Source of the DNA: Geothermobacter ehrlichii
Lineage (GTDB): Bacteria; Desulfobacterota; Desulfuromonadia; Desulfuromonadales; Geothermobacteraceae
NCBI RefSeq assembly: GCF_008124615.1
Contig: NZ_VNIB01000011.1
Coordinates: 1 to 64,000, forward strand
Direction: 5' to 3'
DNA length: 64,000 bases
Position 1 is the first letter of the stretch. Every line of letters begins with the position of its first letter. This document shows positions 1-64,000 of this stretch, one piece after another. The position numbers and the translations under genes were made by a program. The notes under the pieces are model-generated. The model was not told the origin of the DNA. It saw only the letters and a program-made list of their open reading frames with translations, and ran no database searches.

Positions 1-93
1 GGTCCGGCTGCGGGTGACCAAATAGGAAATAAAGATGACCATGGCGCCGAAATAGGCGATGGTGGTGAGGTTGAAAAGCTTGACGCTGAGCAT
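1..93 (-). CDS. ccsB: Cytochrome c biogenesis protein CcsB/ResC, N-terminal fragment
   Basis: Only the first 31 residues are in the window; the gene runs off the left edge. The ATG at 93 is preceded by an AGGAGG-type ribosome-binding site at about 104-110. The fragment holds the first hydrophobic segment (about residues 8-27) with the aromatic and glycine pattern of the haem-channel partner of ResB. In system II cytochrome c maturation CcsB/ResC and ResB carry haem across the membrane and attach it to CxxCH motifs. It lies 68 bases downstream of resB on the same strand, which is the strongest support, because the fragment itself is too short to prove the family. Confidence 0.7.
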   Translation of the reverse strand, partial: MLSVKLFNLTTIAYFGAMVIFISYLVTRSRT

Positions 94-161
94 GATGATA
101 GTGCCTCCTGAGCCTCTGGAAACCCGTACGCGCCATCAGCGCCGGGCGACCGATCGCGTTA

Positions 162-1541
162 TCAGCTTTTTATGGATGATTCCAGCTCGCTGCTGAAATT
201 TTCGAACCAGATCTCGAACGCCGGCTGGTTGCGATGGGCATTGCCGCCGTAGCGCACCCGGCTCCCCTGCTCCGTCGGTTCGATGGTGATCCAGATTCGC
301 CGGTGCGACAGGAAGAAGGCGGCGAAACAGCCGGTCACCATCAGGAAACAGCCGAGCCACACAACCCAGACGCCGGGATCCTTCGCCACCTGCAGGCCGG
401 TGTAGTAACGCTGCTTGAAATCGAGCAGGCTGAAGATATAGCGGCCACCACGCTGGGCATCGAACTCGGGAAAATTCTTCAGCACCACGAAAGACGGATG
501 ACGTTCGCCCGGCTTGTGCTCATGCGTCGTGCCCGGCAGCAGCTCGATTCGCACGGCGGCCCCGAAGTTCTGGAACTGCTCGGTGAAATCGGCAACCCGG
601 AAAGCGGCTCCACCGGGGAGCGACACCGGCTGTCCCTGGCGGGCGGTCACCTCGACCGTCTTGCCCGTCGCCCGTTCCCGCACCCGGAACCGGAACTGCG
701 GATTGCCCATGGGGCCGTAGCTCGACTGGTAGAAGGTGATGCCTCTCCAGGTCAGCGGATCGTTGACCTCGATGGTCTTTTTCAACACTTCCTTGCCGTC
801 TTCCAGCACCACCAGATCGGAAACGAACTCCTTCGGACGCATGGAACCAGGATAGTACTGCACCTCGAACCGGTCGCAACGAACCGAAAAGCCGAGATCG
901 ATCGGTTGCTCGCCGCCACGCGGCCAAACCTTGTCGGTGCTGCTCCCCTCGGGGATGTTGACGAACGCCTTGTAGCCCCAGAGTGCCCCTATCATGGCAC
1001 CGGCGAAAATGATCAGGATCGAGGCATGAACCACGTAGACTCCGAAGCGGGCCCAGGCCATCTTCTGGGCGAAGAGATGGATTCGGCCCCCTTCCTCGGT
1101 ACGGCGCGGACTGGCGAACGCCTTGCCGAGAAAAGTGTTCAGCCGCTCGGCGGCCTGCTCCGCATCCAGCGCCGTTTCGACCTCCCCCTTGCGTCCCAGA
1201 CTCTTGTAGAACTTCTCGTCCGGCGTCAGCTCGGGGTTGCGCACCAGACGGACGATGCGCGGCAACCGCTTGATCGAGCAACAGGTGAGGTTGACGGCGA
1301 AGACGACCAGCAGGGTGATGAACCACCAGGAGTGGTACATGTCGAGAAAGTCGAGGGCCAGAAAGATCTTGTACGCGGTCTGGCCGTATTCCCGGATGTA
1401 ATCCTGGGGATTGGCGTTCTGCTGGATGACGGTGCCGATAATGGAAGTGATGGCCAGCAGGATCAGGGTGGCGATGGCCAGCTTGAGGGAACAGAAAAAG
1501 TCCCAGATATGCTCGAAGAAGCTCTTGTCTCGGGTGGTCAA
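162..1541 (-). CDS. resB: Cytochrome c biogenesis protein ResB (Ccs1)
   Basis: About 459 residues. ResB-family proteins work with CcsB/ResC to export haem and ligate it to apocytochromes in the periplasm. There are four hydrophobic helices: two near the N terminus (about 17-37 and 67-88), one near 165-190 with a conserved VHAS motif, and one close to the C terminus. A large periplasmic domain lies between the last two, as in the family. I chose the TTG at 1541 because CAGGAGAG sits six bases upstream; an ATG at 1607 would add 22 residues of poor, proline-rich sequence with no clear site. It follows purE by about 147 bases. The window encodes several c-type cytochromes that would need this pathway. 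Confidence 0.9.
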   Translation of the reverse strand: MTTRDKSFFEHIWDFFCSLKLAIATLILLAITSIIGTVIQQNANPQDYIREYGQTAYKIFLALDFLDMYHSWWFITLLVVFAVNLTCCSIKRLPRIVRLVRNPELTPDEKFYKSLGRKGEVETALDAEQAAERLNTFLGKAFASPRRTEEGGRIHLFAQKMAWARFGVYVVHASILIIFAGAMIGALWGYKAFVNIPEGSSTDKVWPRGGEQPIDLGFSVRCDRFEVQYYPGSMRPKEFVSDLVVLEDGKEVLKKTIEVNDPLTWRGITFYQSSYGPMGNPQFRFRVRERATGKTVEVTARQGQPVSLPGGAAFRVADFTEQFQNFGAAVRIELLPGTTHEHKPGERHPSFVVLKNFPEFDAQRGGRYIFSLLDFKQRYYTGLQVAKDPGVWVVWLGCFLMVTGCFAAFFLSHRRIWITIEPTEQGSRVRYGGNAHRNQPAFEIWFENFSSELESSIKS

Positions 1542-1688
1542 GGAACTCTCCTGATGGGTTGGTGATCTTGGTCCGGACGACCCGGCAACCGGGTCAATCC
1601 TTTCCACGTTAGTCGATGGGTTTTCCCGCTGTCAACCCCGGCCCGGACAAATCGTTCCGCCGCCGGTTCCAGGAAAAGCGGGCAGCCT

Positions 1689-2207
1689 TCAGAAACCGTC
1701 TTCCGCCAGTCGCTTTTGCAATTTTTCGGCCTTTTCCAGCACCCCTTCGGCCATCTTCCGCCGCTGCCTCTCCAGCCGCTCCGCCAGGGAGGCATCGCGG
1801 GTCGCCAGAATCTGCGCCGCGAAGATGCCGGCGTTGCGCGCTCCGGCCTTGCCGATGGCCATGGTCGCCACCGGAATGCCGGCCGGCATCTGCACCATGG
1901 CCAGCAGGGCGTCGAGCCCCTTGAGGGATGTGGCGTCGATGGGAACGGCGATCACCGGCAGTGTCGTCTCCGCCGCCACCACGCCGGCCAGATGCGCTGC
2001 CGCCCCGGCGCCGGCGATCAATACCTGCAAGCCACGGTCCCGAGCCGAACGGACGTACTCGGCGGTCCGCGCCGGCGTCCGGTGGGCGCTGCTGACCGTC
2101 ATCTCGAACGGAACGTCCAGCTCCTTCAGGGCCTTCGCCGTCTCGACCATGATCGCGTAGTCGTTGTCGCTGCCCATGAGGATGCCGACCAACGGTTTGT
2201 CGCTCAT
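1689..2207 (-). CDS. purE: N5-carboxyaminoimidazole ribonucleotide mutase PurE (class I)
   Basis: 172 residues. Class I PurE converts N5-CAIR to CAIR in purine synthesis. The sequence shows the family start ILMGSDNDY, the SAHRTP active-site segment, a glycine- and alanine-rich [11 protein letters not shown] stretch and the [13 protein letters not shown] block. The start ATG at 2207 has AAGGAG about seven bases upstream and gives the standard length; an upstream extension would read through the preceding repeat. No purK is seen, so N5-CAIR synthase must be encoded elsewhere, or the enzyme acts as another class. It lies in a minus-strand run purH-purD-purE. Confidence 0.95.
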
Positions 2208-2239
2208 CGGAAAACTCCTTGAAAAATCAAAATCGGCCA

Positions 2240-2293
2240 AGGGCGAAAGGCAAAAGGGGAACAATAGCCTTTAGCCTTTAGCCTTTTGCCGCC
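2240..2293 (-). repeat. Seven-base-period paired repeat (AGCCTTT type)
   Basis: Between purD and purE the right arm repeats AGCCTTT three times and ends in TTGCC, and the left arm (AGGGCGAAAGGCAAAAGG) is its imperfect complement, so the transcript could fold into a hairpin. The same GGTAAAGC-like periodicity continues into the last codons of purD (about 2294-2315), which suggests the element touches the gene end. Its layout matches the other heptamer elements in the window although the heptamer differs. Confidence 0.55.
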
Positions 2294-2302
2294 TTTGCTG
2301 CT

Positions 2303-3574
2303 TTACCGCTTTACCGCCTTCGCCCCGATGTCAGTACGGTAATGCACATCCTGCCAGGAAATTGTCTCTACCCCCTGGTAGGCCTTGCGGATTGCCGTCG
2401 GAATGTCCGCGCCAAGACCGGTCACGCCGAGAACCCGCCCGCCCTGATTGACGATCCTGCCGTCTTTCAAGCCGGTACCGGCATGAAAGACGAAGAGATC
2501 GTCGATGGCTGCGGCCCGGTCCAGTCCCTCGATCGGGTGCCCCTTGACATAGCTGCCGGGATAGCCGCCGGACGCCATGACCACACAGACCGCCGCCTTG
2601 TCGTGCCATTCGAGACTCACGCGGTCGAGCTCGCCACGCACGCAGGCCTGCAGCACCGGCACCAGGTCCGACTTCAGCCGCATCAGCAGCGGTTGGCACT
2701 CGGGATCGCCGAACCGGACGTTGAACTCGAGCACCTTCGCCCGGCCGTCCCTGACCATCAGGCCGGCGTAGAGAATACCGTTGAAGGGGCAGCCCTCGGC
2801 GGCCATTCCGGCCACCAGCGGCTGCAGAATCTCTTCGACCACCTGCCGGTGCACCTCGTCGGTCACCACCGGCGCCGGCGAATAGGCCCCCATGCCACCG
2901 GTATTCGGCCCCTGGTCACCGTCGAAAACCGGCTTGTGATCCTGGGACGAGGCCAGGGGGAGGATGGTCCTGCCGTCGGTAAAGGCGATGAACGAGGCCT
3001 CCTCGCCGTCGAGGAACTCCTCGATGACCACGATCCGGCCGGCCTCGCCGAAAGCGGCGTCGAGCATGCAGGCGTCGACGGCAGCGATCGCCTCTTCCTC
3101 GCTGCGGGCGACCACCACGCCCTTGCCGGCCGCCAGGCCGTCCGCCTTGACCACGATCGGCGCGCCCTGCTCGCGAATGAAGGCCACCGCCTGGTCGCGG
3201 TCGGTAAAGGTACCGTAGGCGGCCGTCGGCACGCCGTATTTGGCCATGATGTCCTTGCAGAATTTCTTGCTGCCTTCCAGCCGCGCCGCCTGGCGATCGG
3301 GGCCGAAAATTTCCAGTCCCGCCTGCCGGAAACGGTCGACGATGCCCAAAGTCAGGGGCAGCTCCGGTCCGACCACGGTCAGACCGATCTGCTGCTGCCG
3401 GGCGAAAGCGAGCAGACCGTCGATGTCATCGACGGCAATATCGACGCATTCGGCCTGCGCGGCGATCCCCGGATTGCCCGGGGCGCAATAGACCTTGTCC
3501 ACCAGACTTGACTGGGCGATCTTCCAGACCAGGGCATGTTCGCGGCCACCGCCGCCAACAACGAGAATGTTCAT
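2303..3574 (-). CDS. purD: Phosphoribosylamine-glycine ligase PurD
   Basis: 423 residues, normal for GAR synthetase, the ATP-dependent second step of purine synthesis. The N terminus MNILVVGGGGREHAL is diagnostic, and the ATP-grasp core shows GLAAGKGVVVA, the DGEEASFIAFTDG segment and the metal-binding GDPECQPLL. The ATG at 3574 has AGGAGA upstream; a longer frame would only translate the repeat at 3590-3657. It is between purH and purE on the minus strand. The last residues (AKAVKR) are encoded by repeat-like DNA and may not be ancestral. Confidence 0.96.
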   Translation of the reverse strand: MNILVVGGGGREHALVWKIAQSSLVDKVYCAPGNPGIAAQAECVDIAVDDIDGLLAFARQQQIGLTVVGPELPLTLGIVDRFRQAGLEIFGPDRQAARLEGSKKFCKDIMAKYGVPTAAYGTFTDRDQAVAFIREQGAPIVVKADGLAAGKGVVVARSEEEAIAAVDACMLDAAFGEAGRIVVIEEFLDGEEASFIAFTDGRTILPLASSQDHKPVFDGDQGPNTGGMGAYSPAPVVTDEVHRQVVEEILQPLVAGMAAEGCPFNGILYAGLMVRDGRAKVLEFNVRFGDPECQPLLMRLKSDLVPVLQACVRGELDRVSLEWHDKAAVCVVMASGGYPGSYVKGHPIEGLDRAAAIDDLFVFHAGTGLKDGRIVNQGGRVLGVTGLGADIPTAIRKAYQGVETISWQDVHYRTDIGAKAVKR

Positions 3575-3589
3575 GACAGTTCTCCTAAA

Positions 3590-3657
3590 GTGACGAGTGA
3601 CGAGTGACGAGGGACAAGTCGTTTTTGCTCGTCCCTCGTCCCTCGTCCCCGCCTTTC
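3590..3657 (-). repeat. Seven-base-period paired repeat (TGACGAG type)
   Basis: Three to four copies of TGACGAG at 3591-3617 face copies of CTCGTCC at 3629-3652 across a short T-rich loop, giving a nearly complete inverted repeat. It fills the space between purH and purD. It is not a CRISPR: units are seven bases long and there are no spacers. It may act as an RNA hairpin that tunes expression inside the pur operon. Confidence 0.7.
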
Positions 3658-5223
3658 TCAATGCCTGAAATGCCTCATCCCGGTGAAGACCATCGCCATG
3701 CCGTGCTCGTCGGCGGCGGCGATCACTTCCTCGTCGCGGATCGAACCGCCCGGCTGGATGACGGCGGTGATGCCGACTTTCGCCGCGTTGTCGATGCCGT
3801 CACGGAAGGGGAAGAAGGCATCGGAGGCCATGGCCGCCCCCTTGACCTCGAGCCCGGCGTGCTCGGCCTTGATGGCGGCGATGCGGGCGGAATTGACCCG
3901 GCTCATCTGGCCGGCGCCGACGCCGATGGTCATGCCATCCCTGCCGTAGACGATGGCGTTCGACTTGACGAACTTGGCCACCTTCCAGGTGAAGAGCAGG
4001 TTCTTCAGTTCCTCTTCGGTCGGCTGGCGCTTGCTCACCACCTTCATCTCCGCGAGCAGGGCCAGGTCGGTGTCCTGCACCAGCAGGCCGCCGTTGACCC
4101 GCTTGAAATCGAGACGCGGGGCCGGCTCCTGCGGCCAGAAGCCGCATTCGAGCAGGCGGACGTTCTTCTTGGCGGCCACCGCCACGGCGGCCTCTTCGCT
4201 CACCTTCGGCGCGATGATCACCTCGACAAACTGCTTTTCGCAGATCGCGGCCGCGGTTTCGCCGTCCAGCTCGCAGTTGAAGGCGATAATGCCGCCGAAG
4301 GCCGATTCCGGGTCGGTGGAAAAGGCCCGCCGGTAGGCCTCGAGCGGCGTGGCGCCGAGCGCTACGCCGCAGGGATTGGCGTGCTTGACGATGACGCAGG
4401 CCGGACCCTCGCTGAACTGCTTGACGCACTCTAAAGCGGCGTCGGTATCGGCGATGTTGTTGTAGGAAAGGGCCTTGCCCTGCAGTTGCCGGGCGGTACT
4501 GACGGAGGCCTCGGCGACCTTCTGCTCGACATAGAATGCCGCCTTCTGGTGCGGATTCTCGCCGTAGCGCATCCCCTGCGCCTTGCGGTACTGCAGGGTC
4601 AGCACCGGCGGAAAATCGGCATGCTCCTCGCCGAGACGGCGTCCCAGCCAGTTGGAGATGGCGGCGTCGTAGGCCGCGGTATGCTGGTAGACCTTCACCG
4701 CCAGCCGGAAATTGGTCGCCTCGGAGACGGCACCCTCGGAAGTCCCCATCTCCTCGAGTACCGCACCGTAGTCGGCCGGATCGACCAGAACCGTGACCGA
4801 ACGGTTGTTCTTGGCGGCGCTGCGCAGCATGGTTGGTCCGCCGATATCGATGTTTTCGATGGCGTCCTCCAGGCTGCAGCCGGGATTGGCGACCGTCGCC
4901 TCGAAGGGGTAGAGGTTGACCACCACCATGTCGATCGGCTCGATGCCGTGCTGTTCCATGGTCGCCACGTGGTCCGGGTTGTCGCGCAGCCCGAGCAGGC
5001 CGCCGTGAATCTTCGGATGCAGGGTCTTGACCCGGCCGTCGAGCATTTCGGGAAAGCCGGTGAACTCGGAGACGTCCTTGACGGCCAGTCCGGCTTCCCG
5101 CATCAGCCGGGCGGTTCCGCCGGTGGAAAGGATTTCGACACCGAACTTCGCCAGCTCACTGGCAAATTCGACGATGCCGGTCTTGTCGGAGACACTGATC
5201 AGGGCACGCTTGATTTTCGCCAT
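3658..5223 (-). CDS. purH: Bifunctional AICAR formyltransferase/IMP cyclohydrolase PurH
   Basis: 521 residues, the usual length. The N-terminal MGS-like domain (about 1-195; [18 protein letters not shown]) carries IMP cyclohydrolase, and the C-terminal part (about 200-521) is AICAR transformylase with the catalytic KH of [12 protein letters not shown] and the DAFFPFRDG segment. Together they make the last two steps to IMP. The start ATG at 5223 has a GAGG-type site. A possible terminator or attenuator lies just upstream (5257-5286). It leads the purH-purD-purE run. Confidence 0.97.
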
Positions 5224-5256
5224 GGGTCAACCTCGGTCTGTTGTCGGTCAAAACAG

Positions 5257-5286
5257 AAAAAACCGTCATGCGCGGATGGCGGTTTT
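5257..5286 (-). terminator. Possible terminator/attenuator upstream of purH
   Basis: Read on the minus strand, AAAACCG pairs with CGGTTTT around a loop, with an extra CAT/ATG pairing, and the 3' side runs into TTTTTTC. It ends about 34 bases before the purH start. It could simply end alr transcripts, or it could control purH by attenuation. Confidence 0.45.
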
Positions 5287-5409
5287 CGGGGGAGCCATTC
5301 CCTTTGCTGCCGGTCTGTGAAGAAAGGCCTTATCTACCATGCCGAACGGTCTGCTGGCAACCGTTTTCGCGGCCGCAAAAGCAGCGTATACCTCTTTTTG
5401 CGCCTCTTT

Positions 5410-6528
5410 TCACCGCCCGAGATAACAGCGCGGATTGCACGATCCGAGCAGGCAGAAGATCTCGTAGTCGATGGTATCCGCCCAGCCGGCCAGCTCGTCG
5501 CCGCGGATGCACTCCGACCCGTCGGTTCCGAGCAGGGTGACCGGATCGCCGACCGCGACCCGCGGCAGAGCGCCGACATCGGCCAGAATCCAGTTCATGC
5601 AGACCCTGCCCACCAGCGGCACCCGGCGCCCGCGTATCAGCACCTGCGCCCTGTTGGTCAGGGCGCGGAGGTAGCCGTCGGAATAACCGACCGGGATGGC
5701 GGCCAGCAGGCTCTCCTGCCGGGTCACGAAGCGGTGACCGTAAGAGATGCCGGTTCCGGCCGGCACCTTTTTGACCTGCGCCACCCGGCTGACGAAGGAC
5801 ATCACCGGCTTCAGGTCGAGGTGGCGAAACCCTTCGCCGGGCAGGCCGCCATACAGGCTGATGCCGGGACGCGCCAGGTTGCACAGGGGGAACTCCCTGC
5901 CGAACAGGCCGGCGCTGTTGCTCAGGTGCACCCAGCGCGGCTGAAAACCGGCCTGCCGCACCCTTTCGAGACAGGCGGCGAAGGTGTCGTACTGCCGGTC
6001 GGACCAGGGATGCTCCCGCTCGTCAGCCATCGCCAGGTGGGACACCACGCCCTCGATCGCCACATGGCGCAGGGCGGCGAGCGCCGCCAGCACCTGGTCG
6101 AGTTCTTCAGGCCGGAAACCGACCCGCCCCATGCCGGTATCGATCTTGAGATGGACGGGAATCCTGCGCCCCCGCGCCCGGCCGGCCGCATCCAGTGCCC
6201 GCGCCAGCTCCAGATCGAACAGCATCGGCACCAGGCCGAGGTCGGCCAGAACGCCGGCATCGCCGGGATCGGCGCCGCAAAAGAGCAGAATCGGCTGCAC
6301 CAGCCCGAGCCGCCGCAGCGATTCGGCCTCGCGCAGATGCGCCACGCCGAACATTTCGGCGCCCTCGTCGTGCAGGGCCCGGGCTACCTGCTCGGCGCCA
6401 TGACCGTAGGCGTCGGCCTTGACCACCGCCAGCAGGGGACGGCCGGAAAAGGCCCTTTTCGCCAGCCGAAAATTGTGCCGCAGGGCCGACAGATCGATCC
6501 GGACCTGGTTGGGATGCGACATGGCCAT
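5410..6528 (-). CDS. alr: Alanine racemase Alr
   Basis: 372 residues. Alr is a PLP enzyme interconverting L- and D-alanine for peptidoglycan. The PLP lysine is K37 in AVVKADAYGHG, and the second catalytic tyrosine sits in the C-terminal beta domain within GISYGHRF. The ATG at 6528 has AAGGAG nine bases upstream; a longer frame to 6708 would add 60 residues rich in basic and proline residues with no site, so it is rejected. A second ATG two codons later is also possible. It is the most upstream gene of the minus-strand block. Confidence 0.95.
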   Translation of the reverse strand: MAMSHPNQVRIDLSALRHNFRLAKRAFSGRPLLAVVKADAYGHGAEQVARALHDEGAEMFGVAHLREAESLRRLGLVQPILLFCGADPGDAGVLADLGLVPMLFDLELARALDAAGRARGRRIPVHLKIDTGMGRVGFRPEELDQVLAALAALRHVAIEGVVSHLAMADEREHPWSDRQYDTFAACLERVRQAGFQPRWVHLSNSAGLFGREFPLCNLARPGISLYGGLPGEGFRHLDLKPVMSFVSRVAQVKKVPAGTGISYGHRFVTRQESLLAAIPVGYSDGYLRALTNRAQVLIRGRRVPLVGRVCMNWILADVGALPRVAVGDPVTLLGTDGSECIRGDELAGWADTIDYEIFCLLGSCNPRCYLGR

Positions 6529-6734
6529 CACTCTTCGCTCCTTGAATTGTCTTCCTTGCCCGGCGGAAAACGACGCCCGACTCCTCCCTCTGAATTTCGT
6601 TTTTCTAGCATGCCTCGGGGACGGAGGCAAAGAAAACGCCACCAGGCCGCCGAAAGTGGTGGTGGAATTGGGCATTGACAGTCCCTCGACCCATTGGCTA
6701 GTCTGCAATCAAATCAACTACTGGAGGTCGCGGC

Positions 6735-6920
6735 ATGTGTCTCGACAACGGGCCGCTGATGCTGGTCAGGGGCGAAACCGAACGGCAACTGGACAATATC
6801 GCCTCGCTGCTGCCCAAAGACGGCAGCATCACCCTGATCGACGTTTTCGGCAAAAAAGAACAGATCGAGGGCGTGATCGAGGAGATCGATCTGCTGAACA
6901 ACCGCATCGTCCTTGCCTGA
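6735..6920 (+). CDS. CooT-like small nickel-binding family protein
   Basis: 61 residues. The protein matches the small CooT family (named for the Rhodospirillum carbon-monoxide-dehydrogenase nickel accessory protein): Met-Cys start, a central FGKKEQIEG turn and the terminal IDLLNNRIVLA strand. In CooT the cysteine at position 2 is the nickel ligand, and C2 is present here. GGAGG precedes the ATG. No CODH or hydrogenase genes are nearby, so its partner is unknown. It lies immediately before the TPP riboswitch. Confidence 0.75.
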   Translation: MCLDNGPLMLVRGETERQLDNIASLLPKDGSITLIDVFGKKEQIEGVIEEIDLLNNRIVLA

Positions 6921-6943
6921 AACCGACAATCGAATAGCTGACA

Positions 6944-7036
6944 GCACCGCTGGGGGAGTGAAGACTGAGAGTCCTGCGACAGGCAGGGCGACCCTTCGAA
7001 CCTGATCCGGGTCATGCCGGCGTAGGGAAGCGGCCA
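6944..7036 (+). promoter_or_regulatory. TPP riboswitch (THI element)
   Basis: The conserved elements are present in order: CCGCTGGGGGAG, the CTGAGAG core, ACCCTTCGAACCTGATCCGG, then TGCCGGCGTAGGGAAGCGG. The closing helix pairs CCGCT (6947-6951) with AGCGG (7029-7033). Thiamine pyrophosphate binding normally lowers expression of the following thi genes, here thiED and probably thiC. Confidence 0.95.
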
Positions 7037-7047
7037 GAGCGATTTCT

Positions 7048-7088
7048 GCAGACAGCATCGCGGCCGGCCCCGGCGCGGTGCTGTCTGC
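7048..7088 (+). promoter_or_regulatory. Hairpin between riboswitch and thiED, probable expression platform
   Basis: GCAGACAGCA (7048-7057) pairs perfectly with TGCTGTCTGC (7079-7088) around a GC-rich loop. There is no T tract behind it, so it is not a normal intrinsic terminator. It ends 13 bases before the thiED ATG and could control translation or Rho access. Confidence 0.6.
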
Positions 7089-7101
7089 GTCTGGGGCTGT
7101 C

Positions 7102-8511
<1,410 letters not shown>

Positions 8512-8512
8512 A

Positions 8513-8722
8513 ACCAGAATTCAGGAGCAGAAGCCCGGGGTCAGAGGAAAAACCTTCCGAGTTCTGCGGCCGACATCCTGAAGATGGCAGCGACTTTGGC
8601 GTTTGAAAACGCACCGACAACGAGGCAGAACCAACTCTGCGCAAACAGGACACAAAAGGGGGGCGGGTTTGAGAATTTCTCCTGGCTCCTGAATTCTGAC
8701 TCCTGACTCCTGTTCTTGACTT
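8513..8722 (+). repeat. Seven-base-period paired repeat (CTCCTGA type) with unique centre
   Basis: The left arm at 8513-8540 (GAATTCAGGAGCAG) is answered by a right arm at 8683-8722 made of CTCCTGG, CTCCTGA, ATTCTGA, CTCCTGA, CTCCTGT in a seven-base register. About 140 bases of unrelated sequence lie between. It occupies the thiED-thiC gap. I see no gene in it. Confidence 0.6.
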
Positions 8723-8759
8723 TTCATTTTACTACCGCATCAAAACAAAAGGACCAACC

Positions 8760-10064
8760 ATGACTCAGCTCGAAGCCGCCCGCAAGGGCCTGATCACCGA
8801 AGAGATGAAAACCGCCGCAGCGGCGGAGAAGATCGACCCTGAAATCCTGCGGCAAAAAATCGCCGCCGGCACCGCCATCATCTGCCTCAACAGCAAGCAC
8901 GCGGGCGTGCGCCCGCTGGCCGTCGGCGAGGGGCTGCGGACCAAGGTCAACGCCAACATCGGCACCAGCAAGGACGACGTCTCCATCGACAAGGAGATGG
9001 AGAAGGCCAGGGTGGCGGTCGCCGCCGGCGCCGACGCCATCATGGACCTGTCGACCGGCGGCCCGGTCGACGAGATTCGCCGGGCGGTCATCGCCGAAGC
9101 GGGCGTCACCATCGGCAGCGTCCCCCTCTACCAGGCGGCGCTGGAGGCGGTCAACGTGCAGCGCAAAGCGATCGTCGACATGACCGTGGACGACATCTTC
9201 GCCGGCATCGAAAAGCACCTCGAAGACGGGGTCGATTTCATCACCGTTCACTGCGGCGTCACCCGCTCCACCGTCGAGCGGATGCGCAACGAGGGGCGGG
9301 TGATGGAAGTCGTCTCCCGCGGCGGCTCCTTCACCGTCGAGTGGATGGCGCACAACAACGCCGAAAACCCCCTTTTCGAGCACTATGACAAGCTGCTGCA
9401 ACTGGTCAAACCCTACGACTGCGTCCTCTCCCTCGGCGACGGCTTCCGCCCCGGATGTCTGGCCGACGCTACCGACCGAGCCCAGATCCACGAGCTGATC
9501 CTGCTCGGCGAACTGACCCAGCGCGCCTGGGACGCCGGCGTCCAGGTGATGATCGAAGGCCCGGGGCACGTGCCGCTGAACCAGATCGAGGCCAACATCA
9601 AGCTGCAGAAGCGCCTCTGCCACGGCGCTCCCTTCTACGTGCTCGGGCCGCTGGTGACCGACATCGCCCCCGGCTACGATCACATCACCTGCGCCATCGG
9701 CGGCACCCTCGCCGCCGCCGCCGGCGCCGATTTCCTCTGCTACGTCACCCCCAGCGAGCACCTGCGCCTGCCGACGGTGGAGGACGTACACGAAGGGGTA
9801 ATGGCCAGCCGCATCGCCGCCCACGCCGCCGACATCGTCAAGGGCGTGCCCGGAGCCTGGGAGCAGGATCTGGCCATGGCCCGCTGCCGCAAGCAGCTCG
9901 ACTGGGAAGGACAGTTCCGGCTCGCCATCGACCCGGAAAAGGCGCGGCGGATGCGCGCCGAGTCGGGGGTCGACGAGGAACACGGCGCCTGCACCATGTG
10001 CGGCGAGTTCTGCGCCTACAAGGTGATGAACGAACGGCAGCAGAAAGAGGCGGCCGGCGGCTGA
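8760..10064 (+). CDS. thiC: Phosphomethylpyrimidine synthase ThiC
   Basis: 434 residues. ThiC is a radical-SAM enzyme turning aminoimidazole ribotide into HMP phosphate. Family blocks are clear: NANIGTSKDD, ADAIMDLSTGG, the FITVHCGVT strand, SLGDGFRPGC and EGPGHVPLNQ. The C-terminal [4Fe-4S] motif here reads CTMCGEFC, spacing Cx2Cx3C, shorter by one residue than the Cx2Cx4C of enterobacterial ThiC; I believe this is usual in the shorter type. AAAGGA lies upstream of the ATG. It follows thiED after a 250-base gap and no separate riboswitch is visible, so it may depend on the upstream one. Confidence 0.96.
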   Translation: MTQLEAARKGLITEEMKTAAAAEKIDPEILRQKIAAGTAIICLNSKHAGVRPLAVGEGLRTKVNANIGTSKDDVSIDKEMEKARVAVAAGADAIMDLSTGGPVDEIRRAVIAEAGVTIGSVPLYQAALEAVNVQRKAIVDMTVDDIFAGIEKHLEDGVDFITVHCGVTRSTVERMRNEGRVMEVVSRGGSFTVEWMAHNNAENPLFEHYDKLLQLVKPYDCVLSLGDGFRPGCLADATDRAQIHELILLGELTQRAWDAGVQVMIEGPGHVPLNQIEANIKLQKRLCHGAPFYVLGPLVTDIAPGYDHITCAIGGTLAAAAGADFLCYVTPSEHLRLPTVEDVHEGVMASRIAAHAADIVKGVPGAWEQDLAMARCRKQLDWEGQFRLAIDPEKARRMRAESGVDEEHGACTMCGEFCAYKVMNERQQKEAAGG

Positions 10065-10148
10065 TTCCGCCGGCCTCTCCGCCACCGCCCGGCATGGGCG
10101 AATACTGCCCCCCACCGCCTGCCTTCGGGATTCGGCTACCGTAACAAT

Positions 10149-10241
10149 CCCATCTGCTTCGTTGCCGGCATCGCTCAGGTACTCGACGTGGCCTCTACTA
10201 CGCCTGCGTCCGAATCGGCCGGGCGCCTTGCATCTGGGCCC
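10149..10241 (+). repeat. REP-like intergenic element, copy 1
   Basis: Starts with CCCATCTGCTTCGTTGC and ends with CGCCTTGCATCTGGGCCC. The same flanks and spacing occur at 15254-15355, with a more diverged middle that in both cases resembles a decayed hairpin. The rest of the 10065-10377 gap holds the weak hairpin overlapping the thiC stop and presumably the speD promoter; I see no gene in it. Confidence 0.6.
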
Positions 10242-10377
10242 GTTCCGGCCCCCTCGGTCCACAAACCAGGCGCTGGATTTGGGGGGCCAATTTTACATTT
10301 GGTCCCCGGGACGATTTGTGCTTTAATTGCTCGTTCTGGCCCGGCCAGCATATCCCGGACAAAGTGAGATGCATGCC

Positions 10378-11175
10378 ATGGTCGCAAAGCGCAACAGCAG
10401 GAACCTGCGGTACCGTCGACGCCCCAAGCTGAAACTGCGGGGCTTCAACAACCTGACCAAGACCCTCTCCTTCAACATCTACGACGTCTGCTACGCCAAG
10501 CGGCCGCAGGCGCGCAAGGAATATCTCGAGTACATCGACGAGGAGTACAACTCGGAGCGCCTGGTGCGCATCCTGACCGAGGTCGCCGACATCATCGGCG
10601 CCAACATCCTCAACATCTCCAGCCAGGACTACGATCCCATGGGGGCCAGCGTCACCATCCTCATCGCCGAGGAGCCGGTCGACCCAAAGCCGGAGCAGGT
10701 TCTGGCGCACCTGGACAAGAGCCACCTCTGCGTCCACACCTACCCGGAAACCGACTCCAAGAGCGGCGTCTCCACCTTTCGGGTCGACATCGACGTCTCC
10801 ACCTGCGGCAAGATCAGCCCACTGAAGGCCCTCAACCACCTGATCGAGTCGTTCGAGTCGGACATCGTCGTCATCGACTACAAGGTGCGCGGCTTCACCC
10901 GGGACGTCAAGGGACGCAAGCACTTCATGGACCACCGCCTGCGCTCCATTCAGCAGTACATCAAGAAGCGGATTCTCGCCCGCTACCAGTGCGTCGACAT
11001 CAACATCTACCAGGAGAACCTGTTCCACACCAAGATGCGGCTGAAGGACCTCGACCTCGACCAGTACCTGTTCGCCATCAACGCCGAGGACATTCCCGAA
11101 GCCGAACAGCAGCACATCCGCACGGTGCTGGAGCAGGAGATCACCGAAATTTTCTATTCGAAACACATTTTCTAG
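10378..11175 (+). CDS. speD: S-adenosylmethionine decarboxylase proenzyme SpeD (class 1A)
   Basis: 265 residues, almost the length of E. coli SpeD (264). The enzyme decarboxylates SAM to supply aminopropyl groups for spermidine and cleaves itself to form a pyruvoyl cofactor. The cleavage serine is S115 in [13 protein letters not shown], close to Ser112 of E. coli. Start: the ATG at 10378 has GTGAG nine bases upstream; an in-frame ATG at 10369 would sit on that site. No ordinary speE follows; the only spermidine-synthase-like domain in the window is in the membrane protein at 52942-55365, whose role is doubtful. Confidence 0.93.
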
Positions 11176-11304
11176 CAGGTTGTCGACAAGCCGAAATCTG
11201 GCGAAAAAGCGGCCGTGGCGCCAGGCCGTACCGACCGTGCAGCCCGTCTGCCCATGCCGCTTAGGTCCATCTCGACATCCTGCCGCCAAGCGATGGAGGT
11301 TTTC

Positions 11305-12528
11305 ATGGCCGTTGGCATGCGCGCCGTTCTGCCCATTCTGCTGCTTCTGCTTCTTGGCGGCTGCGCCGGCATCCGGCAGCAGCCCCTGGGCAACCCCGAA
11401 TCCCCATACCCGCCGCCGCGCCCACCCGAAATCGGCGACGTCCTGCACCTGCCGACCGGCATCTACGTCGGCAGGGAACAGATGCTGGCGGCGGTGACCG
11501 ACGCCCGCATCGTCTACGTCGGCGAAACCCACGACAATCCGGCCTCGCACCGGCTGCAGCTCGACATCTTGCGGGCGATGGCCGAGCGCTGGCCGGGACA
11601 GGTCTCCCTCGGCATGGAGATGTTCACCCCCGCCCAGCAGGAGGTGCTCGACGACTGGGTCGCCGGCCGACTGGACGAAAAGACCTTCCTCAAGCGGTCC
11701 CGCTGGTTCCGAACCTGGAGCATGGATTTCGGGCTCTATCGCGACCTGCTGGAACTGGCCAGGGAAAAGAAGATTCCCATCCGCGGCCTCAACGCCGACA
11801 AGAAGCTGGTCAGCCAGGTCGGCCGGAAGAACCTTGACCAGCTACCGGCGGAGGCCCGGCAATCCCTGCCGAAGATGGACCTGAACGATCCCTACCAGAC
11901 AGCCCTGGTCAAGGCCATCTTCGGCGGTCACAGCGCCGGCAAGGCCATGCTCGAGGGCTTTCAGCGCGTTCAGACCCTGTGGGACGAAACCATGGCCGCC
12001 AGCATCGCCGACTGGCTCGCCCGGCCCGGCAACGAGAGGATGCGCATGGTGGTGGTGGCCGGCGGCAACCACGTCCGCAACGGCTTCGGAATTCCGCGCC
12101 GGGTCTTCCGCCGCCTGCCGACCTCCTACGTGCTGGTCGGCTCCCACGAAATCGAAGTCCCCGAAGAGAGGAAGGACCGGCTGATGAACGTCAGGGTTCC
12201 GGCCTTTCCCATGCCCCCCTTCGACTACCTGCTCTACACCCGCTACGAAATTCACGATCGCGACCGGGTCAAGCTCGGCGTCATACTGGCGGACGACGAC
12301 GGCCGGGTGGTGGTCGGCAGCGTCGTTCCCGGTTCCAACGCCGACCGGGCCGGGCTGCGGCAAGGGGACGTGATCCTGCGCATCGGCGGGCAGCCGGTAA
12401 AGGAAAGTTTCGACCTGGTTTACGAAATCAGCCGGCTCGAGGCGGGCGACGAACGCACCCTCGACATCGAACGGCAGGGGGAAAGGTTGCAAATCGACGT
12501 GCGGTTCGAGAAGAGGCGGAAAAAATAG
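11305..12528 (+). CDS. ChaN-family lipoprotein with C-terminal PDZ domain
   Basis: 407 residues. A short signal peptide ends in LLGGC, so the mature protein should be lipid-anchored. Residues about 60-280 match the ChaN/TIKI-like family (YVGETHDNPASH, SLGMEMFTP, VAGGNHVRNG); ChaN proteins have been linked to haem-iron handling, and related TIKI proteins are metalloproteases. Residues about 300-400 form a PDZ domain with the binding loop of AGLRQGDVILRIGG. The ATG at 11305 has GGAGG five bases upstream. Substrate is not known. It lies between speD and a convergent fba. Confidence 0.85.
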   Translation: MAVGMRAVLPILLLLLLGGCAGIRQQPLGNPESPYPPPRPPEIGDVLHLPTGIYVGREQMLAAVTDARIVYVGETHDNPASHRLQLDILRAMAERWPGQVSLGMEMFTPAQQEVLDDWVAGRLDEKTFLKRSRWFRTWSMDFGLYRDLLELAREKKIPIRGLNADKKLVSQVGRKNLDQLPAEARQSLPKMDLNDPYQTALVKAIFGGHSAGKAMLEGFQRVQTLWDETMAASIADWLARPGNERMRMVVVAGGNHVRNGFGIPRRVFRRLPTSYVLVGSHEIEVPEERKDRLMNVRVPAFPMPPFDYLLYTRYEIHDRDRVKLGVILADDDGRVVVGSVVPGSNADRAGLRQGDVILRIGGQPVKESFDLVYEISRLEAGDERTLDIERQGERLQIDVRFEKRRKK

Positions 12529-12531
12529 AAG

Positions 12532-12608
12532 CGCGATTCTCGAACCGAGAATCGCGAGTAACAAATTGCGAGTCCGTTCGCGGCCACCGGGCACGGGTGG
12601 CCGCGAAC
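12532..12608. terminator. Two perfect hairpins between convergent genes
   Basis: CGCGATTCTCG (12532-12542) pairs with CGAGAATCGCG (12546-12556); on the minus strand it runs into a T-rich stretch (comp. of 12522-12529), so it can end fba transcripts. A second stem of 13 perfect pairs lies at 12576-12588 and 12596-12608, without a T tract. Together they separate the ChaN-family gene and fba. Confidence 0.65.
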
Positions 12609-12618
12609 GAAAAACTCC

Positions 12619-13599
12619 TCACGCCTTGCCGGCACTCCCCAGCACGGCTTCGTTCTTGTGCTTGATCAGCCGGATCAGCTCCTTGCGCGCCTCGCCGAGA
12701 TACTTGCGCGGATCGAACTCGGCCGGGTTGTTGGCCAGATACTCGCGCACCTTGGCGGTCACCGCCAGCCGGCCGTCAGAATCGATGTTGATCTTGCAGA
12801 CGGCGCTGCGGGCGGCCCGCCGCAGCTGCTCCTCGGGAACGCCGACCGCCCCTTCCATACTGCCGCCGTAGCGGTTGATCAGCTGCACGTACTCCTGCAC
12901 CACGCTGGAGGCTCCGTGCAGAACGATGGGGAAGCCGGGGATGCGCTTTTCGATCTCCTCGAGAATGTCGAACCGCAGCGGCGGCACCTCCTCGCCCTCC
13001 TTGAGCTTGAACTTGTAGGCGCCGTGGCTGGTGCCGATGGAGATGGCCAGCGAGTCGCAACCGGTCTTGCTGACGAAATCCTCCACCTCTTCCGGCCGGG
13101 TGTAGGTCGAATGCTCTGCCTCCACCTCGTCCTCGATGCCAGCCAGCACACCGAGCTCCCCCTCGACCGTCACATCGTACTGGTGGGCATATTCCACCAC
13201 CTTGCGGGTCAGGGCGACATTCTCCTCATAGGGCAGGTGCGAGCCGTCGATCATCACCGACGAAAAACCGGAATCGACGCAGGCCTTGCACAGTTCGAAG
13301 GAATCACCGTGATCGAGGTGCAGGGCGATGGGGATGTCGGCGCCCATTTCCCGCGCCATCTTCACCGCTCCCATGGCCATGTAGCGCAGCATGGTTTCGT
13401 TGGCGTAATTGCGCGCACCCTTGCTGACCTGGATGATGACCGGCGAAGCGGTCTCGGCACAGGCGGTGATGATCGCCTGCAACTGCTCCAGGTTGTTGAA
13501 ATTGTAGGCCGGGACGGCATAACCGCCCTTCATGGCGCGGGCAAACATGTCGCGCGTGTTCACCAGACCCAGTTCTTGGTAGGAAACCCTGTCGGCCAT
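12619..13599 (-). CDS. fba: Class II fructose-1,6-bisphosphate aldolase
   Basis: 326 residues. A zinc-dependent aldolase of glycolysis and gluconeogenesis: the catalytic aspartate and first zinc histidine lie in ALHLDHGDSFE, followed by EGELGVLAG, the IGTSHGAYKF zinc-ligand segment and LHGASSV in the phosphate site. The start at 13599 has AAGGAGG upstream. It is transcribed away from the gap gene at 13789, with a nested dyad between them, so the two glycolytic genes may share regulation. Confidence 0.96.
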   Translation of the reverse strand: MADRVSYQELGLVNTRDMFARAMKGGYAVPAYNFNNLEQLQAIITACAETASPVIIQVSKGARNYANETMLRYMAMGAVKMAREMGADIPIALHLDHGDSFELCKACVDSGFSSVMIDGSHLPYEENVALTRKVVEYAHQYDVTVEGELGVLAGIEDEVEAEHSTYTRPEEVEDFVSKTGCDSLAISIGTSHGAYKFKLKEGEEVPPLRFDILEEIEKRIPGFPIVLHGASSVVQEYVQLINRYGGSMEGAVGVPEEQLRRAARSAVCKINIDSDGRLAVTAKVREYLANNPAEFDPRKYLGEARKELIRLIKHKNEAVLGSAGKA

Positions 13600-13614
13600 G
13601 CCTGCAATCCTCCT

Positions 13615-13666
13615 TTATTCATGGTCAGATTTCCGACCCTGACGGTCGGACTGCATTTATGAATAA
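13615..13666. promoter_or_regulatory. Nested inverted repeat between divergent fba and gap
   Basis: An outer pair TTATTCAT (13615-13622) and ATGAATAA (13659-13666) encloses an inner pair TCCGACC (13632-13638) and GGTCGGA (13644-13650) centred on CTGAC. It lies just upstream of the fba ribosome-binding site. A two-fold symmetric site between divergent glycolytic genes is a good operator candidate, but no regulator is known for it. Confidence 0.5.
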
Positions 13667-13788
13667 CAGCCCATGACCGGCAAGTCCAGCGACAAAAATT
13701 TTCGTCTACGAAACCTTGCCTTCGCCGGCCTTTTCCGTTTAGTATGGCGCGGTTTTGGCTTAACCCCTGCAACAAGGAAGGACGATCT

Positions 13789-15234
13789 ATGCTGACAGAA
13801 AAACAGGTACGCTATTTCTCGGACTGGAAAGAAAGAGAAGCGATTGCCGAGCAGATGCTGCCCATCATCGGCCGTCTCTACCGCGACAACGATGTGGTCA
13901 TCACCATCTACGACCGCAAGCTGGTGCACCAGTCGACCATCGACATCCTCCGCGCCCACCGCTTCGCCCGCCAGATTCTCGAAAACGAACTGTCGGTGCG
14001 TGATACCATGCCGGTGCTGCAAGCGGTCGCCAAACTCGATCTGGCCCCGGCCCGCATCGACATCGGCAAACTGACGGTCCGTTACCAGGCGCAGGCGGGC
14101 AATCTCGACATCGACGAATTCGTCCGCCAGGAACTGAAGGAGATCAACACCGGCCACAAGCCGATCCTGAGCGAGCCGCGCGATGTCGTGCTCTACGGCT
14201 TCGGCCGCATCGGACGCCTGCTGGCGCGCATTCTCATCGACCAGACCGGCGGCGGCAACAAGCTGCGCCTGCGCGCCGTGGTGGTGCGCAAGGGAAGCGA
14301 GGACGACCTGGTCAAGCGGGCCAGCCTGCTGCGCCGCGATTCGGTGCACGGCCCCTTCATGGGAACGATCAAGGTCGATCCGGAAGAGAACGCCATCATC
14401 GCCAACGGCAACCTGATTCACGTCATCTATTCGAACGATCCGGCCGAGGTCGACTACGCCCGCTACGGCATCAGCAACGCCATTCTCATCGACAACACCG
14501 GCAAATGGCGCGACCGGGAAGGGCTCAGCCAGCACCTGAAGTCGGGAGGAATCGACAAGGTCATTCTCACCGCTCCCGGCAAGGGGGATGTGCCCAATAT
14601 CGTCTACGGCATCAACAACAATCTGCTGAACGACGACGAACGGATCTTCTCCGCCGCCAGCTGCACCACCAACGCCATCGTGCCGGTGCTCAAGGCGGTC
14701 AATGACCGTTTCGGCATCGTCAACGGTCATGTCGAGACTTGCCACTCCTACACCAACGACCAGAACCTGATCGACAACTACCACAAGAAGTCGCGCCGCG
14801 GCCGCGGGGCACCGCTGAACATGGTCATCACCGAAACCGGAGCCGCCAAGGCGGTGGCCAAGGCCCTGCCGGAGCTGACCGGGAAACTGACCGGCAACGC
14901 CATCCGCGTGCCGACCCCGAACGTCTCCCTGGCCATTCTCAGCCTCAACCTGGAAAAGGAAACCAGCGTCGAAGAGATCAACAGCTACCTGCGCGAGGTC
15001 TCCCTGGAAGGGCCGCTGCACGAACTGATCGACTACACCAATTCGCCCGATGTCGTCTCCACCGATTTCGTCGGCTCGGGCTACGCCTGCGTGGTCGATT
15101 CCTGCGCCACCATCGTTCAGGGGAACCGCTGCAACCTCTATGTCTGGTACGACAACGAAAACGGCTACAGCTGCCAGGTGGTGAAGATGGTCGACTATCT
15201 GGCCGGGCTGAAGCTGCCGGTTCTGCCGGCGTAA
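13789..15234 (+). CDS. gap: Glyceraldehyde-3-phosphate dehydrogenase, long form
   Basis: 481 residues, about 145 longer than typical GAPDH because of an N-terminal helical extension (1-130). The NAD-binding Rossmann start is VLYGFGRIGRLLARIL and the catalytic cysteine lies in SAASCTTNAIVPVLKAV, followed by the NVSLAIL and YDNENGYS blocks. This long type is known in several bacterial groups. The ATG at 13789 has AAGGAAGGA upstream. It is divergent from fba; the carbon flow of the two enzymes is adjacent. Confidence 0.93.
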   Translation: MLTEKQVRYFSDWKEREAIAEQMLPIIGRLYRDNDVVITIYDRKLVHQSTIDILRAHRFARQILENELSVRDTMPVLQAVAKLDLAPARIDIGKLTVRYQAQAGNLDIDEFVRQELKEINTGHKPILSEPRDVVLYGFGRIGRLLARILIDQTGGGNKLRLRAVVVRKGSEDDLVKRASLLRRDSVHGPFMGTIKVDPEENAIIANGNLIHVIYSNDPAEVDYARYGISNAILIDNTGKWRDREGLSQHLKSGGIDKVILTAPGKGDVPNIVYGINNNLLNDDERIFSAASCTTNAIVPVLKAVNDRFGIVNGHVETCHSYTNDQNLIDNYHKKSRRGRGAPLNMVITETGAAKAVAKALPELTGKLTGNAIRVPTPNVSLAILSLNLEKETSVEEINSYLREVSLEGPLHELIDYTNSPDVVSTDFVGSGYACVVDSCATIVQGNRCNLYVWYDNENGYSCQVVKMVDYLAGLKLPVLPA

Positions 15235-15253
15235 GCAAGCAGGCAGCCGAGAA

Positions 15254-15355
15254 GGGCCCATCTGCTGCGTTGCTCTCGATCTCGTCGCTGCGGAGTTGTA
15301 ACCACGACACCTCACCTCACTCCTCGATCATCGGGACGCCTTGCATCTGCCCCCT
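15254..15355 (+). repeat. REP-like intergenic element, copy 2
   Basis: Begins GGGCCCATCTGCTGCGTTGC and ends with CGCCTTGCATCTG, as at 10149-10241. The centre (GTTGTAACCACGAC) is different in detail but occupies the same place. No coding potential is seen. Confidence 0.6.
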
Positions 15356-15411
15356 TCTCGACCGTCTCCACGGTTCACCCGGAGAGACTACGGCACGTCC
15401 CGTTATCCCTT

Positions 15412-15459
15412 ACAGACAAAAAGGGCCGACCCTCGAGGGTCGGCCCTTTTTCTGTCTGT
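15412..15459. terminator. Bidirectional intrinsic terminator between gap and rpsU
   Basis: A near-perfect palindrome: AAAAAGGGCCGACCCTC pairs with its complement and each strand ends in a run of five T. It serves the plus-strand gap gene and the minus-strand rpsU. Confidence 0.9.
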
Positions 15460-15476
15460 TCGTTGTGGCGGCGGGA

Positions 15477-15671
15477 TCAGTCCCGGCGCATGGAACGCAT
15501 CTTCTTGCGCAGCCGGCGCTGGGCTTCCTTCTCCTTGCGCTTGCGTTTGACGGAGGGTTTTTCGTAGAACTTGCGCTGCTTCATCTCGCGAAACAGGCCC
15601 TCCTGCTGCAGCTTGCGCTTCAGAACCCGGATCGCCTTTTCGACATTGCCGTCGACAACCGTGATTTCCAC
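15477..15671 (-). CDS. rpsU: Ribosomal protein bS21
   Basis: 64 residues, very basic, with the bS21 pattern: MEITVVDGNVEKAIRVLK, a FREMKQRKFYEKPS block and an arginine- and lysine-rich C-terminal helix. bS21 sits near the 3' end of 16S rRNA and helps initiation. The start codon is GTG, with GAGGTGAT upstream. It stands alone behind a strong terminator. Confidence 0.96.
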   Translation of the reverse strand: MEITVVDGNVEKAIRVLKRKLQQEGLFREMKQRKFYEKPSVKRKRKEKEAQRRLRKKMRSMRRD

Positions 15672-15770
15672 CCGAGGATCACCTCGCTTTCTCTTGCGGA
15701 CTCAGGTTCCGCCGGTTTCGCCAGCGAAACGAAAGTGAACATTAGAGCAACCGGCGCCAAAAATCAACCC

Positions 15771-16892
15771 CTAATTGGCAAATACAGCATCACGGACCAG
15801 CCAGACGGCAAGGCCGCCATTGCGCAGCGGCAGGTGCGGCCGCCCCCGCGCCCAGTCGCCCAGCCAGGCAGGATTCGGCGTCAGGATGGCCTTGTTCCAG
15901 TCGCGCCATTGCCGCTGGCAGCACTCCCCCAACCGCCGATAGAGCCGCCGCACCTCGGCATCGTCGCCCAGCCGCTCGCCGTAGGGAGGATTGGCCACCA
16001 CCAGCCCGGGGCATTCCGGCAGGCCAATGGCGGCGAAATCGTTCCGGCTCCAGGCAATGGCCTCGCCGACGCCGGCGGTTTCGGCGTTCTGCCGGGCCAG
16101 ATCGAGCACGGCGGCGTCACTGTCGCCGGCGACGATCAGCGCCGCCGGCAGAGGACGTCGATGCCGGCGCGCCTCGTCGAGCAGCAGTTTCCACAGTCCG
16201 GCCCTGTAACCGGGCCAGTGCATGAAAGCGAAGGTCCGCATCTGACCGGGCGGTATTCGACCGGCGATGAGCGCCGCCTCGATGGGCAGGGTTCCCGCGC
16301 CGCAGAAGGGATCGACCAGCGGCGTCTCTCCATTCCAGCCGGCCAGCAACAGCATGCCCGCCGCCAGGTTTTCCCGCAGGGGGGCCTTGCCCTGCAGCCG
16401 GCGGTATCCCCGTCGATGCAGATGCTCGCCGCTGCTGTCGATCGACAGCAGCATGCGGTCCTGATGCAGCCGCACCACGACCTGCTGCTCGGGAAGCTCC
16501 GGGTTGTCCGGCGGATCGCCCAGCGCGTGCCGCAGTGCCAGGGCGAGGGTTTCGGAGATACGTCCGGTGTGCATCAGCCGCGAACGGCGGCTGGTCACCC
16601 GAAACGCGACCCGCTGGCCGGGGCGGACGAATTCCCCCCAGGACAGGCGCGCCGCCCGGCGGAACAGGGTCGGAAAATCCCGGACCGTCAGCTCGGCGAA
16701 GCGCACCAGCACCCGGCTCGCCGTTCGCAGCCAGAGGTTGGCCAGATAGAGTTCGCGCAGCCCGCCCTGCCATCTGACGCCACCCTTCTCCTGCCTGATG
16801 CCGGTTATCCCGAGGGCGGCCAGCTCGGCGGCGCAGACCGGCTCGAATCCCGGCGGCACCACGGCGTACTGTTCGACTGTGCGGTTTTTCAA
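15771..16892 (-). CDS. THUMP-domain rRNA/tRNA guanine-N2 methyltransferase (RlmL N-half/YpsC-like)
   Basis: About 373 residues. An N-terminal ferredoxin-like and THUMP region (about 1-155) is followed by a Rossmann-like SAM methyltransferase domain with DPFCGAGTLPIEAALIA and the catalytic NPPY motif (VVANPPYGERLG), typical of exocyclic-amine methylation of guanine. The exact target (23S rRNA G2445 or a tRNA) cannot be told from sequence. The start is TTG at 16892, chosen because AAGGAGG lies five bases upstream; the much longer open frame above it overlaps the divergent DUF815 gene and is spurious. Confidence 0.88.
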   Translation of the reverse strand: MKNRTVEQYAVVPPGFEPVCAAELAALGITGIRQEKGGVRWQGGLRELYLANLWLRTASRVLVRFAELTVRDFPTLFRRAARLSWGEFVRPGQRVAFRVTSRRSRLMHTGRISETLALALRHALGDPPDNPELPEQQVVVRLHQDRMLLSIDSSGEHLHRRGYRRLQGKAPLRENLAAGMLLLAGWNGETPLVDPFCGAGTLPIEAALIAGRIPPGQMRTFAFMHWPGYRAGLWKLLLDEARRHRRPLPAALIVAGDSDAAVLDLARQNAETAGVGEAIAWSRNDFAAIGLPECPGLVVANPPYGERLGDDAEVRRLYRRLGECCQRQWRDWNKAILTPNPAWLGDWARGRPHLPLRNGGLAVWLVRDAVFAN

Positions 16893-17058
16893 ATCGCCTC
16901 CTTCCCGAATCCTTCCGACATCCATCGCGCGGTGGCTGAATCTACCACAGAACGCCGACGCCGAAAAAGACTGGGCGCAACGGCCGCCTTTGGTATAGTA
17001 TGCGGCCATCAAACGGGCCCAACCGGCCTTCAAGACACACTTTCGGGGAAAGGACCTC

Positions 17059-18006
17059 ATGAACCGGCGGGAAATCAACTGGCACCATCTGCTCGAACGC
17101 ATCGAACGGCTGATCGAGCTGGGCGAAACCGCCCTCGAGCGACAGCTCGTGCCGGACGCTCCGCCCCTTCCCGATCTGGAAAGCTGCCTGGCCCTGCGCT
17201 GGCGGGCAAGCGACGACGGCGGCCATCTGGAGGCCATCGCCCATCCCGACCTGCCCGACCCGGACGACCTGCTCGGCATCGACCGGCAGCTTGCCGTCCT
17301 GCGGCGCAATACCCGGCAGTTCGTCCGCGGCCTGCCGGCGAACAATGTGCTGCTCTGGGGAGAACGGGGAACAGGAAAGTCGACAGCCGTGCGCAGCCTG
17401 CTCAGTCTCTACGCTGACGAGGGACTGCGGCTGGTGGAACTGCAGAAGGAACATCTTTTCGATCTGCGGCAGATCGCCTCCCGCCTGCGTCCCGCACCCT
17501 GGCGGTTCATCCTCTACTGCGACGACCTGTCCTTTGACGAACAGGAGATCGACTACCGGGAGCTCAAGGCCCTGCTCGAAGGCGGGCTCGAGACGCCGCC
17601 GGAAAACATGCTCATTTACGCCACCAGCAACCGCCGCCACCTGATACCGGAAAAGCTGACCGAAAACACCGGTGAAGAAGAGATTCATCCCGAGGAGCGG
17701 ATCGCCGAAAAGCTCTCCCTTTCCGACCGGTTCGGCATCAGTCTCGGCTTCTATCCCTTCAGCCGGCAGACCTATCTCGCCATCGTCCACCATCTGGCGA
17801 AAAAGCGGAAGCTTGACATTCCCGCGCCATTGCTGGAAAAAGAGGCTTTGAGCTGGGCCGCCGGCCGCGGAAGCCGTTCGGGCCGCGTCGCCAGGCAGTT
17901 TGTCGACGATCTGACCGGCCGGCTCGCTCTGGGAAGAGACGCCTCCGGCAAAGAGGCATGGAACTTGCCAGTCAGGGAAGGCCCGAGCCAACCGGCCCAC
18001 CCGTGA
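17059..18006 (+). CDS. DUF815-family AAA+ ATPase
   Basis: 315 residues. Walker A is GERGTGKST (about 102-110) and Walker B is ILYCDDLSF, with the DLRQIASRLR segment and the TSNRRHLIPE sensor that mark the DUF815 family. DUF815 ATPases are widespread and poorly characterised. The ATG at 17059 has AAAGGA upstream. It is divergent from the methyltransferase. The nonahaem cytochrome follows 53 bases downstream and may be cotranscribed. Confidence 0.88.
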   Translation: MNRREINWHHLLERIERLIELGETALERQLVPDAPPLPDLESCLALRWRASDDGGHLEAIAHPDLPDPDDLLGIDRQLAVLRRNTRQFVRGLPANNVLLWGERGTGKSTAVRSLLSLYADEGLRLVELQKEHLFDLRQIASRLRPAPWRFILYCDDLSFDEQEIDYRELKALLEGGLETPPENMLIYATSNRRHLIPEKLTENTGEEEIHPEERIAEKLSLSDRFGISLGFYPFSRQTYLAIVHHLAKKRKLDIPAPLLEKEALSWAAGRGSRSGRVARQFVDDLTGRLALGRDASGKEAWNLPVREGPSQPAHP

Positions 18007-18059
18007 ATGATGCATTCCGGACCGCCGCCCGGCGGCATGCCGGAAGACAGGAGGAAAGA

Positions 18060-18830
18060 ATGAAACGGATTCTGCCCATCGCCATTCTGATGCTGCTGAT
18101 TGTTCCCGGCCCCCTCAGCGCCCGCTGGATCAAGGACAAGGTCGTGTTCCAGGTCGAGGCGACCGGACCGGTCGAATTCAGCCATTACAACCATCTCGAG
18201 GCCGTCGGCAAGAACTGCCCGACCTGCCACAACAAGATCTTCAATATCGTCACCAAGAAAAACCCCGATTTCACCATGGCCGACATGGAAAAGGGCAAGG
18301 CCTGCGGCGCCTGCCACAACGGCGACCGCGCCTTCAGCGTCAAGGAAGACTGCAGCACCTGCCATCCGACCCGTGACATCCGTTTCACCAACGACACGGC
18401 GCCGGCCCTGTTCAGCCACGAGATTCACACCGGAATGTACGGCTGCAGCGAATGCCATCCGGACCTGTTCGTGCCGGACCAGAAGAAAAATCCGCATTTC
18501 ACCATGGACCAGATGGGCGAGGGCGAGGCCTGCGGCGCCTGCCACGACGGCGATACCGCCTTCTCGGTCAGTGAAAATTGCGCGGCCTGCCATCCGACGG
18601 CGGATATCAAGTTCGAAACCGACGCCGGCCCGGCCACCTTCCCCCACTCGGTTCACACCGAGATGTACGGCTGTGACGAATGTCATCCGGGGATTTTCGT
18701 CCCCGACCGGAAAAAGAACCCTGCTTTCACCATGGACCAGATGGGCGAGGGCGAGGCCTGCGGCGCCTGCCACGACGGCGACACCGCCTTCAGCGTCGAC
18801 GACAACTGCGACTCCTGCCACGAGATGTAG
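18060..18830 (+). CDS. Nine-haem c-type cytochrome, three c7-type triheme modules
   Basis: 256 residues with a signal peptide (about 1-20). Nine CxxCH motifs are seen in three repeats of about 75 residues: CPTCH, CGACH, CSTCH; CSECH, CGACH, CAACH; CDECH, CGACH, CDSCH. The module order (FSHxxH, CxxCH, ACGACHxGxxAFSV, CxxCHPT) is that of c(7)-type triheme domains that string together into longer wires in Geobacter relatives. It should be periplasmic and carry electrons. A strong AGGAGG site precedes the ATG. Modules two and three share 57 identical bases (18497-18553 and 18725-18781), a sign of recent duplication. A terminator follows. Confidence 0.93.
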   Translation: MKRILPIAILMLLIVPGPLSARWIKDKVVFQVEATGPVEFSHYNHLEAVGKNCPTCHNKIFNIVTKKNPDFTMADMEKGKACGACHNGDRAFSVKEDCSTCHPTRDIRFTNDTAPALFSHEIHTGMYGCSECHPDLFVPDQKKNPHFTMDQMGEGEACGACHDGDTAFSVSENCAACHPTADIKFETDAGPATFPHSVHTEMYGCDECHPGIFVPDRKKNPAFTMDQMGEGEACGACHDGDTAFSVDDNCDSCHEM

Positions 18831-18921
18831 ACAGGAGCAGGCAAAAAACCTATTCTGTCCGTCAAAACGGTATGCAGGGCCTTTGCCCGACAACGATTGC
18901 ATTGTGAACTGAACATAAACA

Positions 18922-18976
18922 CTGGCTGCCGAAAAAGATTCGGATGCCTTGCACTCGAATCTTTTTCGGCAGCCAG
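18922..18976. repeat. Perfect 21-base inverted repeat
   Basis: Arms at 18922-18942 and 18956-18976 are exact complements around a 13-base loop. The right arm carries five T within it. It lies between the cytochrome and the PilZ gene, just before a second hairpin, and may be the main terminator or an RNA-stabilising stem. Confidence 0.75.
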
Positions 18977-18978
18977 AG

Positions 18979-19004
18979 GGGGGACTGAGCCAGTCCCCCT
19001 TTTT
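18979..19004 (+). terminator. Intrinsic terminator after the nonahaem cytochrome
   Basis: GGGGGACTG (18979-18987) pairs with CAGTCCCCC (18991-18999), loop AGC, followed by TTTTT. It ends only 13 bases before the PilZ start codon. Confidence 0.85.
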
Positions 19005-19017
19005 CATTCTTGACACC

Positions 19018-19749
19018 ATGCCCTATTCGAAATACTTCCGACCGGACCAGAAACTGCTGCTGCGCCCCCTGCGCGACGACCAGGAGCGAATCGAAAATCT
19101 GAGCGCCTACGTGGTTCGCCTTGCGGAAGACGTGATCTGCCTCTATTTCCCTTACGAGAACCGTCCCGGCGAAGAATATCCCTTCGAACCCGAGATGCCC
19201 GTCGAACTGGTGGGTGAAGCTCTGGGACTCGGCATTCGCATCACCGGAAACTTCCAGCGGCAGTTGGACCGGGACCAGGTCGAGATCAGGCTCAACAACG
19301 ACCTGCAGGCCTTCCAGCGGCGCATCCACCCCCGTGGCGACGTGACGGTCGGCCTGCGCTATACCCGCGGACACGGTGCTCTGCGTACTTTTCGCAGCCA
19401 GTGGGAAAAGAATGTCCGCATTCTTGCCGGCCAGCGCAGTCTGGAAAAACTGGGACACTTTCCCCGGGTCGCCATCAATCTCGGCACCGGCGGGCTGCGC
19501 TTTGCCATCAAGTCGTCGGTTCAGGTGGCCGACCTGTGCATGGTCCTCATCCAGTTGCAGCCGGAAAACACCCCCATCTGTGCCCTGGCGGAAGTGGTCT
19601 GGATCGCCGAGGAAGACGATGACCAGGCGGAGAAACGGACCGCCGGCCTGCAATTCATCAACATCCTGAAGAGCGATCAGCAGAAAATCGAGACTTTCCT
19701 GCGTGAAACCCGAACCTTGGCCGAGAGTCCGTCGGAAAATCCTTCCTGA
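19018..19749 (+). CDS. PilZ/YcgR-like domain protein
   Basis: About 243 residues. The C-terminal half has the PilZ layout: an arginine-containing strand followed by FPRVAINLGTGGLRF, which stands where c-di-GMP-binding PilZ domains have (D/N)xSxxG. The serine is T/G-shifted, so ligand binding is uncertain. The N-terminal part resembles the YcgR-N fold. No Shine-Dalgarno site is visible upstream of the ATG at 19018, and a terminator ends 13 bases before it; either it is leaderless, or another start is used. Confidence 0.7.
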   Translation: MPYSKYFRPDQKLLLRPLRDDQERIENLSAYVVRLAEDVICLYFPYENRPGEEYPFEPEMPVELVGEALGLGIRITGNFQRQLDRDQVEIRLNNDLQAFQRRIHPRGDVTVGLRYTRGHGALRTFRSQWEKNVRILAGQRSLEKLGHFPRVAINLGTGGLRFAIKSSVQVADLCMVLIQLQPENTPICALAEVVWIAEEDDDQAEKRTAGLQFINILKSDQQKIETFLRETRTLAESPSENPS

Positions 19750-19904
19750 TTATTTGATTATCCCATTGATTTAAAAGCTTTTTTCCAACTCATCCACAAT
19801 TTCGTGGAAAACCCTGTGGGCAATCTGGGTACGAACATCCACAATCGGCAGAGACAGACGGACGCTGGCGTTTTGCCTAATTTTTAGACAACCAAAAAGG
19901 ATCG

Positions 19905-20617
19905 TCAGACCGCAGCTGAAGCGATCGGTTCGGAGGGGAAAAAGCCGGGTTCGGGGCGGGGAGAGACCCGCAGACCGCCGAGGTCGAGCAGGTGCAGAAA
20001 ACGTTCGCGATCGAGGTCACGGGCCCCGAGGGAATGGAGATGGGGACTGGGCAGCTGGCAGTCGATCAGGAGAAAATTGGCCGCCTGCAGACTGCGAACC
20101 AGCGTAACAAAAGCCACCTTCGACGCGTCCCGCCGCCGGGAGAACATCGACTCGCCGAAAAAGAACCGTCCCAGACAGATTCCGTAAAGACCGCCTGCCA
20201 GCTCTCCCTCGTGCCAGGCCTCCACCGAGTGGGCATAACCGAGACGGTGCAGACGACCGTAAGCCTCCTGCATCTGCGGAGTGATCCAGGTTCCCTCTTG
20301 AGACCGGCGACGCAGTCCGGCGCAGAGCTCGACGACCTGATCGAAGGCCTGGTCGAAGCTGATCCTGTATCGTCCGCGACGCAGGGTTTTCGCCAGACTG
20401 CGGGAGACGTGCAACTCACCTGGAAAAAGGACACAGCGCGGATCCGGAGACCACCAGAGGAGGGGATCGCCCTCGTTGAACCAGGGAAAAATCCCCATCG
20501 AATAGGCGAGCAGCAGCCGTTCGCTCGCCAGGTCGCCGCCGACGGCAAGCAGACCGTTTGCCTCGGCCAGATGCGGCGGCGGAAAGACCAGGGCGTCTCC
20601 GAGACGATAGACGGGCA

Positions 20618-20618
<1 letters not shown>
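19905..20618 (-). CDS. aat: Leucyl/phenylalanyl-tRNA-protein transferase Aat
   Basis: 237 residues. Aat adds Leu or Phe to proteins with N-terminal Lys or Arg, making N-degrons read by ClpS. Conserved parts are [44 protein letters not shown] and the FFGESMFS loop. The ATG at 20618 overlaps the clpA stop as TGATG; a GTG one codon earlier is possible. With clpS and clpA upstream, the three genes form a complete N-end-rule degradation unit. Confidence 0.96.
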
Positions 20619-22867
<2,249 letters not shown>

Positions 22868-22883
22868 GGAACCTCGTTGTCCG

Positions 22884-23198
22884 TCATGCCTCTTCGAGGC
22901 TGCAGCGAAGAGGAAATCCGGTCTGTCGCGCCAGATTGTGTACCTGCGCGATCTTGGTTTCGGCGACTTCGTAGGGAAAAACGCCGCAGACGCCAACCCC
23001 CTTGTGGTGGATGTGCAGCATGATCCGGTTGGCTTCGGTCGCCGACTTGTGGAAGACTTTCTGCAACACCTCGACCACGAAATCCATGGTCGTGTAGTCG
23101 TCGTTGTGCATCAACACCCGGAACAGGGGGGGTAGCTCCGTCCTGGTCTGGCTTTTCTCGTTGACCCCCGTCTGGGCTCCCGTCCACTCCCTGGCCAA
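22884..23198 (-). CDS. clpS: ClpS adaptor protein
   Basis: About 104 residues. ClpS binds N-degrons and hands them to ClpA. The core FRVLMHNDDYTTMDFVVEVL contains the conserved ND and TM positions, and IMLHIHHKGVGVCG the second half of the pocket. The start is a TTG at 23198 with AAGGAG eight bases upstream; the open frame continues further but without a site. First gene of clpS-clpA-aat. Confidence 0.92.
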   Translation of the reverse strand: MAREWTGAQTGVNEKSQTRTELPPLFRVLMHNDDYTTMDFVVEVLQKVFHKSATEANRIMLHIHHKGVGVCGVFPYEVAETKIAQVHNLARQTGFPLRCSLEEA

Positions 23199-23435
23199 TC
23201 CTGCAACTCCTTCTCTCGGCGATCTTCCCCGGCCGTTTCCGGCCTCTTTAGTCAATTTAAGCCCACCGGGACGACTTGCGCAAGGGGATGTCCGACAGGA
23301 AAATTCGGCCGCGGATCCGGGCATGCATCTTGCGTCATCTCCGGCCTGACCTGCCCGGTCGAAACGGAGGGACCATCGAAAACGACTGTTTGTGACACTT
23401 GTGCCGCCGGCGGAAAACAGACCGGGTCAAAGATG

Positions 23436-23450
23436 GTCACCCGCGGTGAC
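23436..23450. promoter_or_regulatory. 15-base perfect dyad, candidate operator
   Basis: GTCACC, CGC, GGTGAC: perfect half-sites around a three-base centre, about 37 bases before the start of the small zinc-ribbon gene and between divergent genes. The rest of this 290-base gap shows nothing else I can name. Confidence 0.4.
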
Positions 23451-23486
23451 AACCTTTGGAATTCAATACGATCTGGAGATTCAGAC

Positions 23487-23813
23487 ATGCAGCCAGAACA
23501 CCCCCCCGTCCGCTGCCCCCATTGTCAACAGACCGTCCACCTTCCACCGCACCCTGAACCGGGCCTCCTTGCCAGGCTGCTACGGCGCCGTCCCGGCAAC
23601 CGGAAACCCAAGATCTGGACCTGTCCCAGCTGCTCCCGTCGTGCCGCCTGGCCCGACAGTGGCTACGCGGAGGCCATCCCCACTGACTCGGGGCATCCGA
23701 ACCTCAGGGGCGTCACCTGCGGCCGGTGCCGGACCAAGATGAATTACAAGCCGGCCCACAGGGGACGGACCGTTCCCTGCACCAACTGCGCGTCCCTGCT
23801 GGTTCTCCCCTGA
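23487..23813 (+). CDS. Small four-CxxC zinc-ribbon protein
   Basis: 108 residues with CPHC, CPSC, CGRC and CTNC pairs, enough for two zinc ribbons. The C-terminal ribbon (CGRCRTKMNY to CASLLVLP) is closely like the C-terminal ribbon of the next gene (CGNCNHKLAY to CKSAFVLP), so the two are related in part. The start at 23487 has GGAG eight bases upstream. No signal peptide. Function unknown; such MJ0042-like ribbons are frequent in delta-proteobacterial proteins. Confidence 0.7.
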   Translation: MQPEHPPVRCPHCQQTVHLPPHPEPGLLARLLRRRPGNRKPKIWTCPSCSRRAAWPDSGYAEAIPTDSGHPNLRGVTCGRCRTKMNYKPAHRGRTVPCTNCASLLVLP

Positions 23814-23916
23814 AAAATGCTTAAAATATTGACACTTAGTTCCCTGGCGGTTTATTAAAGGAGAAAAACTTTACTTGGGCAACTCAAGCTGAACTGCGTT
23901 TGCGGGAGAAACCGAC

Positions 23917-24849
23917 ATGGACAATGGCATGATGCAGATGATGGGCGCCGCCGGAGGGATGCTGGGCCTGATCTTTTCCCTGCTGGGACTGATTCTTTCC
24001 ATCCTGGTCCCATTCTTCATCTGGCGGATCTGGAAATGGACCTACACCGCCAGCCAGGAACTGAAAAGCCTCAACGAAAAATTCGACCGGCTGTTGACGC
24101 TGCAGCAGGATGCCGGCCACCTGCCGCCAGCGGATGACACCGCCACGACAGCCACAACCGCCGCCTCCTTCGACGCCACGGCGGACGAAGAGACAACGGC
24201 TGAGACCTCCGCAGCCGAAGAGCTCGCCGCCGAAACGGCGGCGGCCATGGCCGTGGAAGAAGCGCCTGCAGATGAAGCGTCCGCCCCTACCGAAACCGGG
24301 TCCGCCCTTGAACAGCCACGGGACGAACCTGCGGCGGACGATGGCGGTTTCGATTTTTCCGTCGCAGACGAGGAGTTCGGCGAAGAGACGCAAGAAACCA
24401 CCGAGGAAGAGCTTTTCAGCTCCGCCGGTGACGACTTCGCCGCCGGCGACGATTTCGCCTTCGATACCGAAGATGACCAGACGGAGGCGGAGGCAGAGAC
24501 CGCTCCGACCGGGGAGCGGGTTGAAGGCGAAGAATCCGCATTCGGCGACCAGGAGGACTTCGCGGGAGCCTTCCAGGAAGAAGAGAGCGCCACGGACCAG
24601 CCGGACAGCGCCGCACAGGACGCCTGGGGCGGCGAAGAGGAAGAGAGCACCGAGCCGTTCCCGGCCGGTGAGCCAGAAGAGCCCGTGGAGGAAAAGCCGG
24701 CCATCATCCCGCTCGAGTCCGATCCGCGAAGGCCGGATGTCAAACTGGCCCGCTGCGGCAACTGCAACCACAAGCTCGCCTACAAGGAAGGCCTGAGCGG
24801 CAAGAAGGCACGCTGTCCTTCCTGCAAGTCGGCATTCGTCCTGCCCTGA
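23917..24849 (+). CDS. Membrane-anchored acidic protein with C-terminal zinc ribbon
   Basis: 310 residues. A hydrophobic helix at about 12-38 is followed by a short basic and helical part, then about 190 residues very rich in Glu, Asp, Ala and Thr with low complexity, and a C-terminal zinc ribbon (CGNC and CPSC, about 279-308). The acidic linker is probably disordered, holding the ribbon away from the membrane. It shares the ribbon with the preceding gene, 103 bases upstream. A terminator follows. I recognise no function. Confidence 0.75.
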   Translation: MDNGMMQMMGAAGGMLGLIFSLLGLILSILVPFFIWRIWKWTYTASQELKSLNEKFDRLLTLQQDAGHLPPADDTATTATTAASFDATADEETTAETSAAEELAAETAAAMAVEEAPADEASAPTETGSALEQPRDEPAADDGGFDFSVADEEFGEETQETTEEELFSSAGDDFAAGDDFAFDTEDDQTEAEAETAPTGERVEGEESAFGDQEDFAGAFQEEESATDQPDSAAQDAWGGEEEESTEPFPAGEPEEPVEEKPAIIPLESDPRRPDVKLARCGNCNHKLAYKEGLSGKKARCPSCKSAFVLP

Positions 24850-24887
24850 CCGGCGGGCAACGACTGTCACAACCTGTCCAACCGACC

Positions 24888-24916
24888 GGGACCGCCGAGG
24901 CGGTCCCGTTTTTATT
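24888..24916 (+). terminator. Intrinsic terminator after zinc-ribbon gene
   Basis: GGGACCGCC pairs with GGCGGTCCC around a very short loop and is followed by GTTTTTATT. Confidence 0.85.
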
Positions 24917-24985
24917 GGGGCCTGCACCAGTGTTCTCGGAGATGACCGATTGCCCACCGGACAGCGGGCTGCTACATTGTGCGCC

Positions 24986-26131
24986 ATGAGTCTGCGCCTG
25001 CTCCATACCTCCGACTGGCATCTCGGCCGCCAGTTCCACAACGTCTCCCTGCTCGAAGACCAGCGGCACGTCCTCGGACAGATCGTCGGCATCGTCGAAC
25101 AGCACCGGGTCGACGCGGTGATCGTCGCCGGCGACATCTACGACCGGTCGGTACCGCCGGCGGCGGCGGTGGAACTGCTCGACGAAACGGTGCACCGCAT
25201 CTGCAACCGGCTCGGCGTGCCGATGATCCTGATCGCAGGCAACCACGACGGCCCGCAGCGGCTCGCCTTCGCCTCGCGCCAGCTGGCCGGAGCCGGCCTG
25301 CACCTGGCAGGCCCCCTCCGACCGCAGCCGGAACCGGTCGTTCTGCGCAAGGGAGAGGACGAACTGGCCATCTACCCGATCCCCTTCGCCGAGCCGGCCA
25401 TCGTACGCCAGCTGCACGGGGTCGAGGTCGCCAGCCACGACGAGGCCATGGCCCTGCTGCTCGAACAGGTACGGCAACACAACGGACCGCAGCGCCCCTG
25501 CGTGGTGGTGGCGCACTGCTTTCTGGCCGGCGGTGAAGCCTGCGAGTCGGAACGCCCCTTAAGTCTCGGCGGCGCCGGGCAGGTGGCACCGCAGCACTTC
25601 GCAGGTTTCGCCTATGCTGCCCTCGGGCATCTGCACGGCCCCCAGCACCGGGGCGAACCGCACATCCGCTACTCCGGCTCGCCGCTAAAGTATTCCTTTT
25701 CGGAAGAGCGGCACCGCAAGAGCGTCACCCTGGTCGACATCGATGCCCGGGGCCAGGCGCACATCGAGACGTTGCCGCTCGAGCCGCTGCGCGACATGCG
25801 CTGCCTCGAGGGTGAACTGGAAGAGCTGCTGGAGGCGGGACGGCAGGATCCGCGCCGCGACGACTATCTGCTGGTGCGGCTGACCGACACCCACGCCATC
25901 CTCGATTTGATGGCCAGGCTGCGCGAGGTCTATCCCAACGTGCTGCATCTCGAACGCCCCGGCCTGATGGCCCGCGGGGAAAACCTGCGCCTCGACCGGC
26001 AGCATCTCCGGCAGGGGGAGCTGCGGATGTTCGAGGATTTCTTCCGCCAGGTGACCGGCGGGGAGCTGGATGAGGAACAGCGCCGGCTGGTTGCCGGCAT
26101 CATCGAACAGCTGCACCGGGAGGACGGCTGA
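24986..26131 (+). CDS. sbcD: Exonuclease SbcD (Mre11-like)
   Basis: 381 residues. The calcineurin-like nuclease motifs are in order: SDWHLGR, GDIYDR, AGNHD, VVAHC and GHLHGPQ. SbcD with SbcC cuts hairpins and blocked DNA ends. The ATG at 24986 has no clear ribosome-binding site, but starts exactly at the conserved MSLRLLHTSDWHLG. Its stop overlaps the sbcC ATG by one base. Confidence 0.95.
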   Translation: MSLRLLHTSDWHLGRQFHNVSLLEDQRHVLGQIVGIVEQHRVDAVIVAGDIYDRSVPPAAAVELLDETVHRICNRLGVPMILIAGNHDGPQRLAFASRQLAGAGLHLAGPLRPQPEPVVLRKGEDELAIYPIPFAEPAIVRQLHGVEVASHDEAMALLLEQVRQHNGPQRPCVVVAHCFLAGGEACESERPLSLGGAGQVAPQHFAGFAYAALGHLHGPQHRGEPHIRYSGSPLKYSFSEERHRKSVTLVDIDARGQAHIETLPLEPLRDMRCLEGELEELLEAGRQDPRRDDYLLVRLTDTHAILDLMARLREVYPNVLHLERPGLMARGENLRLDRQHLRQGELRMFEDFFRQVTGGELDEEQRRLVAGIIEQLHREDG

Positions 26132-29025
26132 TGCGTCCGCTCCGCCTGGTCATGACCGCCTTCGGCCCCTTTCCGGGGAGCGAAACCGTCGATTTCACCG
26201 CCCTGGGAGAGAATCCTCTCTTTCTCATCAACGGCCCGACCGGCGCCGGCAAAACCAGCATTCTCGACGCCATCTGCTTTGCCCTCTACGGCAGGACCAC
26301 CGGCGACGAGCGCGAAGGCAACCAAATGCGCTGCGACCTGGCTCCCGTCGACCGGCTGACCGAAGTCGTCTTCGAGTTCGAACTCGCCAGCCGCCGCTAC
26401 CGCATCCGCCGCCTGCCCGAACAGCAGCGCCCCAAGAGTCGCGGCACCGGTTTCACCACCCAGGCACCGCAGGCGGAACTCTGCGAGCTGGTCGACGGCG
26501 GACAGAGGGTCCTGGTCGCCAGCAAGGTGAGTGAGGCGACCCGCACCATCGAGGAGCTGACAGGGCTTTCCGTCGACCAGTTCCGCCAGGTCATGGTCCT
26601 GCCGCAGGGCCGGTTCCGCCAGCTGCTGATGGCCGATTCCGGCGAGCGGGAACGCATCTTCAGCCGGCTCTTCGCCACCGGCATCTACCGACGCATCGAG
26701 GAGCGGCTCAAGGCCGAGGCCGCCACCATCCGGAAGCAGCGGGACGACCTGGTCAGCCGCTGCCAGGAAATTCTCGTCGGCGCCGACGTGGAAAGCTCCG
26801 ACGAGCTGGAGCGAGAAATCGCCACGCTGGAACCGCAGGTCGCAACCACCTGTGCGATGAAGGACCAGCGGGAGCGGGAATGGGCCGAAGCGGCACGACA
26901 GCTCGAACAGGCCCGCAGCCTGGAGGAAGGCTTCCGCAACCTCGACCAGGCCACGGCCGCCCTGCGGCAACTCGAGGCCCGTGCAGAAGAGATGACGGCC
27001 CTGCGCCGCCGGCTGCAGCTGGCGGACAAGGCGCTGCGGCTGAAGCCGCTCGTCGAACGCCGGCAGGCCTGCCGGCGCGACCTGACCGACGGCGAAAAGC
27101 AGGTTGCCGGCTGCCGGCGGCAACTGCAGGCGGCCGAAAAGGAGCTGCAGCACAGCGAACGGGAGCTGGCCCGGGTCACCGGGCTGCAGGCCCGGCTGGA
27201 ACGGGCAAAAAAGGAGGCGGACCGCCTGCAGGGCTACCGGCAGCGCGTTGCCACCCTGGACCGGGCCCGCCGGAAACTGCGCGCCGCCGAGCGGGACGAG
27301 GCCGTCACCCGCCTGCGCCTCGACCGGGCACGCTTCGCGACCTGCCGGCAACTCGAACGACAGCGGCGAAAACTGGCCGCCGACCTCGAGCGGCAACGCC
27401 ACCAGCTGCAGGAAAAAGAAGCGCTGGGCAAGAATCTGAAGACCGAGGTCGAGCGCCAGGAAAGAAACGTCCGAACCCTGGAGCTGGCCTGGCACCGGGG
27501 ACAGGCGGCCATTCTCGCCGCCGAACTGGCCGAGGGCGCTCCCTGCCCGGTCTGCGGCAGCCGGGAACATCCCGCTCCCGCCCGCAGCGAACAGCCCCTG
27601 CCGAGCCAGCAGGAGATCGAACAGGCCCGTGACAGGCTGGCCGGGCTGCGCAAACAGCTGGAACAGGCCCGGGAGGCCTATCGCGAAGCCAGAGAACGTA
27701 TCGCCGGCCTGCAGCTGGAGCTGGAACGTGTCGCCGGTGAACTGGAAGCGGCCGGACCGACCGATATCGACCGGCTGGAAACCGACCTGCGGCAGAGAGC
27801 CGACGAACTGGGCCTCGGACCGGAGGATGAGGACAGCGCCGAAACGGCCATCGCCGAACGCGAGGCCGCCGTCGACCGGGCCCGGCTGGCCGTCACCGCC
27901 GCCCGCGCCGCCCTGGCCGCCGCCGAACGGGAAGTGCCGGAGGCCTACCGGGAAACGGAGCGTCTCGACGAGGAACTGGCGGCAACGCAGGAAGAGATCG
28001 CCGGACTGGAGAAGGAGATATCCCGAATCACCGGCCGGCAGCAACAGGCCCGGGAAGGGGTGAAGGCGGCCCGCAGCGCTCTGGAGCAGGCCGGGCGGCA
28101 ACACGCCCGGGCGCAACAGGAGCTTGCCCATGCGGAGCGGGAGCTGGCCGAGGCGCTGGCACAGAGTCCGTTCGATGACGAAGAGGCCTGGCAGCAGGCG
28201 CTGTGCGACGAGGCGACCTGCGAAAACCTCCGGCAGCAGCTGGCCGCTCACGACACCGCCGTCCAGCAGAACGAGGGGATCCGCCGCCAGCTGGAGAAAC
28301 AGCTGGCCGGCAGGGAGCGGCCCGACCTGGGCGCCCTGCAGATCCGGCTCGACCAGGCCGAAAGCGAGAAAAAACGGGCACAGGAAGACTGGCGCCGGTG
28401 CGACCAGCGTCTGCAACAACTGCTCGCGGCCCGAAAACGGCTGCACAAGAACAGCCGCGAACTGGCCGAACTCGACCGCCGCTACCGGGTGACCGGCACC
28501 CTGAGCGATGTCGCCAATGGCCAGACCGGCCGGCGGATCAGCCTGCAGAGATTCGTACTCAGCGTTCTGCTCGACGACGTTCTCGTCGAGGCGAGCCGAC
28601 GACTGCACCTGATGAGCAGGGGCCGTTACCGGCTGCTGCGCCGCGAGGACAAAAGCAAGGGCAACCGGGCCTCGGGCCTCGACCTCGAGGTGGAAGACGC
28701 CTACACCGGCAAGACGCGGCCGGTCGCCACCCTGTCGGGCGGCGAAAGCTTCATGGCCGCCCTCTCCCTGGCGCTGGGCCTGTCCGACGTGGTCCAGGCC
28801 CATGCCGGCGGCATCCGGCTCGACACCCTGTTCATCGACGAGGGCTTCGGCAGCCTCGACACCGAATCCCTCGACCTGGCCGTCCGCACCCTGATCGACC
28901 TGCAGTCGAGCGGACGCATGATCGGCATCATCTCCCACGTCGCCGAGCTGAAAGAGCAGATCGGCCTGCGCATCGACGTCAGCAGCAGCCGCCTCGGCAG
29001 CAGCCTGAGGCTGGTCGTCCCCTGA
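26131..29025 (+). CDS. sbcC: Exonuclease subunit SbcC (Rad50-like ATPase)
   Basis: 964 residues. The N-terminal ATPase half has Walker [11 protein letters not shown], then long coiled coils broken by the zinc hook CPVC (in [11 protein letters not shown]), then the ABC signature LSGGE and Walker [12 protein letters not shown]. It partners SbcD in ATP-dependent processing of DNA ends and palindromes. Start overlaps sbcD by TGATG, so translation is probably coupled. Confidence 0.96.
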
Positions 29026-29144
29026 ACCGGAATCCGCCGCCACCATCTATTTTCGCCGGCGGTCTTTACAGACCTCCGGCGGCCACCTATATTCCTATAT
29101 TGAATTTGCATCAACCAACCGTACTTCCTGAGGAGTCGAACGAC

Positions 29145-29726
29145 ATGCTGCGAAAAACCTGGTTCCTGCTGCTCCTGCTTCCCCTGCTGCTCGGCGGCTG
29201 CGGCTACAACGAAATCCAGAAGAACGAGGAGGCGGTCATCGCCGCCTGGGCCGACGTCGAAGCCACCTACCAGCGCCGCGCCGACCTGATCCCCAACCTG
29301 GTGGAGACGGTCAAGGCCTATGCCGCCCACGAGAAGGAAACCCTTCAGGCAGTCACCGAGGCCCGCGCCAGCATCGGCAAGGTCAGCCTTTCGCCGCAGG
29401 ATCTCGACAATCCCGAAGCGCTGCGCAGATTCCAGCAGGCGCAGCAGCAGCTCTCCGGCGCCCTGTCGCGGCTGCTGCTGGTAGCCGAACGCTATCCCGA
29501 TCTCAAGGCCAGCCAGAACTTCCGCGACCTGCAGCACCAGCTCGAGGGAACCGAGAACCGGATCAACGTCGCCCGCCAGCGCTACAACGAGGCGGTGCGC
29601 CGCTTCAACACCTCGATCCGGGTCTTTCCCAACAACCTGACCAACAAGTTCCTGCTGCACCTGGAACGCAAGGAACCGTTCAAGGCCGAAGCCGGCGCCG
29701 AAAAGGCGCCCAAGGTCAGATTCTAG
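29145..29726 (+). CDS. lemA: LemA-family lipoprotein
   Basis: 193 residues. A lipobox (LLGGC) follows a short hydrophobic signal, and the LemA core is clear: [27 protein letters not shown], an [11 protein letters not shown] helix and a FPNN segment. LemA proteins are membrane proteins of unknown detailed role, nearly always beside TPM-domain genes as here. GAGGAG lies nine bases before the ATG. The downstream gene starts directly at the stop codon. Confidence 0.93.
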
Positions 29727-30449
29727 ATGGCGAAGCGAGTCCTTGCAGTTCTGTCGCTGATCGCCGCCCTGGCGTTCGCCGCGCCCGCCGCGGCGCTCGA
29801 GGTTCCGCGTCTGACCGGGCACGTGAACGATCTGGCCGGCCTGCTGGGCAGTGAAACCCGGCAACGGCTCGAGCGTTTTCTGACCGACTTCGAGCGGAGC
29901 GATTCGACCCAGATCGTCGTGCTCACCATCCCCTCCCTCAAGGGCGAGGCGCTGGAAGACTACGCCCTGAAAGTGGCCGAAACCTGGGGGCTGGGGCAAC
30001 AAGGCAAGGACAATGGCGCCCTGCTGCTGGTGGCCAAAAACGAACGCAAGGTGCGCATCGAGGTCGGCTACGGACTCGAGGGCCGGTTGACCGACCTGCT
30101 CGCCGGCCGCATCATCGACAACGAGATCGTCCCCCATTTCCGGCTGGGTGATTTCGACGGCGGCATCATCGCCGGCATCCGGGGCATGGTCGAGGCGGTC
30201 CGCGGCGAGTACAAGGGAAGCGGCACCGTCAGCCGCAAGAAGCGCCGGCACCCGCTGGGCCTGCTGCCGCTGCTTCTCTTTCTCGGTCCGGGCCTGCTCT
30301 TTCTCGGCGGCGGACGCCGGCGCTACCGGCACGGCGGTTTCTGGATTGGAGGCTTCGGCGGCGGTTTCGGCGGTGGCTTTGGCGGAGGAGGAGGCTTTTC
30401 CGGCGGTGGCGGCGGCTTCGGCGGCGGCGGCGCGTCCGGCAGCTGGTAA
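29727..30449 (+). CDS. TPM-domain protein (YgcG family), exported
   Basis: 240 residues. A signal peptide (about 1-23) is followed by a TPM domain (about 28-160; VNDLAGLLG, STQIVVLTIPSL, VGYGLEGRLTD), then a membrane helix near 170-190 and a tail almost entirely of glycine with phenylalanine and serine, ending in GASGSW. This is the classic YgcG layout. The start abuts the lemA stop codon. The glycine-rich tail is probably outside the cell membrane; its function is unknown. Confidence 0.9.
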   Translation: MAKRVLAVLSLIAALAFAAPAAALEVPRLTGHVNDLAGLLGSETRQRLERFLTDFERSDSTQIVVLTIPSLKGEALEDYALKVAETWGLGQQGKDNGALLLVAKNERKVRIEVGYGLEGRLTDLLAGRIIDNEIVPHFRLGDFDGGIIAGIRGMVEAVRGEYKGSGTVSRKKRRHPLGLLPLLLFLGPGLLFLGGGRRRYRHGGFWIGGFGGGFGGGFGGGGGFSGGGGGFGGGGASGSW

Positions 30450-30457
30450 TCATACAT

Positions 30458-30640
30458 TCACCACAGAGGAACGAAGACACCGAGACCGGCAAAAAAACAA
30501 GAGAAACGGGCGCTGATAAAAACCGATTTACGCTGATTGAATGCCAAACAGAAGGGTCTTCTATCATGTTTTCAGCGTCTGTCAGCGTCCTGCCGAATCT
30601 GGTTTTCTCTGCACCTCCGTGTCTCCGTGGTAAAAACCGA
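30458..30640 (+). repeat. Seven-base-period paired repeat (ACAGAGG/CTCCGTG type)
   Basis: The left arm (CCACAGAGGAACGAAGACACC) and the right arm (CTCTGCACCTCCGTGTCTCC) complement each other imperfectly and keep a seven-base register. Nested between them are further arms with CGCTGAT and ATCAGCG-like repeats. It separates the two TPM genes. Confidence 0.65.
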
Positions 30641-30647
30641 GGACAAG

Positions 30648-31283
30648 ATGCCCGAAACGACAGCCAGCACTTTTTTCAGCGAGGAGGAACGCCGCCGCAT
30701 CGAACAGGCGGTGCGGCAGGTCGAGGAGCGCACCAGCGGCGAGATCGTCCCCCTGATCGTCGACGCCAGCTACGACTACCCGCGGGCCGAACTGATCGGC
30801 GCTGGCTGCTTCTCCCTGGCCAGCGCCCTGTTCGCCTGCTGGCTGATCGCCAGCGAATCGATCTGGATCTTTCTCCCCTTCTGGGCTGCCTTTTTCGCGG
30901 CCTTCTGGCTGCTCATCCGCCGCGTCCCCGCCCTCAAGCGGCGCCTGATCCCTCCGGCCGAAATCGACGCCGAGGTCGAGGAGAAGGCGCTGGTTTCCTT
31001 TCTGCAGTACGGCCTGCACCAGACCCGCGACCGCACCGGCGTCCTCATCCTGATCTCCCTGTTCGAGCGCCGGGTACACATCCTGGCGGACAAGGGCATC
31101 AACGAGAAGGTTCCGCCCGGCACCTGGGACGAGCTGGTGCACAGCATCACCGCCGGCATCCGCGGCGGCACCGCCTGCCAGGCCCTCTGCGACGCCATCC
31201 ACCGCTGCGGCGAACTGCTGGAAAAGGACTTTCCCCGTCGCGAAGACGATGCCGACGAGCTGCCCAACCTGATTGTCGAGTAG
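30648..31283 (+). CDS. TPM-domain membrane protein
   Basis: 211 residues. Residues about 1-45 open the TPM fold (RTSGEIVPLIVDASYDYP), two adjacent membrane helices follow at about 50-92, and the domain resumes (RTGVLILISLFERRVHILAD, DELVHSITAGIR). The paralogue upstream has its helix after the domain instead. The GAGGA site precedes the ATG at 30648. Third gene of the lemA group, separated from the second by the repeat. Confidence 0.85.
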   Translation: MPETTASTFFSEEERRRIEQAVRQVEERTSGEIVPLIVDASYDYPRAELIGAGCFSLASALFACWLIASESIWIFLPFWAAFFAAFWLLIRRVPALKRRLIPPAEIDAEVEEKALVSFLQYGLHQTRDRTGVLILISLFERRVHILADKGINEKVPPGTWDELVHSITAGIRGGTACQALCDAIHRCGELLEKDFPRREDDADELPNLIVE

Positions 31284-31458
31284 GACAGCCCTCAGCCTGA
31301 ATCTGCGAGTTCATGCCGGATGAAGAGTGCAACTGCTTGGCCTGAATGCGGTTTTCAAAAATCTTAGGTGCACCCACACAGGTTCACCGGTGATTCCTGG
31401 AAAGCGCAGGCAGGCCAATTGAGGTGTGCTATTCGCCGGCGATGAGCTCACTTCAGGC

Positions 31459-32703
31459 TCAGGCCAGAATCGCGTCCTGCCGGTAGTCGCGCCGCAGATC
31501 GCCGGGCGGCCGTTTTTTCAGCAGCAGAGCGTAATGCCGGGTGGCGCGCTCTTCCAGCGCCAGCTGCCGCAGCGCCGCGGCATGCAGCCGCTCGTCCGTT
31601 CCGTAACGACGCCGGAGTGCGGCGTGAATGCGACTGAAATTCTGGACCAGCGGCAGGCTTCTGCGCTTCCGGGTGCGGGCAAGCCAGGCCTGCCCCCTGC
31701 GGCTGCAGCCGAGCAGATGCAAATAGAGTGGCCCGGTCGCCAGCGCCTCCTCGACCAGCTCCCGCCGGGTTCCGAGCAGCACATGGGTCAGTACCCGCTG
31801 AATCCGGGTGCGGGTCAGCTGGCGGGACTTGACCGCCACAATCAGCTCTTCCAGTCCGGTCGCGATTTGCGCCGCCTCGACCAGCCGGTTCTGCAGCCCG
31901 GCCTCGACCTGGTAGATCTCCGCCAGGCGCTCCGCGTCACGCAGGATGGTCGCCGACAGCAGCCGATGGAGCAATCCCTCGTCGACCCCCAGTCCCGCCT
32001 GCAGGGCCTCGGCCAGAATCGGCGCGCAGGCCGGCGGCAGATAGTCGGCCACATCCTCTCCCCGGCCCAGCATGGCGCGAATGCCGGTGGCGCTGGCAAT
32101 CCGGCCGACCGCCCTCTGCTCGTGGTAGCCGGCGCCGATCCGGGGCAGGGTCAGAGGCCGGATGGCACTGCCCGACCGGGCCAGGGCCTTGAGATATTCG
32201 ACGCCGAGGATGTTGTTGGGGCTGGCCAGCAGCTCCGCCAGCTTCGGATCGGCCAGCTCCGCCACCACCTGCGCCCGCGCCGCCGGATAGCTCATCCCCT
32301 CGCGCAGCAGGCGCCGGGTAGCAGAGTCGATGCTCTCCTCCCGGTCGAGCAGCAGCCCGGCGGCTTTCTGCAGTCCGTCGAGGGCACCGCTTTCGCTGCC
32401 GAAACAGAGAGCGTCAATGCCGCCCAGAGCCTCCAGACAGCGTACCGCGCCCTCGGCGAAGACCGGCGCGCTGTTGCAGGCCCAGGGAAACGGCAGTTCG
32501 ACCACCACGTCCACCCCCGCAGCCAGCGCCATGCGGGTGCGGACCCACTTGTCGACCAGCGCCGGCTCGCCACGCTGCAGAAAATGGCCGCTCATCACCG
32601 CCACCGCCACCTCGGCGTTCGCCAGACGCCGGCTTTCGCGCAGATGGTGCAGATGGCCGTTGTGGAAGGGGTTGTATTCGGTTATCAGGCCGACAGTTCG
32701 CAT
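31459..32703 (-). CDS. tmcAL: tRNA(Met) cytidine acetate ligase TmcAL-like
   Basis: 414 residues. The N-terminal nucleotidyltransferase-type motif GLITEYNPFHNGHLHHL, the MSGHFLQRGEPALVDKW block and SPNNILGVEYLKAL are those of the TmcAL (YlbM/DUF795) family, which acetylates the wobble cytidine of elongator tRNA-Met using acetate and ATP. Length fits the family. It follows sfsA by 11 bases. Substrate inferred from the family only. Confidence 0.88.
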   Translation of the reverse strand: MRTVGLITEYNPFHNGHLHHLRESRRLANAEVAVAVMSGHFLQRGEPALVDKWVRTRMALAAGVDVVVELPFPWACNSAPVFAEGAVRCLEALGGIDALCFGSESGALDGLQKAAGLLLDREESIDSATRRLLREGMSYPAARAQVVAELADPKLAELLASPNNILGVEYLKALARSGSAIRPLTLPRIGAGYHEQRAVGRIASATGIRAMLGRGEDVADYLPPACAPILAEALQAGLGVDEGLLHRLLSATILRDAERLAEIYQVEAGLQNRLVEAAQIATGLEELIVAVKSRQLTRTRIQRVLTHVLLGTRRELVEEALATGPLYLHLLGCSRRGQAWLARTRKRRSLPLVQNFSRIHAALRRRYGTDERLHAAALRQLALEERATRHYALLLKKRPPGDLRRDYRQDAILA

Positions 32704-32714
32704 GTTTTTACTTT

Positions 32715-33407
32715 CTACAGAATCACCGGCAGCCGCACCCCGATGCGGTTCTCCGTTTCGCTGACGACGGTTCTGTAGGCCAGCACCTCCACCCCCCTGC
32801 CGGCCACCTCGCGCAGCAGCCGGCCGTACTCCGGGTCGATTTCATCCGCCGGGGCGAAGGCCTCGGCCTCGCCCCGCTGCACCAGGAAAAAGATCACCGC
32901 CCTGTAGCCTGCATCCACGGCCGCCGCCAGTTCCAGCAGGTGCTTCCGGCCGCGAACCGTGACCGCGTCGGGAAAGAGCGCCGTGCTGCCGCCATCGGTC
33001 AGGGTGACGTTCTTCACCTCGACCAGAATCCGTTCCCCGTCCCGTTCGAGCAGAAAATCGAGCCGGCTGGCGCCGAAGCGGAACTCGGGTGTCACCCTGC
33101 AACCGGCCAGTTCCGGGATGCTTCCGCAGCGCAGCCCCTCCTCGACCACCCGGTTGCTGCGCTGCGTGTGGGTGTCGACCCAGTGGCCCTTCACCCGGAT
33201 CAGCTCCAGGGTGTATTTGAGCTTGCGCCTGGGATCGTCGTTTTTCGACACCAGCACCGGATGACCGGGTACCGCGCACTGCAGCATCGAGCCGGTGTTC
33301 GGAGTATGGGCGGTGACCAGGGTGCCGTCGTCCAGCTCGACATCAGCGAAAAACCGCTTGTAGCGCCGGACCAGCGTGCCGGCCAGCAGGGGGGAGGGAA
33401 GGCGCAT
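32715..33407 (-). CDS. sfsA: SfsA-family protein
   Basis: 230 residues with the SfsA core: RRYKRFFADVELDDG, HTPNTGSM, the nuclease-like SRLDFLLERDGERILVEVKNVTL and the FPDAVTVRGRKHL block. SfsA is named for sugar fermentation stimulation and has a restriction-like fold; its real role is unclear. AGGGA precedes the ATG. It leads a two-gene minus-strand unit with tmcAL. Confidence 0.92.
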   Translation of the reverse strand: MRLPSPLLAGTLVRRYKRFFADVELDDGTLVTAHTPNTGSMLQCAVPGHPVLVSKNDDPRRKLKYTLELIRVKGHWVDTHTQRSNRVVEEGLRCGSIPELAGCRVTPEFRFGASRLDFLLERDGERILVEVKNVTLTDGGSTALFPDAVTVRGRKHLLELAAAVDAGYRAVIFFLVQRGEAEAFAPADEIDPEYGRLLREVAGRGVEVLAYRTVVSETENRIGVRLPVIL

Positions 33408-33429
33408 GGGAATCCCTGGGAGAAAAAAG

Positions 33430-33525
33430 CATTCAATGTCTCGCGCAAAGACGCAGAGAGCGCAAAAAGTGGACTAAACCTCTGGCGCTTTCTCTGTGTC
33501 TCCGCGTCTCTGCGCGAGCATACCC
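33430..33525 (+). repeat. Seven-base-period paired repeat
   Basis: Left arm CTCGCGCAAAGACGCAGAG, right arm CTCTGTGTCTCCGCGTCTCT then GCGCGAG; the outer CTCGCGC and GCGCGAG are exact complements. It lies between sfsA and the orphan gene at 33563. Confidence 0.7.
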
Positions 33526-33562
33526 TCCGTCGGCCGGCGGGTCAATCCGCCTTACCGGTGCC

Positions 33563-34516
33563 ATGCTGGTCACCCTGGTCTACGCCGCCACCGCCGCGCT
33601 GCTCAATGCCCGGCATGTGCTGCGCATCCTCGAGCTGCGCCAGACCGCCATCACCAAGCGGATCGCCTGGCTGCAGCAACAGATCCAGACCCCGGCAGAG
33701 CTTGACGCCTGGTGCGCCGACCTGACCACAAACCTGACCGGCGACGTCGGCACCTGCGAGGTTGGCCGCGGCTCGACCGCCATCATCATCCGGCCCGGCC
33801 TCGAAAAATGGCGCCCTCGCTACCGCACCGGCACCATCCACAACATCGACCCCAATACCGGCACCTGCGACGTCATCCTCAACGGCGAGATCCAGTCCGG
33901 AGACGACTACAACTACACCTACCTGCCAGCCGACCGGCAGAACATGCTGGCCTCGGGCGACTACCAGGGCGACTATGCCACCGACGGCACCTACAGCTAC
34001 ACATCAAGCGAGACGCGAGCCGACTACCCGATCACCGGCACCCACTACTTCAACGGCTGCCTCGACGTGACCTCGGCCGATGACAACACCACATCGTCCG
34101 GCACCGCCACCCTGCTCGACGGCGCGACCCTGTCGGCCCAGCAGGACCACGTCGCGCAGGAAACCGACATCGTCTGGGACCACGAGACCATCTCCGTGGC
34201 GTCATCGACCTACACCGAGTCGTGGACCGGGACCTACTACCTGGCCAGCCACTACCTCGGCACTCAGGTCATCGTCAACGCCGACATCGGCACCGGTTAC
34301 CGGGGCGGCCGGGACTACTACCGCACATTCAACGTCACCTCGGTCCGGATCCGCACCACCAGCCCCCTCAAAACCGCCGGCGACCCCGCCAGCCACTTCG
34401 ACTACGACTACGCCAACGGCGACCCCCTCACCGACGTCCAGGCCGTCATCGACTTCCTCAACGGCTTCGACACCGACCTCACATCGACCGGGATTTATGT
34501 TGCGGATAGGGCGTAG
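33563..34516 (+). CDS. Orphan protein, possibly phage- or element-derived
   Basis: About 317 residues. No family is recognised. The first 45 residues are helical, then come strand-rich segments with many Thr, Asp and Tyr (IDPNTGTCDVILNGE, SGDYQGDYATDGTYSY), the kind of composition found in phage structural or other surface proteins. No ribosome-binding site is convincing, and the upstream frame is interrupted by a repeat element, so the real N terminus may be lost. A tRNA gene, a common integration target, lies 140 bases downstream, but no integrase or att repeat is seen. Confidence 0.45.
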   Translation: MLVTLVYAATAALLNARHVLRILELRQTAITKRIAWLQQQIQTPAELDAWCADLTTNLTGDVGTCEVGRGSTAIIIRPGLEKWRPRYRTGTIHNIDPNTGTCDVILNGEIQSGDDYNYTYLPADRQNMLASGDYQGDYATDGTYSYTSSETRADYPITGTHYFNGCLDVTSADDNTTSSGTATLLDGATLSAQQDHVAQETDIVWDHETISVASSTYTESWTGTYYLASHYLGTQVIVNADIGTGYRGGRDYYRTFNVTSVRIRTTSPLKTAGDPASHFDYDYANGDPLTDVQAVIDFLNGFDTDLTSTGIYVADRA

Positions 34517-34527
34517 CATCAGCCCCC

Positions 34528-34556
34528 TTGACAACCAACACCCGGCCGTGGATAAT
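34528..34556 (+). promoter_or_regulatory. Sigma-70-like promoter upstream of tRNA-Thr
   Basis: TTGACA (34528-34533), a 17-base spacer, then GATAAT (34551-34556). Transcription would start near 34563, about 95 bases before the tRNA. Confidence 0.5.
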
Positions 34557-34658
34557 CCACAAATCCAGCGACGAAAAAACAAGCACTTACACGTCGCCCC
34601 GGATTGAAAAACAGCACCTAACTACGCGGACTATTTAACTTTTCCAGTCCTACTCATT

Positions 34659-34734
<76 letters not shown>

Positions 34735-34740
34735 AATTTC

Positions 34741-34775
34741 AAGGGGTCAGGTAATTTGCCTGGCCCCTTTCCTTT
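34741..34775 (+). terminator. Terminator behind tRNA-Thr
   Basis: GGGGTCAGG pairs with CCTGGCCCC (one G-T pair) and is followed by TTTCCTTTTG, six bases after the CCA end. Confidence 0.75.
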
Positions 34776-34874
34776 TGAAATTTTCAGATAATTTCAGACG
34801 CTGCGGGCCTTCGTTGCCGGCGGGTTCCGAAGCGCACAAAATGCTGGTCAGCACCGTCCGCTTCATGTTAAGTT

Positions 34875-34887
34875 GTATACAGTATAC
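34875..34887. promoter_or_regulatory. GTATAC direct/inverted repeat at ferritin-like gene promoter
   Basis: Two GTATAC palindromes (34875-34880 and 34882-34887) flank one A. TATACT inside the second may be a -10 box. A regulator bound here would cover the promoter of the ferritin-like gene. Confidence 0.45.
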
Positions 34888-34911
34888 TGTTTTCAGGAGG
34901 AATGCAGCTGC

Positions 34912-35376
34912 ATGGAGAAGCTGGATCTGAAGGAAGCCATCAGAAGCGCCATCCAGACCGAAAAAGATGCGATGGATTACTATAACTTCGCCGCGGAAAA
35001 AGCTTTCGACGAGCGGGTAAAAAAAACCTTCGAACTGCTGGGACGCGAGGAGCGCCAGCACGCCCTGACCTTCTACAACGCCTATCCGGGCGATGATCTT
35101 CCCGCCTTCGAGGAACTGATGGCCGCCCCTCCCGACACCGGCTCCTCCTGGTGGAAATCGCTGCAGCGGACCCTGGTCGGCGATTTCGATGAGCGGCTGG
35201 TTCTGGAGCTGGCCATCGAACAGGAAGCACAGCTGGAAAAGAACCTGCGGGCCATGGCGGAAAAGATCGACGACGCGAAGGTTCGCGACATCTACCTGGC
35301 CAACGCCAGCTCGACTCATCAGCACCTGCTGCTGGTCGAAGAGGACTACCGCGGGCTGCTGGGGCAGTCCTCCTGA
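34912..35376 (+). CDS. Ferritin-like (rubrerythrin-type) protein with altered second ligand site
   Basis: 154 residues, two pairs of helices. The first half has E17 and the E47-x-x-H50 pair (REERQHALTFY) expected of a diiron site. In the second half the position matching the second ExxH reads T135-x-x-H138 (SSTHQHLL), so one glutamate ligand is missing; iron binding may be weak or mixed. No rubredoxin tail is present. AGGAGG precedes the ATG at 34912. Probable role is peroxide or iron handling, by family only. It is convergent with the cytochrome fusion gene. Confidence 0.75.
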   Translation: MEKLDLKEAIRSAIQTEKDAMDYYNFAAEKAFDERVKKTFELLGREERQHALTFYNAYPGDDLPAFEELMAAPPDTGSSWWKSLQRTLVGDFDERLVLELAIEQEAQLEKNLRAMAEKIDDAKVRDIYLANASSTHQHLLLVEEDYRGLLGQSS

Positions 35377-35417
35377 CGTTCCACTGACGCCCATCAGCTC
35401 GGGTTTGCCGAAGAGCG

Positions 35418-37073
35418 TCAGTGGATCACCCAGTCGGTCAGCACCTGCAGTCTGCCGTCTTCCGGATTGAAACCGACCACATAACAGCCCTTGGCGGCAT
35501 AGCGTTGTCCCTGGCCGAAGCTGAGCCGGGGAAAATCGACAATGGCATAGGTCTCGTCATTCATCATGTCGAAAATGTCGAGCAGAAAGTCCCGGTAGTA
35601 ATCACTCTGCAAGTGCATCAGGACGCCGGAAAGCATCCAGCCTATGAAATAACACCGCGTCTGCACATGCGGGTATGTCATCTTCAGCCCCCGTCCCCGC
35701 AGCCAGATCGAAACCAGCCGCCGATAGCGACTCTCGGCCTCCGGCAGACGATAGGGATAGGTCATGCGTACGACCGGCCGCAGATCGGCCGGCAGTTTCT
35801 TTGCCAATCCCGGTGAAACCCCGTGGAACAGGTAAAAAAGACTGTTCGACGAGCGCCGCACAAGGTCGAAGAGTCTCGGCAACAGACGGTCGGTGACGGC
35901 GCAGATGACGATTCCGTCCTTCAGGGGAGCCATCTGTGCCAGGTCTTCCGGAGTGACGGCAATGTCCGACACCGGCTCTCCTGCGAGCCTTTCCCAGGTT
36001 TGGCCGAAACCGAGCAGAACCCTCTTCGTCCGGTCACCGTTTTCGCGCAAAACGACCAGCTTTCGACCGTCCCCTTTCTTCCCGGCCAGATAACGCGCCA
36101 GCGTTTCCCCTTCCTGATAATCTCCCCTGCTGAAATAGAGAGTGTACCAGTCCCGTTCACTTATGACCGGCCGTTCCGTCAGGGGGAAAAGACAGGGCAG
36201 CCGCATTCGCTCACAAAAACGGTGAATCGGCTCCCAGTCACCGGCTGCCAGGCCGCCAACCAGGGCGAAAACGGGACTCTGGGCGTAAAGCCTGGCCAAC
36301 TGATCTTCCCAGCCTTGGGGGTCTCCCTCCAGACGCCAGACCTCGAGTTCAAGCCGCCGCCAGGCGGTCAGAATGTGCTTGCGATAGAAGACTCCGCGTC
36401 GGGCCCGATCCTTTTGTCTGCGAGTCGGCAGGTTGCGATCACGGAAATAGGCCTCGAGAGTAGCGACCATGGCCTTGGCCTTCCCTGCCGGCACGTCACC
36501 CGCAATCACCGTGGCAAAACGGATCGTATCCGAAGTCACACCGGGCGACGGACGGGCGGACAGATGCCTGAGATAGTAGACCAGAACCTCCATGTCCGCC
36601 TCATCGAGCAGATAACGGGGCATGGTGAGACTGATTTCGCGGCCGGCGGAATCAACACCGGTCCAGATGACCCGGGCCAGGGTTTCGTCGGTATAGGCCG
36701 GCCGTATCATCGGCGGGCGCATGGAGGAAGGAATCTCCTGCCACTGCGGCAGGGTTTCTGCCGGCGCCTTGGTATAGTCCTGGAACAGTTCGACTGCATT
36801 GACCGGAGGCGTCACGATGGTCCCCTCCACCGATCCGAGGCCGCTGCGCAAATGGCAGGACTGGCAACTGAACATGGTCCCGGAAACCGGGATGTCTCCC
36901 TGGACCAGGGCCTCCATCGGCTCCCCGGAAGGCAACAGCCCTTCACGATACATTCGCTCGCCGAGACGCAGGGCCCGGTCTGGCGGATAGCCGCCGACCA
37001 GCTCCGCGGCCGCAACCGGCCCGGCGATCAGCATCAGGGCCGTCAACAGTAAACTGCAGAATCCCCGTCTCAT
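35418..37073 (-). CDS. Mono-haem cytochrome c fused to a type-1 periplasmic-binding-protein fold
   Basis: 551 residues. A signal peptide (about 1-23) is followed by a class I cytochrome domain with one CxxCH (C70-H74, SCQSCH) and a RPAYTDETLARVIWTGVD segment ending in MPRYLLDEADMEVLVYYLRHL. From about 170 to 540 the sequence follows the two-lobed type-1 binding-protein pattern (RFATVIAGD, YAQSPVFALVGGL, FPLTERPVIS, YTLYFSRGDYQEGETLARYL). No membrane helix is at the C terminus, so it should be soluble in the periplasm. ATG overlaps the Sco stop as ATGA. A redox domain joined to a ligand sensor beside Sco and NosL suggests ligand-dependent electron transfer or metal handling; this is inference. 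Confidence 0.8.
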   Translation of the reverse strand: MRRGFCSLLLTALMLIAGPVAAAELVGGYPPDRALRLGERMYREGLLPSGEPMEALVQGDIPVSGTMFSCQSCHLRSGLGSVEGTIVTPPVNAVELFQDYTKAPAETLPQWQEIPSSMRPPMIRPAYTDETLARVIWTGVDSAGREISLTMPRYLLDEADMEVLVYYLRHLSARPSPGVTSDTIRFATVIAGDVPAGKAKAMVATLEAYFRDRNLPTRRQKDRARRGVFYRKHILTAWRRLELEVWRLEGDPQGWEDQLARLYAQSPVFALVGGLAAGDWEPIHRFCERMRLPCLFPLTERPVISERDWYTLYFSRGDYQEGETLARYLAGKKGDGRKLVVLRENGDRTKRVLLGFGQTWERLAGEPVSDIAVTPEDLAQMAPLKDGIVICAVTDRLLPRLFDLVRRSSNSLFYLFHGVSPGLAKKLPADLRPVVRMTYPYRLPEAESRYRRLVSIWLRGRGLKMTYPHVQTRCYFIGWMLSGVLMHLQSDYYRDFLLDIFDMMNDETYAIVDFPRLSFGQGQRYAAKGCYVVGFNPEDGRLQVLTDWVIH

Positions 37074-37648
37074 TTCGGATAGAGCCTGCGAAATTCGCTC
37101 ATCAGGTCCCGGGTGCCGATCAGACCGTAGATGCGCACCCAGTGCTTCCTGTCCGGATCGCGAACGAACACCAGCGGGTAATGTTCCATCTTGTCCGGCA
37201 CAAAGGCGTCGAAAGCGCGCATCACCCGCACGATGTCGTCCCGGCTGCCGGTGAGAAAGATCCACCCTTCCTGCGCCCGGTAGCGGGCGGCGTAATCTTT
37301 GAGAATTTCAGGTGAATCATGTTCCGGGTCAATGGTAATGGAAATGAATCGGGCGAACTGCCTCTCCCTCACCAGTTTCTTCTGCAGGTTGGCGAAGCCG
37401 GCCGACATCACCGGGCAGATGGTGGTGCAGGTGGCGTAGATGAAATCGACGAAAACCGGTTCGTCCGTAGCCAGAAGCTCGGGCAGTCTAACCCGCTGCC
37501 GGTTCTGGTCGATCAGCTCGACATCGGGAATCTCGTAGACGGCAACCGACCGCTGGTAGCGGGCGGCAAAAGACGGCAAACCGGTCAGCAGCAACAGCAG
37601 CAGAATCGAAAGACTTCGCACCAGGTTCATGCAGACACTCTCTGACAT
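37070..37648 (-). CDS. SCO1/SenC-family copper chaperone/thiol reductase
   Basis: About 192 residues. Thioredoxin fold with the copper motif C74-TTI-C78-P in YATCTTICPVM and the later histidine in MEHYPLVFV. A hydrophobic anchor or signal follows the start. The ATG at 37648 overlaps the previous stop as TGATG; an ATG six codons further on, just before the signal, is an alternative. Sco proteins deliver copper to or reduce the CuA site of oxidases and N2O reductase. No such enzyme is encoded nearby. Confidence 0.88.
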   Translation of the reverse strand: MSESVCMNLVRSLSILLLLLLTGLPSFAARYQRSVAVYEIPDVELIDQNRQRVRLPELLATDEPVFVDFIYATCTTICPVMSAGFANLQKKLVRERQFARFISITIDPEHDSPEILKDYAARYRAQEGWIFLTGSRDDIVRVMRAFDAFVPDKMEHYPLVFVRDPDRKHWVRIYGLIGTRDLMSEFRRLYPK

Positions 37649-38658
37649 CAGATGAAGGTGAGCAGCCGGAAGGGCCCCGTCGCCACCGGCCAGGTCGCCA
37701 GCAGCAGAAAGAGGCCGATTCCGGCCAGGGCCAGCAGAATCCAGCGCCGCTCGGTGGCCTCGACCAGGGGCCGCAACGACGGAATCCGGCAAAGCAGGCG
37801 TCCCATCCCCGGCAACATGGCAAAGAAGCCACCGCCGAAAAGTCCAAAATACAATGGATAGCCGATCCAGTGATAGCCCGCCTGCAAAAGATCGAACGGG
37901 CAGTGATGACCGGGCAGCTGGTAGATGTAGACGGCGATGAAAGCAATCGTCGCCGCCAGGGAAAGCGGGAGAAAAACCGCCGCCGCCAGTACCGCCGCTC
38001 CCCGCAACCAGCCGGCGCGAAAGCGCAGCATGGCCAGCAGAAGCCCGACGAGCAGCAGGGACCAGCCATAAAAGAGGACCATCAGCAGCCGTACCGGCAA
38101 CCCGCCGAGACTGCCGGCCACGCCGCTACCGGCGGTGCTGAACAGGGAGCCGCAGCAGGAGGTGATGATCTGCGGCTGCAACCCGGTAAAGAAATCAAGC
38201 TGCAGGACGAAGTCGAGCAGTACCAGCAGCCACAGCAGCGGCAGCAGAGCGTAGACGGTGCGCATCAGGGGGTAGTCGGGAGCGCGCCGGATCAGGCCAT
38301 TGAGCGCCAGCCAGAAAGCGGCCAGAAAAAAGAGAATCAACTTCAGCGGCAGCAGATTCCAGCCGACCGGGTTGGCGTTCAGGGTGCCGGTGGCGCACAT
38401 GGCGCCGACGAACTGGCCATGCAGGCTGTCGGTGGCATAGACAAAGAGGAGCAGGCCGACAAGCTGAAAACCGGCAGCGTAGGCGACCAGGGTGGAGACC
38501 AGGCTGGTCCGGCGCTCCAGCCGCAACTGCTGCTCCGAACAGGATTCCGGCCGCCAGCGCCGCAGAACCGCCCACACCTCCGGCAGAGCCAGGGTGAGCA
38601 GCAGCAGCGAGAGCAGCGCCCCTAGCAGCAGCGCCAGTATTCCCGGATGCAGAATCAT
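37648..38658 (-). CDS. Polytopic membrane protein, unknown family
   Basis: 336 residues with eight or nine membrane helices. Notable polar motifs are FVGAMCATGTLNANPVGW, a QIITSCCGSLF pair of cysteines and LPGHHCPFDLL, all with Cys, His or Met that could bind metal or form a disulfide. I do not recognise the family. Start overlaps the ATPase stop as ATGA and its stop touches the Sco start, so it belongs to the operon and may be the membrane partner of the Sco and NosL proteins. Confidence 0.75.
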   Translation of the reverse strand: MILHPGILALLLGALLSLLLLTLALPEVWAVLRRWRPESCSEQQLRLERRTSLVSTLVAYAAGFQLVGLLLFVYATDSLHGQFVGAMCATGTLNANPVGWNLLPLKLILFFLAAFWLALNGLIRRAPDYPLMRTVYALLPLLWLLVLLDFVLQLDFFTGLQPQIITSCCGSLFSTAGSGVAGSLGGLPVRLLMVLFYGWSLLLVGLLLAMLRFRAGWLRGAAVLAAAVFLPLSLAATIAFIAVYIYQLPGHHCPFDLLQAGYHWIGYPLYFGLFGGGFFAMLPGMGRLLCRIPSLRPLVEATERRWILLALAGIGLFLLLATWPVATGPFRLLTFI

Positions 38659-39335
38659 CCGTCAGCCTCGACCAGGCGGCCGTCCCGCAGGCGAAAACGA
38701 TTCTCGACCATCGGATGGTCGGCCACCAGCGGATCGTGGGTCGCCAGCAGCACGGCCCGGCCTTCGGCGGCCAGGTCGTGCAGGATACCGAGCAGCTCCC
38801 TGCTCAGCCGACTGTCGAGATGGGCGGTCGGTTCGTCGGCAATGACCATCCGCGGCCGGTTGACCAGAGCCCGGGCGACGGCTACCCGCTGCTGTTCGCC
38901 GCCGGATAGCCAGCGCACCTTGTGCTGCGCCTTGTCCGTCAGCCCGAACCGGGCCAGCAGCTCGTCTGCCCGGCGGCGCATGGCGGCAAAGCCTTCCGCC
39001 AGGGGGTAAAGCGGCAGCAGGACATTCTCCCGAGCCGACAGCTCGCGCACCAAGTGAAACTGCTGAAAGATGAAACCGAAGGTCTGCCGCCGGACATCGG
39101 TGAGAAAACGCTCCGGCAGCCGCGACACCTCCCGCCCCTCAAGCAGCACCCGTCCGCTGGTGGGTCTGGCCATGCCGCCGACCAGCGACAGCAGGGAGCT
39201 CTTGCCGGAACCGCTCGGACCCTGCAGCACGCTGACCCCATGCAGAGGGATGTCGAGAGTGATCCCGCGCAGCGCCTCCACCCGATCGGGACGACGCGGA
39301 TTGTAGACCTTGGTGACATTCTCCAGCCGGATCAT
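38655..39335 (-). CDS. ABC transporter ATPase, MacB/LolD type
   Basis: 226 residues. Walker A is GPSGSGKSS, Q-loop FIFQQFHL, signature LSGGEQQRVAVARAL, Walker B MVIADEPTAHLD and the switch histidine in ATHD. This is the type that pairs with FtsX/MacB-like permeases working on periplasmic substrates, matching the gene upstream. It is separated from the permease by a repeat at 39362-39482, inserted inside the operon. Confidence 0.93.
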   Translation of the reverse strand: MIRLENVTKVYNPRRPDRVEALRGITLDIPLHGVSVLQGPSGSGKSSLLSLVGGMARPTSGRVLLEGREVSRLPERFLTDVRRQTFGFIFQQFHLVRELSARENVLLPLYPLAEGFAAMRRRADELLARFGLTDKAQHKVRWLSGGEQQRVAVARALVNRPRMVIADEPTAHLDSRLSRELLGILHDLAAEGRAVLLATHDPLVADHPMVENRFRLRDGRLVEADG

Positions 39336-39361
39336 TCATCCACCCAAGACATCAAAAGAAT

Positions 39362-39482
39362 TTCATCACGGAGCCACTGAGCCAACAGAAGATGGAAAGT
39401 CCAAAGCGAAATGCTTTTGTGAATTCCGGATTCCTCCCGGGATCTTGCAGCTTTCTCTGTGCCCTCCGAACCCTGTCTGGAA
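39362..39482 (-). repeat. Seven-base-period paired repeat inside the NosL-Sco operon
   Basis: Left arm CACGGAGCCACTGAGCC, right arm CTTTCTCTGTGCCCTCCG; more decayed than the others. It lies between permease and ATPase genes that should be cotranscribed, so it must be read through. Confidence 0.5.
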
Positions 39483-39491
39483 CCGATTCGC

Positions 39492-40646
39492 CTATCCCCG
39501 CATCACCGTGTCGGGATCAAGGGTCGCCGCTCGCCAGGAGGGAACGACCGTCGCCACCACGTAAGGTGCCGTGGTCAGCAGCACCAGGACCAGTAACTGT
39601 TGCGGATCGACGCGCGGCACCAGGTCAAAGGCGGGGAAGAGCACCGACCAGCCCTTGATCACCATCGCCAGCAGCGGAGCGCCGAGAAAGAAGACGTGGA
39701 TCCAGGCCAGCAGCATTCCAACCAGCACGGCGATCACCGAAACCACCGTCCCCTCCCAGAACTTCAGCAACAGGACATCGGCCGTGTCCCAGCCGGTGGC
39801 CTTCAGAATGCCGATCTCCCGTTTTTCCTCGGCGCTCAGGCCGGTCGCCTTGTCCCAGGCGAGAATGACGAAGGCGAGCAGCGCGGCGAGAAAGATGGAG
39901 AGCAGCATGCCGCTGCGCCAGTTGAAGACCGCATCGTAGGTGCGCAGAATCTCGTGCCGGGTGATGGGGCGGCTGTCCGGCATCAGGCGCCGGACCTTGC
40001 GCGCAACGGTGTCGACTTCGTTCGGATTGCGCACCTCGACAGCGATGTCGGTCACCATTCCCGCCGGCAGGTTGAAAAAAGCGGCCAGGGCCTGGCGCTC
40101 CATGAGAACCAGGTCGTTGGTCAGCAGATTCGACGGCGCATCGAAGATGCCGACCACCTGCAGGCTCACTCCCAGGTTGTCCCCGTCGATCAGAATCAGA
40201 TCGTCGCCGACCTCGAGCATGCGAATTGCCGCCACCCCCCTCCCGACGGCGCATTCGCCCTCTTCGCGTGGCAGGCGTCCCTGCAGCAGCCGCACGGCGC
40301 CGGTTTTTCCGTCAACACCGACCAGGGTGTAGTTGGCGCCGGTCAGGGCGTCGTAGTAGTAGCCCCAGACACGTGGCCTGACCTCTCCCACGCCAGGGAT
40401 CGAGCGCAGACGTTCGGCTGTCGAAGCTGGAATCAGGGCATGGCGACCCGCCTCAAGACGCTGCACTACCAGTTCGGGGGCCTCGCTCAGCAGCAGTTGT
40501 GCCTCCTTTTGCAGGGAGCGGGTAAGCAGCAGAATCGAGGCCAGGGCGGCCACCGTCAGGATATAGACAACGAGAATCGAACCGGTTTTCCACCGGCGGC
40601 GCCAGAGGGAAGCGAGAGCGAATTCAAGAAGTTTGAGCTGGCGCAT
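39492..40646 (-). CDS. ABC transporter permease, FtsX/MacB type
   Basis: 384 residues: one N-terminal membrane helix (about 20-42), a periplasmic domain of about 200 residues (MacB_PCD-like), then three C-terminal helices with the FtsX core (IGILKATGWDTADVLLLKFWEG). The ATG at 40646 lies one base after the stop of the small lipoprotein gene; GGAG is upstream. It should work with the ATPase at 38655-39335, moving something in or at the outer face of the membrane rather than importing solutes. Confidence 0.9.
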   Translation of the reverse strand: MRQLKLLEFALASLWRRRWKTGSILVVYILTVAALASILLLTRSLQKEAQLLLSEAPELVVQRLEAGRHALIPASTAERLRSIPGVGEVRPRVWGYYYDALTGANYTLVGVDGKTGAVRLLQGRLPREEGECAVGRGVAAIRMLEVGDDLILIDGDNLGVSLQVVGIFDAPSNLLTNDLVLMERQALAAFFNLPAGMVTDIAVEVRNPNEVDTVARKVRRLMPDSRPITRHEILRTYDAVFNWRSGMLLSIFLAALLAFVILAWDKATGLSAEEKREIGILKATGWDTADVLLLKFWEGTVVSVIAVLVGMLLAWIHVFFLGAPLLAMVIKGWSVLFPAFDLVPRVDPQQLLVLVLLTTAPYVVATVVPSWRAATLDPDTVMRG

Positions 40647-40647
40647 G

Positions 40648-40971
40648 TCAGCGCTCCGCCTGCCTGACCAGAATGCGAGTTTGCGGCATGGCAACCGGCG
40701 GGGCCAGCATCGAGCCGGAGGGGAAATGTTCCAGCGCCCCCGGGGCATCCTGGAAAGGGGTGAAAAAATCGGCCTGCGACGGATGGCGCGTATAGCGGGC
40801 CTCGGTCCAGATGGCAAAGTCGGTAAGCATCAGATCGCGCACCAGAGTCCGGCGCGGAGCGAGCCACGCCGCATCAGCCCGTTGCCGCTGCCGAAAGCCG
40901 GCGGCTATGCAGCCGGCAAGAGCGGCTGCCAAAAGCAGGACCAACAGCAGAAAGCGCTGATAACGCGGCAT
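40648..40971 (-). CDS. Small lipoprotein-like protein in the NosL-Sco operon
   Basis: 107 residues. A hydrophobic N terminus ends in a lipobox-like LAGC, so it is probably lipid-anchored. The rest (TLVRDLMLTDFAIWTEARYTRHPS, FFTPFQDAPGALEHFPSGSM) has no family I know. The ATG at 40971 overlaps the NosL stop as TGATG. Confidence 0.7.
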   Translation of the reverse strand: MPRYQRFLLLVLLLAAALAGCIAAGFRQRQRADAAWLAPRRTLVRDLMLTDFAIWTEARYTRHPSQADFFTPFQDAPGALEHFPSGSMLAPPVAMPQTRILVRQAER

Positions 40972-41444
40972 CAATCCCTTTCGATTTCCTTCAGTTCGCG
41001 GCCGTCAAAACGGAAAAGCCTGCTGCCGCCGTGATCGCGCATGAAGGTCTCGGCCTGCTTCACGCCCCGAACCGGCACCAGCTCCTGCCCCATGGGCCCG
41101 AGAACGTCGCTGCCCGCGATGAAATAGACCTCGGTGGCCAGAACCGGTTGCGCGGAATAATACTCTGTCACCCAGACTTCCCGGACTTCGGTCAGCGTCC
41201 GCCCCGGGAACTGCCGCGATGCCTCCTGCAGGTAGCGAAACAGATCCCTGGGGCCGTCGAAATCGAGCCGGGCGCCATCACCGAACAGGATGACCGCCTG
41301 CCAGGTGGGATAGGGAGCGACAAACATGCCGCAGACCGGACAACGCACCTTCGGCCCGGCCGGCGACGGTACGTCCGCCAGAACAGGCCGCGGGGCAAGG
41401 CCAAGAACTGTAAACAGAAAGGTCGATAATAGAAACAGGCGCAT
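40971..41444 (-). CDS. NosL-family copper-binding protein
   Basis: 157 residues. Signal peptide (about 1-24) without a lipobox, then the NosL copper motif C35-PV-C38-G-M40 (RCPVCGMFVAPYP), an FDGPRDLFRY helix and the YYSAQPV strand. NosL is a copper(I) donor for N2O reductase assembly. It is the first gene of a seven-gene minus-strand operon with Sco and a MacB-like transporter, but nosZ is absent. Confidence 0.88.
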   Translation of the reverse strand: MRLFLLSTFLFTVLGLAPRPVLADVPSPAGPKVRCPVCGMFVAPYPTWQAVILFGDGARLDFDGPRDLFRYLQEASRQFPGRTLTEVREVWVTEYYSAQPVLATEVYFIAGSDVLGPMGQELVPVRGVKQAETFMRDHGGSRLFRFDGRELKEIERD

Positions 41445-41579
41445 TGAGAATCATCACATTCTTTGTCGGGGATCTTCAGCTTTATACCAGTTTCCAGCCA
41501 GAAGGCAAGCCAGACCGGCCCGTCGCGGGCGGATAAACAGGCCCTTCGATTTTCATGACTTTGTTTAATGTCAATTATA

Positions 41580-41597
41580 TTGATTTGTATAAATCAA
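41580..41597. promoter_or_regulatory. Dyad TTGATTT-N4-AAATCAA before decayed cytochrome
   Basis: Perfect seven-base half-sites around GTAT, 21 bases before the ATG at 41618. The spacing is eight bases for TTGAT/ATCAA, not the four of an FNR box. It may be an operator left over from the intact gene. Confidence 0.4.
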
Positions 41598-41617
41598 TTT
41601 TTCAGGAGAGGCTATCC

Positions 41618-41819
41618 ATGAAAAAACTGCTTGTCGCTCTTTTTGTTCACTCTGGTTGCCGCCGACACCGTCATGTTCAAGGCGAAAAACGGCACGGTCA
41701 CCTTCAACCACAAAATGCACGGTGAAAAACTGGGCTGCAAAACCTGCCGCAAGAAGCAGAACGGCCCGACCCGGTGCGGCGCCTGCACAAGAAACAGATT
41801 CTGTCGATTGTCCGGCTGA
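41618..41819 (+). pseudogene. Decayed PpcA-like triheme cytochrome c7 gene
   Basis: CAGGAGAGG precedes an ATG reading MKKLLVALF, then the frame breaks near 41645. In the shifted frame it continues as ADTVMFKAKNGTVTFNHKMH then GEKLGCKTC, the start of a periplasmic triheme cytochrome (PpcA family). After that the middle haem is missing: CKTC is joined to RKKQNGPTRCGAC, and the last motif has lost one C so that CHKKQ becomes CTRNR. Two frameshifts, one deletion and loss of all three intact CxxCH motifs mean no functional cytochrome can be made. Confidence 0.8.
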
Positions 41820-42007
41820 GCAGTGGCAGGCACTGCTCAATGCCGTTTCCGGAGGCGTGCCCGGGGCCTCCTTTTCTATCCCGATCTTGCCTTTCCTGAC
41901 AGCCGGTTGAACCATGGGCAGCCTGTGGTAAGCTTTTTTCGCTGGCTGTACGCGTAATCTTCGAACAGAAATCCCTCCTGACAACCACCCAATAAAGGAG
42001 AAACGTC

Positions 42008-42388
42008 ATGGCGAAACAACTCGAAGTCTACAAATGCGAACTGTGCAGCAACATCGTCGAAGTCCTGCATTCCGGGGCCGGTTCCATGTTCTGCTGCGGC
42101 CAGCCCATGACCATGCAGACGGAGAACACCGTCGACGCCGCCAAGGAAAAGCACGTACCGGTTATCGAGGTCGGCGCCGACAGCATCACCGTCCGGGTTG
42201 GCAGCGTTGCCCATCCCATGCTGGACGACCATTATATCGTGTGGATCGAACTGCTCGCCGACGGCAAAGCCTACCGCCAGTATCTCAAGCCGGGTGATGC
42301 GCCGGAAGCAACCTTCCCGGTCAGCGCCGACAAGGTGACGGCACGCGAGTACTGCAATCTGCACGGGCACTGGTCCTCCAAAGCCTAG
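42008..42388 (+). CDS. dfx: Desulfoferrodoxin (superoxide reductase)
   Basis: 126 residues. The N-terminal desulforedoxin domain has C10, C13, C29, C30 (YKCELC and FCCGQPM) for the rubredoxin-like iron. The neelaredoxin domain has the centre II ligands: histidines in [20 protein letters not shown] and the C-terminal CNLHGHW. It reduces superoxide to peroxide without making oxygen, typical of anaerobes. AAGGAG lies before the ATG. Confidence 0.96.
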
Positions 42389-42427
42389 ATGATGAAAAAG
42401 CCAGCGATAATGGCCCGAAAAAAACAC

Positions 42428-42470
42428 AAAAAAGCCGGGCAACCTTCAGCGAGGTTGCCCGGCTTTTTTT
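42428..42470. terminator. Bidirectional terminator between dfx and FKBP gene
   Basis: AAAAAAGCCGGGCAACCT pairs with its complement around TCAGCG, with T runs on both strands. It serves both convergent genes. Confidence 0.92.
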
Positions 42471-42492
42471 ATTTTCAGGCTGAAGCGAGCGA

Positions 42493-43164
42493 TCAGTTGA
42501 CTTCCAGCAGCTCGACCTCGAAGATCAGCACCGAATTGGGGCCGATGACCTGGCCAGCCCCCTGCTCGCCGTAGGCCAGGTCGGCCGGCAGAACGAATTC
42601 GTACTTGCCGCCCGCCTTCATCAGCTGCAATCCTTCGGTCCAGCCCCGGATCACCCGGTTGAGCTGAAAGGTTGCGGGCTTGCCCCGCTTGTAGCTGCTG
42701 TCGAATTCGGTACCGTCGACCAGGGCCCCCCGGTAGTTGACCGTGACCGTGCTGTCCGGTCCCGGTGTCGCGCCGTCACCTTCCCTGATCACCCGATACT
42801 GCAGGCCGCTGGCGGTCACCTTGACGCCATCCTTTTTCCTGTTGGCAGCGAGGAAGGCCTCACCCTCGGCCCTGTTTTTGGCAGCGGCTTTCTCCTGCAG
42901 CACCTGCTGCAGTTCCATGATGGTCTGCCGGACCTCATCCTCGGTCATCAGCAGTTCGCCGCCAGCCAGGACATCCTTTATCCCCCGGGCCAGCAGGTCC
43001 GGATTGACCTCGAATCCCTTCCCCTTGAAATCGCGGCCGATGTTCATGCCGATACCGTAACTGACCCGTTCTTCAAGGGTGGTCGGTTTCTTGTCCGCGG
43101 CAGCCACGGGCAGGGCCATGGCAAGGGCCAACAGCAGACTGGCCGCAAGAGTCGTCATTCGCAT
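42493..43164 (-). CDS. FKBP-type peptidyl-prolyl isomerase (FkpA/Mip-like), exported
   Basis: 223 residues. A signal peptide (about 1-22), a helical FKBP_N dimerisation region (about 25-125, ERVSYGIGMNIGRDFKGKG) and a C-terminal FKBP domain (about 135-223: VTVNYRGALVDGTEFDSS, VIRGWTEGLQLMKAGGKYEF, PPNSVLIFEVELL-like end). It assists folding in the periplasm or outer membrane. The ATG at 43164 has AAGGAAGAG upstream. Confidence 0.94.
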   Translation of the reverse strand: MRMTTLAASLLLALAMALPVAAADKKPTTLEERVSYGIGMNIGRDFKGKGFEVNPDLLARGIKDVLAGGELLMTEDEVRQTIMELQQVLQEKAAAKNRAEGEAFLAANRKKDGVKVTASGLQYRVIREGDGATPGPDSTVTVNYRGALVDGTEFDSSYKRGKPATFQLNRVIRGWTEGLQLMKAGGKYEFVLPADLAYGEQGAGQVIGPNSVLIFEVELLEVN

Positions 43165-43246
43165 CTGTTCTCTTCCTTTCGAAAAATTTTTTAAGGTTAT
43201 CTCCCTTATTACTCCGCTCCCCCTGCCGGTGTCAACAAAGGAAAGT

Positions 43247-44401
43247 TCACGAGCCACCGACAGGCGACAGCCCCTGCCTGAGAAACCTCCGGCAGGAGAG
43301 CGTCAGCAGCAGCCCGACCAGGGCGAACACCGCCAGCATGACAATCACGCCGTTCCAGCCGAACCGGGAATAGACCGGCCCGGGGGCCGAAGAACCGAGA
43401 GCTCCGCCGCCGTAGTAGAAGGCGATGTAGAGCCCGTTGACCATCCCCTTGTGGCTGCCGGCGAAACGGTTGAGCCAGCCGCTGGCGGTGGCATGAACCA
43501 GGAACATGGCGCCGCAGAAGAGGAACATGTCGGCGAAAAGGACCGCGACCCTCGGCACGGACAGCAGCAGGATGGCGACGCAATAGACGGAAAAACCAAC
43601 CAGCAGGGCCGGCAGCTCGCCACCGAACCGGCGCGCCAGCCGGACGGCCGACAACGAGGTGACCACCCCCATCAGGTAGCCGGAATACATCAGACCGATG
43701 CGAAATTCGTCGGCATGGCGGCTGATGTCAGTCAACCGGAAGGGAATGAAGTTCATTACCGCGGCAAAGGCCAGAAAAAGACAGAACACCGCCAGGTAGA
43801 TTCGCAAAAAGAAGCCGTTGCGCAGCACATCGAGCACCAGGCGGGCCCGCGGCCGGGTAAGAGCCAGTCCACCGGCCGGAGGCAGCCGCCCGAGCAGTAC
43901 GGCACACAGCAGCAGGCTCGCGCCGAGCAGCCAAAAGCTGGCGCGCCAGTGCAGCCAGCCGGCGATGGCGCCGGAGCAGAGCCGGCCGAGAAAACCGCCG
44001 AGTATGGTGGCAGCGATGTAGGCGGCCATGGTCCGCTGCACCTCGCCCGACTGCGATCGGCGCGACACATAGGTCATCAGCGAAGTGAGCAGGGCCGGCA
44101 CCAGCATGCCCTGAAAGAGGCGCACCGCCAGCAGCAGCGCATAGCTGCCGGAAACGGCGAAGACGAAAGCACTCAGCCCGAGCAGCAGAAAACAGACGCG
44201 CAGCACCCGGCGCGGTTCGACCGCCTCCAACAGATAGCCGTAACCGAGAGGCGCCAGCGCCAGCGGGATGAAGGTCAGGGTGGTGAGCAGGGCGATGGCA
44301 TCGCGCGACACCCCGAATTCGGCCGCCAGCACTGGCAGCAGCGGCTGCGGCGCATAGAGAGTCGACAGAGTGAGCAGGGTGGCGAAAAAAATCAGACGCA
44401 T
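43247..44401 (-). CDS. MFS transporter (YnfM-like)
   Basis: 384 residues and about 12 membrane helices. The usual MFS motif A is replaced by GYLLEAVEPRRVLR between helices 2 and 3, and the first half shows the RLFQGMLVPALLTSLMTYV arrangement common in small drug or sugar exporters of the YnfM/YgaY group. Substrate unknown. It is divergent from the MBL-fold gene. Confidence 0.85.
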   Translation of the reverse strand: MRLIFFATLLTLSTLYAPQPLLPVLAAEFGVSRDAIALLTTLTFIPLALAPLGYGYLLEAVEPRRVLRVCFLLLGLSAFVFAVSGSYALLLAVRLFQGMLVPALLTSLMTYVSRRSQSGEVQRTMAAYIAATILGGFLGRLCSGAIAGWLHWRASFWLLGASLLLCAVLLGRLPPAGGLALTRPRARLVLDVLRNGFFLRIYLAVFCLFLAFAAVMNFIPFRLTDISRHADEFRIGLMYSGYLMGVVTSLSAVRLARRFGGELPALLVGFSVYCVAILLLSVPRVAVLFADMFLFCGAMFLVHATASGWLNRFAGSHKGMVNGLYIAFYYGGGALGSSAPGPVYSRFGWNGVIVMLAVFALVGLLLTLSCRRFLRQGLSPVGGS

Positions 44402-44557
44402 GATGTCCCGGTCGCGTCGTCAGCCGAAGATTCCGCCGCGACGCAGAAGAAAAAGAGGAGAATCCGCCGGGGCAGCATACAGCAGCCAGAGCGCTCCGGC
44501 AAGTGAGGACGGCTACGTGAAAATGGACTATAGTAGATGCTTCAGGACGGATACTCG

Positions 44558-45286
44558 ATGATGAAACTGACCTTTCTCGGCACCCGCTCAAGTCTGCTGC
44601 AACAGCACCCGCATCATCGCCAGCACAGTTCGCTGCTGGTCGAATGCGACGGCCACCGGGTCATGATCGACTGCGGCGGCGATTTCGGCGAACAACTGTC
44701 GCGCATCGCGCCCGATGCCCTGGTGCTGACCCACGCCCACGAGGATCACGCCGGCGGACTGGCCGCCGGCAGCCCCTGCCCGGTCCATCTGACAGAGGCA
44801 ACCGCCCGAATCCTCCGCCGGCAGGGATACGACCCGGAGCGCTGGCAACCGGCAGAGAAACTGTCCCTGGTTTTTGGCCGGCTGCGCATCCGCTCCTTCG
44901 CCGTGTACCATTCCCTGCGGGCGCCGGCAGTCGGCCTGCGCCTGGAGGATGGCCGCTCCTGCTGCATCTACCTGTCGGATGTCGCCATGCTCGGCAAAAA
45001 CGCATCCTTTCTGGCCGGCGCCGACCTCTACATCGGCGACGGCACCTGCTTCGGCGATGAACTGGTCCGCATCGAGCAGGGCGTCCCCTGCGGTCATGCC
45101 GCCATCACCAGCCAGCTGGCCTGGGCGGCGACAGCGGGCATCCGCCGGGTATTGATGACCCACTGCGGACCGGAGATCTGCCGGGATGAAGACCGGGCAC
45201 AGCGAACCATCGCCGGCCTCGGCGCCCGTCTCGGCCTGCAGGCCGCCTTCGCCCGCGACGGACAGTCCGTCGTCCTGGCGGAGTGA
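44558..45286 (+). CDS. MBL-fold metallohydrolase (PhnP/RNase Z-like)
   Basis: About 242 residues. The zinc motif is THAHEDHAGG, with the N-terminal KLTFLGTRSS and later YLSDVAMLG, GDGTCFGDE and MTHCGPE giving the other ligands. The layout resembles PhnP and related cyclic phosphodiesterases. ATG at 44558 or 44561; AGGACGG is upstream. No phosphonate genes are nearby. Exact substrate unknown. Confidence 0.8.
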   Translation: MMKLTFLGTRSSLLQQHPHHRQHSSLLVECDGHRVMIDCGGDFGEQLSRIAPDALVLTHAHEDHAGGLAAGSPCPVHLTEATARILRRQGYDPERWQPAEKLSLVFGRLRIRSFAVYHSLRAPAVGLRLEDGRSCCIYLSDVAMLGKNASFLAGADLYIGDGTCFGDELVRIEQGVPCGHAAITSQLAWAATAGIRRVLMTHCGPEICRDEDRAQRTIAGLGARLGLQAAFARDGQSVVLAE

Positions 45287-45297
45287 AGCATCCGGAT

Positions 45298-46083
45298 TCA
45301 CTCCGCCAGCTGCAGGCCGGCGAGAAAATCGCACAGCACCGAGCTGAACAGCTCCGGTTGCTCCAGGTTGGCCATGTGGCCCGCCTGCGGAATCACTTCC
45401 AGTCGCGCCTGGGGCAGCTGCCCGGCCAGCAGCTGTGAATGTCCCAGGGGAACGGCGACATCCAGTTCCGCCCCCACCACCAGCGCCGGCAGGTCGAAAT
45501 CGCGCAACCGGATGACCATGTCGCGGCGATCGCGCATGGCGAGAAGACCGCCGGCAACGCCCTCCGGCGGCGTCGACAGCATCCAGGACCGCACCTGCTC
45601 GACCAGCTCGGGACGCCGGCTGCCGACGCCGGGAGCGAAAAGGATGCTTTCGAAGGCGTCGGCTATCGGCTTCAGATCGCCGGCGCGGGCGCTCTCGGCC
45701 AGGGCTGTGCGCCGGGCCCTGGCCTCGTCGTCATCCGCCGCCGCCCGAGTCACCAGGAACATCGCCGCGCTCGCACGCTGCGGATAGCGGTCGAGCAGGT
45801 TGCAGAGGACATAACCGCCCATCGACATGCCACCGATCACCGCCTGGTTCAGATCGAGATGATCGAGCAGGCCGACGACGGCATCGGCGTAGAGATCCAT
45901 GCTCGCCTCCCCCGCAAGGGGCGATTTGCCGAAACCGGGCAGGTCGGGAGCGATCACCCGGTAACCGGCGGCGGCCAGCGCTTCCATCTGCGGCTGCCAC
46001 ATGCGACGGCAGAGGGGAAAACCATGCAGCAGCACCACGGCCGGCCCCTTGCCGGCCTCGTCGTAACGAAGGGGTTGCGACAT
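45298..46083 (-). CDS. Alpha/beta hydrolase
   Basis: 261 residues. Oxyanion segment LLHGFPLCRRMW, nucleophile S87 in GGMSMGGY, acid in VVGAELDVAVP and the final histidine in QAGHMANLEQP. The pattern matches the 3-oxoadipate enol-lactonase-like group, whose members have diverse substrates. Convergent with the MBL gene. Confidence 0.88.
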   Translation of the reverse strand: MSQPLRYDEAGKGPAVVLLHGFPLCRRMWQPQMEALAAAGYRVIAPDLPGFGKSPLAGEASMDLYADAVVGLLDHLDLNQAVIGGMSMGGYVLCNLLDRYPQRASAAMFLVTRAAADDDEARARRTALAESARAGDLKPIADAFESILFAPGVGSRRPELVEQVRSWMLSTPPEGVAGGLLAMRDRRDMVIRLRDFDLPALVVGAELDVAVPLGHSQLLAGQLPQARLEVIPQAGHMANLEQPELFSSVLCDFLAGLQLAE

Positions 46084-46107
46084 CGAACACCTCCTGCTGA
46101 AAAATCA

Positions 46108-46205
46108 GAATTAGCGCTGAGGCGCAGAGCTATTGGATCCGGAGAGGGGGAAAAAGCTCTTTCTCCCTTGCCTGCTCTCCATCTCCGCGCCTCTCCGCCC
46201 CTGCT
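46108..46205 (+). repeat. Seven-base-period paired repeat
   Basis: Left arm GCGCTGAGGCGCAGAGC then GGAGAGG; right arm CTCTCCATCTCCGCGCCTC. It is the first part of the 338-base gene-free stretch upstream of the hydrolase. Confidence 0.55.
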
Positions 46206-46239
46206 TTAAAGTGAAGATGACAACAGTTTTTCAACACAT

Positions 46240-46378
46240 CAGCTCGCAGGACGTTGAAAAACGTCATGAGGGCAGGCGAGACAAGGCGAAAACAGCCGAA
46301 AAGCGCAGTTTACATATCAGTAAATGAGCATTTCGAGGCTGTTTCAACCGCAGCAGTTTTTACAACGCCCTGCCAGAT
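46240..46378 (+). repeat. Structured intergenic element (GACGTTGAAAAACGTC to GCAGCAG)
   Basis: Starts with the hairpin GACGTTGAAAAACGTC, then GACAAGGCGAAAACAGCC, and ends with GGCTGTTTCAACCGCAGCAG; GAAAACAGCC and GGCTGTTTC pair, as do GTTTAC and GTAAAT in the centre. The whole can fold into one long imperfect stem. The CAAGGCG start and CAGCAG end recall, in the opposite orientation, the elements at 10149 and 15254. No gene is seen between 46084 and 46421. Confidence 0.6.
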
Positions 46379-46421
46379 AGAGTAGCAGGCCGGAGGAATT
46401 TGACCAGCGAAGAACCCCCGG

Positions 46422-47261
46422 TCAGGGGATGGCGACCGGGGCGGCAAGGGGTTCGACGATCAGGGCCCGTCCCAGGGCCGGGTCGCGGCGGCCGTCGAAC
46501 AGCTGCTCTTCCAGCCGCCCCCGGTCGATGGTCCCCCACCAGTTGCGGGGCAGAGGCACGTCCTGCCGCTGCTGCAGGCCGAACTTGACCTGGTAGGAGC
46601 GGCTGCCGACGATATTGTTGCGCTCGATGAGAATGCCCCCCCGGCTGCGGGTGACGACAAACAGGCCGATCTCGTTGTCGCTGATCTGGTTGTGGTGAAT
46701 CCGGCCGGTGGACCGCCGTTCCTCGAAACGCAGGCCGTGGCGGTTGTGGTGGATGCGGTTGCCGGACAGTTCGAGATTGACGGTTGAAAATCGCACGCCG
46801 TCGACGTTGAACCGGAATTCAGAGTCGGCAATGCGGGCCTTGCAGAAATGCACCTGCACGCCGCTGTAGGCGTACTCGGAGATGACGTGCCGCAGGCTGA
46901 CCCGCCGGGCGAAATCGCAGTAGAGATACTTCCAGTCGGCCGGTTGCGGCCGGCTGGCACCGCTGGTCAGCAGGATCGGCGCCTGCGCCGTGCCTTCGGC
47001 GACGATTTCACCCTCGACGTAGAGTTCGCTGTCGCCGATGCCGTCACCGTCCCGGTCGAGGGGCAGGAACACCACCCGGGTGCCAGGCAGGATGGTCAAT
47101 CGCCCCGACTTCTTCACCGTCACCACCCCGCGGATGCGGACCTCCCCCTGCCAGACGACATCGCCGGAAATGGCGGTGTCGGCCAGTTCGAGAACGGGCG
47201 CCGGCCGCCCGGCGCAACCGGCGAGCAAAAGGACAACGAGAATCCAAAGCAGTCGCCTCAT
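46422..47261 (-). CDS. Parallel beta-helix lipoprotein, cassette member 1
   Basis: 279 residues. Signal peptide ending in a lipobox (LLAGC). An N-terminal strand region (VVWQGEVRIRGVVTVKKSGRLTILPGTRV) leads into about six right-handed beta-helix coils with the repeated GNRIHHNRHGLRF, HNQISDNEIGLFV and ERNNIVGS pattern, and a short cap with NWWGTID. The same N-terminal and NWWG cap occur in the proteins at 48295 and 50691. Similar folds are found in NosD and surface carbohydrate enzymes; no catalytic residues are evident. The ATG at 47261 has GGAG; a GTG at 47267 overlaps the previous gene. Last gene of its operon. Confidence 0.85.
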   Translation of the reverse strand: MRRLLWILVVLLLAGCAGRPAPVLELADTAISGDVVWQGEVRIRGVVTVKKSGRLTILPGTRVVFLPLDRDGDGIGDSELYVEGEIVAEGTAQAPILLTSGASRPQPADWKYLYCDFARRVSLRHVISEYAYSGVQVHFCKARIADSEFRFNVDGVRFSTVNLELSGNRIHHNRHGLRFEERRSTGRIHHNQISDNEIGLFVVTRSRGGILIERNNIVGSRSYQVKFGLQQRQDVPLPRNWWGTIDRGRLEEQLFDGRRDPALGRALIVEPLAAPVAIP

Positions 47262-47263
47262 GC

Positions 47264-48298
47264 TCACTCCAGGCTGACCGGCTCGACCACGATACGCATA
47301 CCGCGTCGCACCTCGCCGGCGGCGATGGTCAGACCATGGTCGGCTGTCTCGTCGAACATGCCGAACAGTTCGCCGGGCGCCGGTGAATCGCCGTAACGCT
47401 GCCGGGCGCCGACATAGAAGGTTCCGCCGGCAGGAAGGTCCAGCCGAAACCGTCCGTCATCCCCTGTGGGCGGCGACAGGGCCGCCGGCCGTTGATGACC
47501 GATCACCCGGCTGGTATAGGCAAAGACATGGACGCCGGCGACCGGCCGGCCCTGGGCGTCGACCACCCGGCCCTCGACGCGCGTCTCGCTCGCCTCGCCA
47601 AACGTTTCGCGGCTGCCTTGCGAAGCCTGCTTCTCGACCAGTGGCAGCGCAACGGAAACCAGCTCGCCGGCGGCCAGATGCAGCGGATTGCCGGCAAAGA
47701 AGCCGATCCGGTCGCCGGTCCGCACCGGCCCGACCAGCTCGCCGTTGCTTCGCCAGCGCGCCACCAGGTAGTAGTCACTGTCCGGCAGACCGTCGAAGTA
47801 GAAACGGCCGTCGCTCCCCGTCGGCGGCGACATGCGGTAACCCTGCCCCTTGAGCCCCTCGGTGGTGTCGAGGTAGAGATGGACCACCGCCCCGGCCAGC
47901 GGACGGCCGCCAAAGGTCACCACGCCCTCCAGCCCGGCGCTGTAGGCGTCGTCGTAGTCCCGGCGGCGCACCTCGCCGACGGGAACGAGCTGCAGGCCGA
48001 TCCAGAGGTCGGAAGAGGCGAGCCGGACCGGGTTGCGCCCGCTGAAGGCAAAGCGCCGCCCGTCGGCGCTCTTTCCGAACAGGGCGTAGCGCCCCGGCGG
48101 CAGCTCGAGCCGGTAGAGACCATCCGGGTCGCTGATTGCCGTATTCACCGGCTCGCTGCCGGGATCGAGGTCGGCATGGGCGGCGACCCGCACCCCCGCC
48201 GCCGGCTCCTCACCGTCGACCACCCGGCCCTCGATCACCGCCGCCGACGCCGGCAGGGCGAGCAGACCGACCATCAGCATCGCCCAGAGCCACCTCAT
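47264..48298 (-). CDS. Exported CarboxypepD_reg (Ig-like) repeat protein, cassette member 1
   Basis: 344 residues. Signal peptide (about 1-19) then three prealbumin-like carboxypeptidase-regulatory domains: IEGRVVDGEEPAAGVRVAAH, LEGVVTFGGRPLAGAVVHLY and VEGRVVDAQGRPVAGVHVFA, each with DGRFRLDLPAG-type beta turns. The ending GTFYVGARQRYG to DHGLTIAAGEVRRGMRIVVEPV is shared with three other proteins of this locus. Such domains usually bind or display, and have no known chemistry. Start overlaps the beta-helix gene by a base or two. Confidence 0.85.
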   Translation of the reverse strand: MRWLWAMLMVGLLALPASAAVIEGRVVDGEEPAAGVRVAAHADLDPGSEPVNTAISDPDGLYRLELPPGRYALFGKSADGRRFAFSGRNPVRLASSDLWIGLQLVPVGEVRRRDYDDAYSAGLEGVVTFGGRPLAGAVVHLYLDTTEGLKGQGYRMSPPTGSDGRFYFDGLPDSDYYLVARWRSNGELVGPVRTGDRIGFFAGNPLHLAAGELVSVALPLVEKQASQGSRETFGEASETRVEGRVVDAQGRPVAGVHVFAYTSRVIGHQRPAALSPPTGDDGRFRLDLPAGGTFYVGARQRYGDSPAPGELFGMFDETADHGLTIAAGEVRRGMRIVVEPVSLE

Positions 48299-49668
48299 GG
48301 TCCGGCCTGCGGTCCGGCCTGGTCGACCGGCATCTGCAAAACGGGCGAGAACACTACCCGGTCAAGAGCATAGGCCTCGTCACCGAACCCCTCGTAGACC
48401 ACCGTCGGCTGGTCGTGACGGTCCCAAAAGAGCGGATCGTTGCTCTCTTCCGTGGCGGCGGCCAGTCGTTCGCTGTCTTTCCCCCACCAGTTGCCCGAGA
48501 CGTCGACCCGGTCGACAAACCGGGTCGGCGCCTGGGCCAGCAGTTCGTTGCGGCTTCCGCGGGCCCGCGCCTGCCGCATGACCAGCGCCCGGGAGCCGGA
48601 GCGTTTTTCCCAGTCGGCGCTCTGGTAGATGCCGAGCCGAACAGCCTCGCGGTTGTCGATGAAATTGTTGTTCCTGACCTGCGGATAGGACGAATAGTCG
48701 CAGAAGATGGCCAGTCCGTTCTGTTCGATCTGGTTGTTCTCCACCTGCGGGTTCGACTTGCGATAGTTGTAGATCGCGGTGTCGTTGCCGCGCAGCAGGT
48801 TGTGCTCGATCTGCGGCGAGCCGAACTGGTCGTTGCGGATGGCTGTGCCGTTGTCGACGAAGACGTTGTTCCGAATCAGCGGATAGGAAAAGGCGTAGTT
48901 GACCAGAGCCTTGCCGTTCTTCTCGAACCGGTTGCCAATGATCCGCGGCGTGTTGCGGGTCTGGTTGCAGAACAGGCCGACGTCGTTGCCGGTAAAAAGG
49001 TTGTTTTCGATCCGGTCGGGATAGGGCTGCTGCAGGGTGATGCCGCGGCCGTTGCCGACGAACCGGTTGCCGGTCACCGTACCGCGACTGCTGTGCGAGG
49101 CGAAGATGCCGGTCTCTCTGAGATTTTCGAAATGATTGTCGGCGATGGTCGGGCTCGACTTCATCTCCACCGCTACCCCGACCCGGCCGCCGACAAAGCG
49201 GTTTCCCCGGATCAGCGGCGGCGATTCCCGCAGCAGATGAACACCGAAATCGCAGTCGACAAATTCGCTGTCGACAACCTCGAAGTCGGAACCGTAGCTG
49301 CCAATTGCCTGGTTGGCGCCGCGAAACCGTGCCTGGCGGATCAGACTGCGGCCGGTCGTCTCCATCAGCTCGATCCCCTGCCAGCCGGCCGGCGCCTCGA
49401 ACACCACCGGCTCGTCGGCGCTCCCCTCGATCCGCAGCCGGCCGCGCACGGTCAGCTTGAAGGTCTTCTCCTTCACCCGCACCCGGGTACCGGCGACGAT
49501 GGTCAGGCTGGCGTCGGCCGGAACGATGACCGGACCGGTCAGGTCGACCTCGCCCTCCCAGCGGCTGTGGCCGAGCAGGGTCCCCGAGTAGCAGAGAGCC
49601 AGGGCCGGCCCCGCAAGCAGGACCAGCCACAATCCGAAAACGCTAGCGGGCAGAAACCGGCTGAACAT
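48295..49668 (-). CDS. Parallel beta-helix protein, cassette member 2
   Basis: 457 residues, signal peptide (about 1-24). Strand region WEGEVDLTGPVIVPADASLTIVAGTRV, then at least ten beta-helix coils (PLIRGNRFVGG, RIIGNRFEKNGKALVNY, PQVENNQIEQNGLAIFCDY, PQVRNNNFIDN), then the cap GNWWGKD and the tail DRVVFSPVLQMPV. Longest of the three helices in the locus. It overlaps the upstream cassette gene by 26 bases. Exported or surface-exposed; function unknown. Confidence 0.87.
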   Translation of the reverse strand: MFSRFLPASVFGLWLVLLAGPALALCYSGTLLGHSRWEGEVDLTGPVIVPADASLTIVAGTRVRVKEKTFKLTVRGRLRIEGSADEPVVFEAPAGWQGIELMETTGRSLIRQARFRGANQAIGSYGSDFEVVDSEFVDCDFGVHLLRESPPLIRGNRFVGGRVGVAVEMKSSPTIADNHFENLRETGIFASHSSRGTVTGNRFVGNGRGITLQQPYPDRIENNLFTGNDVGLFCNQTRNTPRIIGNRFEKNGKALVNYAFSYPLIRNNVFVDNGTAIRNDQFGSPQIEHNLLRGNDTAIYNYRKSNPQVENNQIEQNGLAIFCDYSSYPQVRNNNFIDNREAVRLGIYQSADWEKRSGSRALVMRQARARGSRNELLAQAPTRFVDRVDVSGNWWGKDSERLAAATEESNDPLFWDRHDQPTVVYEGFGDEAYALDRVVFSPVLQMPVDQAGPQAGP

Positions 49669-50680
49669 GAATGGTGATCTCCTCCACGACCTGGTCCTGT
49701 TTCAGGTCGATGCCGTGATCCGGGCTGCCGGCGTACTTGCCGTACAGCTCCCCGCCGGCGGCGGGACCGCCGAACGACTGGCGGGCCAGCAGGTACCAGC
49801 GGCCGGCCGGCAGCCTGAGCTGGAAACGGCCGACACTGTCGGTCGGCGGCGAAAAATGGGCCGGGGTACCGGTCATCTGCGGCTGCCGGTAGGCGAAGAC
49901 GTGCAGACCGGCCGCCGGCGCGCCGTCCGGCCCGACGACCCGGCCGCGGACACCGTGGAAGGGCAGTTCCTCCCCCTGCTCCAGGTTCGACAGCCGGGTG
50001 ATCGTCTCCAGCCGGATATGCCGCACCATGCCCGGTTCGATGCGTACCGGGTTGCCGTAGTAGTAGTTGAACCAGTCGCCGATGTTCACCGGCCCATATC
50101 GCCCGCCCTGCTGCCGCTTGCGCGCCAGCAGCCAGTACTCGCCCGGCGGCAGCCGCAGGCGGAAACGGCCCTTCTCCACCGGCACGATGTTGTAGGCCGG
50201 CCCCTTGAAGCCGGATTTCGTGTCCCGGTAGACGTAGAGGTAGACCTGCTCGAGAAGCTCGTCCTGGTAGGTGATCTCCCCTTCGATGCCCGAAACCCGC
50301 GCCCGTTTCGCCGGCCGCTCTTCCGGCACCCGGATCAGGTTGAAACCGACGTTGGTGAAATGACCGTCCACCACCTCCACCGGCGACCCGCTGTAATAGC
50401 AGAAGTAGTCGCCCGCCTGCGGCCGACCGGTGAAGGAGCGCGCCACCATGTAGTAGCGGCCGGGCGGCAGCGTGAGCTGCCAGGTGCCGTCGAGGGCGGT
50501 CGGCGTTGAGACCGCCACCGCCTCTCCGCCGGTGATGTCGGCGATCTGCCGGTAGGCGAAGATCCGCACCCCGGGGACCAGCTCGCCGCGCCAGGCGACC
50601 CGCCCCCTGGCTCCGGAGGCCGCCTGGGCCGCCGTCGCCGCCAGCAGCATAAGAATCGTCCAACAGACAAGTCTGCGCAT
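49643..50680 (-). CDS. Exported CarboxypepD_reg repeat protein, cassette member 2
   Basis: 345 residues, signal peptide (about 1-20). Three CarboxypepD_reg domains (ARGRVAWRGELVPGVRIFAY, IEGEITYQDELLEQVYLYVY, VRGRVVGPDGAPAAGLHVFAY), each with a PPGRYYMVAR-like or AGRWYLLAR strand. The last domain is nearly the same as in the other cassette proteins (SPPTDSVGRFQLRLPAGRWY to DHGIDLKQDQVVEEITIHV). ATG at 50680 has GAGGTGGAG upstream. Confidence 0.85.
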   Translation of the reverse strand: MRRLVCWTILMLLAATAAQAASGARGRVAWRGELVPGVRIFAYRQIADITGGEAVAVSTPTALDGTWQLTLPPGRYYMVARSFTGRPQAGDYFCYYSGSPVEVVDGHFTNVGFNLIRVPEERPAKRARVSGIEGEITYQDELLEQVYLYVYRDTKSGFKGPAYNIVPVEKGRFRLRLPPGEYWLLARKRQQGGRYGPVNIGDWFNYYYGNPVRIEPGMVRHIRLETITRLSNLEQGEELPFHGVRGRVVGPDGAPAAGLHVFAYRQPQMTGTPAHFSPPTDSVGRFQLRLPAGRWYLLARQSFGGPAAGGELYGKYAGSPDHGIDLKQDQVVEEITIHVQPVSAR

Positions 50681-50690
50681 CAGCTCCACC

Positions 50691-51875
50691 TCATGGGAAA
50701 ACGATCGCTTTTTTCGCCCAGGGAGCGAAACGGACCCGATCGAGAGGCCAGTCGCGCCCACCCTCCTCGAAGGTCGGCCGGTCACGGCCGTCGTCGATGA
50801 AATCGGGATTGCCGCCGGCTCCCAGCCGTTCGAGTTGCCGGGTCGCCCGCTCGCCCCACCAGTTGTCGCGGGCGTCGATCCAGCCGTCGCGGTTGCGGGC
50901 CCGGCGGTCACTTTCGGCCACCTGCCGCGCCGGGCGGCTGCCGAAGGCGCCGTGCGCCGTCTCCTGCCGGCGGGCGGTGCTCCCCTTCTCCCGCTCCCAG
51001 ACGATCGACTGGTACTCGAGACGCACGGCCACGCCGTTGCCGGAAAGGTCGTTGCCGCGCAGCCGTGGATAGCTCGAGTAGGCGATCAGCACCCCGGTGC
51101 CGTTGCCGCTGATCCGGTTGCCCTCGACCAGCGGGTCCGAGCGGCGGAAGCAGCGGATGCCGACGTCGTTGTCGCGGATATCATTGCGCCGCAGCACCGG
51201 CCTGGCGGCACGGTCGATCAGGACGCCCACCTCGTTGTCGGTCAGGCAGTTCTCCTCCAGCAGCGGATCGGAACCGAAATGGCTGACCATCAGTCCGGTC
51301 GGATGCCCGCTGAACCGGTTACCGCTGAACCGGCGCGGCCGCGAGCGGAAGATGTAGGCGCCGAAGCGGCCGTTGTTCTCGAAACGGTTGTCGACCACCG
51401 CCGCCGTCGAGCCGTCCTTGATCATCAGGCCGACCCGGCTGTTGCCGGCGAAGAGGCAGCCGCTGATGGTGGCCTCGGTCTTGCGGCGCAGCTCGATTCC
51501 GATGCGGTTGTCGCGCAGCTCGAGCCCCTCAAGCCGGGGCGCGCCGCTCTCGACGGTGACGGCAGTCATGGCGCCGCTCAGCCGGCAGTTGGCCAGCAGG
51601 GAGTCGCTCCCCAGTCCCTTGAGGACCAGCCCGGTCCAGCCCTTGCCGGCGAACTGCGCCCCGCGGGCCAGAATCCGCCCGGAAACGGTCAGGCCGCCGC
51701 GCCCGAAACGGATGCGGCTGCCCGGCTCGATCCGCAGGGTCACGCCGGCCGGCACCGTCACCGGCTCGTTCAGCACCAGCTCGCCGCGCCAGACGGTGTC
51801 CGTCTCAAGCACCAGGGCCCGGGCCGGTACGGCCCAGCCGCAGATGAACAGCACCACCAGCAGGCAGACTCTCAC
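50691..51875 (-). CDS. Parallel beta-helix protein, cassette member 3
   Basis: About 394 residues, hydrophobic N terminus (VRVCLLVVLFICGWAVPARA). WRGELVLNEPVTVPAGVTLR is followed by beta-helix coils (RLEGLELRDNRIGIEL, PVLRRNDIRDNDVGIRC, PLVEGNRISGNGTGVLI), a basic linker (about 320-350) and the cap DNWWGERATRQLE with the tail PLDRVRFAPW. The start is GTG at 51875, overlapping the upstream stop as GTGA, with GGGAGG before it. Confidence 0.85.
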   Translation of the reverse strand: MRVCLLVVLFICGWAVPARALVLETDTVWRGELVLNEPVTVPAGVTLRIEPGSRIRFGRGGLTVSGRILARGAQFAGKGWTGLVLKGLGSDSLLANCRLSGAMTAVTVESGAPRLEGLELRDNRIGIELRRKTEATISGCLFAGNSRVGLMIKDGSTAAVVDNRFENNGRFGAYIFRSRPRRFSGNRFSGHPTGLMVSHFGSDPLLEENCLTDNEVGVLIDRAARPVLRRNDIRDNDVGIRCFRRSDPLVEGNRISGNGTGVLIAYSSYPRLRGNDLSGNGVAVRLEYQSIVWEREKGSTARRQETAHGAFGSRPARQVAESDRRARNRDGWIDARDNWWGERATRQLERLGAGGNPDFIDDGRDRPTFEEGGRDWPLDRVRFAPWAKKAIVFP

Positions 51876-52933
51876 CAGACCTCCCTGACCCGTATGGTTC
51901 CCAGTTCCTCGACCTGCCCGGTCTCGACAACCGCGTGATGATCGGCCGTACCGTCCCAGGTTCCGACCCATTCGCCGGGCTCCAGCGGCCCGCCGTAGGC
52001 GCTGCGGGCGCCGAGATAGTAGGTGCCGCCGGTGGCCAGATTGAGCCGGAAGCGGCCGTCCGGGCCGGTGGGGTCGGAAATGTGCACCGGCTTGCCGACC
52101 ATGCGGCTGTCGAGATAGGCGAAGATATAGATGCCGGGCACCGGCCGGTCCTCGGCATCGACCACCCGCCCGGTCAGGGCGGTGCCGCTGTCGGCGAACC
52201 GGCCTTCTTTCCGCTTTTGCCGGTAGCGCACGGGATCGACCGGCCGCACCGTCAGTGTTCCGACATTCAGCCGCTGGCCCGTCTTCAGCTCGACCGGCCC
52301 CAGGGTGCCGGTCAGATCTCCCGGTTTCAGCTCTCCCAGGCGCGAACCGTCGGCCCGACGGCGGGCCGCCAGCCAGAAGGTGCCGGACGGCAGGTCGATG
52401 GCGAAGTTCCCGGCATCGTCGGTTTCGACCACGGCGCCGTAGGAAGGGCCGACCAGGTCGACGGCGTCGTCGGTATAGACATAGACGAAGGCGCCGGCGA
52501 CGCCGTCCCCGTCGTGCACCACCCGGCCGCTGAGGCCGGTACCGGGTTCGGGAACCAGCCGGCCGTCCCGTCCCATCTCGCGAAGGGCAAAGGGCGCCAC
52601 CTCAAGCATTCCTTTTTCGACCTGCACCGGGTTGGCCGGGCATTCGGCCATCAGCATCACCGGCCGGCCATCAATGCTGCTCTGCCGCTTCTTGCCGATG
52701 ATGAAGTAGCGGCCGGGCGGCAGCTCGAGCCGGTAGCGTCCCTCGCCGTCGGTCGAGGCGACGGCGAAGGGCTGAACCGAACGGTCCTTTTCCGCCTTGA
52801 GATAGATCTCGACACTTGCGTCGGCCAGCGGTTCGCTCCCGTAAAGCAGCACGCCGGAAAGGCCGGTCGGTCCCGACCGCTCGCAGGCGGCGACAAGCGC
52901 CAGAATTGGCAGAAAAAGAAGCAGTCGACGCAT
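51872..52933 (-). CDS. CarboxypepD_reg lipoprotein, cassette member 3
   Basis: 353 residues. Signal peptide ends in VAAC, so it is lipid-anchored. Three CarboxypepD_reg domains (LSGVLLYGSEPLADASVEIY, LSGRVVHDGDGVAGAFVYVY, LTGRVVDAEDRPVPGIYIFAY). The final domain ends GTYYLGARSAYG then TADHHAVVETGQVEELGTIRV, like its paralogues. ATG at 52933 with GAGG upstream. Nine bases after the membrane protein stop. Confidence 0.86.
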   Translation of the reverse strand: MRRLLLFLPILALVAACERSGPTGLSGVLLYGSEPLADASVEIYLKAEKDRSVQPFAVASTDGEGRYRLELPPGRYFIIGKKRQSSIDGRPVMLMAECPANPVQVEKGMLEVAPFALREMGRDGRLVPEPGTGLSGRVVHDGDGVAGAFVYVYTDDAVDLVGPSYGAVVETDDAGNFAIDLPSGTFWLAARRRADGSRLGELKPGDLTGTLGPVELKTGQRLNVGTLTVRPVDPVRYRQKRKEGRFADSGTALTGRVVDAEDRPVPGIYIFAYLDSRMVGKPVHISDPTGPDGRFRLNLATGGTYYLGARSAYGGPLEPGEWVGTWDGTADHHAVVETGQVEELGTIRVREVW

Positions 52934-52941
52934 GAAAAACC

Positions 52942-55365
52942 TCAAAGTCCGCCGCTCCGCAGGCGCAGCACCGGCGAAAGCGCCAGCAGGTAGACCAGTC
53001 CGCCCGCCAGCAGGGTCAGGGTATAGCCCCAGTTCATGGCCACTACCACCGCCAGCAGGGAACCGAGCACGCCGGTGGCGCCGTTGACTCCCCAGCTCCA
53101 GGCCAGGTCGCGGCCGTCCGGATGCAGCAGGCGCATGCCCAGCGGCAGCGGCATGCCGAGCAGCAGGCCCAGGGGCGCCAGCAGGCCGGCGGCCAGCAGG
53201 CAGCGCAGCGCCAGGGGCTGATCGAGCAGGGCGTCGAGCAGCGGCGGCAGACCGTAGTTGCAGAACTGGGAAAGCAAGACCAGTACCAACAGCAGCGGCG
53301 GCAGCCAGCGTCCCTCGCGGCCGGCGGCTATCTTCCCGGCCAGCAGCGAACCGAGACCGGAAAAGACCAGCAGGCTGAAGAGAATCACCGCCAGCGCGTA
53401 GATCGGCTGTCCGAGAAAGAGAATGAAACGGCGCAACAGGCCGATTTCGAGCAGCATGAAACCAAGACCAAGGCAGGCGAAATAGAGCAGGCGCCACCCG
53501 CTGCCAGCACGGCCAAGCTCGCACCGGCGGAAAAGGAGCAGGGGCAGGATCAGGCAGACGAAGGTCAAGGCGCCCACCACCAGCAGCAAGTTGCGCAGGA
53601 TCAGCACCGCCCGGTCCTCGAAACGGCTCTGCGCCGGAAAGGTGAACAGGGTGAGAAAATCGGCCGGCTTGTACATGTAGTAGAAAAACGGCCGGTCGTC
53701 AGTGGTCGGGGTGACGTCGAACGGAAATTCGTCATAGAAGGTCCCCGAGGCGTAGCCGGCCACCAGGCGGTGAAAGGGATCGCTCCCCTGCCGCCGGTCG
53801 GGCATCAGCACCTCCTGAAAGGCCAGTCGCGCCGTCATCGTCCGCAGCCGTGCCAGCTCGTCCGGCGTGAACGGCGACTTCTTGAGCATGAAGTTGGCCA
53901 GTCCCCGCTCCTTGATGACGACGATGTGGGACGCCGGGTCGGCAACGCCCTGCCGCTCGAGGAAGGCCAGCCCCAGCGAGACCAGGCGCAGGGTCTCCCG
54001 CTCGAAGATGAAGCGGGAGATGGAGAGGATGCCGTTCGGCCGCAGATGCTCCCAGTAGTCGCGAAAGGCCTCCAGGGTGTAGAGGTTGTTCTCCGACAGG
54101 GTGAAGGCCCCGGCCGAGGGCGCCATGCGTCCGAACACCGCCGAGGCCTGGATCACGTCCCACCGCCTGTTCTGCCGGCGGATCCAGCTGCGCCCCTCGT
54201 CGACGGCCAGCTCGACATCGGGACGCCGGTAGAGCGCGCCGGTAAAGGCGGCGAAACGCTCGTTGACCGCCTCGGCCACCAGCGGATTGATTTCCAGCGC
54301 CGTCACCCTCTGTGCGCCGCTGGCCAGGGCGGCAAGCACGTCCTTGCCGCCGCCGGGCCCGATCACCAGTCCGACCGGCGCTTCCTTCAGCCGCCAGGCC
54401 AGGGCAATGACGTTGTCGCGAAAATAGCCAAGCCCCTCCTCGCCCGGCCAGCGGTAGAGGGTGGTGTAGCCGGTGTCGTCGACCACCATGCCGAGCTGCT
54501 GCGGTATCGGCCCCCGGTAGGTGCGCGAAAGCCCCCAGGCCTGGCGCAACTCCTCGCCGCGCGAGGGATAGACGGCGACGCGGGAGAAGGAATTCCAGGC
54601 GCTCCAGAGCAGTCCCGGTTCGTAGCGGCCGCGCACGAAACGGATGCCGGCGAAATCGAAAGCCAGGTTGCCGGCCAGAAGGGCGACCAGCAGCAGCGCC
54701 GCCAGCAGCGGCCTCAGCCACCGCCTGCGGCCGTCTCCGAAACAGGCTGCCGCCGCCAGTCCGGCCTGGGCCACAAGCAGCAGACCGCCGACGCCGCCGA
54801 CCAGTTCGAGAACGCCGATCACCGCCAGGCAGCCGAGCCCGGCTCCCAGCAGGTCCCAGCTGTAGAGCCGGCCGATCTGCCGCAGATGGCGACGCAAAAG
54901 CAGGGTGACAGCCAGGCCGGCAAAAAAGAACGGCAGCGCCGTCACCAGGTAGAGACCGGCCAGAACCGGCAGCAGGGAGAGCGGCACCCCCTTGTTGTAG
55001 AACCCCTGCTGGAAAGGCTGGTAGAAGGGCTGATGGAAGAAGGAGAGCACCCGAAAGCCGAACTGCGGCCAGTAGCGGAAGAGGACGAAAACGCCGAAAA
55101 AGAGGACCAGCGACAGGACGAACCCCCAGCAGCACCGGCGACAGATGTCGCCGGTGCGTTCCGCCGGAAACCGGCCGGGTCGCAGCTGAACCAGCATGGC
55201 GGCGACGGCGAAACCGAACAGGGCCAGGCTGATGGCCATGGAGGCAAAATGGTACCACATCAGCACCGAGAAGATCCGGGTCAGGATCAGCTCGTACATC
55301 AGACCGGCCAGGGAGATGGCGAACATGCCGTAGCAGGTGCGGCGATCGAGGGATGCGGAAACCAT
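52942..55365 (-). CDS. Polytopic membrane protein with spermidine-synthase-like domain
   Basis: About 807 residues. Six to eight helices in the first third (about 10-250), a Rossmann-like domain in the middle with the SAM-type loop VIGPGGGKDVLAAL and ALEINPLVAEAVNERF (about 340-560), and another set of helices at the end (about 600-800). The middle resembles spermidine synthase, but whether it transfers an aminopropyl group is unknown; such fusions often sit with exported redox or surface proteins. The ATG at 55365 has no strong site. It is the first gene of the minus arm and divergent from the haem lipoprotein at 55691. Confidence 0.8.
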   Translation of the reverse strand: MVSASLDRRTCYGMFAISLAGLMYELILTRIFSVLMWYHFASMAISLALFGFAVAAMLVQLRPGRFPAERTGDICRRCCWGFVLSLVLFFGVFVLFRYWPQFGFRVLSFFHQPFYQPFQQGFYNKGVPLSLLPVLAGLYLVTALPFFFAGLAVTLLLRRHLRQIGRLYSWDLLGAGLGCLAVIGVLELVGGVGGLLLVAQAGLAAAACFGDGRRRWLRPLLAALLLVALLAGNLAFDFAGIRFVRGRYEPGLLWSAWNSFSRVAVYPSRGEELRQAWGLSRTYRGPIPQQLGMVVDDTGYTTLYRWPGEEGLGYFRDNVIALAWRLKEAPVGLVIGPGGGKDVLAALASGAQRVTALEINPLVAEAVNERFAAFTGALYRRPDVELAVDEGRSWIRRQNRRWDVIQASAVFGRMAPSAGAFTLSENNLYTLEAFRDYWEHLRPNGILSISRFIFERETLRLVSLGLAFLERQGVADPASHIVVIKERGLANFMLKKSPFTPDELARLRTMTARLAFQEVLMPDRRQGSDPFHRLVAGYASGTFYDEFPFDVTPTTDDRPFFYYMYKPADFLTLFTFPAQSRFEDRAVLILRNLLLVVGALTFVCLILPLLLFRRCELGRAGSGWRLLYFACLGLGFMLLEIGLLRRFILFLGQPIYALAVILFSLLVFSGLGSLLAGKIAAGREGRWLPPLLLVLVLLSQFCNYGLPPLLDALLDQPLALRCLLAAGLLAPLGLLLGMPLPLGMRLLHPDGRDLAWSWGVNGATGVLGSLLAVVVAMNWGYTLTLLAGGLVYLLALSPVLRLRSGGL

Positions 55366-55502
55366 AACCCATTGGAGCGAGCAAGTCCCGTGCCGGCCGC
55401 CGGGTCCCGCCCGGTTGCGAATCCGCCGCCAGCAACGGTCCGTCCCCGTCATTTATTTGCCGGGGCACGAAAGGCAACGGCGAAAATATGCCACGCGGTG
55501 CG

Positions 55503-55535
55503 GGTGACAGATGACGAGTGACAGGTGACGAAGCG
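55503..55535 (+). repeat. Partial TGACGAG-type repeat
   Basis: TGACAGATGACGAGTGACAG then GTGACGAAG, a seven-base-period stretch like the left arm at 3591, in the divergent promoter region. No clear right arm. Confidence 0.5.
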
Positions 55536-55690
55536 TTCGGGGGGGGGCCTGGGCGGCGTCCTGCGGACGATTCTCGCTTCGCGGGTCCCGAATCACAGCC
55601 ATCGACCGACCTTTCCGGACAGGCGTTTCCTGTTTCGCGTTTCCCGCTTTGCCTCCGCCTCGGTACGTGATTTGCATTTCAAGCCCGGTT

Positions 55691-56776
55691 GTGAATCGCA
55701 TCCGCCGCCCCCAAATCCACGTCAAATACGCCAGGCTGCCCGGCGTCCTGCTTCTGCTGGCCGTTGTCGGCATATCTGCCCTCTTCGGCGGCTGCCGGCA
55801 GCCGGAAGCGGACCGACTCTACGCCCTGTACCTGGAGCACCCTCCCACCGAAGCCGACTGGCAACGGGCACTGCCACACCGGGTCGAGGTCCGCGGCGGC
55901 CGGGTGCACAAGGTCGAGGTCTTTCCCGACATCGACAAGGACACTGTCCACACCTCGACACCGTCCTGCCACCACGGCGGCACCATCCCCCGGCCGCTGC
56001 CCGTGGAGATGAAGGCCTTCTACACCGACCGCGATCTCTTTCTGCGGCTGCGCTGGCGCGATCTGACCCGCGACGATGCCATGAACCGCTGGACCTTCGA
56101 CGGCACAAAGTGGGTCAACAACGGCGCCCTCGAGGACGGCTTCGGCATGCTCTGGCGACCGGACGAAGAGAGCCGCCCCTTCACCTGCAGCCTCGCCTGC
56201 CACATCGAGGACTTCGGCGTCGCCGGCTCGACCTTTCACGCCACCAACCACATGAAACTCGAACGCCCCGGCCCCTGGTACGACCTGTGGAACTGGAAGG
56301 CCGACCGCACCGGTCGCCTGGGTTTCGCCGACGACCGCTGGCTCGACCACAAAGGGATGCACGGCGACCTGCCGGGCGAACTGCACCGCCCCAACTCGAT
56401 GCGGGCCGAGGCGGGGGAAAAACCCTTTGGTCCCGACGACCAGCCGATTTATGATGGCAAGGGTCGCCGAATCGACGGCAGCTTCCGGCCTGCAGGAAGC
56501 CAGGCTCCAGGCTGGCTGACCGAACGGCCGTCGGGACGTCGGGCCGACATCCGGGCCGTTGCCATTCGCGACGGGGACTTCTGGGTGGTCACCCTGCGCC
56601 GGGCCCTCGACACCGGCGATCCGCACGACATCGTCTTTTCACCGGCAGCGCGCAACGGCTTCGCCTTCGGCCTGTCGGTCATGGACCATACCCTCGACGA
56701 ACATTACGCATCCCGCGCCGAAGAACGGCTGGTGCTGCTGCCCGCCGCGGCCGGCGATGTCAGGCAACCGGAGTGA
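55691..56776 (+). CDS. Ethylbenzene-dehydrogenase-type haem-domain lipoprotein
   Basis: About 361 residues. A signal segment ends in FGGC, suggesting lipid anchoring. The rest matches the EB_dh (ethylbenzene dehydrogenase gamma-like) haem-binding domain: FYTDRDLFLRLRWRDLTRDD, WVNNGALEDGFGMLW, and the C-terminal WVVTLRRALDTGD to FAFGLSVMDH. In relatives it holds b haem. Two Cys-His spots are notable: PSCHHGG near 90-96 and CSLACH (spacing C-x3-CH) near 170. Start uncertain: GTG at 55691 fits the lipoprotein, but GTG at 55667 or TTG at 55649 cannot be excluded and no good ribosome-binding site is seen. Confidence 0.75.
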   Translation: MNRIRRPQIHVKYARLPGVLLLLAVVGISALFGGCRQPEADRLYALYLEHPPTEADWQRALPHRVEVRGGRVHKVEVFPDIDKDTVHTSTPSCHHGGTIPRPLPVEMKAFYTDRDLFLRLRWRDLTRDDAMNRWTFDGTKWVNNGALEDGFGMLWRPDEESRPFTCSLACHIEDFGVAGSTFHATNHMKLERPGPWYDLWNWKADRTGRLGFADDRWLDHKGMHGDLPGELHRPNSMRAEAGEKPFGPDDQPIYDGKGRRIDGSFRPAGSQAPGWLTERPSGRRADIRAVAIRDGDFWVVTLRRALDTGDPHDIVFSPAARNGFAFGLSVMDHTLDEHYASRAEERLVLLPAAAGDVRQPE

Positions 56777-56782
56777 ATCGCC

Positions 56783-57523
56783 ATGAAAAGGTTTCTGCCG
56801 CTTCTTCTCGCCTGTCTCTTTCTGCTTCCCCTCGGCTGCCAGCAGGAACAGCCGCAGACCGAAAAGCCGGACCTGGTCAAGGTCAGCGGCCGGGTCATGG
56901 TCCCCCTCGAGGGCGCCTACATCTACATCTACCAGAAGGGGATGGACCTCTACGGACCGGCGATGACGGTCTCCAAGCCGACCGACGCCGAGGGACGGTT
57001 CGAGCTTTCCCTGCCCCCCGGCGAATACATCGCCGTCGCCCGCAAGCGCAAGAACGGCGAAATGGCCGGCCCGGTACTGGCCGGCGACAACAAGAGTGAA
57101 TTCATCAATCTTGACCTCGAGGCACAGCCGGTACAGCTGACGGTGGTGGCCCCGGTCAAGGTCGGCGATGAGCGCCGCCTGAGCACCACCCTGCCGGCCG
57201 GCAAGACCGGGCTTTCCGGCACCATAAGGGACGCCGAGGGCAAACCGGTGGCAGGCGCCAGGGTGCACGTCTACGACCACGTGCAGATGTCGGAACGCCC
57301 CAAGTTCGTTTCCGAGAAGACCGGTCCCGACGGTCGCTATCTGATCTACCTGCCCAAGGGCGGCACCTACTACCTGGCGGCACGGGACAAGTTCGGCGGC
57401 CCGCCGCAGATCGGCGATCTCTACGGCCGCTACGACCAGGGAACCATCGAGCCTTCGGCGGTGGTGGTCAAGGATGGTGAAATTCTCGAAAACATCGACA
57501 TCACGGTGACCAAGGTATGGTAA
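56783..57523 (+). CDS. CarboxypepD_reg lipoprotein on the plus arm
   Basis: 246 residues. Lipobox LPLGC. Two CarboxypepD_reg domains: VSGRVMVPLEGAYIYIYQKG and LSGTIRDAEGKPVAGARVHVY. The last domain (DGRYLIYLPKGGTYYLAARDKFGG to YDQGTIEPSAVVVKDGE) is a close match to those of the minus-arm cassettes, so the two arms share a protein family. GGAG precedes the ATG. Overlaps the HEAT gene by seven bases. Confidence 0.87.
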   Translation: MKRFLPLLLACLFLLPLGCQQEQPQTEKPDLVKVSGRVMVPLEGAYIYIYQKGMDLYGPAMTVSKPTDAEGRFELSLPPGEYIAVARKRKNGEMAGPVLAGDNKSEFINLDLEAQPVQLTVVAPVKVGDERRLSTTLPAGKTGLSGTIRDAEGKPVAGARVHVYDHVQMSERPKFVSEKTGPDGRYLIYLPKGGTYYLAARDKFGGPPQIGDLYGRYDQGTIEPSAVVVKDGEILENIDITVTKVW

Positions 57524-58446
57524 CGACCGGCAAGCGCTTCCCGTTCCGGACGGTCTGGCCGCTTCTTCTGCTCGGCCTGATGCTGTTCGCCGGCTGCGGC
57601 CAGGAGCCGGCTCTCGACCTGCCGGCGCTGGAAAACGCCGCCAGGGCAGGCGACGCCAGGGCCGTCAGCCAGCTCGTCTCCCTGCTCGGCCGCAGGGAAA
57701 ACGGCGTCAACGACCGGGTCTATCCGGTGGTCGTCGCCCTCGGCCGGGAGGCGGTTCCGGCTCTGAGCGGCCAGCTCGACACCAGCGATCCGGTTCTGCG
57801 CGAATACACCATCGCCGCCCTTGGCACCCTGCGGGCGAAAGAGGCGGTGGACGGGATTCGCGCCACCCTCAAGGATAGGGCCTTCGGCCGCCGCTACATC
57901 GCCGCCTGGGCCCTGGGCCAGATCGGCGATCCGGCAACCATCCCCGCCCTGATCGAAGCGCTGGACGACGCGAACGAAACGGTACGCCGCTACGCCACCC
58001 GCGCCCTGATTCGCTTCGACCGCAAGGCGGTCCCGCCCCTGGTGCAGGCCCTGCCCGCCGCCACCTCCCGGGCCGCCGGCTACATCATCCGCGCTCTGGG
58101 TGATATCGGTGATCCGCGCGCCGTCGACAGCCTGTTGCGTGCCGTCGACGGCCCCAATCGCGGCCTCGCCTTCCAGGCGCTGGGCAAGCTCAAGGAGCGA
58201 CGGGCCGAGCAGGCCCTGATCGACGGCCTGAACGACAGCGACTGGCGAACACGGATGCAGGCGGCCATGGCCCTCGGGCCGCTGGGCGGTCCGGCCGCCG
58301 CCGAGGCCCTGCAACCGCTGCTCGACGATCCCGAGGTGGTGGTCCGGGAATGGGCGGCCCGTTCGCTGGAAATGATAACCGGCCGGCATGTCCGCTACCG
58401 CGACGCCAGAGGAGAACTGGTGATGCCCTACAACATCTATCACTGA
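57517..58446 (+). CDS. HEAT-repeat lipoprotein
   Basis: 309 residues. Lipobox LFAGC, then about six HEAT (PBS-lyase-type) repeats: VPALSGQLDTSDPVLREYTIAAL, YIAAWALGQIGDPATIPALIEAL, YIIRALGDIGDPRAVDSLL and others. HEAT rods usually hold other proteins together. Start overlaps the previous gene. In the periplasm or at the outer membrane it could scaffold the neighbours. Confidence 0.88.
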   Translation: MVTTGKRFPFRTVWPLLLLGLMLFAGCGQEPALDLPALENAARAGDARAVSQLVSLLGRRENGVNDRVYPVVVALGREAVPALSGQLDTSDPVLREYTIAALGTLRAKEAVDGIRATLKDRAFGRRYIAAWALGQIGDPATIPALIEALDDANETVRRYATRALIRFDRKAVPPLVQALPAATSRAAGYIIRALGDIGDPRAVDSLLRAVDGPNRGLAFQALGKLKERRAEQALIDGLNDSDWRTRMQAAMALGPLGGPAAAEALQPLLDDPEVVVREWAARSLEMITGRHVRYRDARGELVMPYNIYH

Positions 58447-58497
58447 AAAAGTGTGACGCGTGACAACGTCTGTTTAAGCTCGAGAAGGCAACCACAG

Positions 58498-60000
58498 ATG
58501 CTTTCCAATCTTTTCGATATCCCGCTGCTCGGCCGGCTGCTCCGCGCGCGCTGGTTCTGGCGGCTGCTGCGGCTGGTCGCCCTGGTCCTGCTGCTGGCGA
58601 TGATCGCCTGGGGCTGGCACCAGCACGCCATTCCCGGCGTCAGCACCCCCGATCCGCTGATGTACACCAACATCACCAACCACCTGTTCTGGGTCTGGTG
58701 GATCATGGGCGTGGTCTTCGTCGCCCTGCTGCTCGGCCGCTTCTGGTGCGCCGTCTGCCCCCTCGGCTGGCTCAACGGCATCTTCGCCCGCCTCGGCCTG
58801 CGGCGGGAGCTGCCCGGCTGGCTGAACAACTACCTGCCGGTCACCCTGGCCCTGGTCGCCCTGCAGGTCGCCATCTACCTGCAGGCCACCCATCGCTACC
58901 CCGACCTGACGGCACGCCTGCTGGCGCTGACGGTGGTGCTGGCCATCGTCTGCGGCCTGGTCTTCCGGCCGCGTGCCTTCTGCCGGCTGCTCTGCCCGGC
59001 CGGCGCCGTTTTCGGTCTCTACGCCCGGGTGGCTCCCTTCGAGCTGCGCACCCGCAACGACGGAACCTGCCCCTCCTGCAAGGGTCGGTTCTGCGTCAGC
59101 GGCGGCAGCTTCTGGCAACGCTTCAGCCTCGGCCGGATGGTCCTCTACTGGCATGCCCGCCGCGACGACTGCCCGATGGACCTGGTACCGGACGAGATCC
59201 GCGACAGCCGCGACTGCACCTACTGCCTGCACTGCGTCAACAACTGTCCGAGCAACAGCATCCGGCTCGGCTTCCGCCGCTGGATGGCCGACATCGGCAA
59301 AGCGCCGCTGCCCGCCGACGAGGCCTTCTTCCTGGTCGTGCTCTTCGGCCTGCTGACCGCCAACTTCAGCAAGGTCTACGTCGATCTGCGCCAGGCCCTC
59401 CTCTGGCCGCCGCAGCAGGCCGCCCTGCTGCTTGGCTGGGGCGGCGACGGCTTCAATCTGCTGGCGGCCGTCTGGGTGGCCCTGCTGCTGCCGCTGCTGC
59501 TGTTGCTGCCGGCCTGGGCCATCTGGCGGCTGAGCGAGACCCGCGTGCAGGCGGGTGACGGGCTGCAGCCACAGCGCCCCGACACCCCGCCCTCGTCCGG
59601 GCCCGGTTTCTGGCACCGGCTCGGCTGGCTGACCCTGCCTCTGATTCCGCTGCTGCTGGCGGTGCACCTGGTCCTGGCGCTGGTGAAGATCAACGCCAAG
59701 GCCGGCTATCTACCCTTCGCGCTGCGCGACCCGTCCGGGGTGAAGAGTTTTCTGGCCATCAACGTGATGCAGACCATGAACCCGCCCGGCCTGCTGCTGC
59801 CGCTCGACCTGCTGAAGTGGCTCGTCCTGCTGGCCCTGGCCGGCGGCATCGCCGCCTCGCTCCACGCCGTCCGCCGCTGCCGCAGACAACTGCCGGCGGA
59901 ACATTCGGAGGCTGGCTACACCCTCGCCGCCCTGACCGCCCTGCTCGTCCCGGCAGGCCTCTACATCGCAACGGTGATCCGATGGCTCTTCATCCGCTGA
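58498..60000 (+). CDS. Membrane polyferredoxin (NapH/NosR/CcoG-like)
   Basis: 500 residues with about seven membrane helices. Cysteine pairs near the first helices (FWCAVCPLGW and CRLLCPAG) are the conserved NapH/NosR-type motifs, followed by a ferredoxin-type loop with CPSCKGRFC and CTYCLHCVNNCP in the middle. Such proteins pass electrons from the quinone pool or cytoplasm to periplasmic partners. No FMN domain as in NosR is seen. The haem lipoprotein at 55691 is a possible acceptor. Last 19 bases overlap the next gene. Confidence 0.87.
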   Translation: MLSNLFDIPLLGRLLRARWFWRLLRLVALVLLLAMIAWGWHQHAIPGVSTPDPLMYTNITNHLFWVWWIMGVVFVALLLGRFWCAVCPLGWLNGIFARLGLRRELPGWLNNYLPVTLALVALQVAIYLQATHRYPDLTARLLALTVVLAIVCGLVFRPRAFCRLLCPAGAVFGLYARVAPFELRTRNDGTCPSCKGRFCVSGGSFWQRFSLGRMVLYWHARRDDCPMDLVPDEIRDSRDCTYCLHCVNNCPSNSIRLGFRRWMADIGKAPLPADEAFFLVVLFGLLTANFSKVYVDLRQALLWPPQQAALLLGWGGDGFNLLAAVWVALLLPLLLLLPAWAIWRLSETRVQAGDGLQPQRPDTPPSSGPGFWHRLGWLTLPLIPLLLAVHLVLALVKINAKAGYLPFALRDPSGVKSFLAINVMQTMNPPGLLLPLDLLKWLVLLALAGGIAASLHAVRRCRRQLPAEHSEAGYTLAALTALLVPAGLYIATVIRWLFIR

Positions 60001-60713
60001 CCCGACCGCTTGTCCCGCTGCTGTTTCTGCTCCTTGTCGCCTGCAACCAGCAAACGGCCGAACCGGTCGAACCGGCCGCGGCAACCGGCGGTGACAGCCC
60101 CCCGAGGACCGAATCGGCAACCGAAGCCGAACAGCCATCCCGGCCGAAGCCGCCGGCGCCGCCACTGTTCGAAGACTTCGAGGGGCAACCGCGCATCTCC
60201 CTCTTTCCCCGCGCCGGGCAGGTGCGCCCGGACGAGAAGGATGAACTCTTCCCCTTCTGGCTCACCTACCTCGACCACCTGCGTCGCATCACCGGCGTCC
60301 TTCAGCTCGAAACCGACCAAGGCAGCAACCGGGTGTTCGCCTTCCGCGGCCTGAAGAACGTCGATTCCGTCGGCTACTTCTCCCCCATGGCCGTCGAGCC
60401 CGACACCAGCTACCGGGTAAGTGTCCGCATCCGCACCGACCTGCCGCCCCAGAGCTGGGCAGGCATCGGCATCCAGGAGTTCGACCGCTTCCTCTGGATT
60501 CCTGACCAGTTCGACAGCAAGCTCAAAAAAGAGCATCTGCTGGCCAGCCACGTCGGCTTCTCCCTGAACGGACGCAACGGCTGGGGCCGGCGGCAATTCA
60601 CCTTCACCACCGGTCCGAAAACCCGGATGATTCACCTGATCCTCTTCATCGACGGCCAGACGGATCGCAAGCCGGTGCTGTTCGACGACCTGACAATCGA
60701 ACCGGTCGAGTGA
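59982..60713 (+). CDS. Lipoprotein with carbohydrate-binding-like beta-sandwich
   Basis: 243 residues. Lipobox LVAC, then a proline- and glutamate-rich linker (about 25-60) and a beta-sandwich resembling galactose-binding-type modules (NRVFAFRGLKNVDSVGYFSP, DTSYRVSVRIRTDLP, RMIHLILFIDGQTDRKPVLFDD). No enzyme motif. It overlaps the polyferredoxin gene by 19 bases and ends the plus arm. Confidence 0.7.
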   Translation: MALHPLTRPLVPLLFLLLVACNQQTAEPVEPAAATGGDSPPRTESATEAEQPSRPKPPAPPLFEDFEGQPRISLFPRAGQVRPDEKDELFPFWLTYLDHLRRITGVLQLETDQGSNRVFAFRGLKNVDSVGYFSPMAVEPDTSYRVSVRIRTDLPPQSWAGIGIQEFDRFLWIPDQFDSKLKKEHLLASHVGFSLNGRNGWGRRQFTFTTGPKTRMIHLILFIDGQTDRKPVLFDDLTIEPVE

Positions 60714-60719
60714 TTTCGT

Positions 60720-60935
60720 TCCACCACTGAGACACGGAGAGACAGAGGCAGAAAGAAGCAGCCCGCCCGCCCCGCTCTCTTCGACCCTCCGCATCGTGGA
60801 CTCCCTCCTGACGGAGGACGGTCAGATCGGGATGAACTTGAAGGCTTCCCGTCCCTCGATTCCCGGGAAGGTGAGGTGAGCTGTCCGAAGACCTCTGCGC
60901 CCTCTCCTTCTCTGCGTCTCTCCGTTAAAAGCAGT
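60720..60935 (+). repeat. Seven-base-period paired repeat behind the plus arm
   Basis: Left arm CCACTGAGACACGGAGAGAC then GAGGCAG; right arm CTCTGCGCCCTCTCC then CTCTGCGTCTCTCCG. About 150 bases of unrelated DNA lie between. It fills most of the gap between the lipoprotein gene and the peptide's terminator; nothing else is seen there. Confidence 0.65.
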
Positions 60936-60978
60936 TTTCTCCCGTGTTTGCTGCCCTGATACCATTTCCACAAGGCAT

Positions 60979-61019
60979 AAAAAAAGGCCGGGCCGGGAAT
61001 CTCTTCCCGGCCCGGCCTT
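60979..61019 (-). terminator. Strong intrinsic terminator after the 18-residue peptide gene
   Basis: On the minus strand a 16-pair stem (60984-60999 with 61004-61019), GC-rich core GGCCGGGCCGGG, loop of four, ends in a T run (comp. of 60979-60985). It begins eight bases after the peptide stop codon. Confidence 0.93.
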
Positions 61020-61026
61020 GTCGTCG

Positions 61027-61083
61027 TCAGCAGGGATGAACGTTCCCGCTGCCAACCACACGCGGCTTGAGATATTTCTTCAT
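61027..61083 (-). CDS. 18-residue peptide gene, possible RiPP-like or regulatory peptide
   Basis: MKKYLKPRVVGSGNVHPC, stop TGA. The start has a full AAGGAGG five bases upstream, far better than most genes in this window, and a strong terminator begins right behind it, so the short frame is very likely translated. The YLKP part resembles the YxxP of some peptide leaders that bind PqqD/RRE domains, and the C-terminal Cys after His-Pro is unusual. No radical-SAM, PqqD or peptidase gene is in the window. The FG-GAP/ASPIC gene ends 62 bases upstream on the same strand and probably shares its transcript. Confidence 0.7.
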   Translation of the reverse strand: MKKYLKPRVVGSGNVHPC

Positions 61084-61145
61084 GCTCGCCTCCTTGTGGG
61101 GTTCAGGGTTAGTGACGACTCGAACGGTCTTTTCGACCCGCTTGC

Positions 61146-62642
61146 TTATTCCGCCTTGGCCAACTGGCGCTGTTCGACCGTCGCCGGTTCGATCAGCTCG
61201 ATGGTCTGCCCAGTCTTGACGTTGTCCATCCGGGCCTGCAGGCCGCTGGGGAAGGTGGCGACCACGTCGTAGCGCCTGGAAGCATCGAGGCCGAAATGGG
61301 CGACCTTCGGGCTCTGGGCGCAGAAGCCGGTGGCGGAGCGGATTTCGCGCATCGCCTTCAGCTCTGTCTTGCCGGACTCGAAGACCTCCACCCGGGTACC
61401 GTAGGCATCACGGCTGGAGATGCTGCCGGTCACCTTCACCTTGAGCCAGTTGTTGTCATTCTGATTGTTCAGGTAGAGCTTGTTTTCGGCGCCCCAGTTG
61501 ATCACGTACAGGTCGAGGTCGCCGTCGTTGTCGATGTCGGCAAAAGCGGTGCCCTTGGTCCGCACCGTCTCGCACTTGAGCTGCGGCTGGCGGTCGGCGA
61601 CGTTGACGAAGTTCCCCTTGCCGTCGTTCAGGTAGAGCTGGTTGGCCAGCTTGCAGTCGCCTTCGTACAGGTCGAGGTCGCCGTCATGATCGACATCACC
61701 GAAGGTCGGGCCCTTGCCCCAGCCTTCGTGGGTGCCGGCGATCTTTTCGTTGGCGAGAGTGAAAACGCCCTTGCCGTCGTTCAGATAGAGATTGTTGGGA
61801 CCGACATAGTTGGAGACGAAAAGGTCGAGGTCGCCGTCGTTGTCGATGTCGGCGAAGGCGGCGCCGAGCCCCCAGTTGGGATCTTCCACCCCGGCCTCGC
61901 TGGTGGCATCGCGGAAGGTGCCGTCGCCGTTGTTGATGTAGAGGCGGTTCTTCTCGCCGACCGGGTACTGGCCGTTGACCACGTAGAGGTCGACGTAATG
62001 GTCGCCATTGACATCGGCCCAGACCCCCATCCAGCTCCAGGAACGGTCGCCAACGCCCGCGACGTCGGTGACATCGGTGAAGGTGCCGTCACCGTTGTTG
62101 TGGAAGAGCACGTTCTTGGCGCCGACTCCGTAGTTGGCGCAGTAGAGGTCGAGGTAGCCGTCGTTGTCATAATCGGCCCAGGACGCACCGTAAGTAAAGG
62201 CCTTCAGGCCGACGCCGGCCTCCTCGGTGACATCGGTGAAGGTGCCGTCGCCGTTGTTGCGGAAGAGCCGGTTGGCTTCGATTTCATAGCGACCGCCGGT
62301 GGCCAGGTAGAGATCGACAAAGCCGTCGTTGTTGTAGTCGCCAAAGACGCTGCCCATGGCCAGACCGGGATAGTCGAGGCCCTCGCCGGCACGGGCGGTG
62401 ATATCCTCGAACTTGCCGTTCCCCTTGTTCAGATAGAGATGGTTGGCGCCACCCTTGTTCGAAACGTACAGGTCGACCAGTCCGTCATTGTTGATGTCGC
62501 CGAAGGCGACTCCCTTGCCGAGACCGGCGTCGGCGACCCCCGCCTGGCTGCTGATGTCCACGAATTCCTGGGCCAGCACGAGCCCGGAACCCAGGCACAG
62601 CATCAACGCGGCCAAAAGCACACACAACGTCTTTTTACCCAT
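61146..62642 (-). CDS. FG-GAP/VCBS repeat protein with C-terminal ASPIC/UnbV domain
   Basis: 498 residues. Signal peptide (about 1-24), then about seven FG-GAP repeats with calcium-type loops (DINNDGLVDLY, DYDNDGYLDLY, DVNGDHYVDLY, DIDNDGDLDLF, DVDHDGDLDLY), which build a beta-propeller, and a C-terminal ASPIC/UnbV domain (SRDAYGTRVEVF, MREIRSATGFCAQSPKVAHF, VVATFPSGLQ). Exported, calcium-binding, likely adhesive or a binding platform. AAGGAGAGG precedes the ATG at 62642. Followed by the short peptide gene. Confidence 0.92.
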   Translation of the reverse strand: MGKKTLCVLLAALMLCLGSGLVLAQEFVDISSQAGVADAGLGKGVAFGDINNDGLVDLYVSNKGGANHLYLNKGNGKFEDITARAGEGLDYPGLAMGSVFGDYNNDGFVDLYLATGGRYEIEANRLFRNNGDGTFTDVTEEAGVGLKAFTYGASWADYDNDGYLDLYCANYGVGAKNVLFHNNGDGTFTDVTDVAGVGDRSWSWMGVWADVNGDHYVDLYVVNGQYPVGEKNRLYINNGDGTFRDATSEAGVEDPNWGLGAAFADIDNDGDLDLFVSNYVGPNNLYLNDGKGVFTLANEKIAGTHEGWGKGPTFGDVDHDGDLDLYEGDCKLANQLYLNDGKGNFVNVADRQPQLKCETVRTKGTAFADIDNDGDLDLYVINWGAENKLYLNNQNDNNWLKVKVTGSISSRDAYGTRVEVFESGKTELKAMREIRSATGFCAQSPKVAHFGLDASRRYDVVATFPSGLQARMDNVKTGQTIELIEPATVEQRQLAKAE

Positions 62643-63237
62643 GCTTCCTCTCCTTTTCACCGACAGGTTTGTCTTCAAGGGGAAACCTGAAATGATCGTA
62701 CAACAACCGATTTTCTCGCTGCGCCCTGCGTAAGCGCAGCGCAACTAGCCTGATTTAAAGGAAAAACAGAACGACCGCTCCTGACTGCACAAAACCGGGC
62801 CCTCTGTTTTCATCATTCTGCTCCAAGATTAAATGCAAAAAACACGCCTGTCAAACCACTCCCGAACCCGTCCAGAACCTTCAGTCGACAGGAATGAATC
62901 ACGGGACGAGCATCGCCGACCTGCGGCCTGTCATGCATCCACAGACTTTCAACACCCGGTTACTTCTGGTATCGTCAACTCTGTTGGATGACTATAGTCG
63001 AACATTGTCAAAGATTGCGCAAATCTTTTTCAGGTCGAGGCATGTTTATCGCAAATAGCAGCCGGGAATAAAGGACTCAGACACCCATCTTCCCGGCAAC
63101 CTGATACGCTGCATTGATCTTTGGCGCCATACCGGACAGCTTTTCACCGTCCGAATCCGGTTGGCAGGCAAAAACCCGACCAATACATCGACATCCGCCA
63201 CCTACTGACCAAAATCTGTAGAAAGGGAATGCTCCAC
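62643..63237. other. Gene-free 595-base divergent intergenic region
   Basis: Lies between the FG-GAP gene (minus) and the partial gene at 63238 (plus). Seen in it: a hairpin GCTGCGC/GCGCAGC at 62718-62740 and a palindrome GACTATAGTC near 62988-62997. No open frame with a plausible start and no repeat of the families above. It should hold two promoters, but I cannot place them. Confidence 0.6.
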
Positions 63238-64000
63238 ATGTGGTTCGCCCGACATATCCTGCTGCTGTCGATCCTTTTCCTTTTCACGCCTTCCGTGACC
63301 GTCGCCGCTACCTCACGGGCTCCGGCCTTGCTGACCGATCCGGTTGCCCCCGTTCTCTGCGAAACGGATACCGAGGCCTTGCTGACATGGCGCACATACC
63401 GCTCGGAGCATCCTACCCTGGTTCTGTTATCCAACAATCCGTTTCTCGAACCGATACCGGCTGCTGTCGTCGAAGACGCCCGCCATCTGGTTCTCACGGG
63501 CACTGCAGAGCAGGTTCGGAACCGAAGCGTCTATCCCTCGAGCAACCCACTACTTCTCCCCGGCATGGGGCTTTCAGCCGCCCTCGAATCAGGGCTTTTT
63601 TCGCAGGTCGTCTGGATTCTTCCTCTGGCCGAAGAAACCCCTCTGCCTGAACTTGCGGCCTTTAAGAAACAGTTGCGGGAACACCACGTCCTGAACGAAA
63701 AGGAACTTGCCAGCCTGAAGCGGTCAGGCGACCATATCGCTGGCCAAGTCCGCAACACTCCCTTGCGTGTTTTCGCCTCCCACGCTCTTCCCGAACTTTC
63801 GGGCCCCCTGATCGTTCATTTCGATTTGAGTTATTTTTCTGCCCGTTACCGCAACGAAGTCAAAACCCCGATCTACCCCATGGTCGGCACCGAGCTGCAA
63901 AACTTGCGGGACAAACACTGGCCGGTACGGCAAGTCACCATTTCACAGAGCAACCTGCTCGGCAACGTCCCCCTCGGCATTCGTTTTCTCGGCCCCAATC
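63238..64000 (+). CDS. Exported protein of unknown function, C-terminus beyond window
   Basis: 254 residues are inside the window. A signal peptide (MWFARHILLLSILFLFTPSV, cut near 23) is followed by strand- and helix-forming segments (ALLTWRTYRSEHPTLVLLSN, VEDARHLVLTG, GLFSQVVWILPLAEETP, LIVHFDLSYFSARYRNEV) that hint at an alpha/beta fold; HFDLSYF could carry metal ligands but this is weak. AAAGGG lies 10 bases upstream of the ATG; an ATG three codons earlier is also possible. No family recognised. Confidence 0.6.
   Translation, partial: MWFARHILLLSILFLFTPSVTVAATSRAPALLTDPVAPVLCETDTEALLTWRTYRSEHPTLVLLSNNPFLEPIPAAVVEDARHLVLTGTAEQVRNRSVYPSSNPLLLPGMGLSAALESGLFSQVVWILPLAEETPLPELAAFKKQLREHHVLNEKELASLKRSGDHIAGQVRNTPLRVFASHALPELSGPLIVHFDLSYFSARYRNEVKTPIYPMVGTELQNLRDKHWPVRQVTISQSNLLGNVPLGIRFLGPN

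Follow-up and report, generated by a model that had tools for sequence, protein, structure and literature searches.

A divergent twelve-gene envelope locus of Geothermobacter ehrlichii, apparently part of a larger gene set with redox proteins and an orphan radical-SAM enzyme

Closest described systems

The described systems with which this envelope locus can be compared are GeoRSP, the maturation of nitrous oxide reductase (Nos), the gamma subunits of type II DMSO reductases (EbdC, NxrC), and the bilin-lyase-type HEAT proteins (CpcE/CpcF). GeoRSP consists of three NCBIfam models (TIGR04302, TIGR04303, and TIGR04304), and we know of no tested function for it; its role or substrate was not found described in literature text searches. 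The assembly of nitrous oxide reductase employs NosD and NapG/H-type ferredoxins.

The window, which is the whole analysed stretch of 64,000 nucleotides, carries the locus at positions 46422-60713, with genes m1-m7 on the minus strand and p1-p5 on the plus strand. Below, p1-p4 are called the core, m7 is called SPE, and the CarboxypepD_reg and beta-helix proteins are abbreviated CPD and BH. PqqD and radical SAM members of GeoRSP were found over their cut-offs in the window genome, whereas the EB_dh, CPD, HEAT, polyferredoxin, BH, and SPE genes lie outside the named trio. The initial annotation had been unable to match the locus to a described system. This still stands for the envelope gene set, of which literature text searches found no description, but it has to be qualified, as the partners of the locus include the NCBIfam-named GeoRSP trio.

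As for Nos maturation, the BH proteins of the window match Pfam NosD, and a second polyferredoxin encoded elsewhere in the genome matches NapH and NapG models. However, the NosD, NapG, and NapH subfamily models scanned all remained far below cut-off: m5 reached 53.7 bits against TIGR04247 (cut-off 300), p4 reached 30.8 and 30.6 bits against two NapH models (cut-offs 234 and 213), and the two halves of the second polyferredoxin reached 101 bits for NapG and 80-83 bits for NapH. NosZ, searched by TIGR04246 as the sole NosZ model, was found in 0 of 33 core genomes and in 1 of 194 genomes overall, so the nos system proper was ruled out by the model used.

The gamma subunits of type II DMSO reductases resemble p1 in both the EB_dh domain (Pfam, 73.4 bits, cut-off 33.3) and the fold. 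A structure model of p1, built with 20 sequences and with a mean pLDDT of 74, matched NxrC (7b04_C, E 3e-10) and EbdC (2ivf_C, E 2.9e-8) in Foldseek. Unlike these subunits, p1 is an apparent lipoprotein, its score against the gamma subunit model TIGR03477 is 19.6 bits (under the cut-off of 169.85), and Pfam detected no molybdopterin family in the 20 window proteins scanned. Model loops 85-98, with the CHHG motif, and 169-186, from the CxxxCH motif onward, have pLDDT below 50, and therefore haem geometry is not claimed. Similarly, p3 shares PBS-lyase HEAT repeats with CpcE/CpcF, but its scores of 75.6 and 69.3 fall short of the respective cut-offs, 330 and 220, and it is an apparent lipoprotein.

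Gene content and conservation of the two arms

All 12 genes are open over their called coordinates and have coding-like codon composition. The initial annotation had described seven minus and five plus genes, divergent, nearly all touching or overlapping, and all with export or membrane signals, and each of these features was confirmed. Genes m1-m7 overlap or lie at most 10 bp apart, and p1-p5 overlap or lie 6-51 bp apart. A hydrophobic N-terminal segment exists in 12 of 12 genes (best 19-residue mean hydropathy 1.57-2.29), and by a crude threshold m7 (14 segments) and p4 (9 segments) are polytopic. The strict lipobox pattern was matched in m1, m6, p2, and p5. The p2 match is located at residue 11, although Cys19 appears the likelier lipidation site; p1 and p3 have a Cys behind a hydrophobic stretch with a less canonical box.

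In the minus arm, m1 (46422-47261) is a NosD-like BH lipoprotein (Pfam Beta_helix 3.7e-8, NosD 1.1e-6; lipobox LAGC), m3 (48295-49668) is a NosD-like BH protein (NosD 3.8e-33), and m5 (50691-51875) is a BH protein (Beta_helix 9.6e-28). The CPD proteins are m2 (47264-48298; Pfam 6.7e-21 over 3 stretches) and m4 (49643-50680; 3e-15), both with signal peptides, and the lipoprotein m6 (51872-52933; 1.6e-17; lipobox VAAC). Because m2, m4, m6, and p2 are paralogous, as are m1, m3, and m5, the minus arm can be regarded as three CPD/BH pairs. The arm is headed by m7 (52942-55365), a polytopic membrane protein with a spermidine-synthase-like domain. No Pfam family was found in it by the Pfam scan, and its middle (positions 314-451) matches the PDB spermidine synthase 1inl (E 1e-6).

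In the plus arm, p1 (55691-56776) is an EB_dh-domain lipoprotein (Pfam 3.6e-20), with CHHG and CxxxCH motifs invariant across 20 sequences. In-frame TGA codons seen in two relatives during the search raised the idea of selenocysteine in p1; it was dropped, as the frames used for those loci, L042 and L051, are uninterrupted by stops over 355 and 336 residues. The CPD lipoprotein p2 (56783-57523; Pfam 1.8e-13) bears a conserved YDHVQMSERPK signature and has a mean column identity of 70% in an alignment of 19 sequences. It is followed by p3 (57517-58446), a HEAT-repeat lipoprotein with PBS-lyase-like repeats (HEAT_2 2.3e-38, HEAT_PBS 6.8e-29), and p4 (58498-60000), a polytopic NapH-like polyferredoxin (Fer4_5 2e-8) with cysteines invariant across 20 sequences; no solved structure was matched by the polyferredoxin alignment. 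The last gene, p5 (59982-60713), encodes a lineage-restricted lipoprotein outside the conserved core. It matched no family in the Pfam and subfamily model scans, and a relative with 49% identity adjoins the core in only two of 32 loci (L033 and L034). A 50% match to p5 was also seen near a giant-cytochrome gene in L218. Adjoining the locus on the minus strand, an FG-GAP/ASPIC beta-propeller protein (61146-62603; Pfam FG-GAP_3 5.1e-69) has relatives adjoining SPE or the core at 64-84% identity and is probably a member of the system.

Conservation was examined in 194 genomes drawn from the class, 98 of them in the window's order. The order p1-p4 is kept in 29 of 32 relatives' loci, including L062, where p4 is split over two frames, and the remaining 3 are interrupted by contig ends. 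The block is therefore conserved in many genomes, the outcome that the initial annotation had named as support for a system. SPE was found in 33 of the 194 genomes (best piece of the orthologue at least 61% identical), and 32 of these carriers belong to the 33 core genomes. Within the order, 32 genomes have both core and SPE, 1 has the core only, and 1 has SPE only (Fisher p 1.6e-23, uncorrected for relatedness). Chance clustering was ruled out by the kept core order together with the matching presence of SPE. The two arms are co-inherited, as the test named in the initial annotation required, although they are adjacent in only 9 of 33 genomes, the window included. Core and SPE block are neighbours in the window's genus, a sister genus, and two other families, and Geothermobacter hydrogeniphilus HR-1 has the same arrangement as the window. 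Where the SPE block is separate from the core (10 loci, including the coreless G181), its order is SPE-CPD-BH-CPD-BH-CPD-BH in every case, with the m1 orthologue coming after the other SPE-block genes. We infer that a rearrangement, in either direction, joined the core and SPE pieces.

In the reading of the initial annotation, the locus would be an electron conduit, in which quinol electrons would pass through the polyferredoxin and the EB_dh haem lipoprotein to the cell surface, the other proteins serving as scaffold. The polyferredoxin, the EB_dh protein, and two further lipoproteins occur together in those 29 loci, the Cys/His motifs of p1 are invariant, and Desulfuromonadia are rich in extracellular electron transfer. 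We consider this conduit unlikely. Linkage, promoters, or co-occurrence connect the locus with PqqD, radical SAM, YedE, a cysteine desulfurase, and unpaired substrate-binding proteins of three kinds, none of which a conduit requires. The closest solved relatives of p1 are molybdoenzyme subunits, with no molybdopterin family among the 20 window proteins scanned, and no outer-membrane porin was noticed in the loci that were read.

Partner loci and promoter-like sites

The core heads an operon with GeoRSP radical-SAM genes and YedE in 19 of 33 core genomes, lying upstream at a distance of 9.0-10.2 kb from p1 to the radical SAM gene. The GeoRSP radical SAM protein exists in all 33 core genomes (29 over cut-off and 4 partial matches) and in 11 of 12 genomes reached via p2, one of the 12 being the G008 genome. 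Within the window's order, 4 genomes have GeoRSP without the core. GeoRSP is also common in the remaining families of the class, f20-f23, which we guess to be Geobacterales, but none of the 33 EB_dh orthologues is found there.

The window locus itself is located outside the GeoRSP operon, and its tie to GeoRSP consists of co-occurrence, the operons of relatives, and promoter-like sites. GeoRSP PqqD and radical SAM genes occupy about 147.7-149.0 kb of contig C2, where YedE and PhnD-like genes also lie; the order there is NtrC-CFG-BH-BH-PhnD-TPR-YedE-PqqD-rSAM-SPASM-CysDes-small lipoprotein. The radical SAM protein (L164:6487-7491) scores 459 bits against the TIGR04303 cut-off of 400, and PqqD (L164:6180-6494) scores 102.4 bits against the TIGR04302 cut-off of 100, which PqqD of one relative misses at 95.1 bits. 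The SPASM protein, at its expected position, reaches 79.6 bits, under the TIGR04304 cut-off of 300. A third locus of the window genome reads AAA-(FmdE-like)-permease-CPD-BH/PQQ-DUF3467-CVG-DUF362-polyferredoxin. FmdE-like, SCO-like, NHL, and ABC ATPase are tentative labels given on reading the sequences, and the FmdE-like query matched no family.

In the loci examined, a separate SPE block is part of a second operon, together with a permease, DUF362, and the NapG/NapH-like polyferredoxin. The GeoRSP locus and the third locus of the window genome are thus the remainders of these two operons. In distant loci, the pieces are also combined in other ways. The core stands tail to tail with the SPE block in L105, and p2-p3-p4 stands tail to tail with the second polyferredoxin, DUF362, and BH/CPD genes in L128. 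PhnD-TPR-YedE-CysDes is followed by AAA, CPD, FG-GAP, and BH genes and DUF362 in L117 and L122, and DUF362, the second polyferredoxin, ResB, and NtrC precede the core in L104. The second polyferredoxin, found in 120 of 194 genomes, is distributed more widely than the system, and its membership is therefore looser. Genes outside the window were called by codon usage, with wrong-strand calls in the GC-rich loci L108, L113, L138, L145, L153, and L157; re-reading covered L138 (as L164) and, by tblastn, L153 and L157. Of 63 named loci, 26 were annotated. The 63 share several contigs with the genomes of the numbered set, so that the two sets are not independent.

Part of the partner genes would fit the uptake, sensing, or detoxification of a sulfur or selenium oxyanion or a metal, with binding lipoproteins and a YedE/ArsP-type permease handling the substrate and the polyferredoxin and EB_dh protein reducing it. 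In the window genome, YedE scores 403 bits against a putative selenium transporter model (cut-off 200) and a cysteine desulfurase family is matched at 417 bits (cut-off 377). With a model for putative selenate binding, the PhnD-like protein reaches 62 bits, under the cut-off of 250, and the permease matches SaoE- and Cu/Zn-type efflux models, all under cut-off. Such a role would leave the many structural BH/CPD pairs unexplained, no terminal reductase or ABC permease was noticed beside the binding proteins, and we regard it as quite improbable.

The gap between the arms contains two outward-facing sigma-54-like sites, CGGCACGGGACTTGCT before m7 (55380-55395, minus strand) and CGGTACGTGATTTGCA before p1 (55661-55676, plus strand), each departing from the consensus at its first base alone. 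Both sites end 14 bp ahead of the called starts of m7 and p1, and the true starts may therefore be a little further downstream, for m7 by about 39 bp. Between the sites, direct TGACAG half-sites at 55505 and 55519 (55505-55524, plus strand) form a candidate shared enhancer, and at least two such half-sites were present in 0.12% of 5000 Markov sequences. The palindrome TGACAGN4CTGTCA is absent from the window gap (best match 5 mismatches). With at most 2 mismatches it occurs upstream of p1 in 14 of 32 relatives, compared to 3 of 232 unlabelled genes, and it was found also before FG-GAP genes (4/14) and a BH gene (3/27).

Sigma-54-like sites were found upstream of p1 in 30 of 32 cases, a number that is partly fitted because the pattern was picked after the p1 upstream regions had been viewed. 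Fairer test genes are AAA (4/4), CFG (5/25, all five of them where the core is missing upstream), and SPE (5 of 16 cases scanned, all five of them in loci sharing the window arrangement), compared to 1 of 314 unlabelled genes. Inner genes had such sites in GGDEF (2/21), PqqD (2/24), PhnD (2/29), and once each under four other labels. The scan took in L134, L136, and L137. In the window genome, searched with the first base relaxed to fit both window sites, sigma-54-like sites lie ahead of both arms and of both remainder loci elsewhere.

The same genome raises the question of giant multihaem cytochromes. In a dedicated factory for CxxxxCH/CxxCH cytochromes, electrons would maintain the apocytochrome cysteines in the reduced state, haem attachment would be aided by ResB-like and HEAT proteins, and the BH/CPD proteins would hold the chain as it is exported. 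Of the 16 TIGR01904 matches in the window genome, 15 lie about 6.6-18 kb past the locus, where giant cytochrome genes are called at about 2,700 aa (57 CxxCH) and 2,258 aa (19 CxxCH). In G010 (7/7), G012 (6/6), and G021 (13/13), all matches lie to either side of p1, no more than about 25 kb away. ResB-like genes are close by in G010 and G021, and G021 has CPD genes there as well. Within the order, at least 3 matches were found in 26 of 33 genomes with the core vs 6 of 65 without. The putative giant-cytochrome operon of the window genome is also preceded by a sigma-54-like site, about 90 bp ahead of its first gene. However, this operon carries its own sensor and NtrC-type regulator, and the linked cases are confined to two families (the window's and three genomes of one other). 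Giant cytochromes are unlinked to the core in G006, G008, G018, G027, G029, and G039, three of the 33 core genomes are without any TIGR01904 match, and 5 of 12 distant genomes, three of which come from records titled chromosome, have none over cut-off. Genes with at least 5 CxxCH occur in 4 of 23 GeoRSP regions of f20-f23 vs 4 of 20 control regions, taken at five fixed positions in each of four genomes. A general link was not upheld given the six unlinked core genomes, the likeness of the f20-f23 GeoRSP regions to controls, and the genomes with the system that lack such cytochromes, and the factory appears doubtful. Separately, the initial promoter scan found no site directly at the giant cytochrome genes.

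Proposed role of the system

The linkage of core, SPE, and GeoRSP, their co-inheritance, and the sigma-54-like sites indicate that the window locus is one module of a large shared system. By its sequence features, it is two sigma-54-type operons back to back, predicted modules of that envelope system, and the locus, GeoRSP, and the partner loci very probably constitute one system.

For its function, an envelope redox-cofactor maturation line is tentatively preferred, at less than even confidence. The system would mature an envelope redox protein. The PqqD/radical-SAM/SPASM unit would make or modify a peptide or cofactor, and sulfur or selenium would be handled by YedE and the cysteine desulfurase. 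Electrons of the membrane quinol pool would reach the periplasm through the polyferredoxins, the EB_dh lipoprotein would relay them via haem, and the BH, CPD, and HEAT proteins would grip the client during cofactor insertion. This would follow the logic of nitrous oxide reductase assembly with another client, perhaps a conserved FG-GAP or PQQ-type propeller protein; the Pfam NosD beta-helices and the NapG/NapH matches of the second polyferredoxin hint in this direction. A more specific version, to which we give little credence, is a sigma-54 regulon of about 30 genes in which a novel radical-SAM-derived redox cofactor, perhaps with sulfur or selenium, would be made and installed in envelope beta-propeller or BH proteins. 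Such a regulon, with a dedicated polyferredoxin electron supply, would represent a new kind of extracytoplasmic redox cofactor pathway.

The 12-gene block is very probably part of a much larger, apparently undescribed set of envelope genes, which recur together, share promoter-like sites, and include redox proteins and an orphan radical-SAM enzyme. The organisms concerned include iron- and sulfur-reducing bacteria, in which the assembly of envelope redox proteins is a central open problem. The tie of GeoRSP to strongly conserved envelope redox and scaffold proteins would place this trio in the cell and narrow its candidate clients to a short list.

A divergent locus with a conserved core

The initial annotation described seven minus-strand and five plus-strand genes transcribed divergently, and all of these genes, their families and their export signals were checked and found present. 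Outward from the centre, the minus arm consists of a polytopic membrane protein that carries a spermidine-synthase-like domain (SPE, m7; 52942-55365), a CarboxypepD_reg (CPD) protein (m6), a beta-helix protein (m5), a further CPD protein (m4), beta-helix protein (m3) and CPD protein (m2), and an outermost beta-helix lipoprotein (m1; 46422-47261). The plus arm runs from an EB_dh lipoprotein (p1; 55691-56776) through a CPD lipoprotein (p2), a HEAT lipoprotein (p3) and a NapH-like polyferredoxin (p4), which together form the core, to a last lipoprotein (p5) ending at 60713. Because the CPD proteins m2, m4, m6 and p2 are mutual paralogues, as are the beta-helix proteins m1, m3 and m5, the minus arm can be read as three CPD/beta-helix pairs behind SPE. 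By structure comparison the fold of p1 is similar to NxrC and EbdC; the motif loops of the p1 model are poorly predicted. A second, distant EB_dh protein of the same genome (G000:C5:46401-47018; L001, L065) shares 27% identity with p1 in the aligned part, and no other window-locus gene was matched in its surrounding 20 kb.

Among 194 genomes of the class, p1 has matches in 35, of which 33, the window genome included, are clear orthologues at at least 49% identity. The neighbourhoods of the 32 other orthologues and of two weaker cases were extracted. As the initial annotation had envisaged for a genuine system, a conserved block is seen in many genomes: the order p1-p2-p3-p4 and strand are kept in 29 of the 32 loci, and the remaining three (L047, L049, L053) end at contig edges and agree as far as readable. 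SPE has an orthologue at at least 61% in 33 of the 194 genomes and some match in 51, the others being distant. Core and SPE occur together in 32 genomes, with the core alone in G161 (86% complete) and SPE alone in G181 (79% complete), giving a Fisher p of 1.6e-23, uncorrected for kinship, among the 98 genomes of the order. The two arms are inherited together, but they adjoin (ARRANGEMENTS) in only 9 of 33 genomes, namely the window's genus, its sister genus, and families f3 and f8.

Two operons in relatives

The radical SAM gene of GeoRSP, an NCBIfam-named trio of PqqD, radical SAM and SPASM protein, lies 9.0-10.2 kb from p1 in 19 of the 33 genomes; in 4 more the contig stops before this distance, and in G173 the core is separate from both SPE and the GeoRSP partners. 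The long operon, read whole in two genomes (G053, G027) and partially in others, comprises GGDEF and NtrC regulators, p1-p4, a small CFGPKL protein, two beta-helix proteins, a PhnD-like binding protein, a TPR protein, YedE, PqqD, radical SAM/SPASM, SPASM, cysteine desulfurase and a small lipoprotein. Of the trio in G053, radical SAM alone exceeds the NCBIfam cut-off.

Where the SPE block is apart from the core, a second operon is observed: AAA ATPase, FmdE-like protein, ArsP_1 permease, FG-GAP protein, CPD, beta-helix/PQQ propeller and SPE, followed by three CPD/beta-helix pairs with DUF3467, an OpuAC-like binding protein, DUF362 and a NapH/NapG-like polyferredoxin. Single members are absent or beyond reach in some loci; SPE and its three alternating CPD/beta-helix pairs keep their order in 10/10. 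Since the window genome keeps the remainders of both operons, a GeoRSP operon without p1-p4 on contig C2 and a second operon without the SPE block on C14, the window locus unites pieces of the two.

An FG-GAP/ASPIC propeller protein (61146-62603, minus), which in relatives is part of the SPE operon, is among the best-conserved neighbours (64-84% identity) and is a possible client of the system. DUF362 and the NapH/NapG-like polyferredoxin also occur in genomes without the core (L209, L210, L211), suggesting that the function of the two may extend beyond this system; the polyferredoxin is found in 120 of 194 genomes.

Shared promoter-like sites

A sigma-54-like pattern (TGGYAYN5TTGCW, at most one mismatch, GG and GC fixed) is present upstream of p1 in 30/32 cases and of AAA in 4/4, compared to 1/314 unlabelled genes. 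As the pattern was picked after viewing the p1 regions, a less biased test comes from the other genes. It precedes CFG in 5/25 cases, all with no core upstream, and SPE in 5/16, all in joined-type loci; inner genes rarely have it (GGDEF 2/21, PqqD 2/24, PhnD 2/29, FG-GAP 1/15, m6 1/16, bBH1 1/27, p4 1/30). Both window arms carry a site, at 55380-55395 (minus) and 55661-55676 (plus), both starting with C where the pattern has T. The form YGGYAYN5TTGCW has 40 matches in the whole window genome versus 15 for a reversed control, and four of the 40 precede the system's four transcription units: both window arms, C2:142690 (CFG) and C14:82094 (AAA). Additionally, a palindrome, TGACAGN4CTGTCA (at most two mismatches), lies upstream of p1 in 14/32 cases versus 3/232 unlabelled genes; FG-GAP (4/14), CFG (3/25) and bBH2 (3/27) are further genes preceded by it. 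The palindrome is absent from the window's inter-arm gap, where two direct TGACAG half-sites are found instead.

Wider spread and possible function

By record titles, p2 relatives occupy 63 loci in Desulfuromonadales, Deltaproteobacteria, Deferrisomatales, Nitrospirae, one Desantisbacteria genome and unclassified bacteria, mostly in metagenome assemblies; part of these loci are the same contigs as in the 194-genome set. Annotation was available for 26, two of them miscalled (L108, L113). Thirteen of the 26 have p1-p4 in a row, in six of these the stretch also includes PqqD and radical SAM, and the pieces are joined in other ways in L104 and L105 (both among the 13), L117, L122 and L128. The GeoRSP radical SAM was found in 11 of 12 p2-relative genomes tested, G008 being one of the 12, with 8 over the cut-off. 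Within the order it is found in 33/33 core genomes (4 partial matches) and in 4 genomes without the core.

In families f20-f23, 12 of 13 GeoRSP operons read (L142, L144, L165, L167, L170-L172, L175, L178, L179, L182, L183; exception L143) contain, in place of the EB_dh core, CPD, long beta-helix, binding-protein and ResB-like genes, which NicO or permease genes often accompany. These operons are a sister version of the system.

A rival, less favoured explanation ties the system to giant CxxxxCH/CxxCH multihaem cytochromes. Of 16 cytochrome-model matches in the window genome, 15 lie directly beyond the window, within genes whose called lengths are about 2,700 aa (57 CxxCH) and 2,258 aa (19 CxxCH); three f3 genomes have giant cytochrome genes to either side of p1, and at least three model matches occur in 26/33 genomes with the core versus 6/65 without. 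However, these genes are unlinked to p1 in six other core genomes, several genomes carry the system without such cytochromes, and the GeoRSP surroundings in f20-f23 have no cytochrome excess (4/23 versus 4/20 controls). The two giant genes (G000:C11:65088-80251; L158, L216), the longer with 9 TIGR01904 stretches, are preceded by a protein with four CxxCH motifs and one of 967 aa, and are served by a separate sensor, NtrC-type regulator and sigma-54-like site. Within the window, 18060-18830 (plus) encodes a protein of 256 aa that contains nine CxxCH motifs.

Judged by the NosZ model searched, which matched none of the 33 core genomes, the locus does not belong to the nos system. The initial annotation could match it to no described system, and literature searches judged by title or abstract, with most subscription papers outside coverage, likewise gave no description of this gene set and nothing relevant on GeoRSP. 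Elsewhere in the window, a minus-strand cluster (35418-41444) of NosL, a small lipoprotein, a MacB/FtsX-like permease, an ABC ATPase, a membrane protein, an SCO-like protein and a protein with one CxxCH (Pfam identifies NosL and MacB; ATPase and SCO were recognised by reading translations) resembles a gene group for copper handling or cytochrome maturation.

Taken together, the comparisons show a single gene set that is inherited as a whole, shares promoter-like sites and includes an orphan radical SAM unit. If the assembly of nitrous oxide reductase is a guide, this system may mature an envelope redox protein: the polyferredoxins would supply the electrons, the EB_dh protein would relay them via haem, and the beta-helix, CPD and HEAT proteins would serve as holders.
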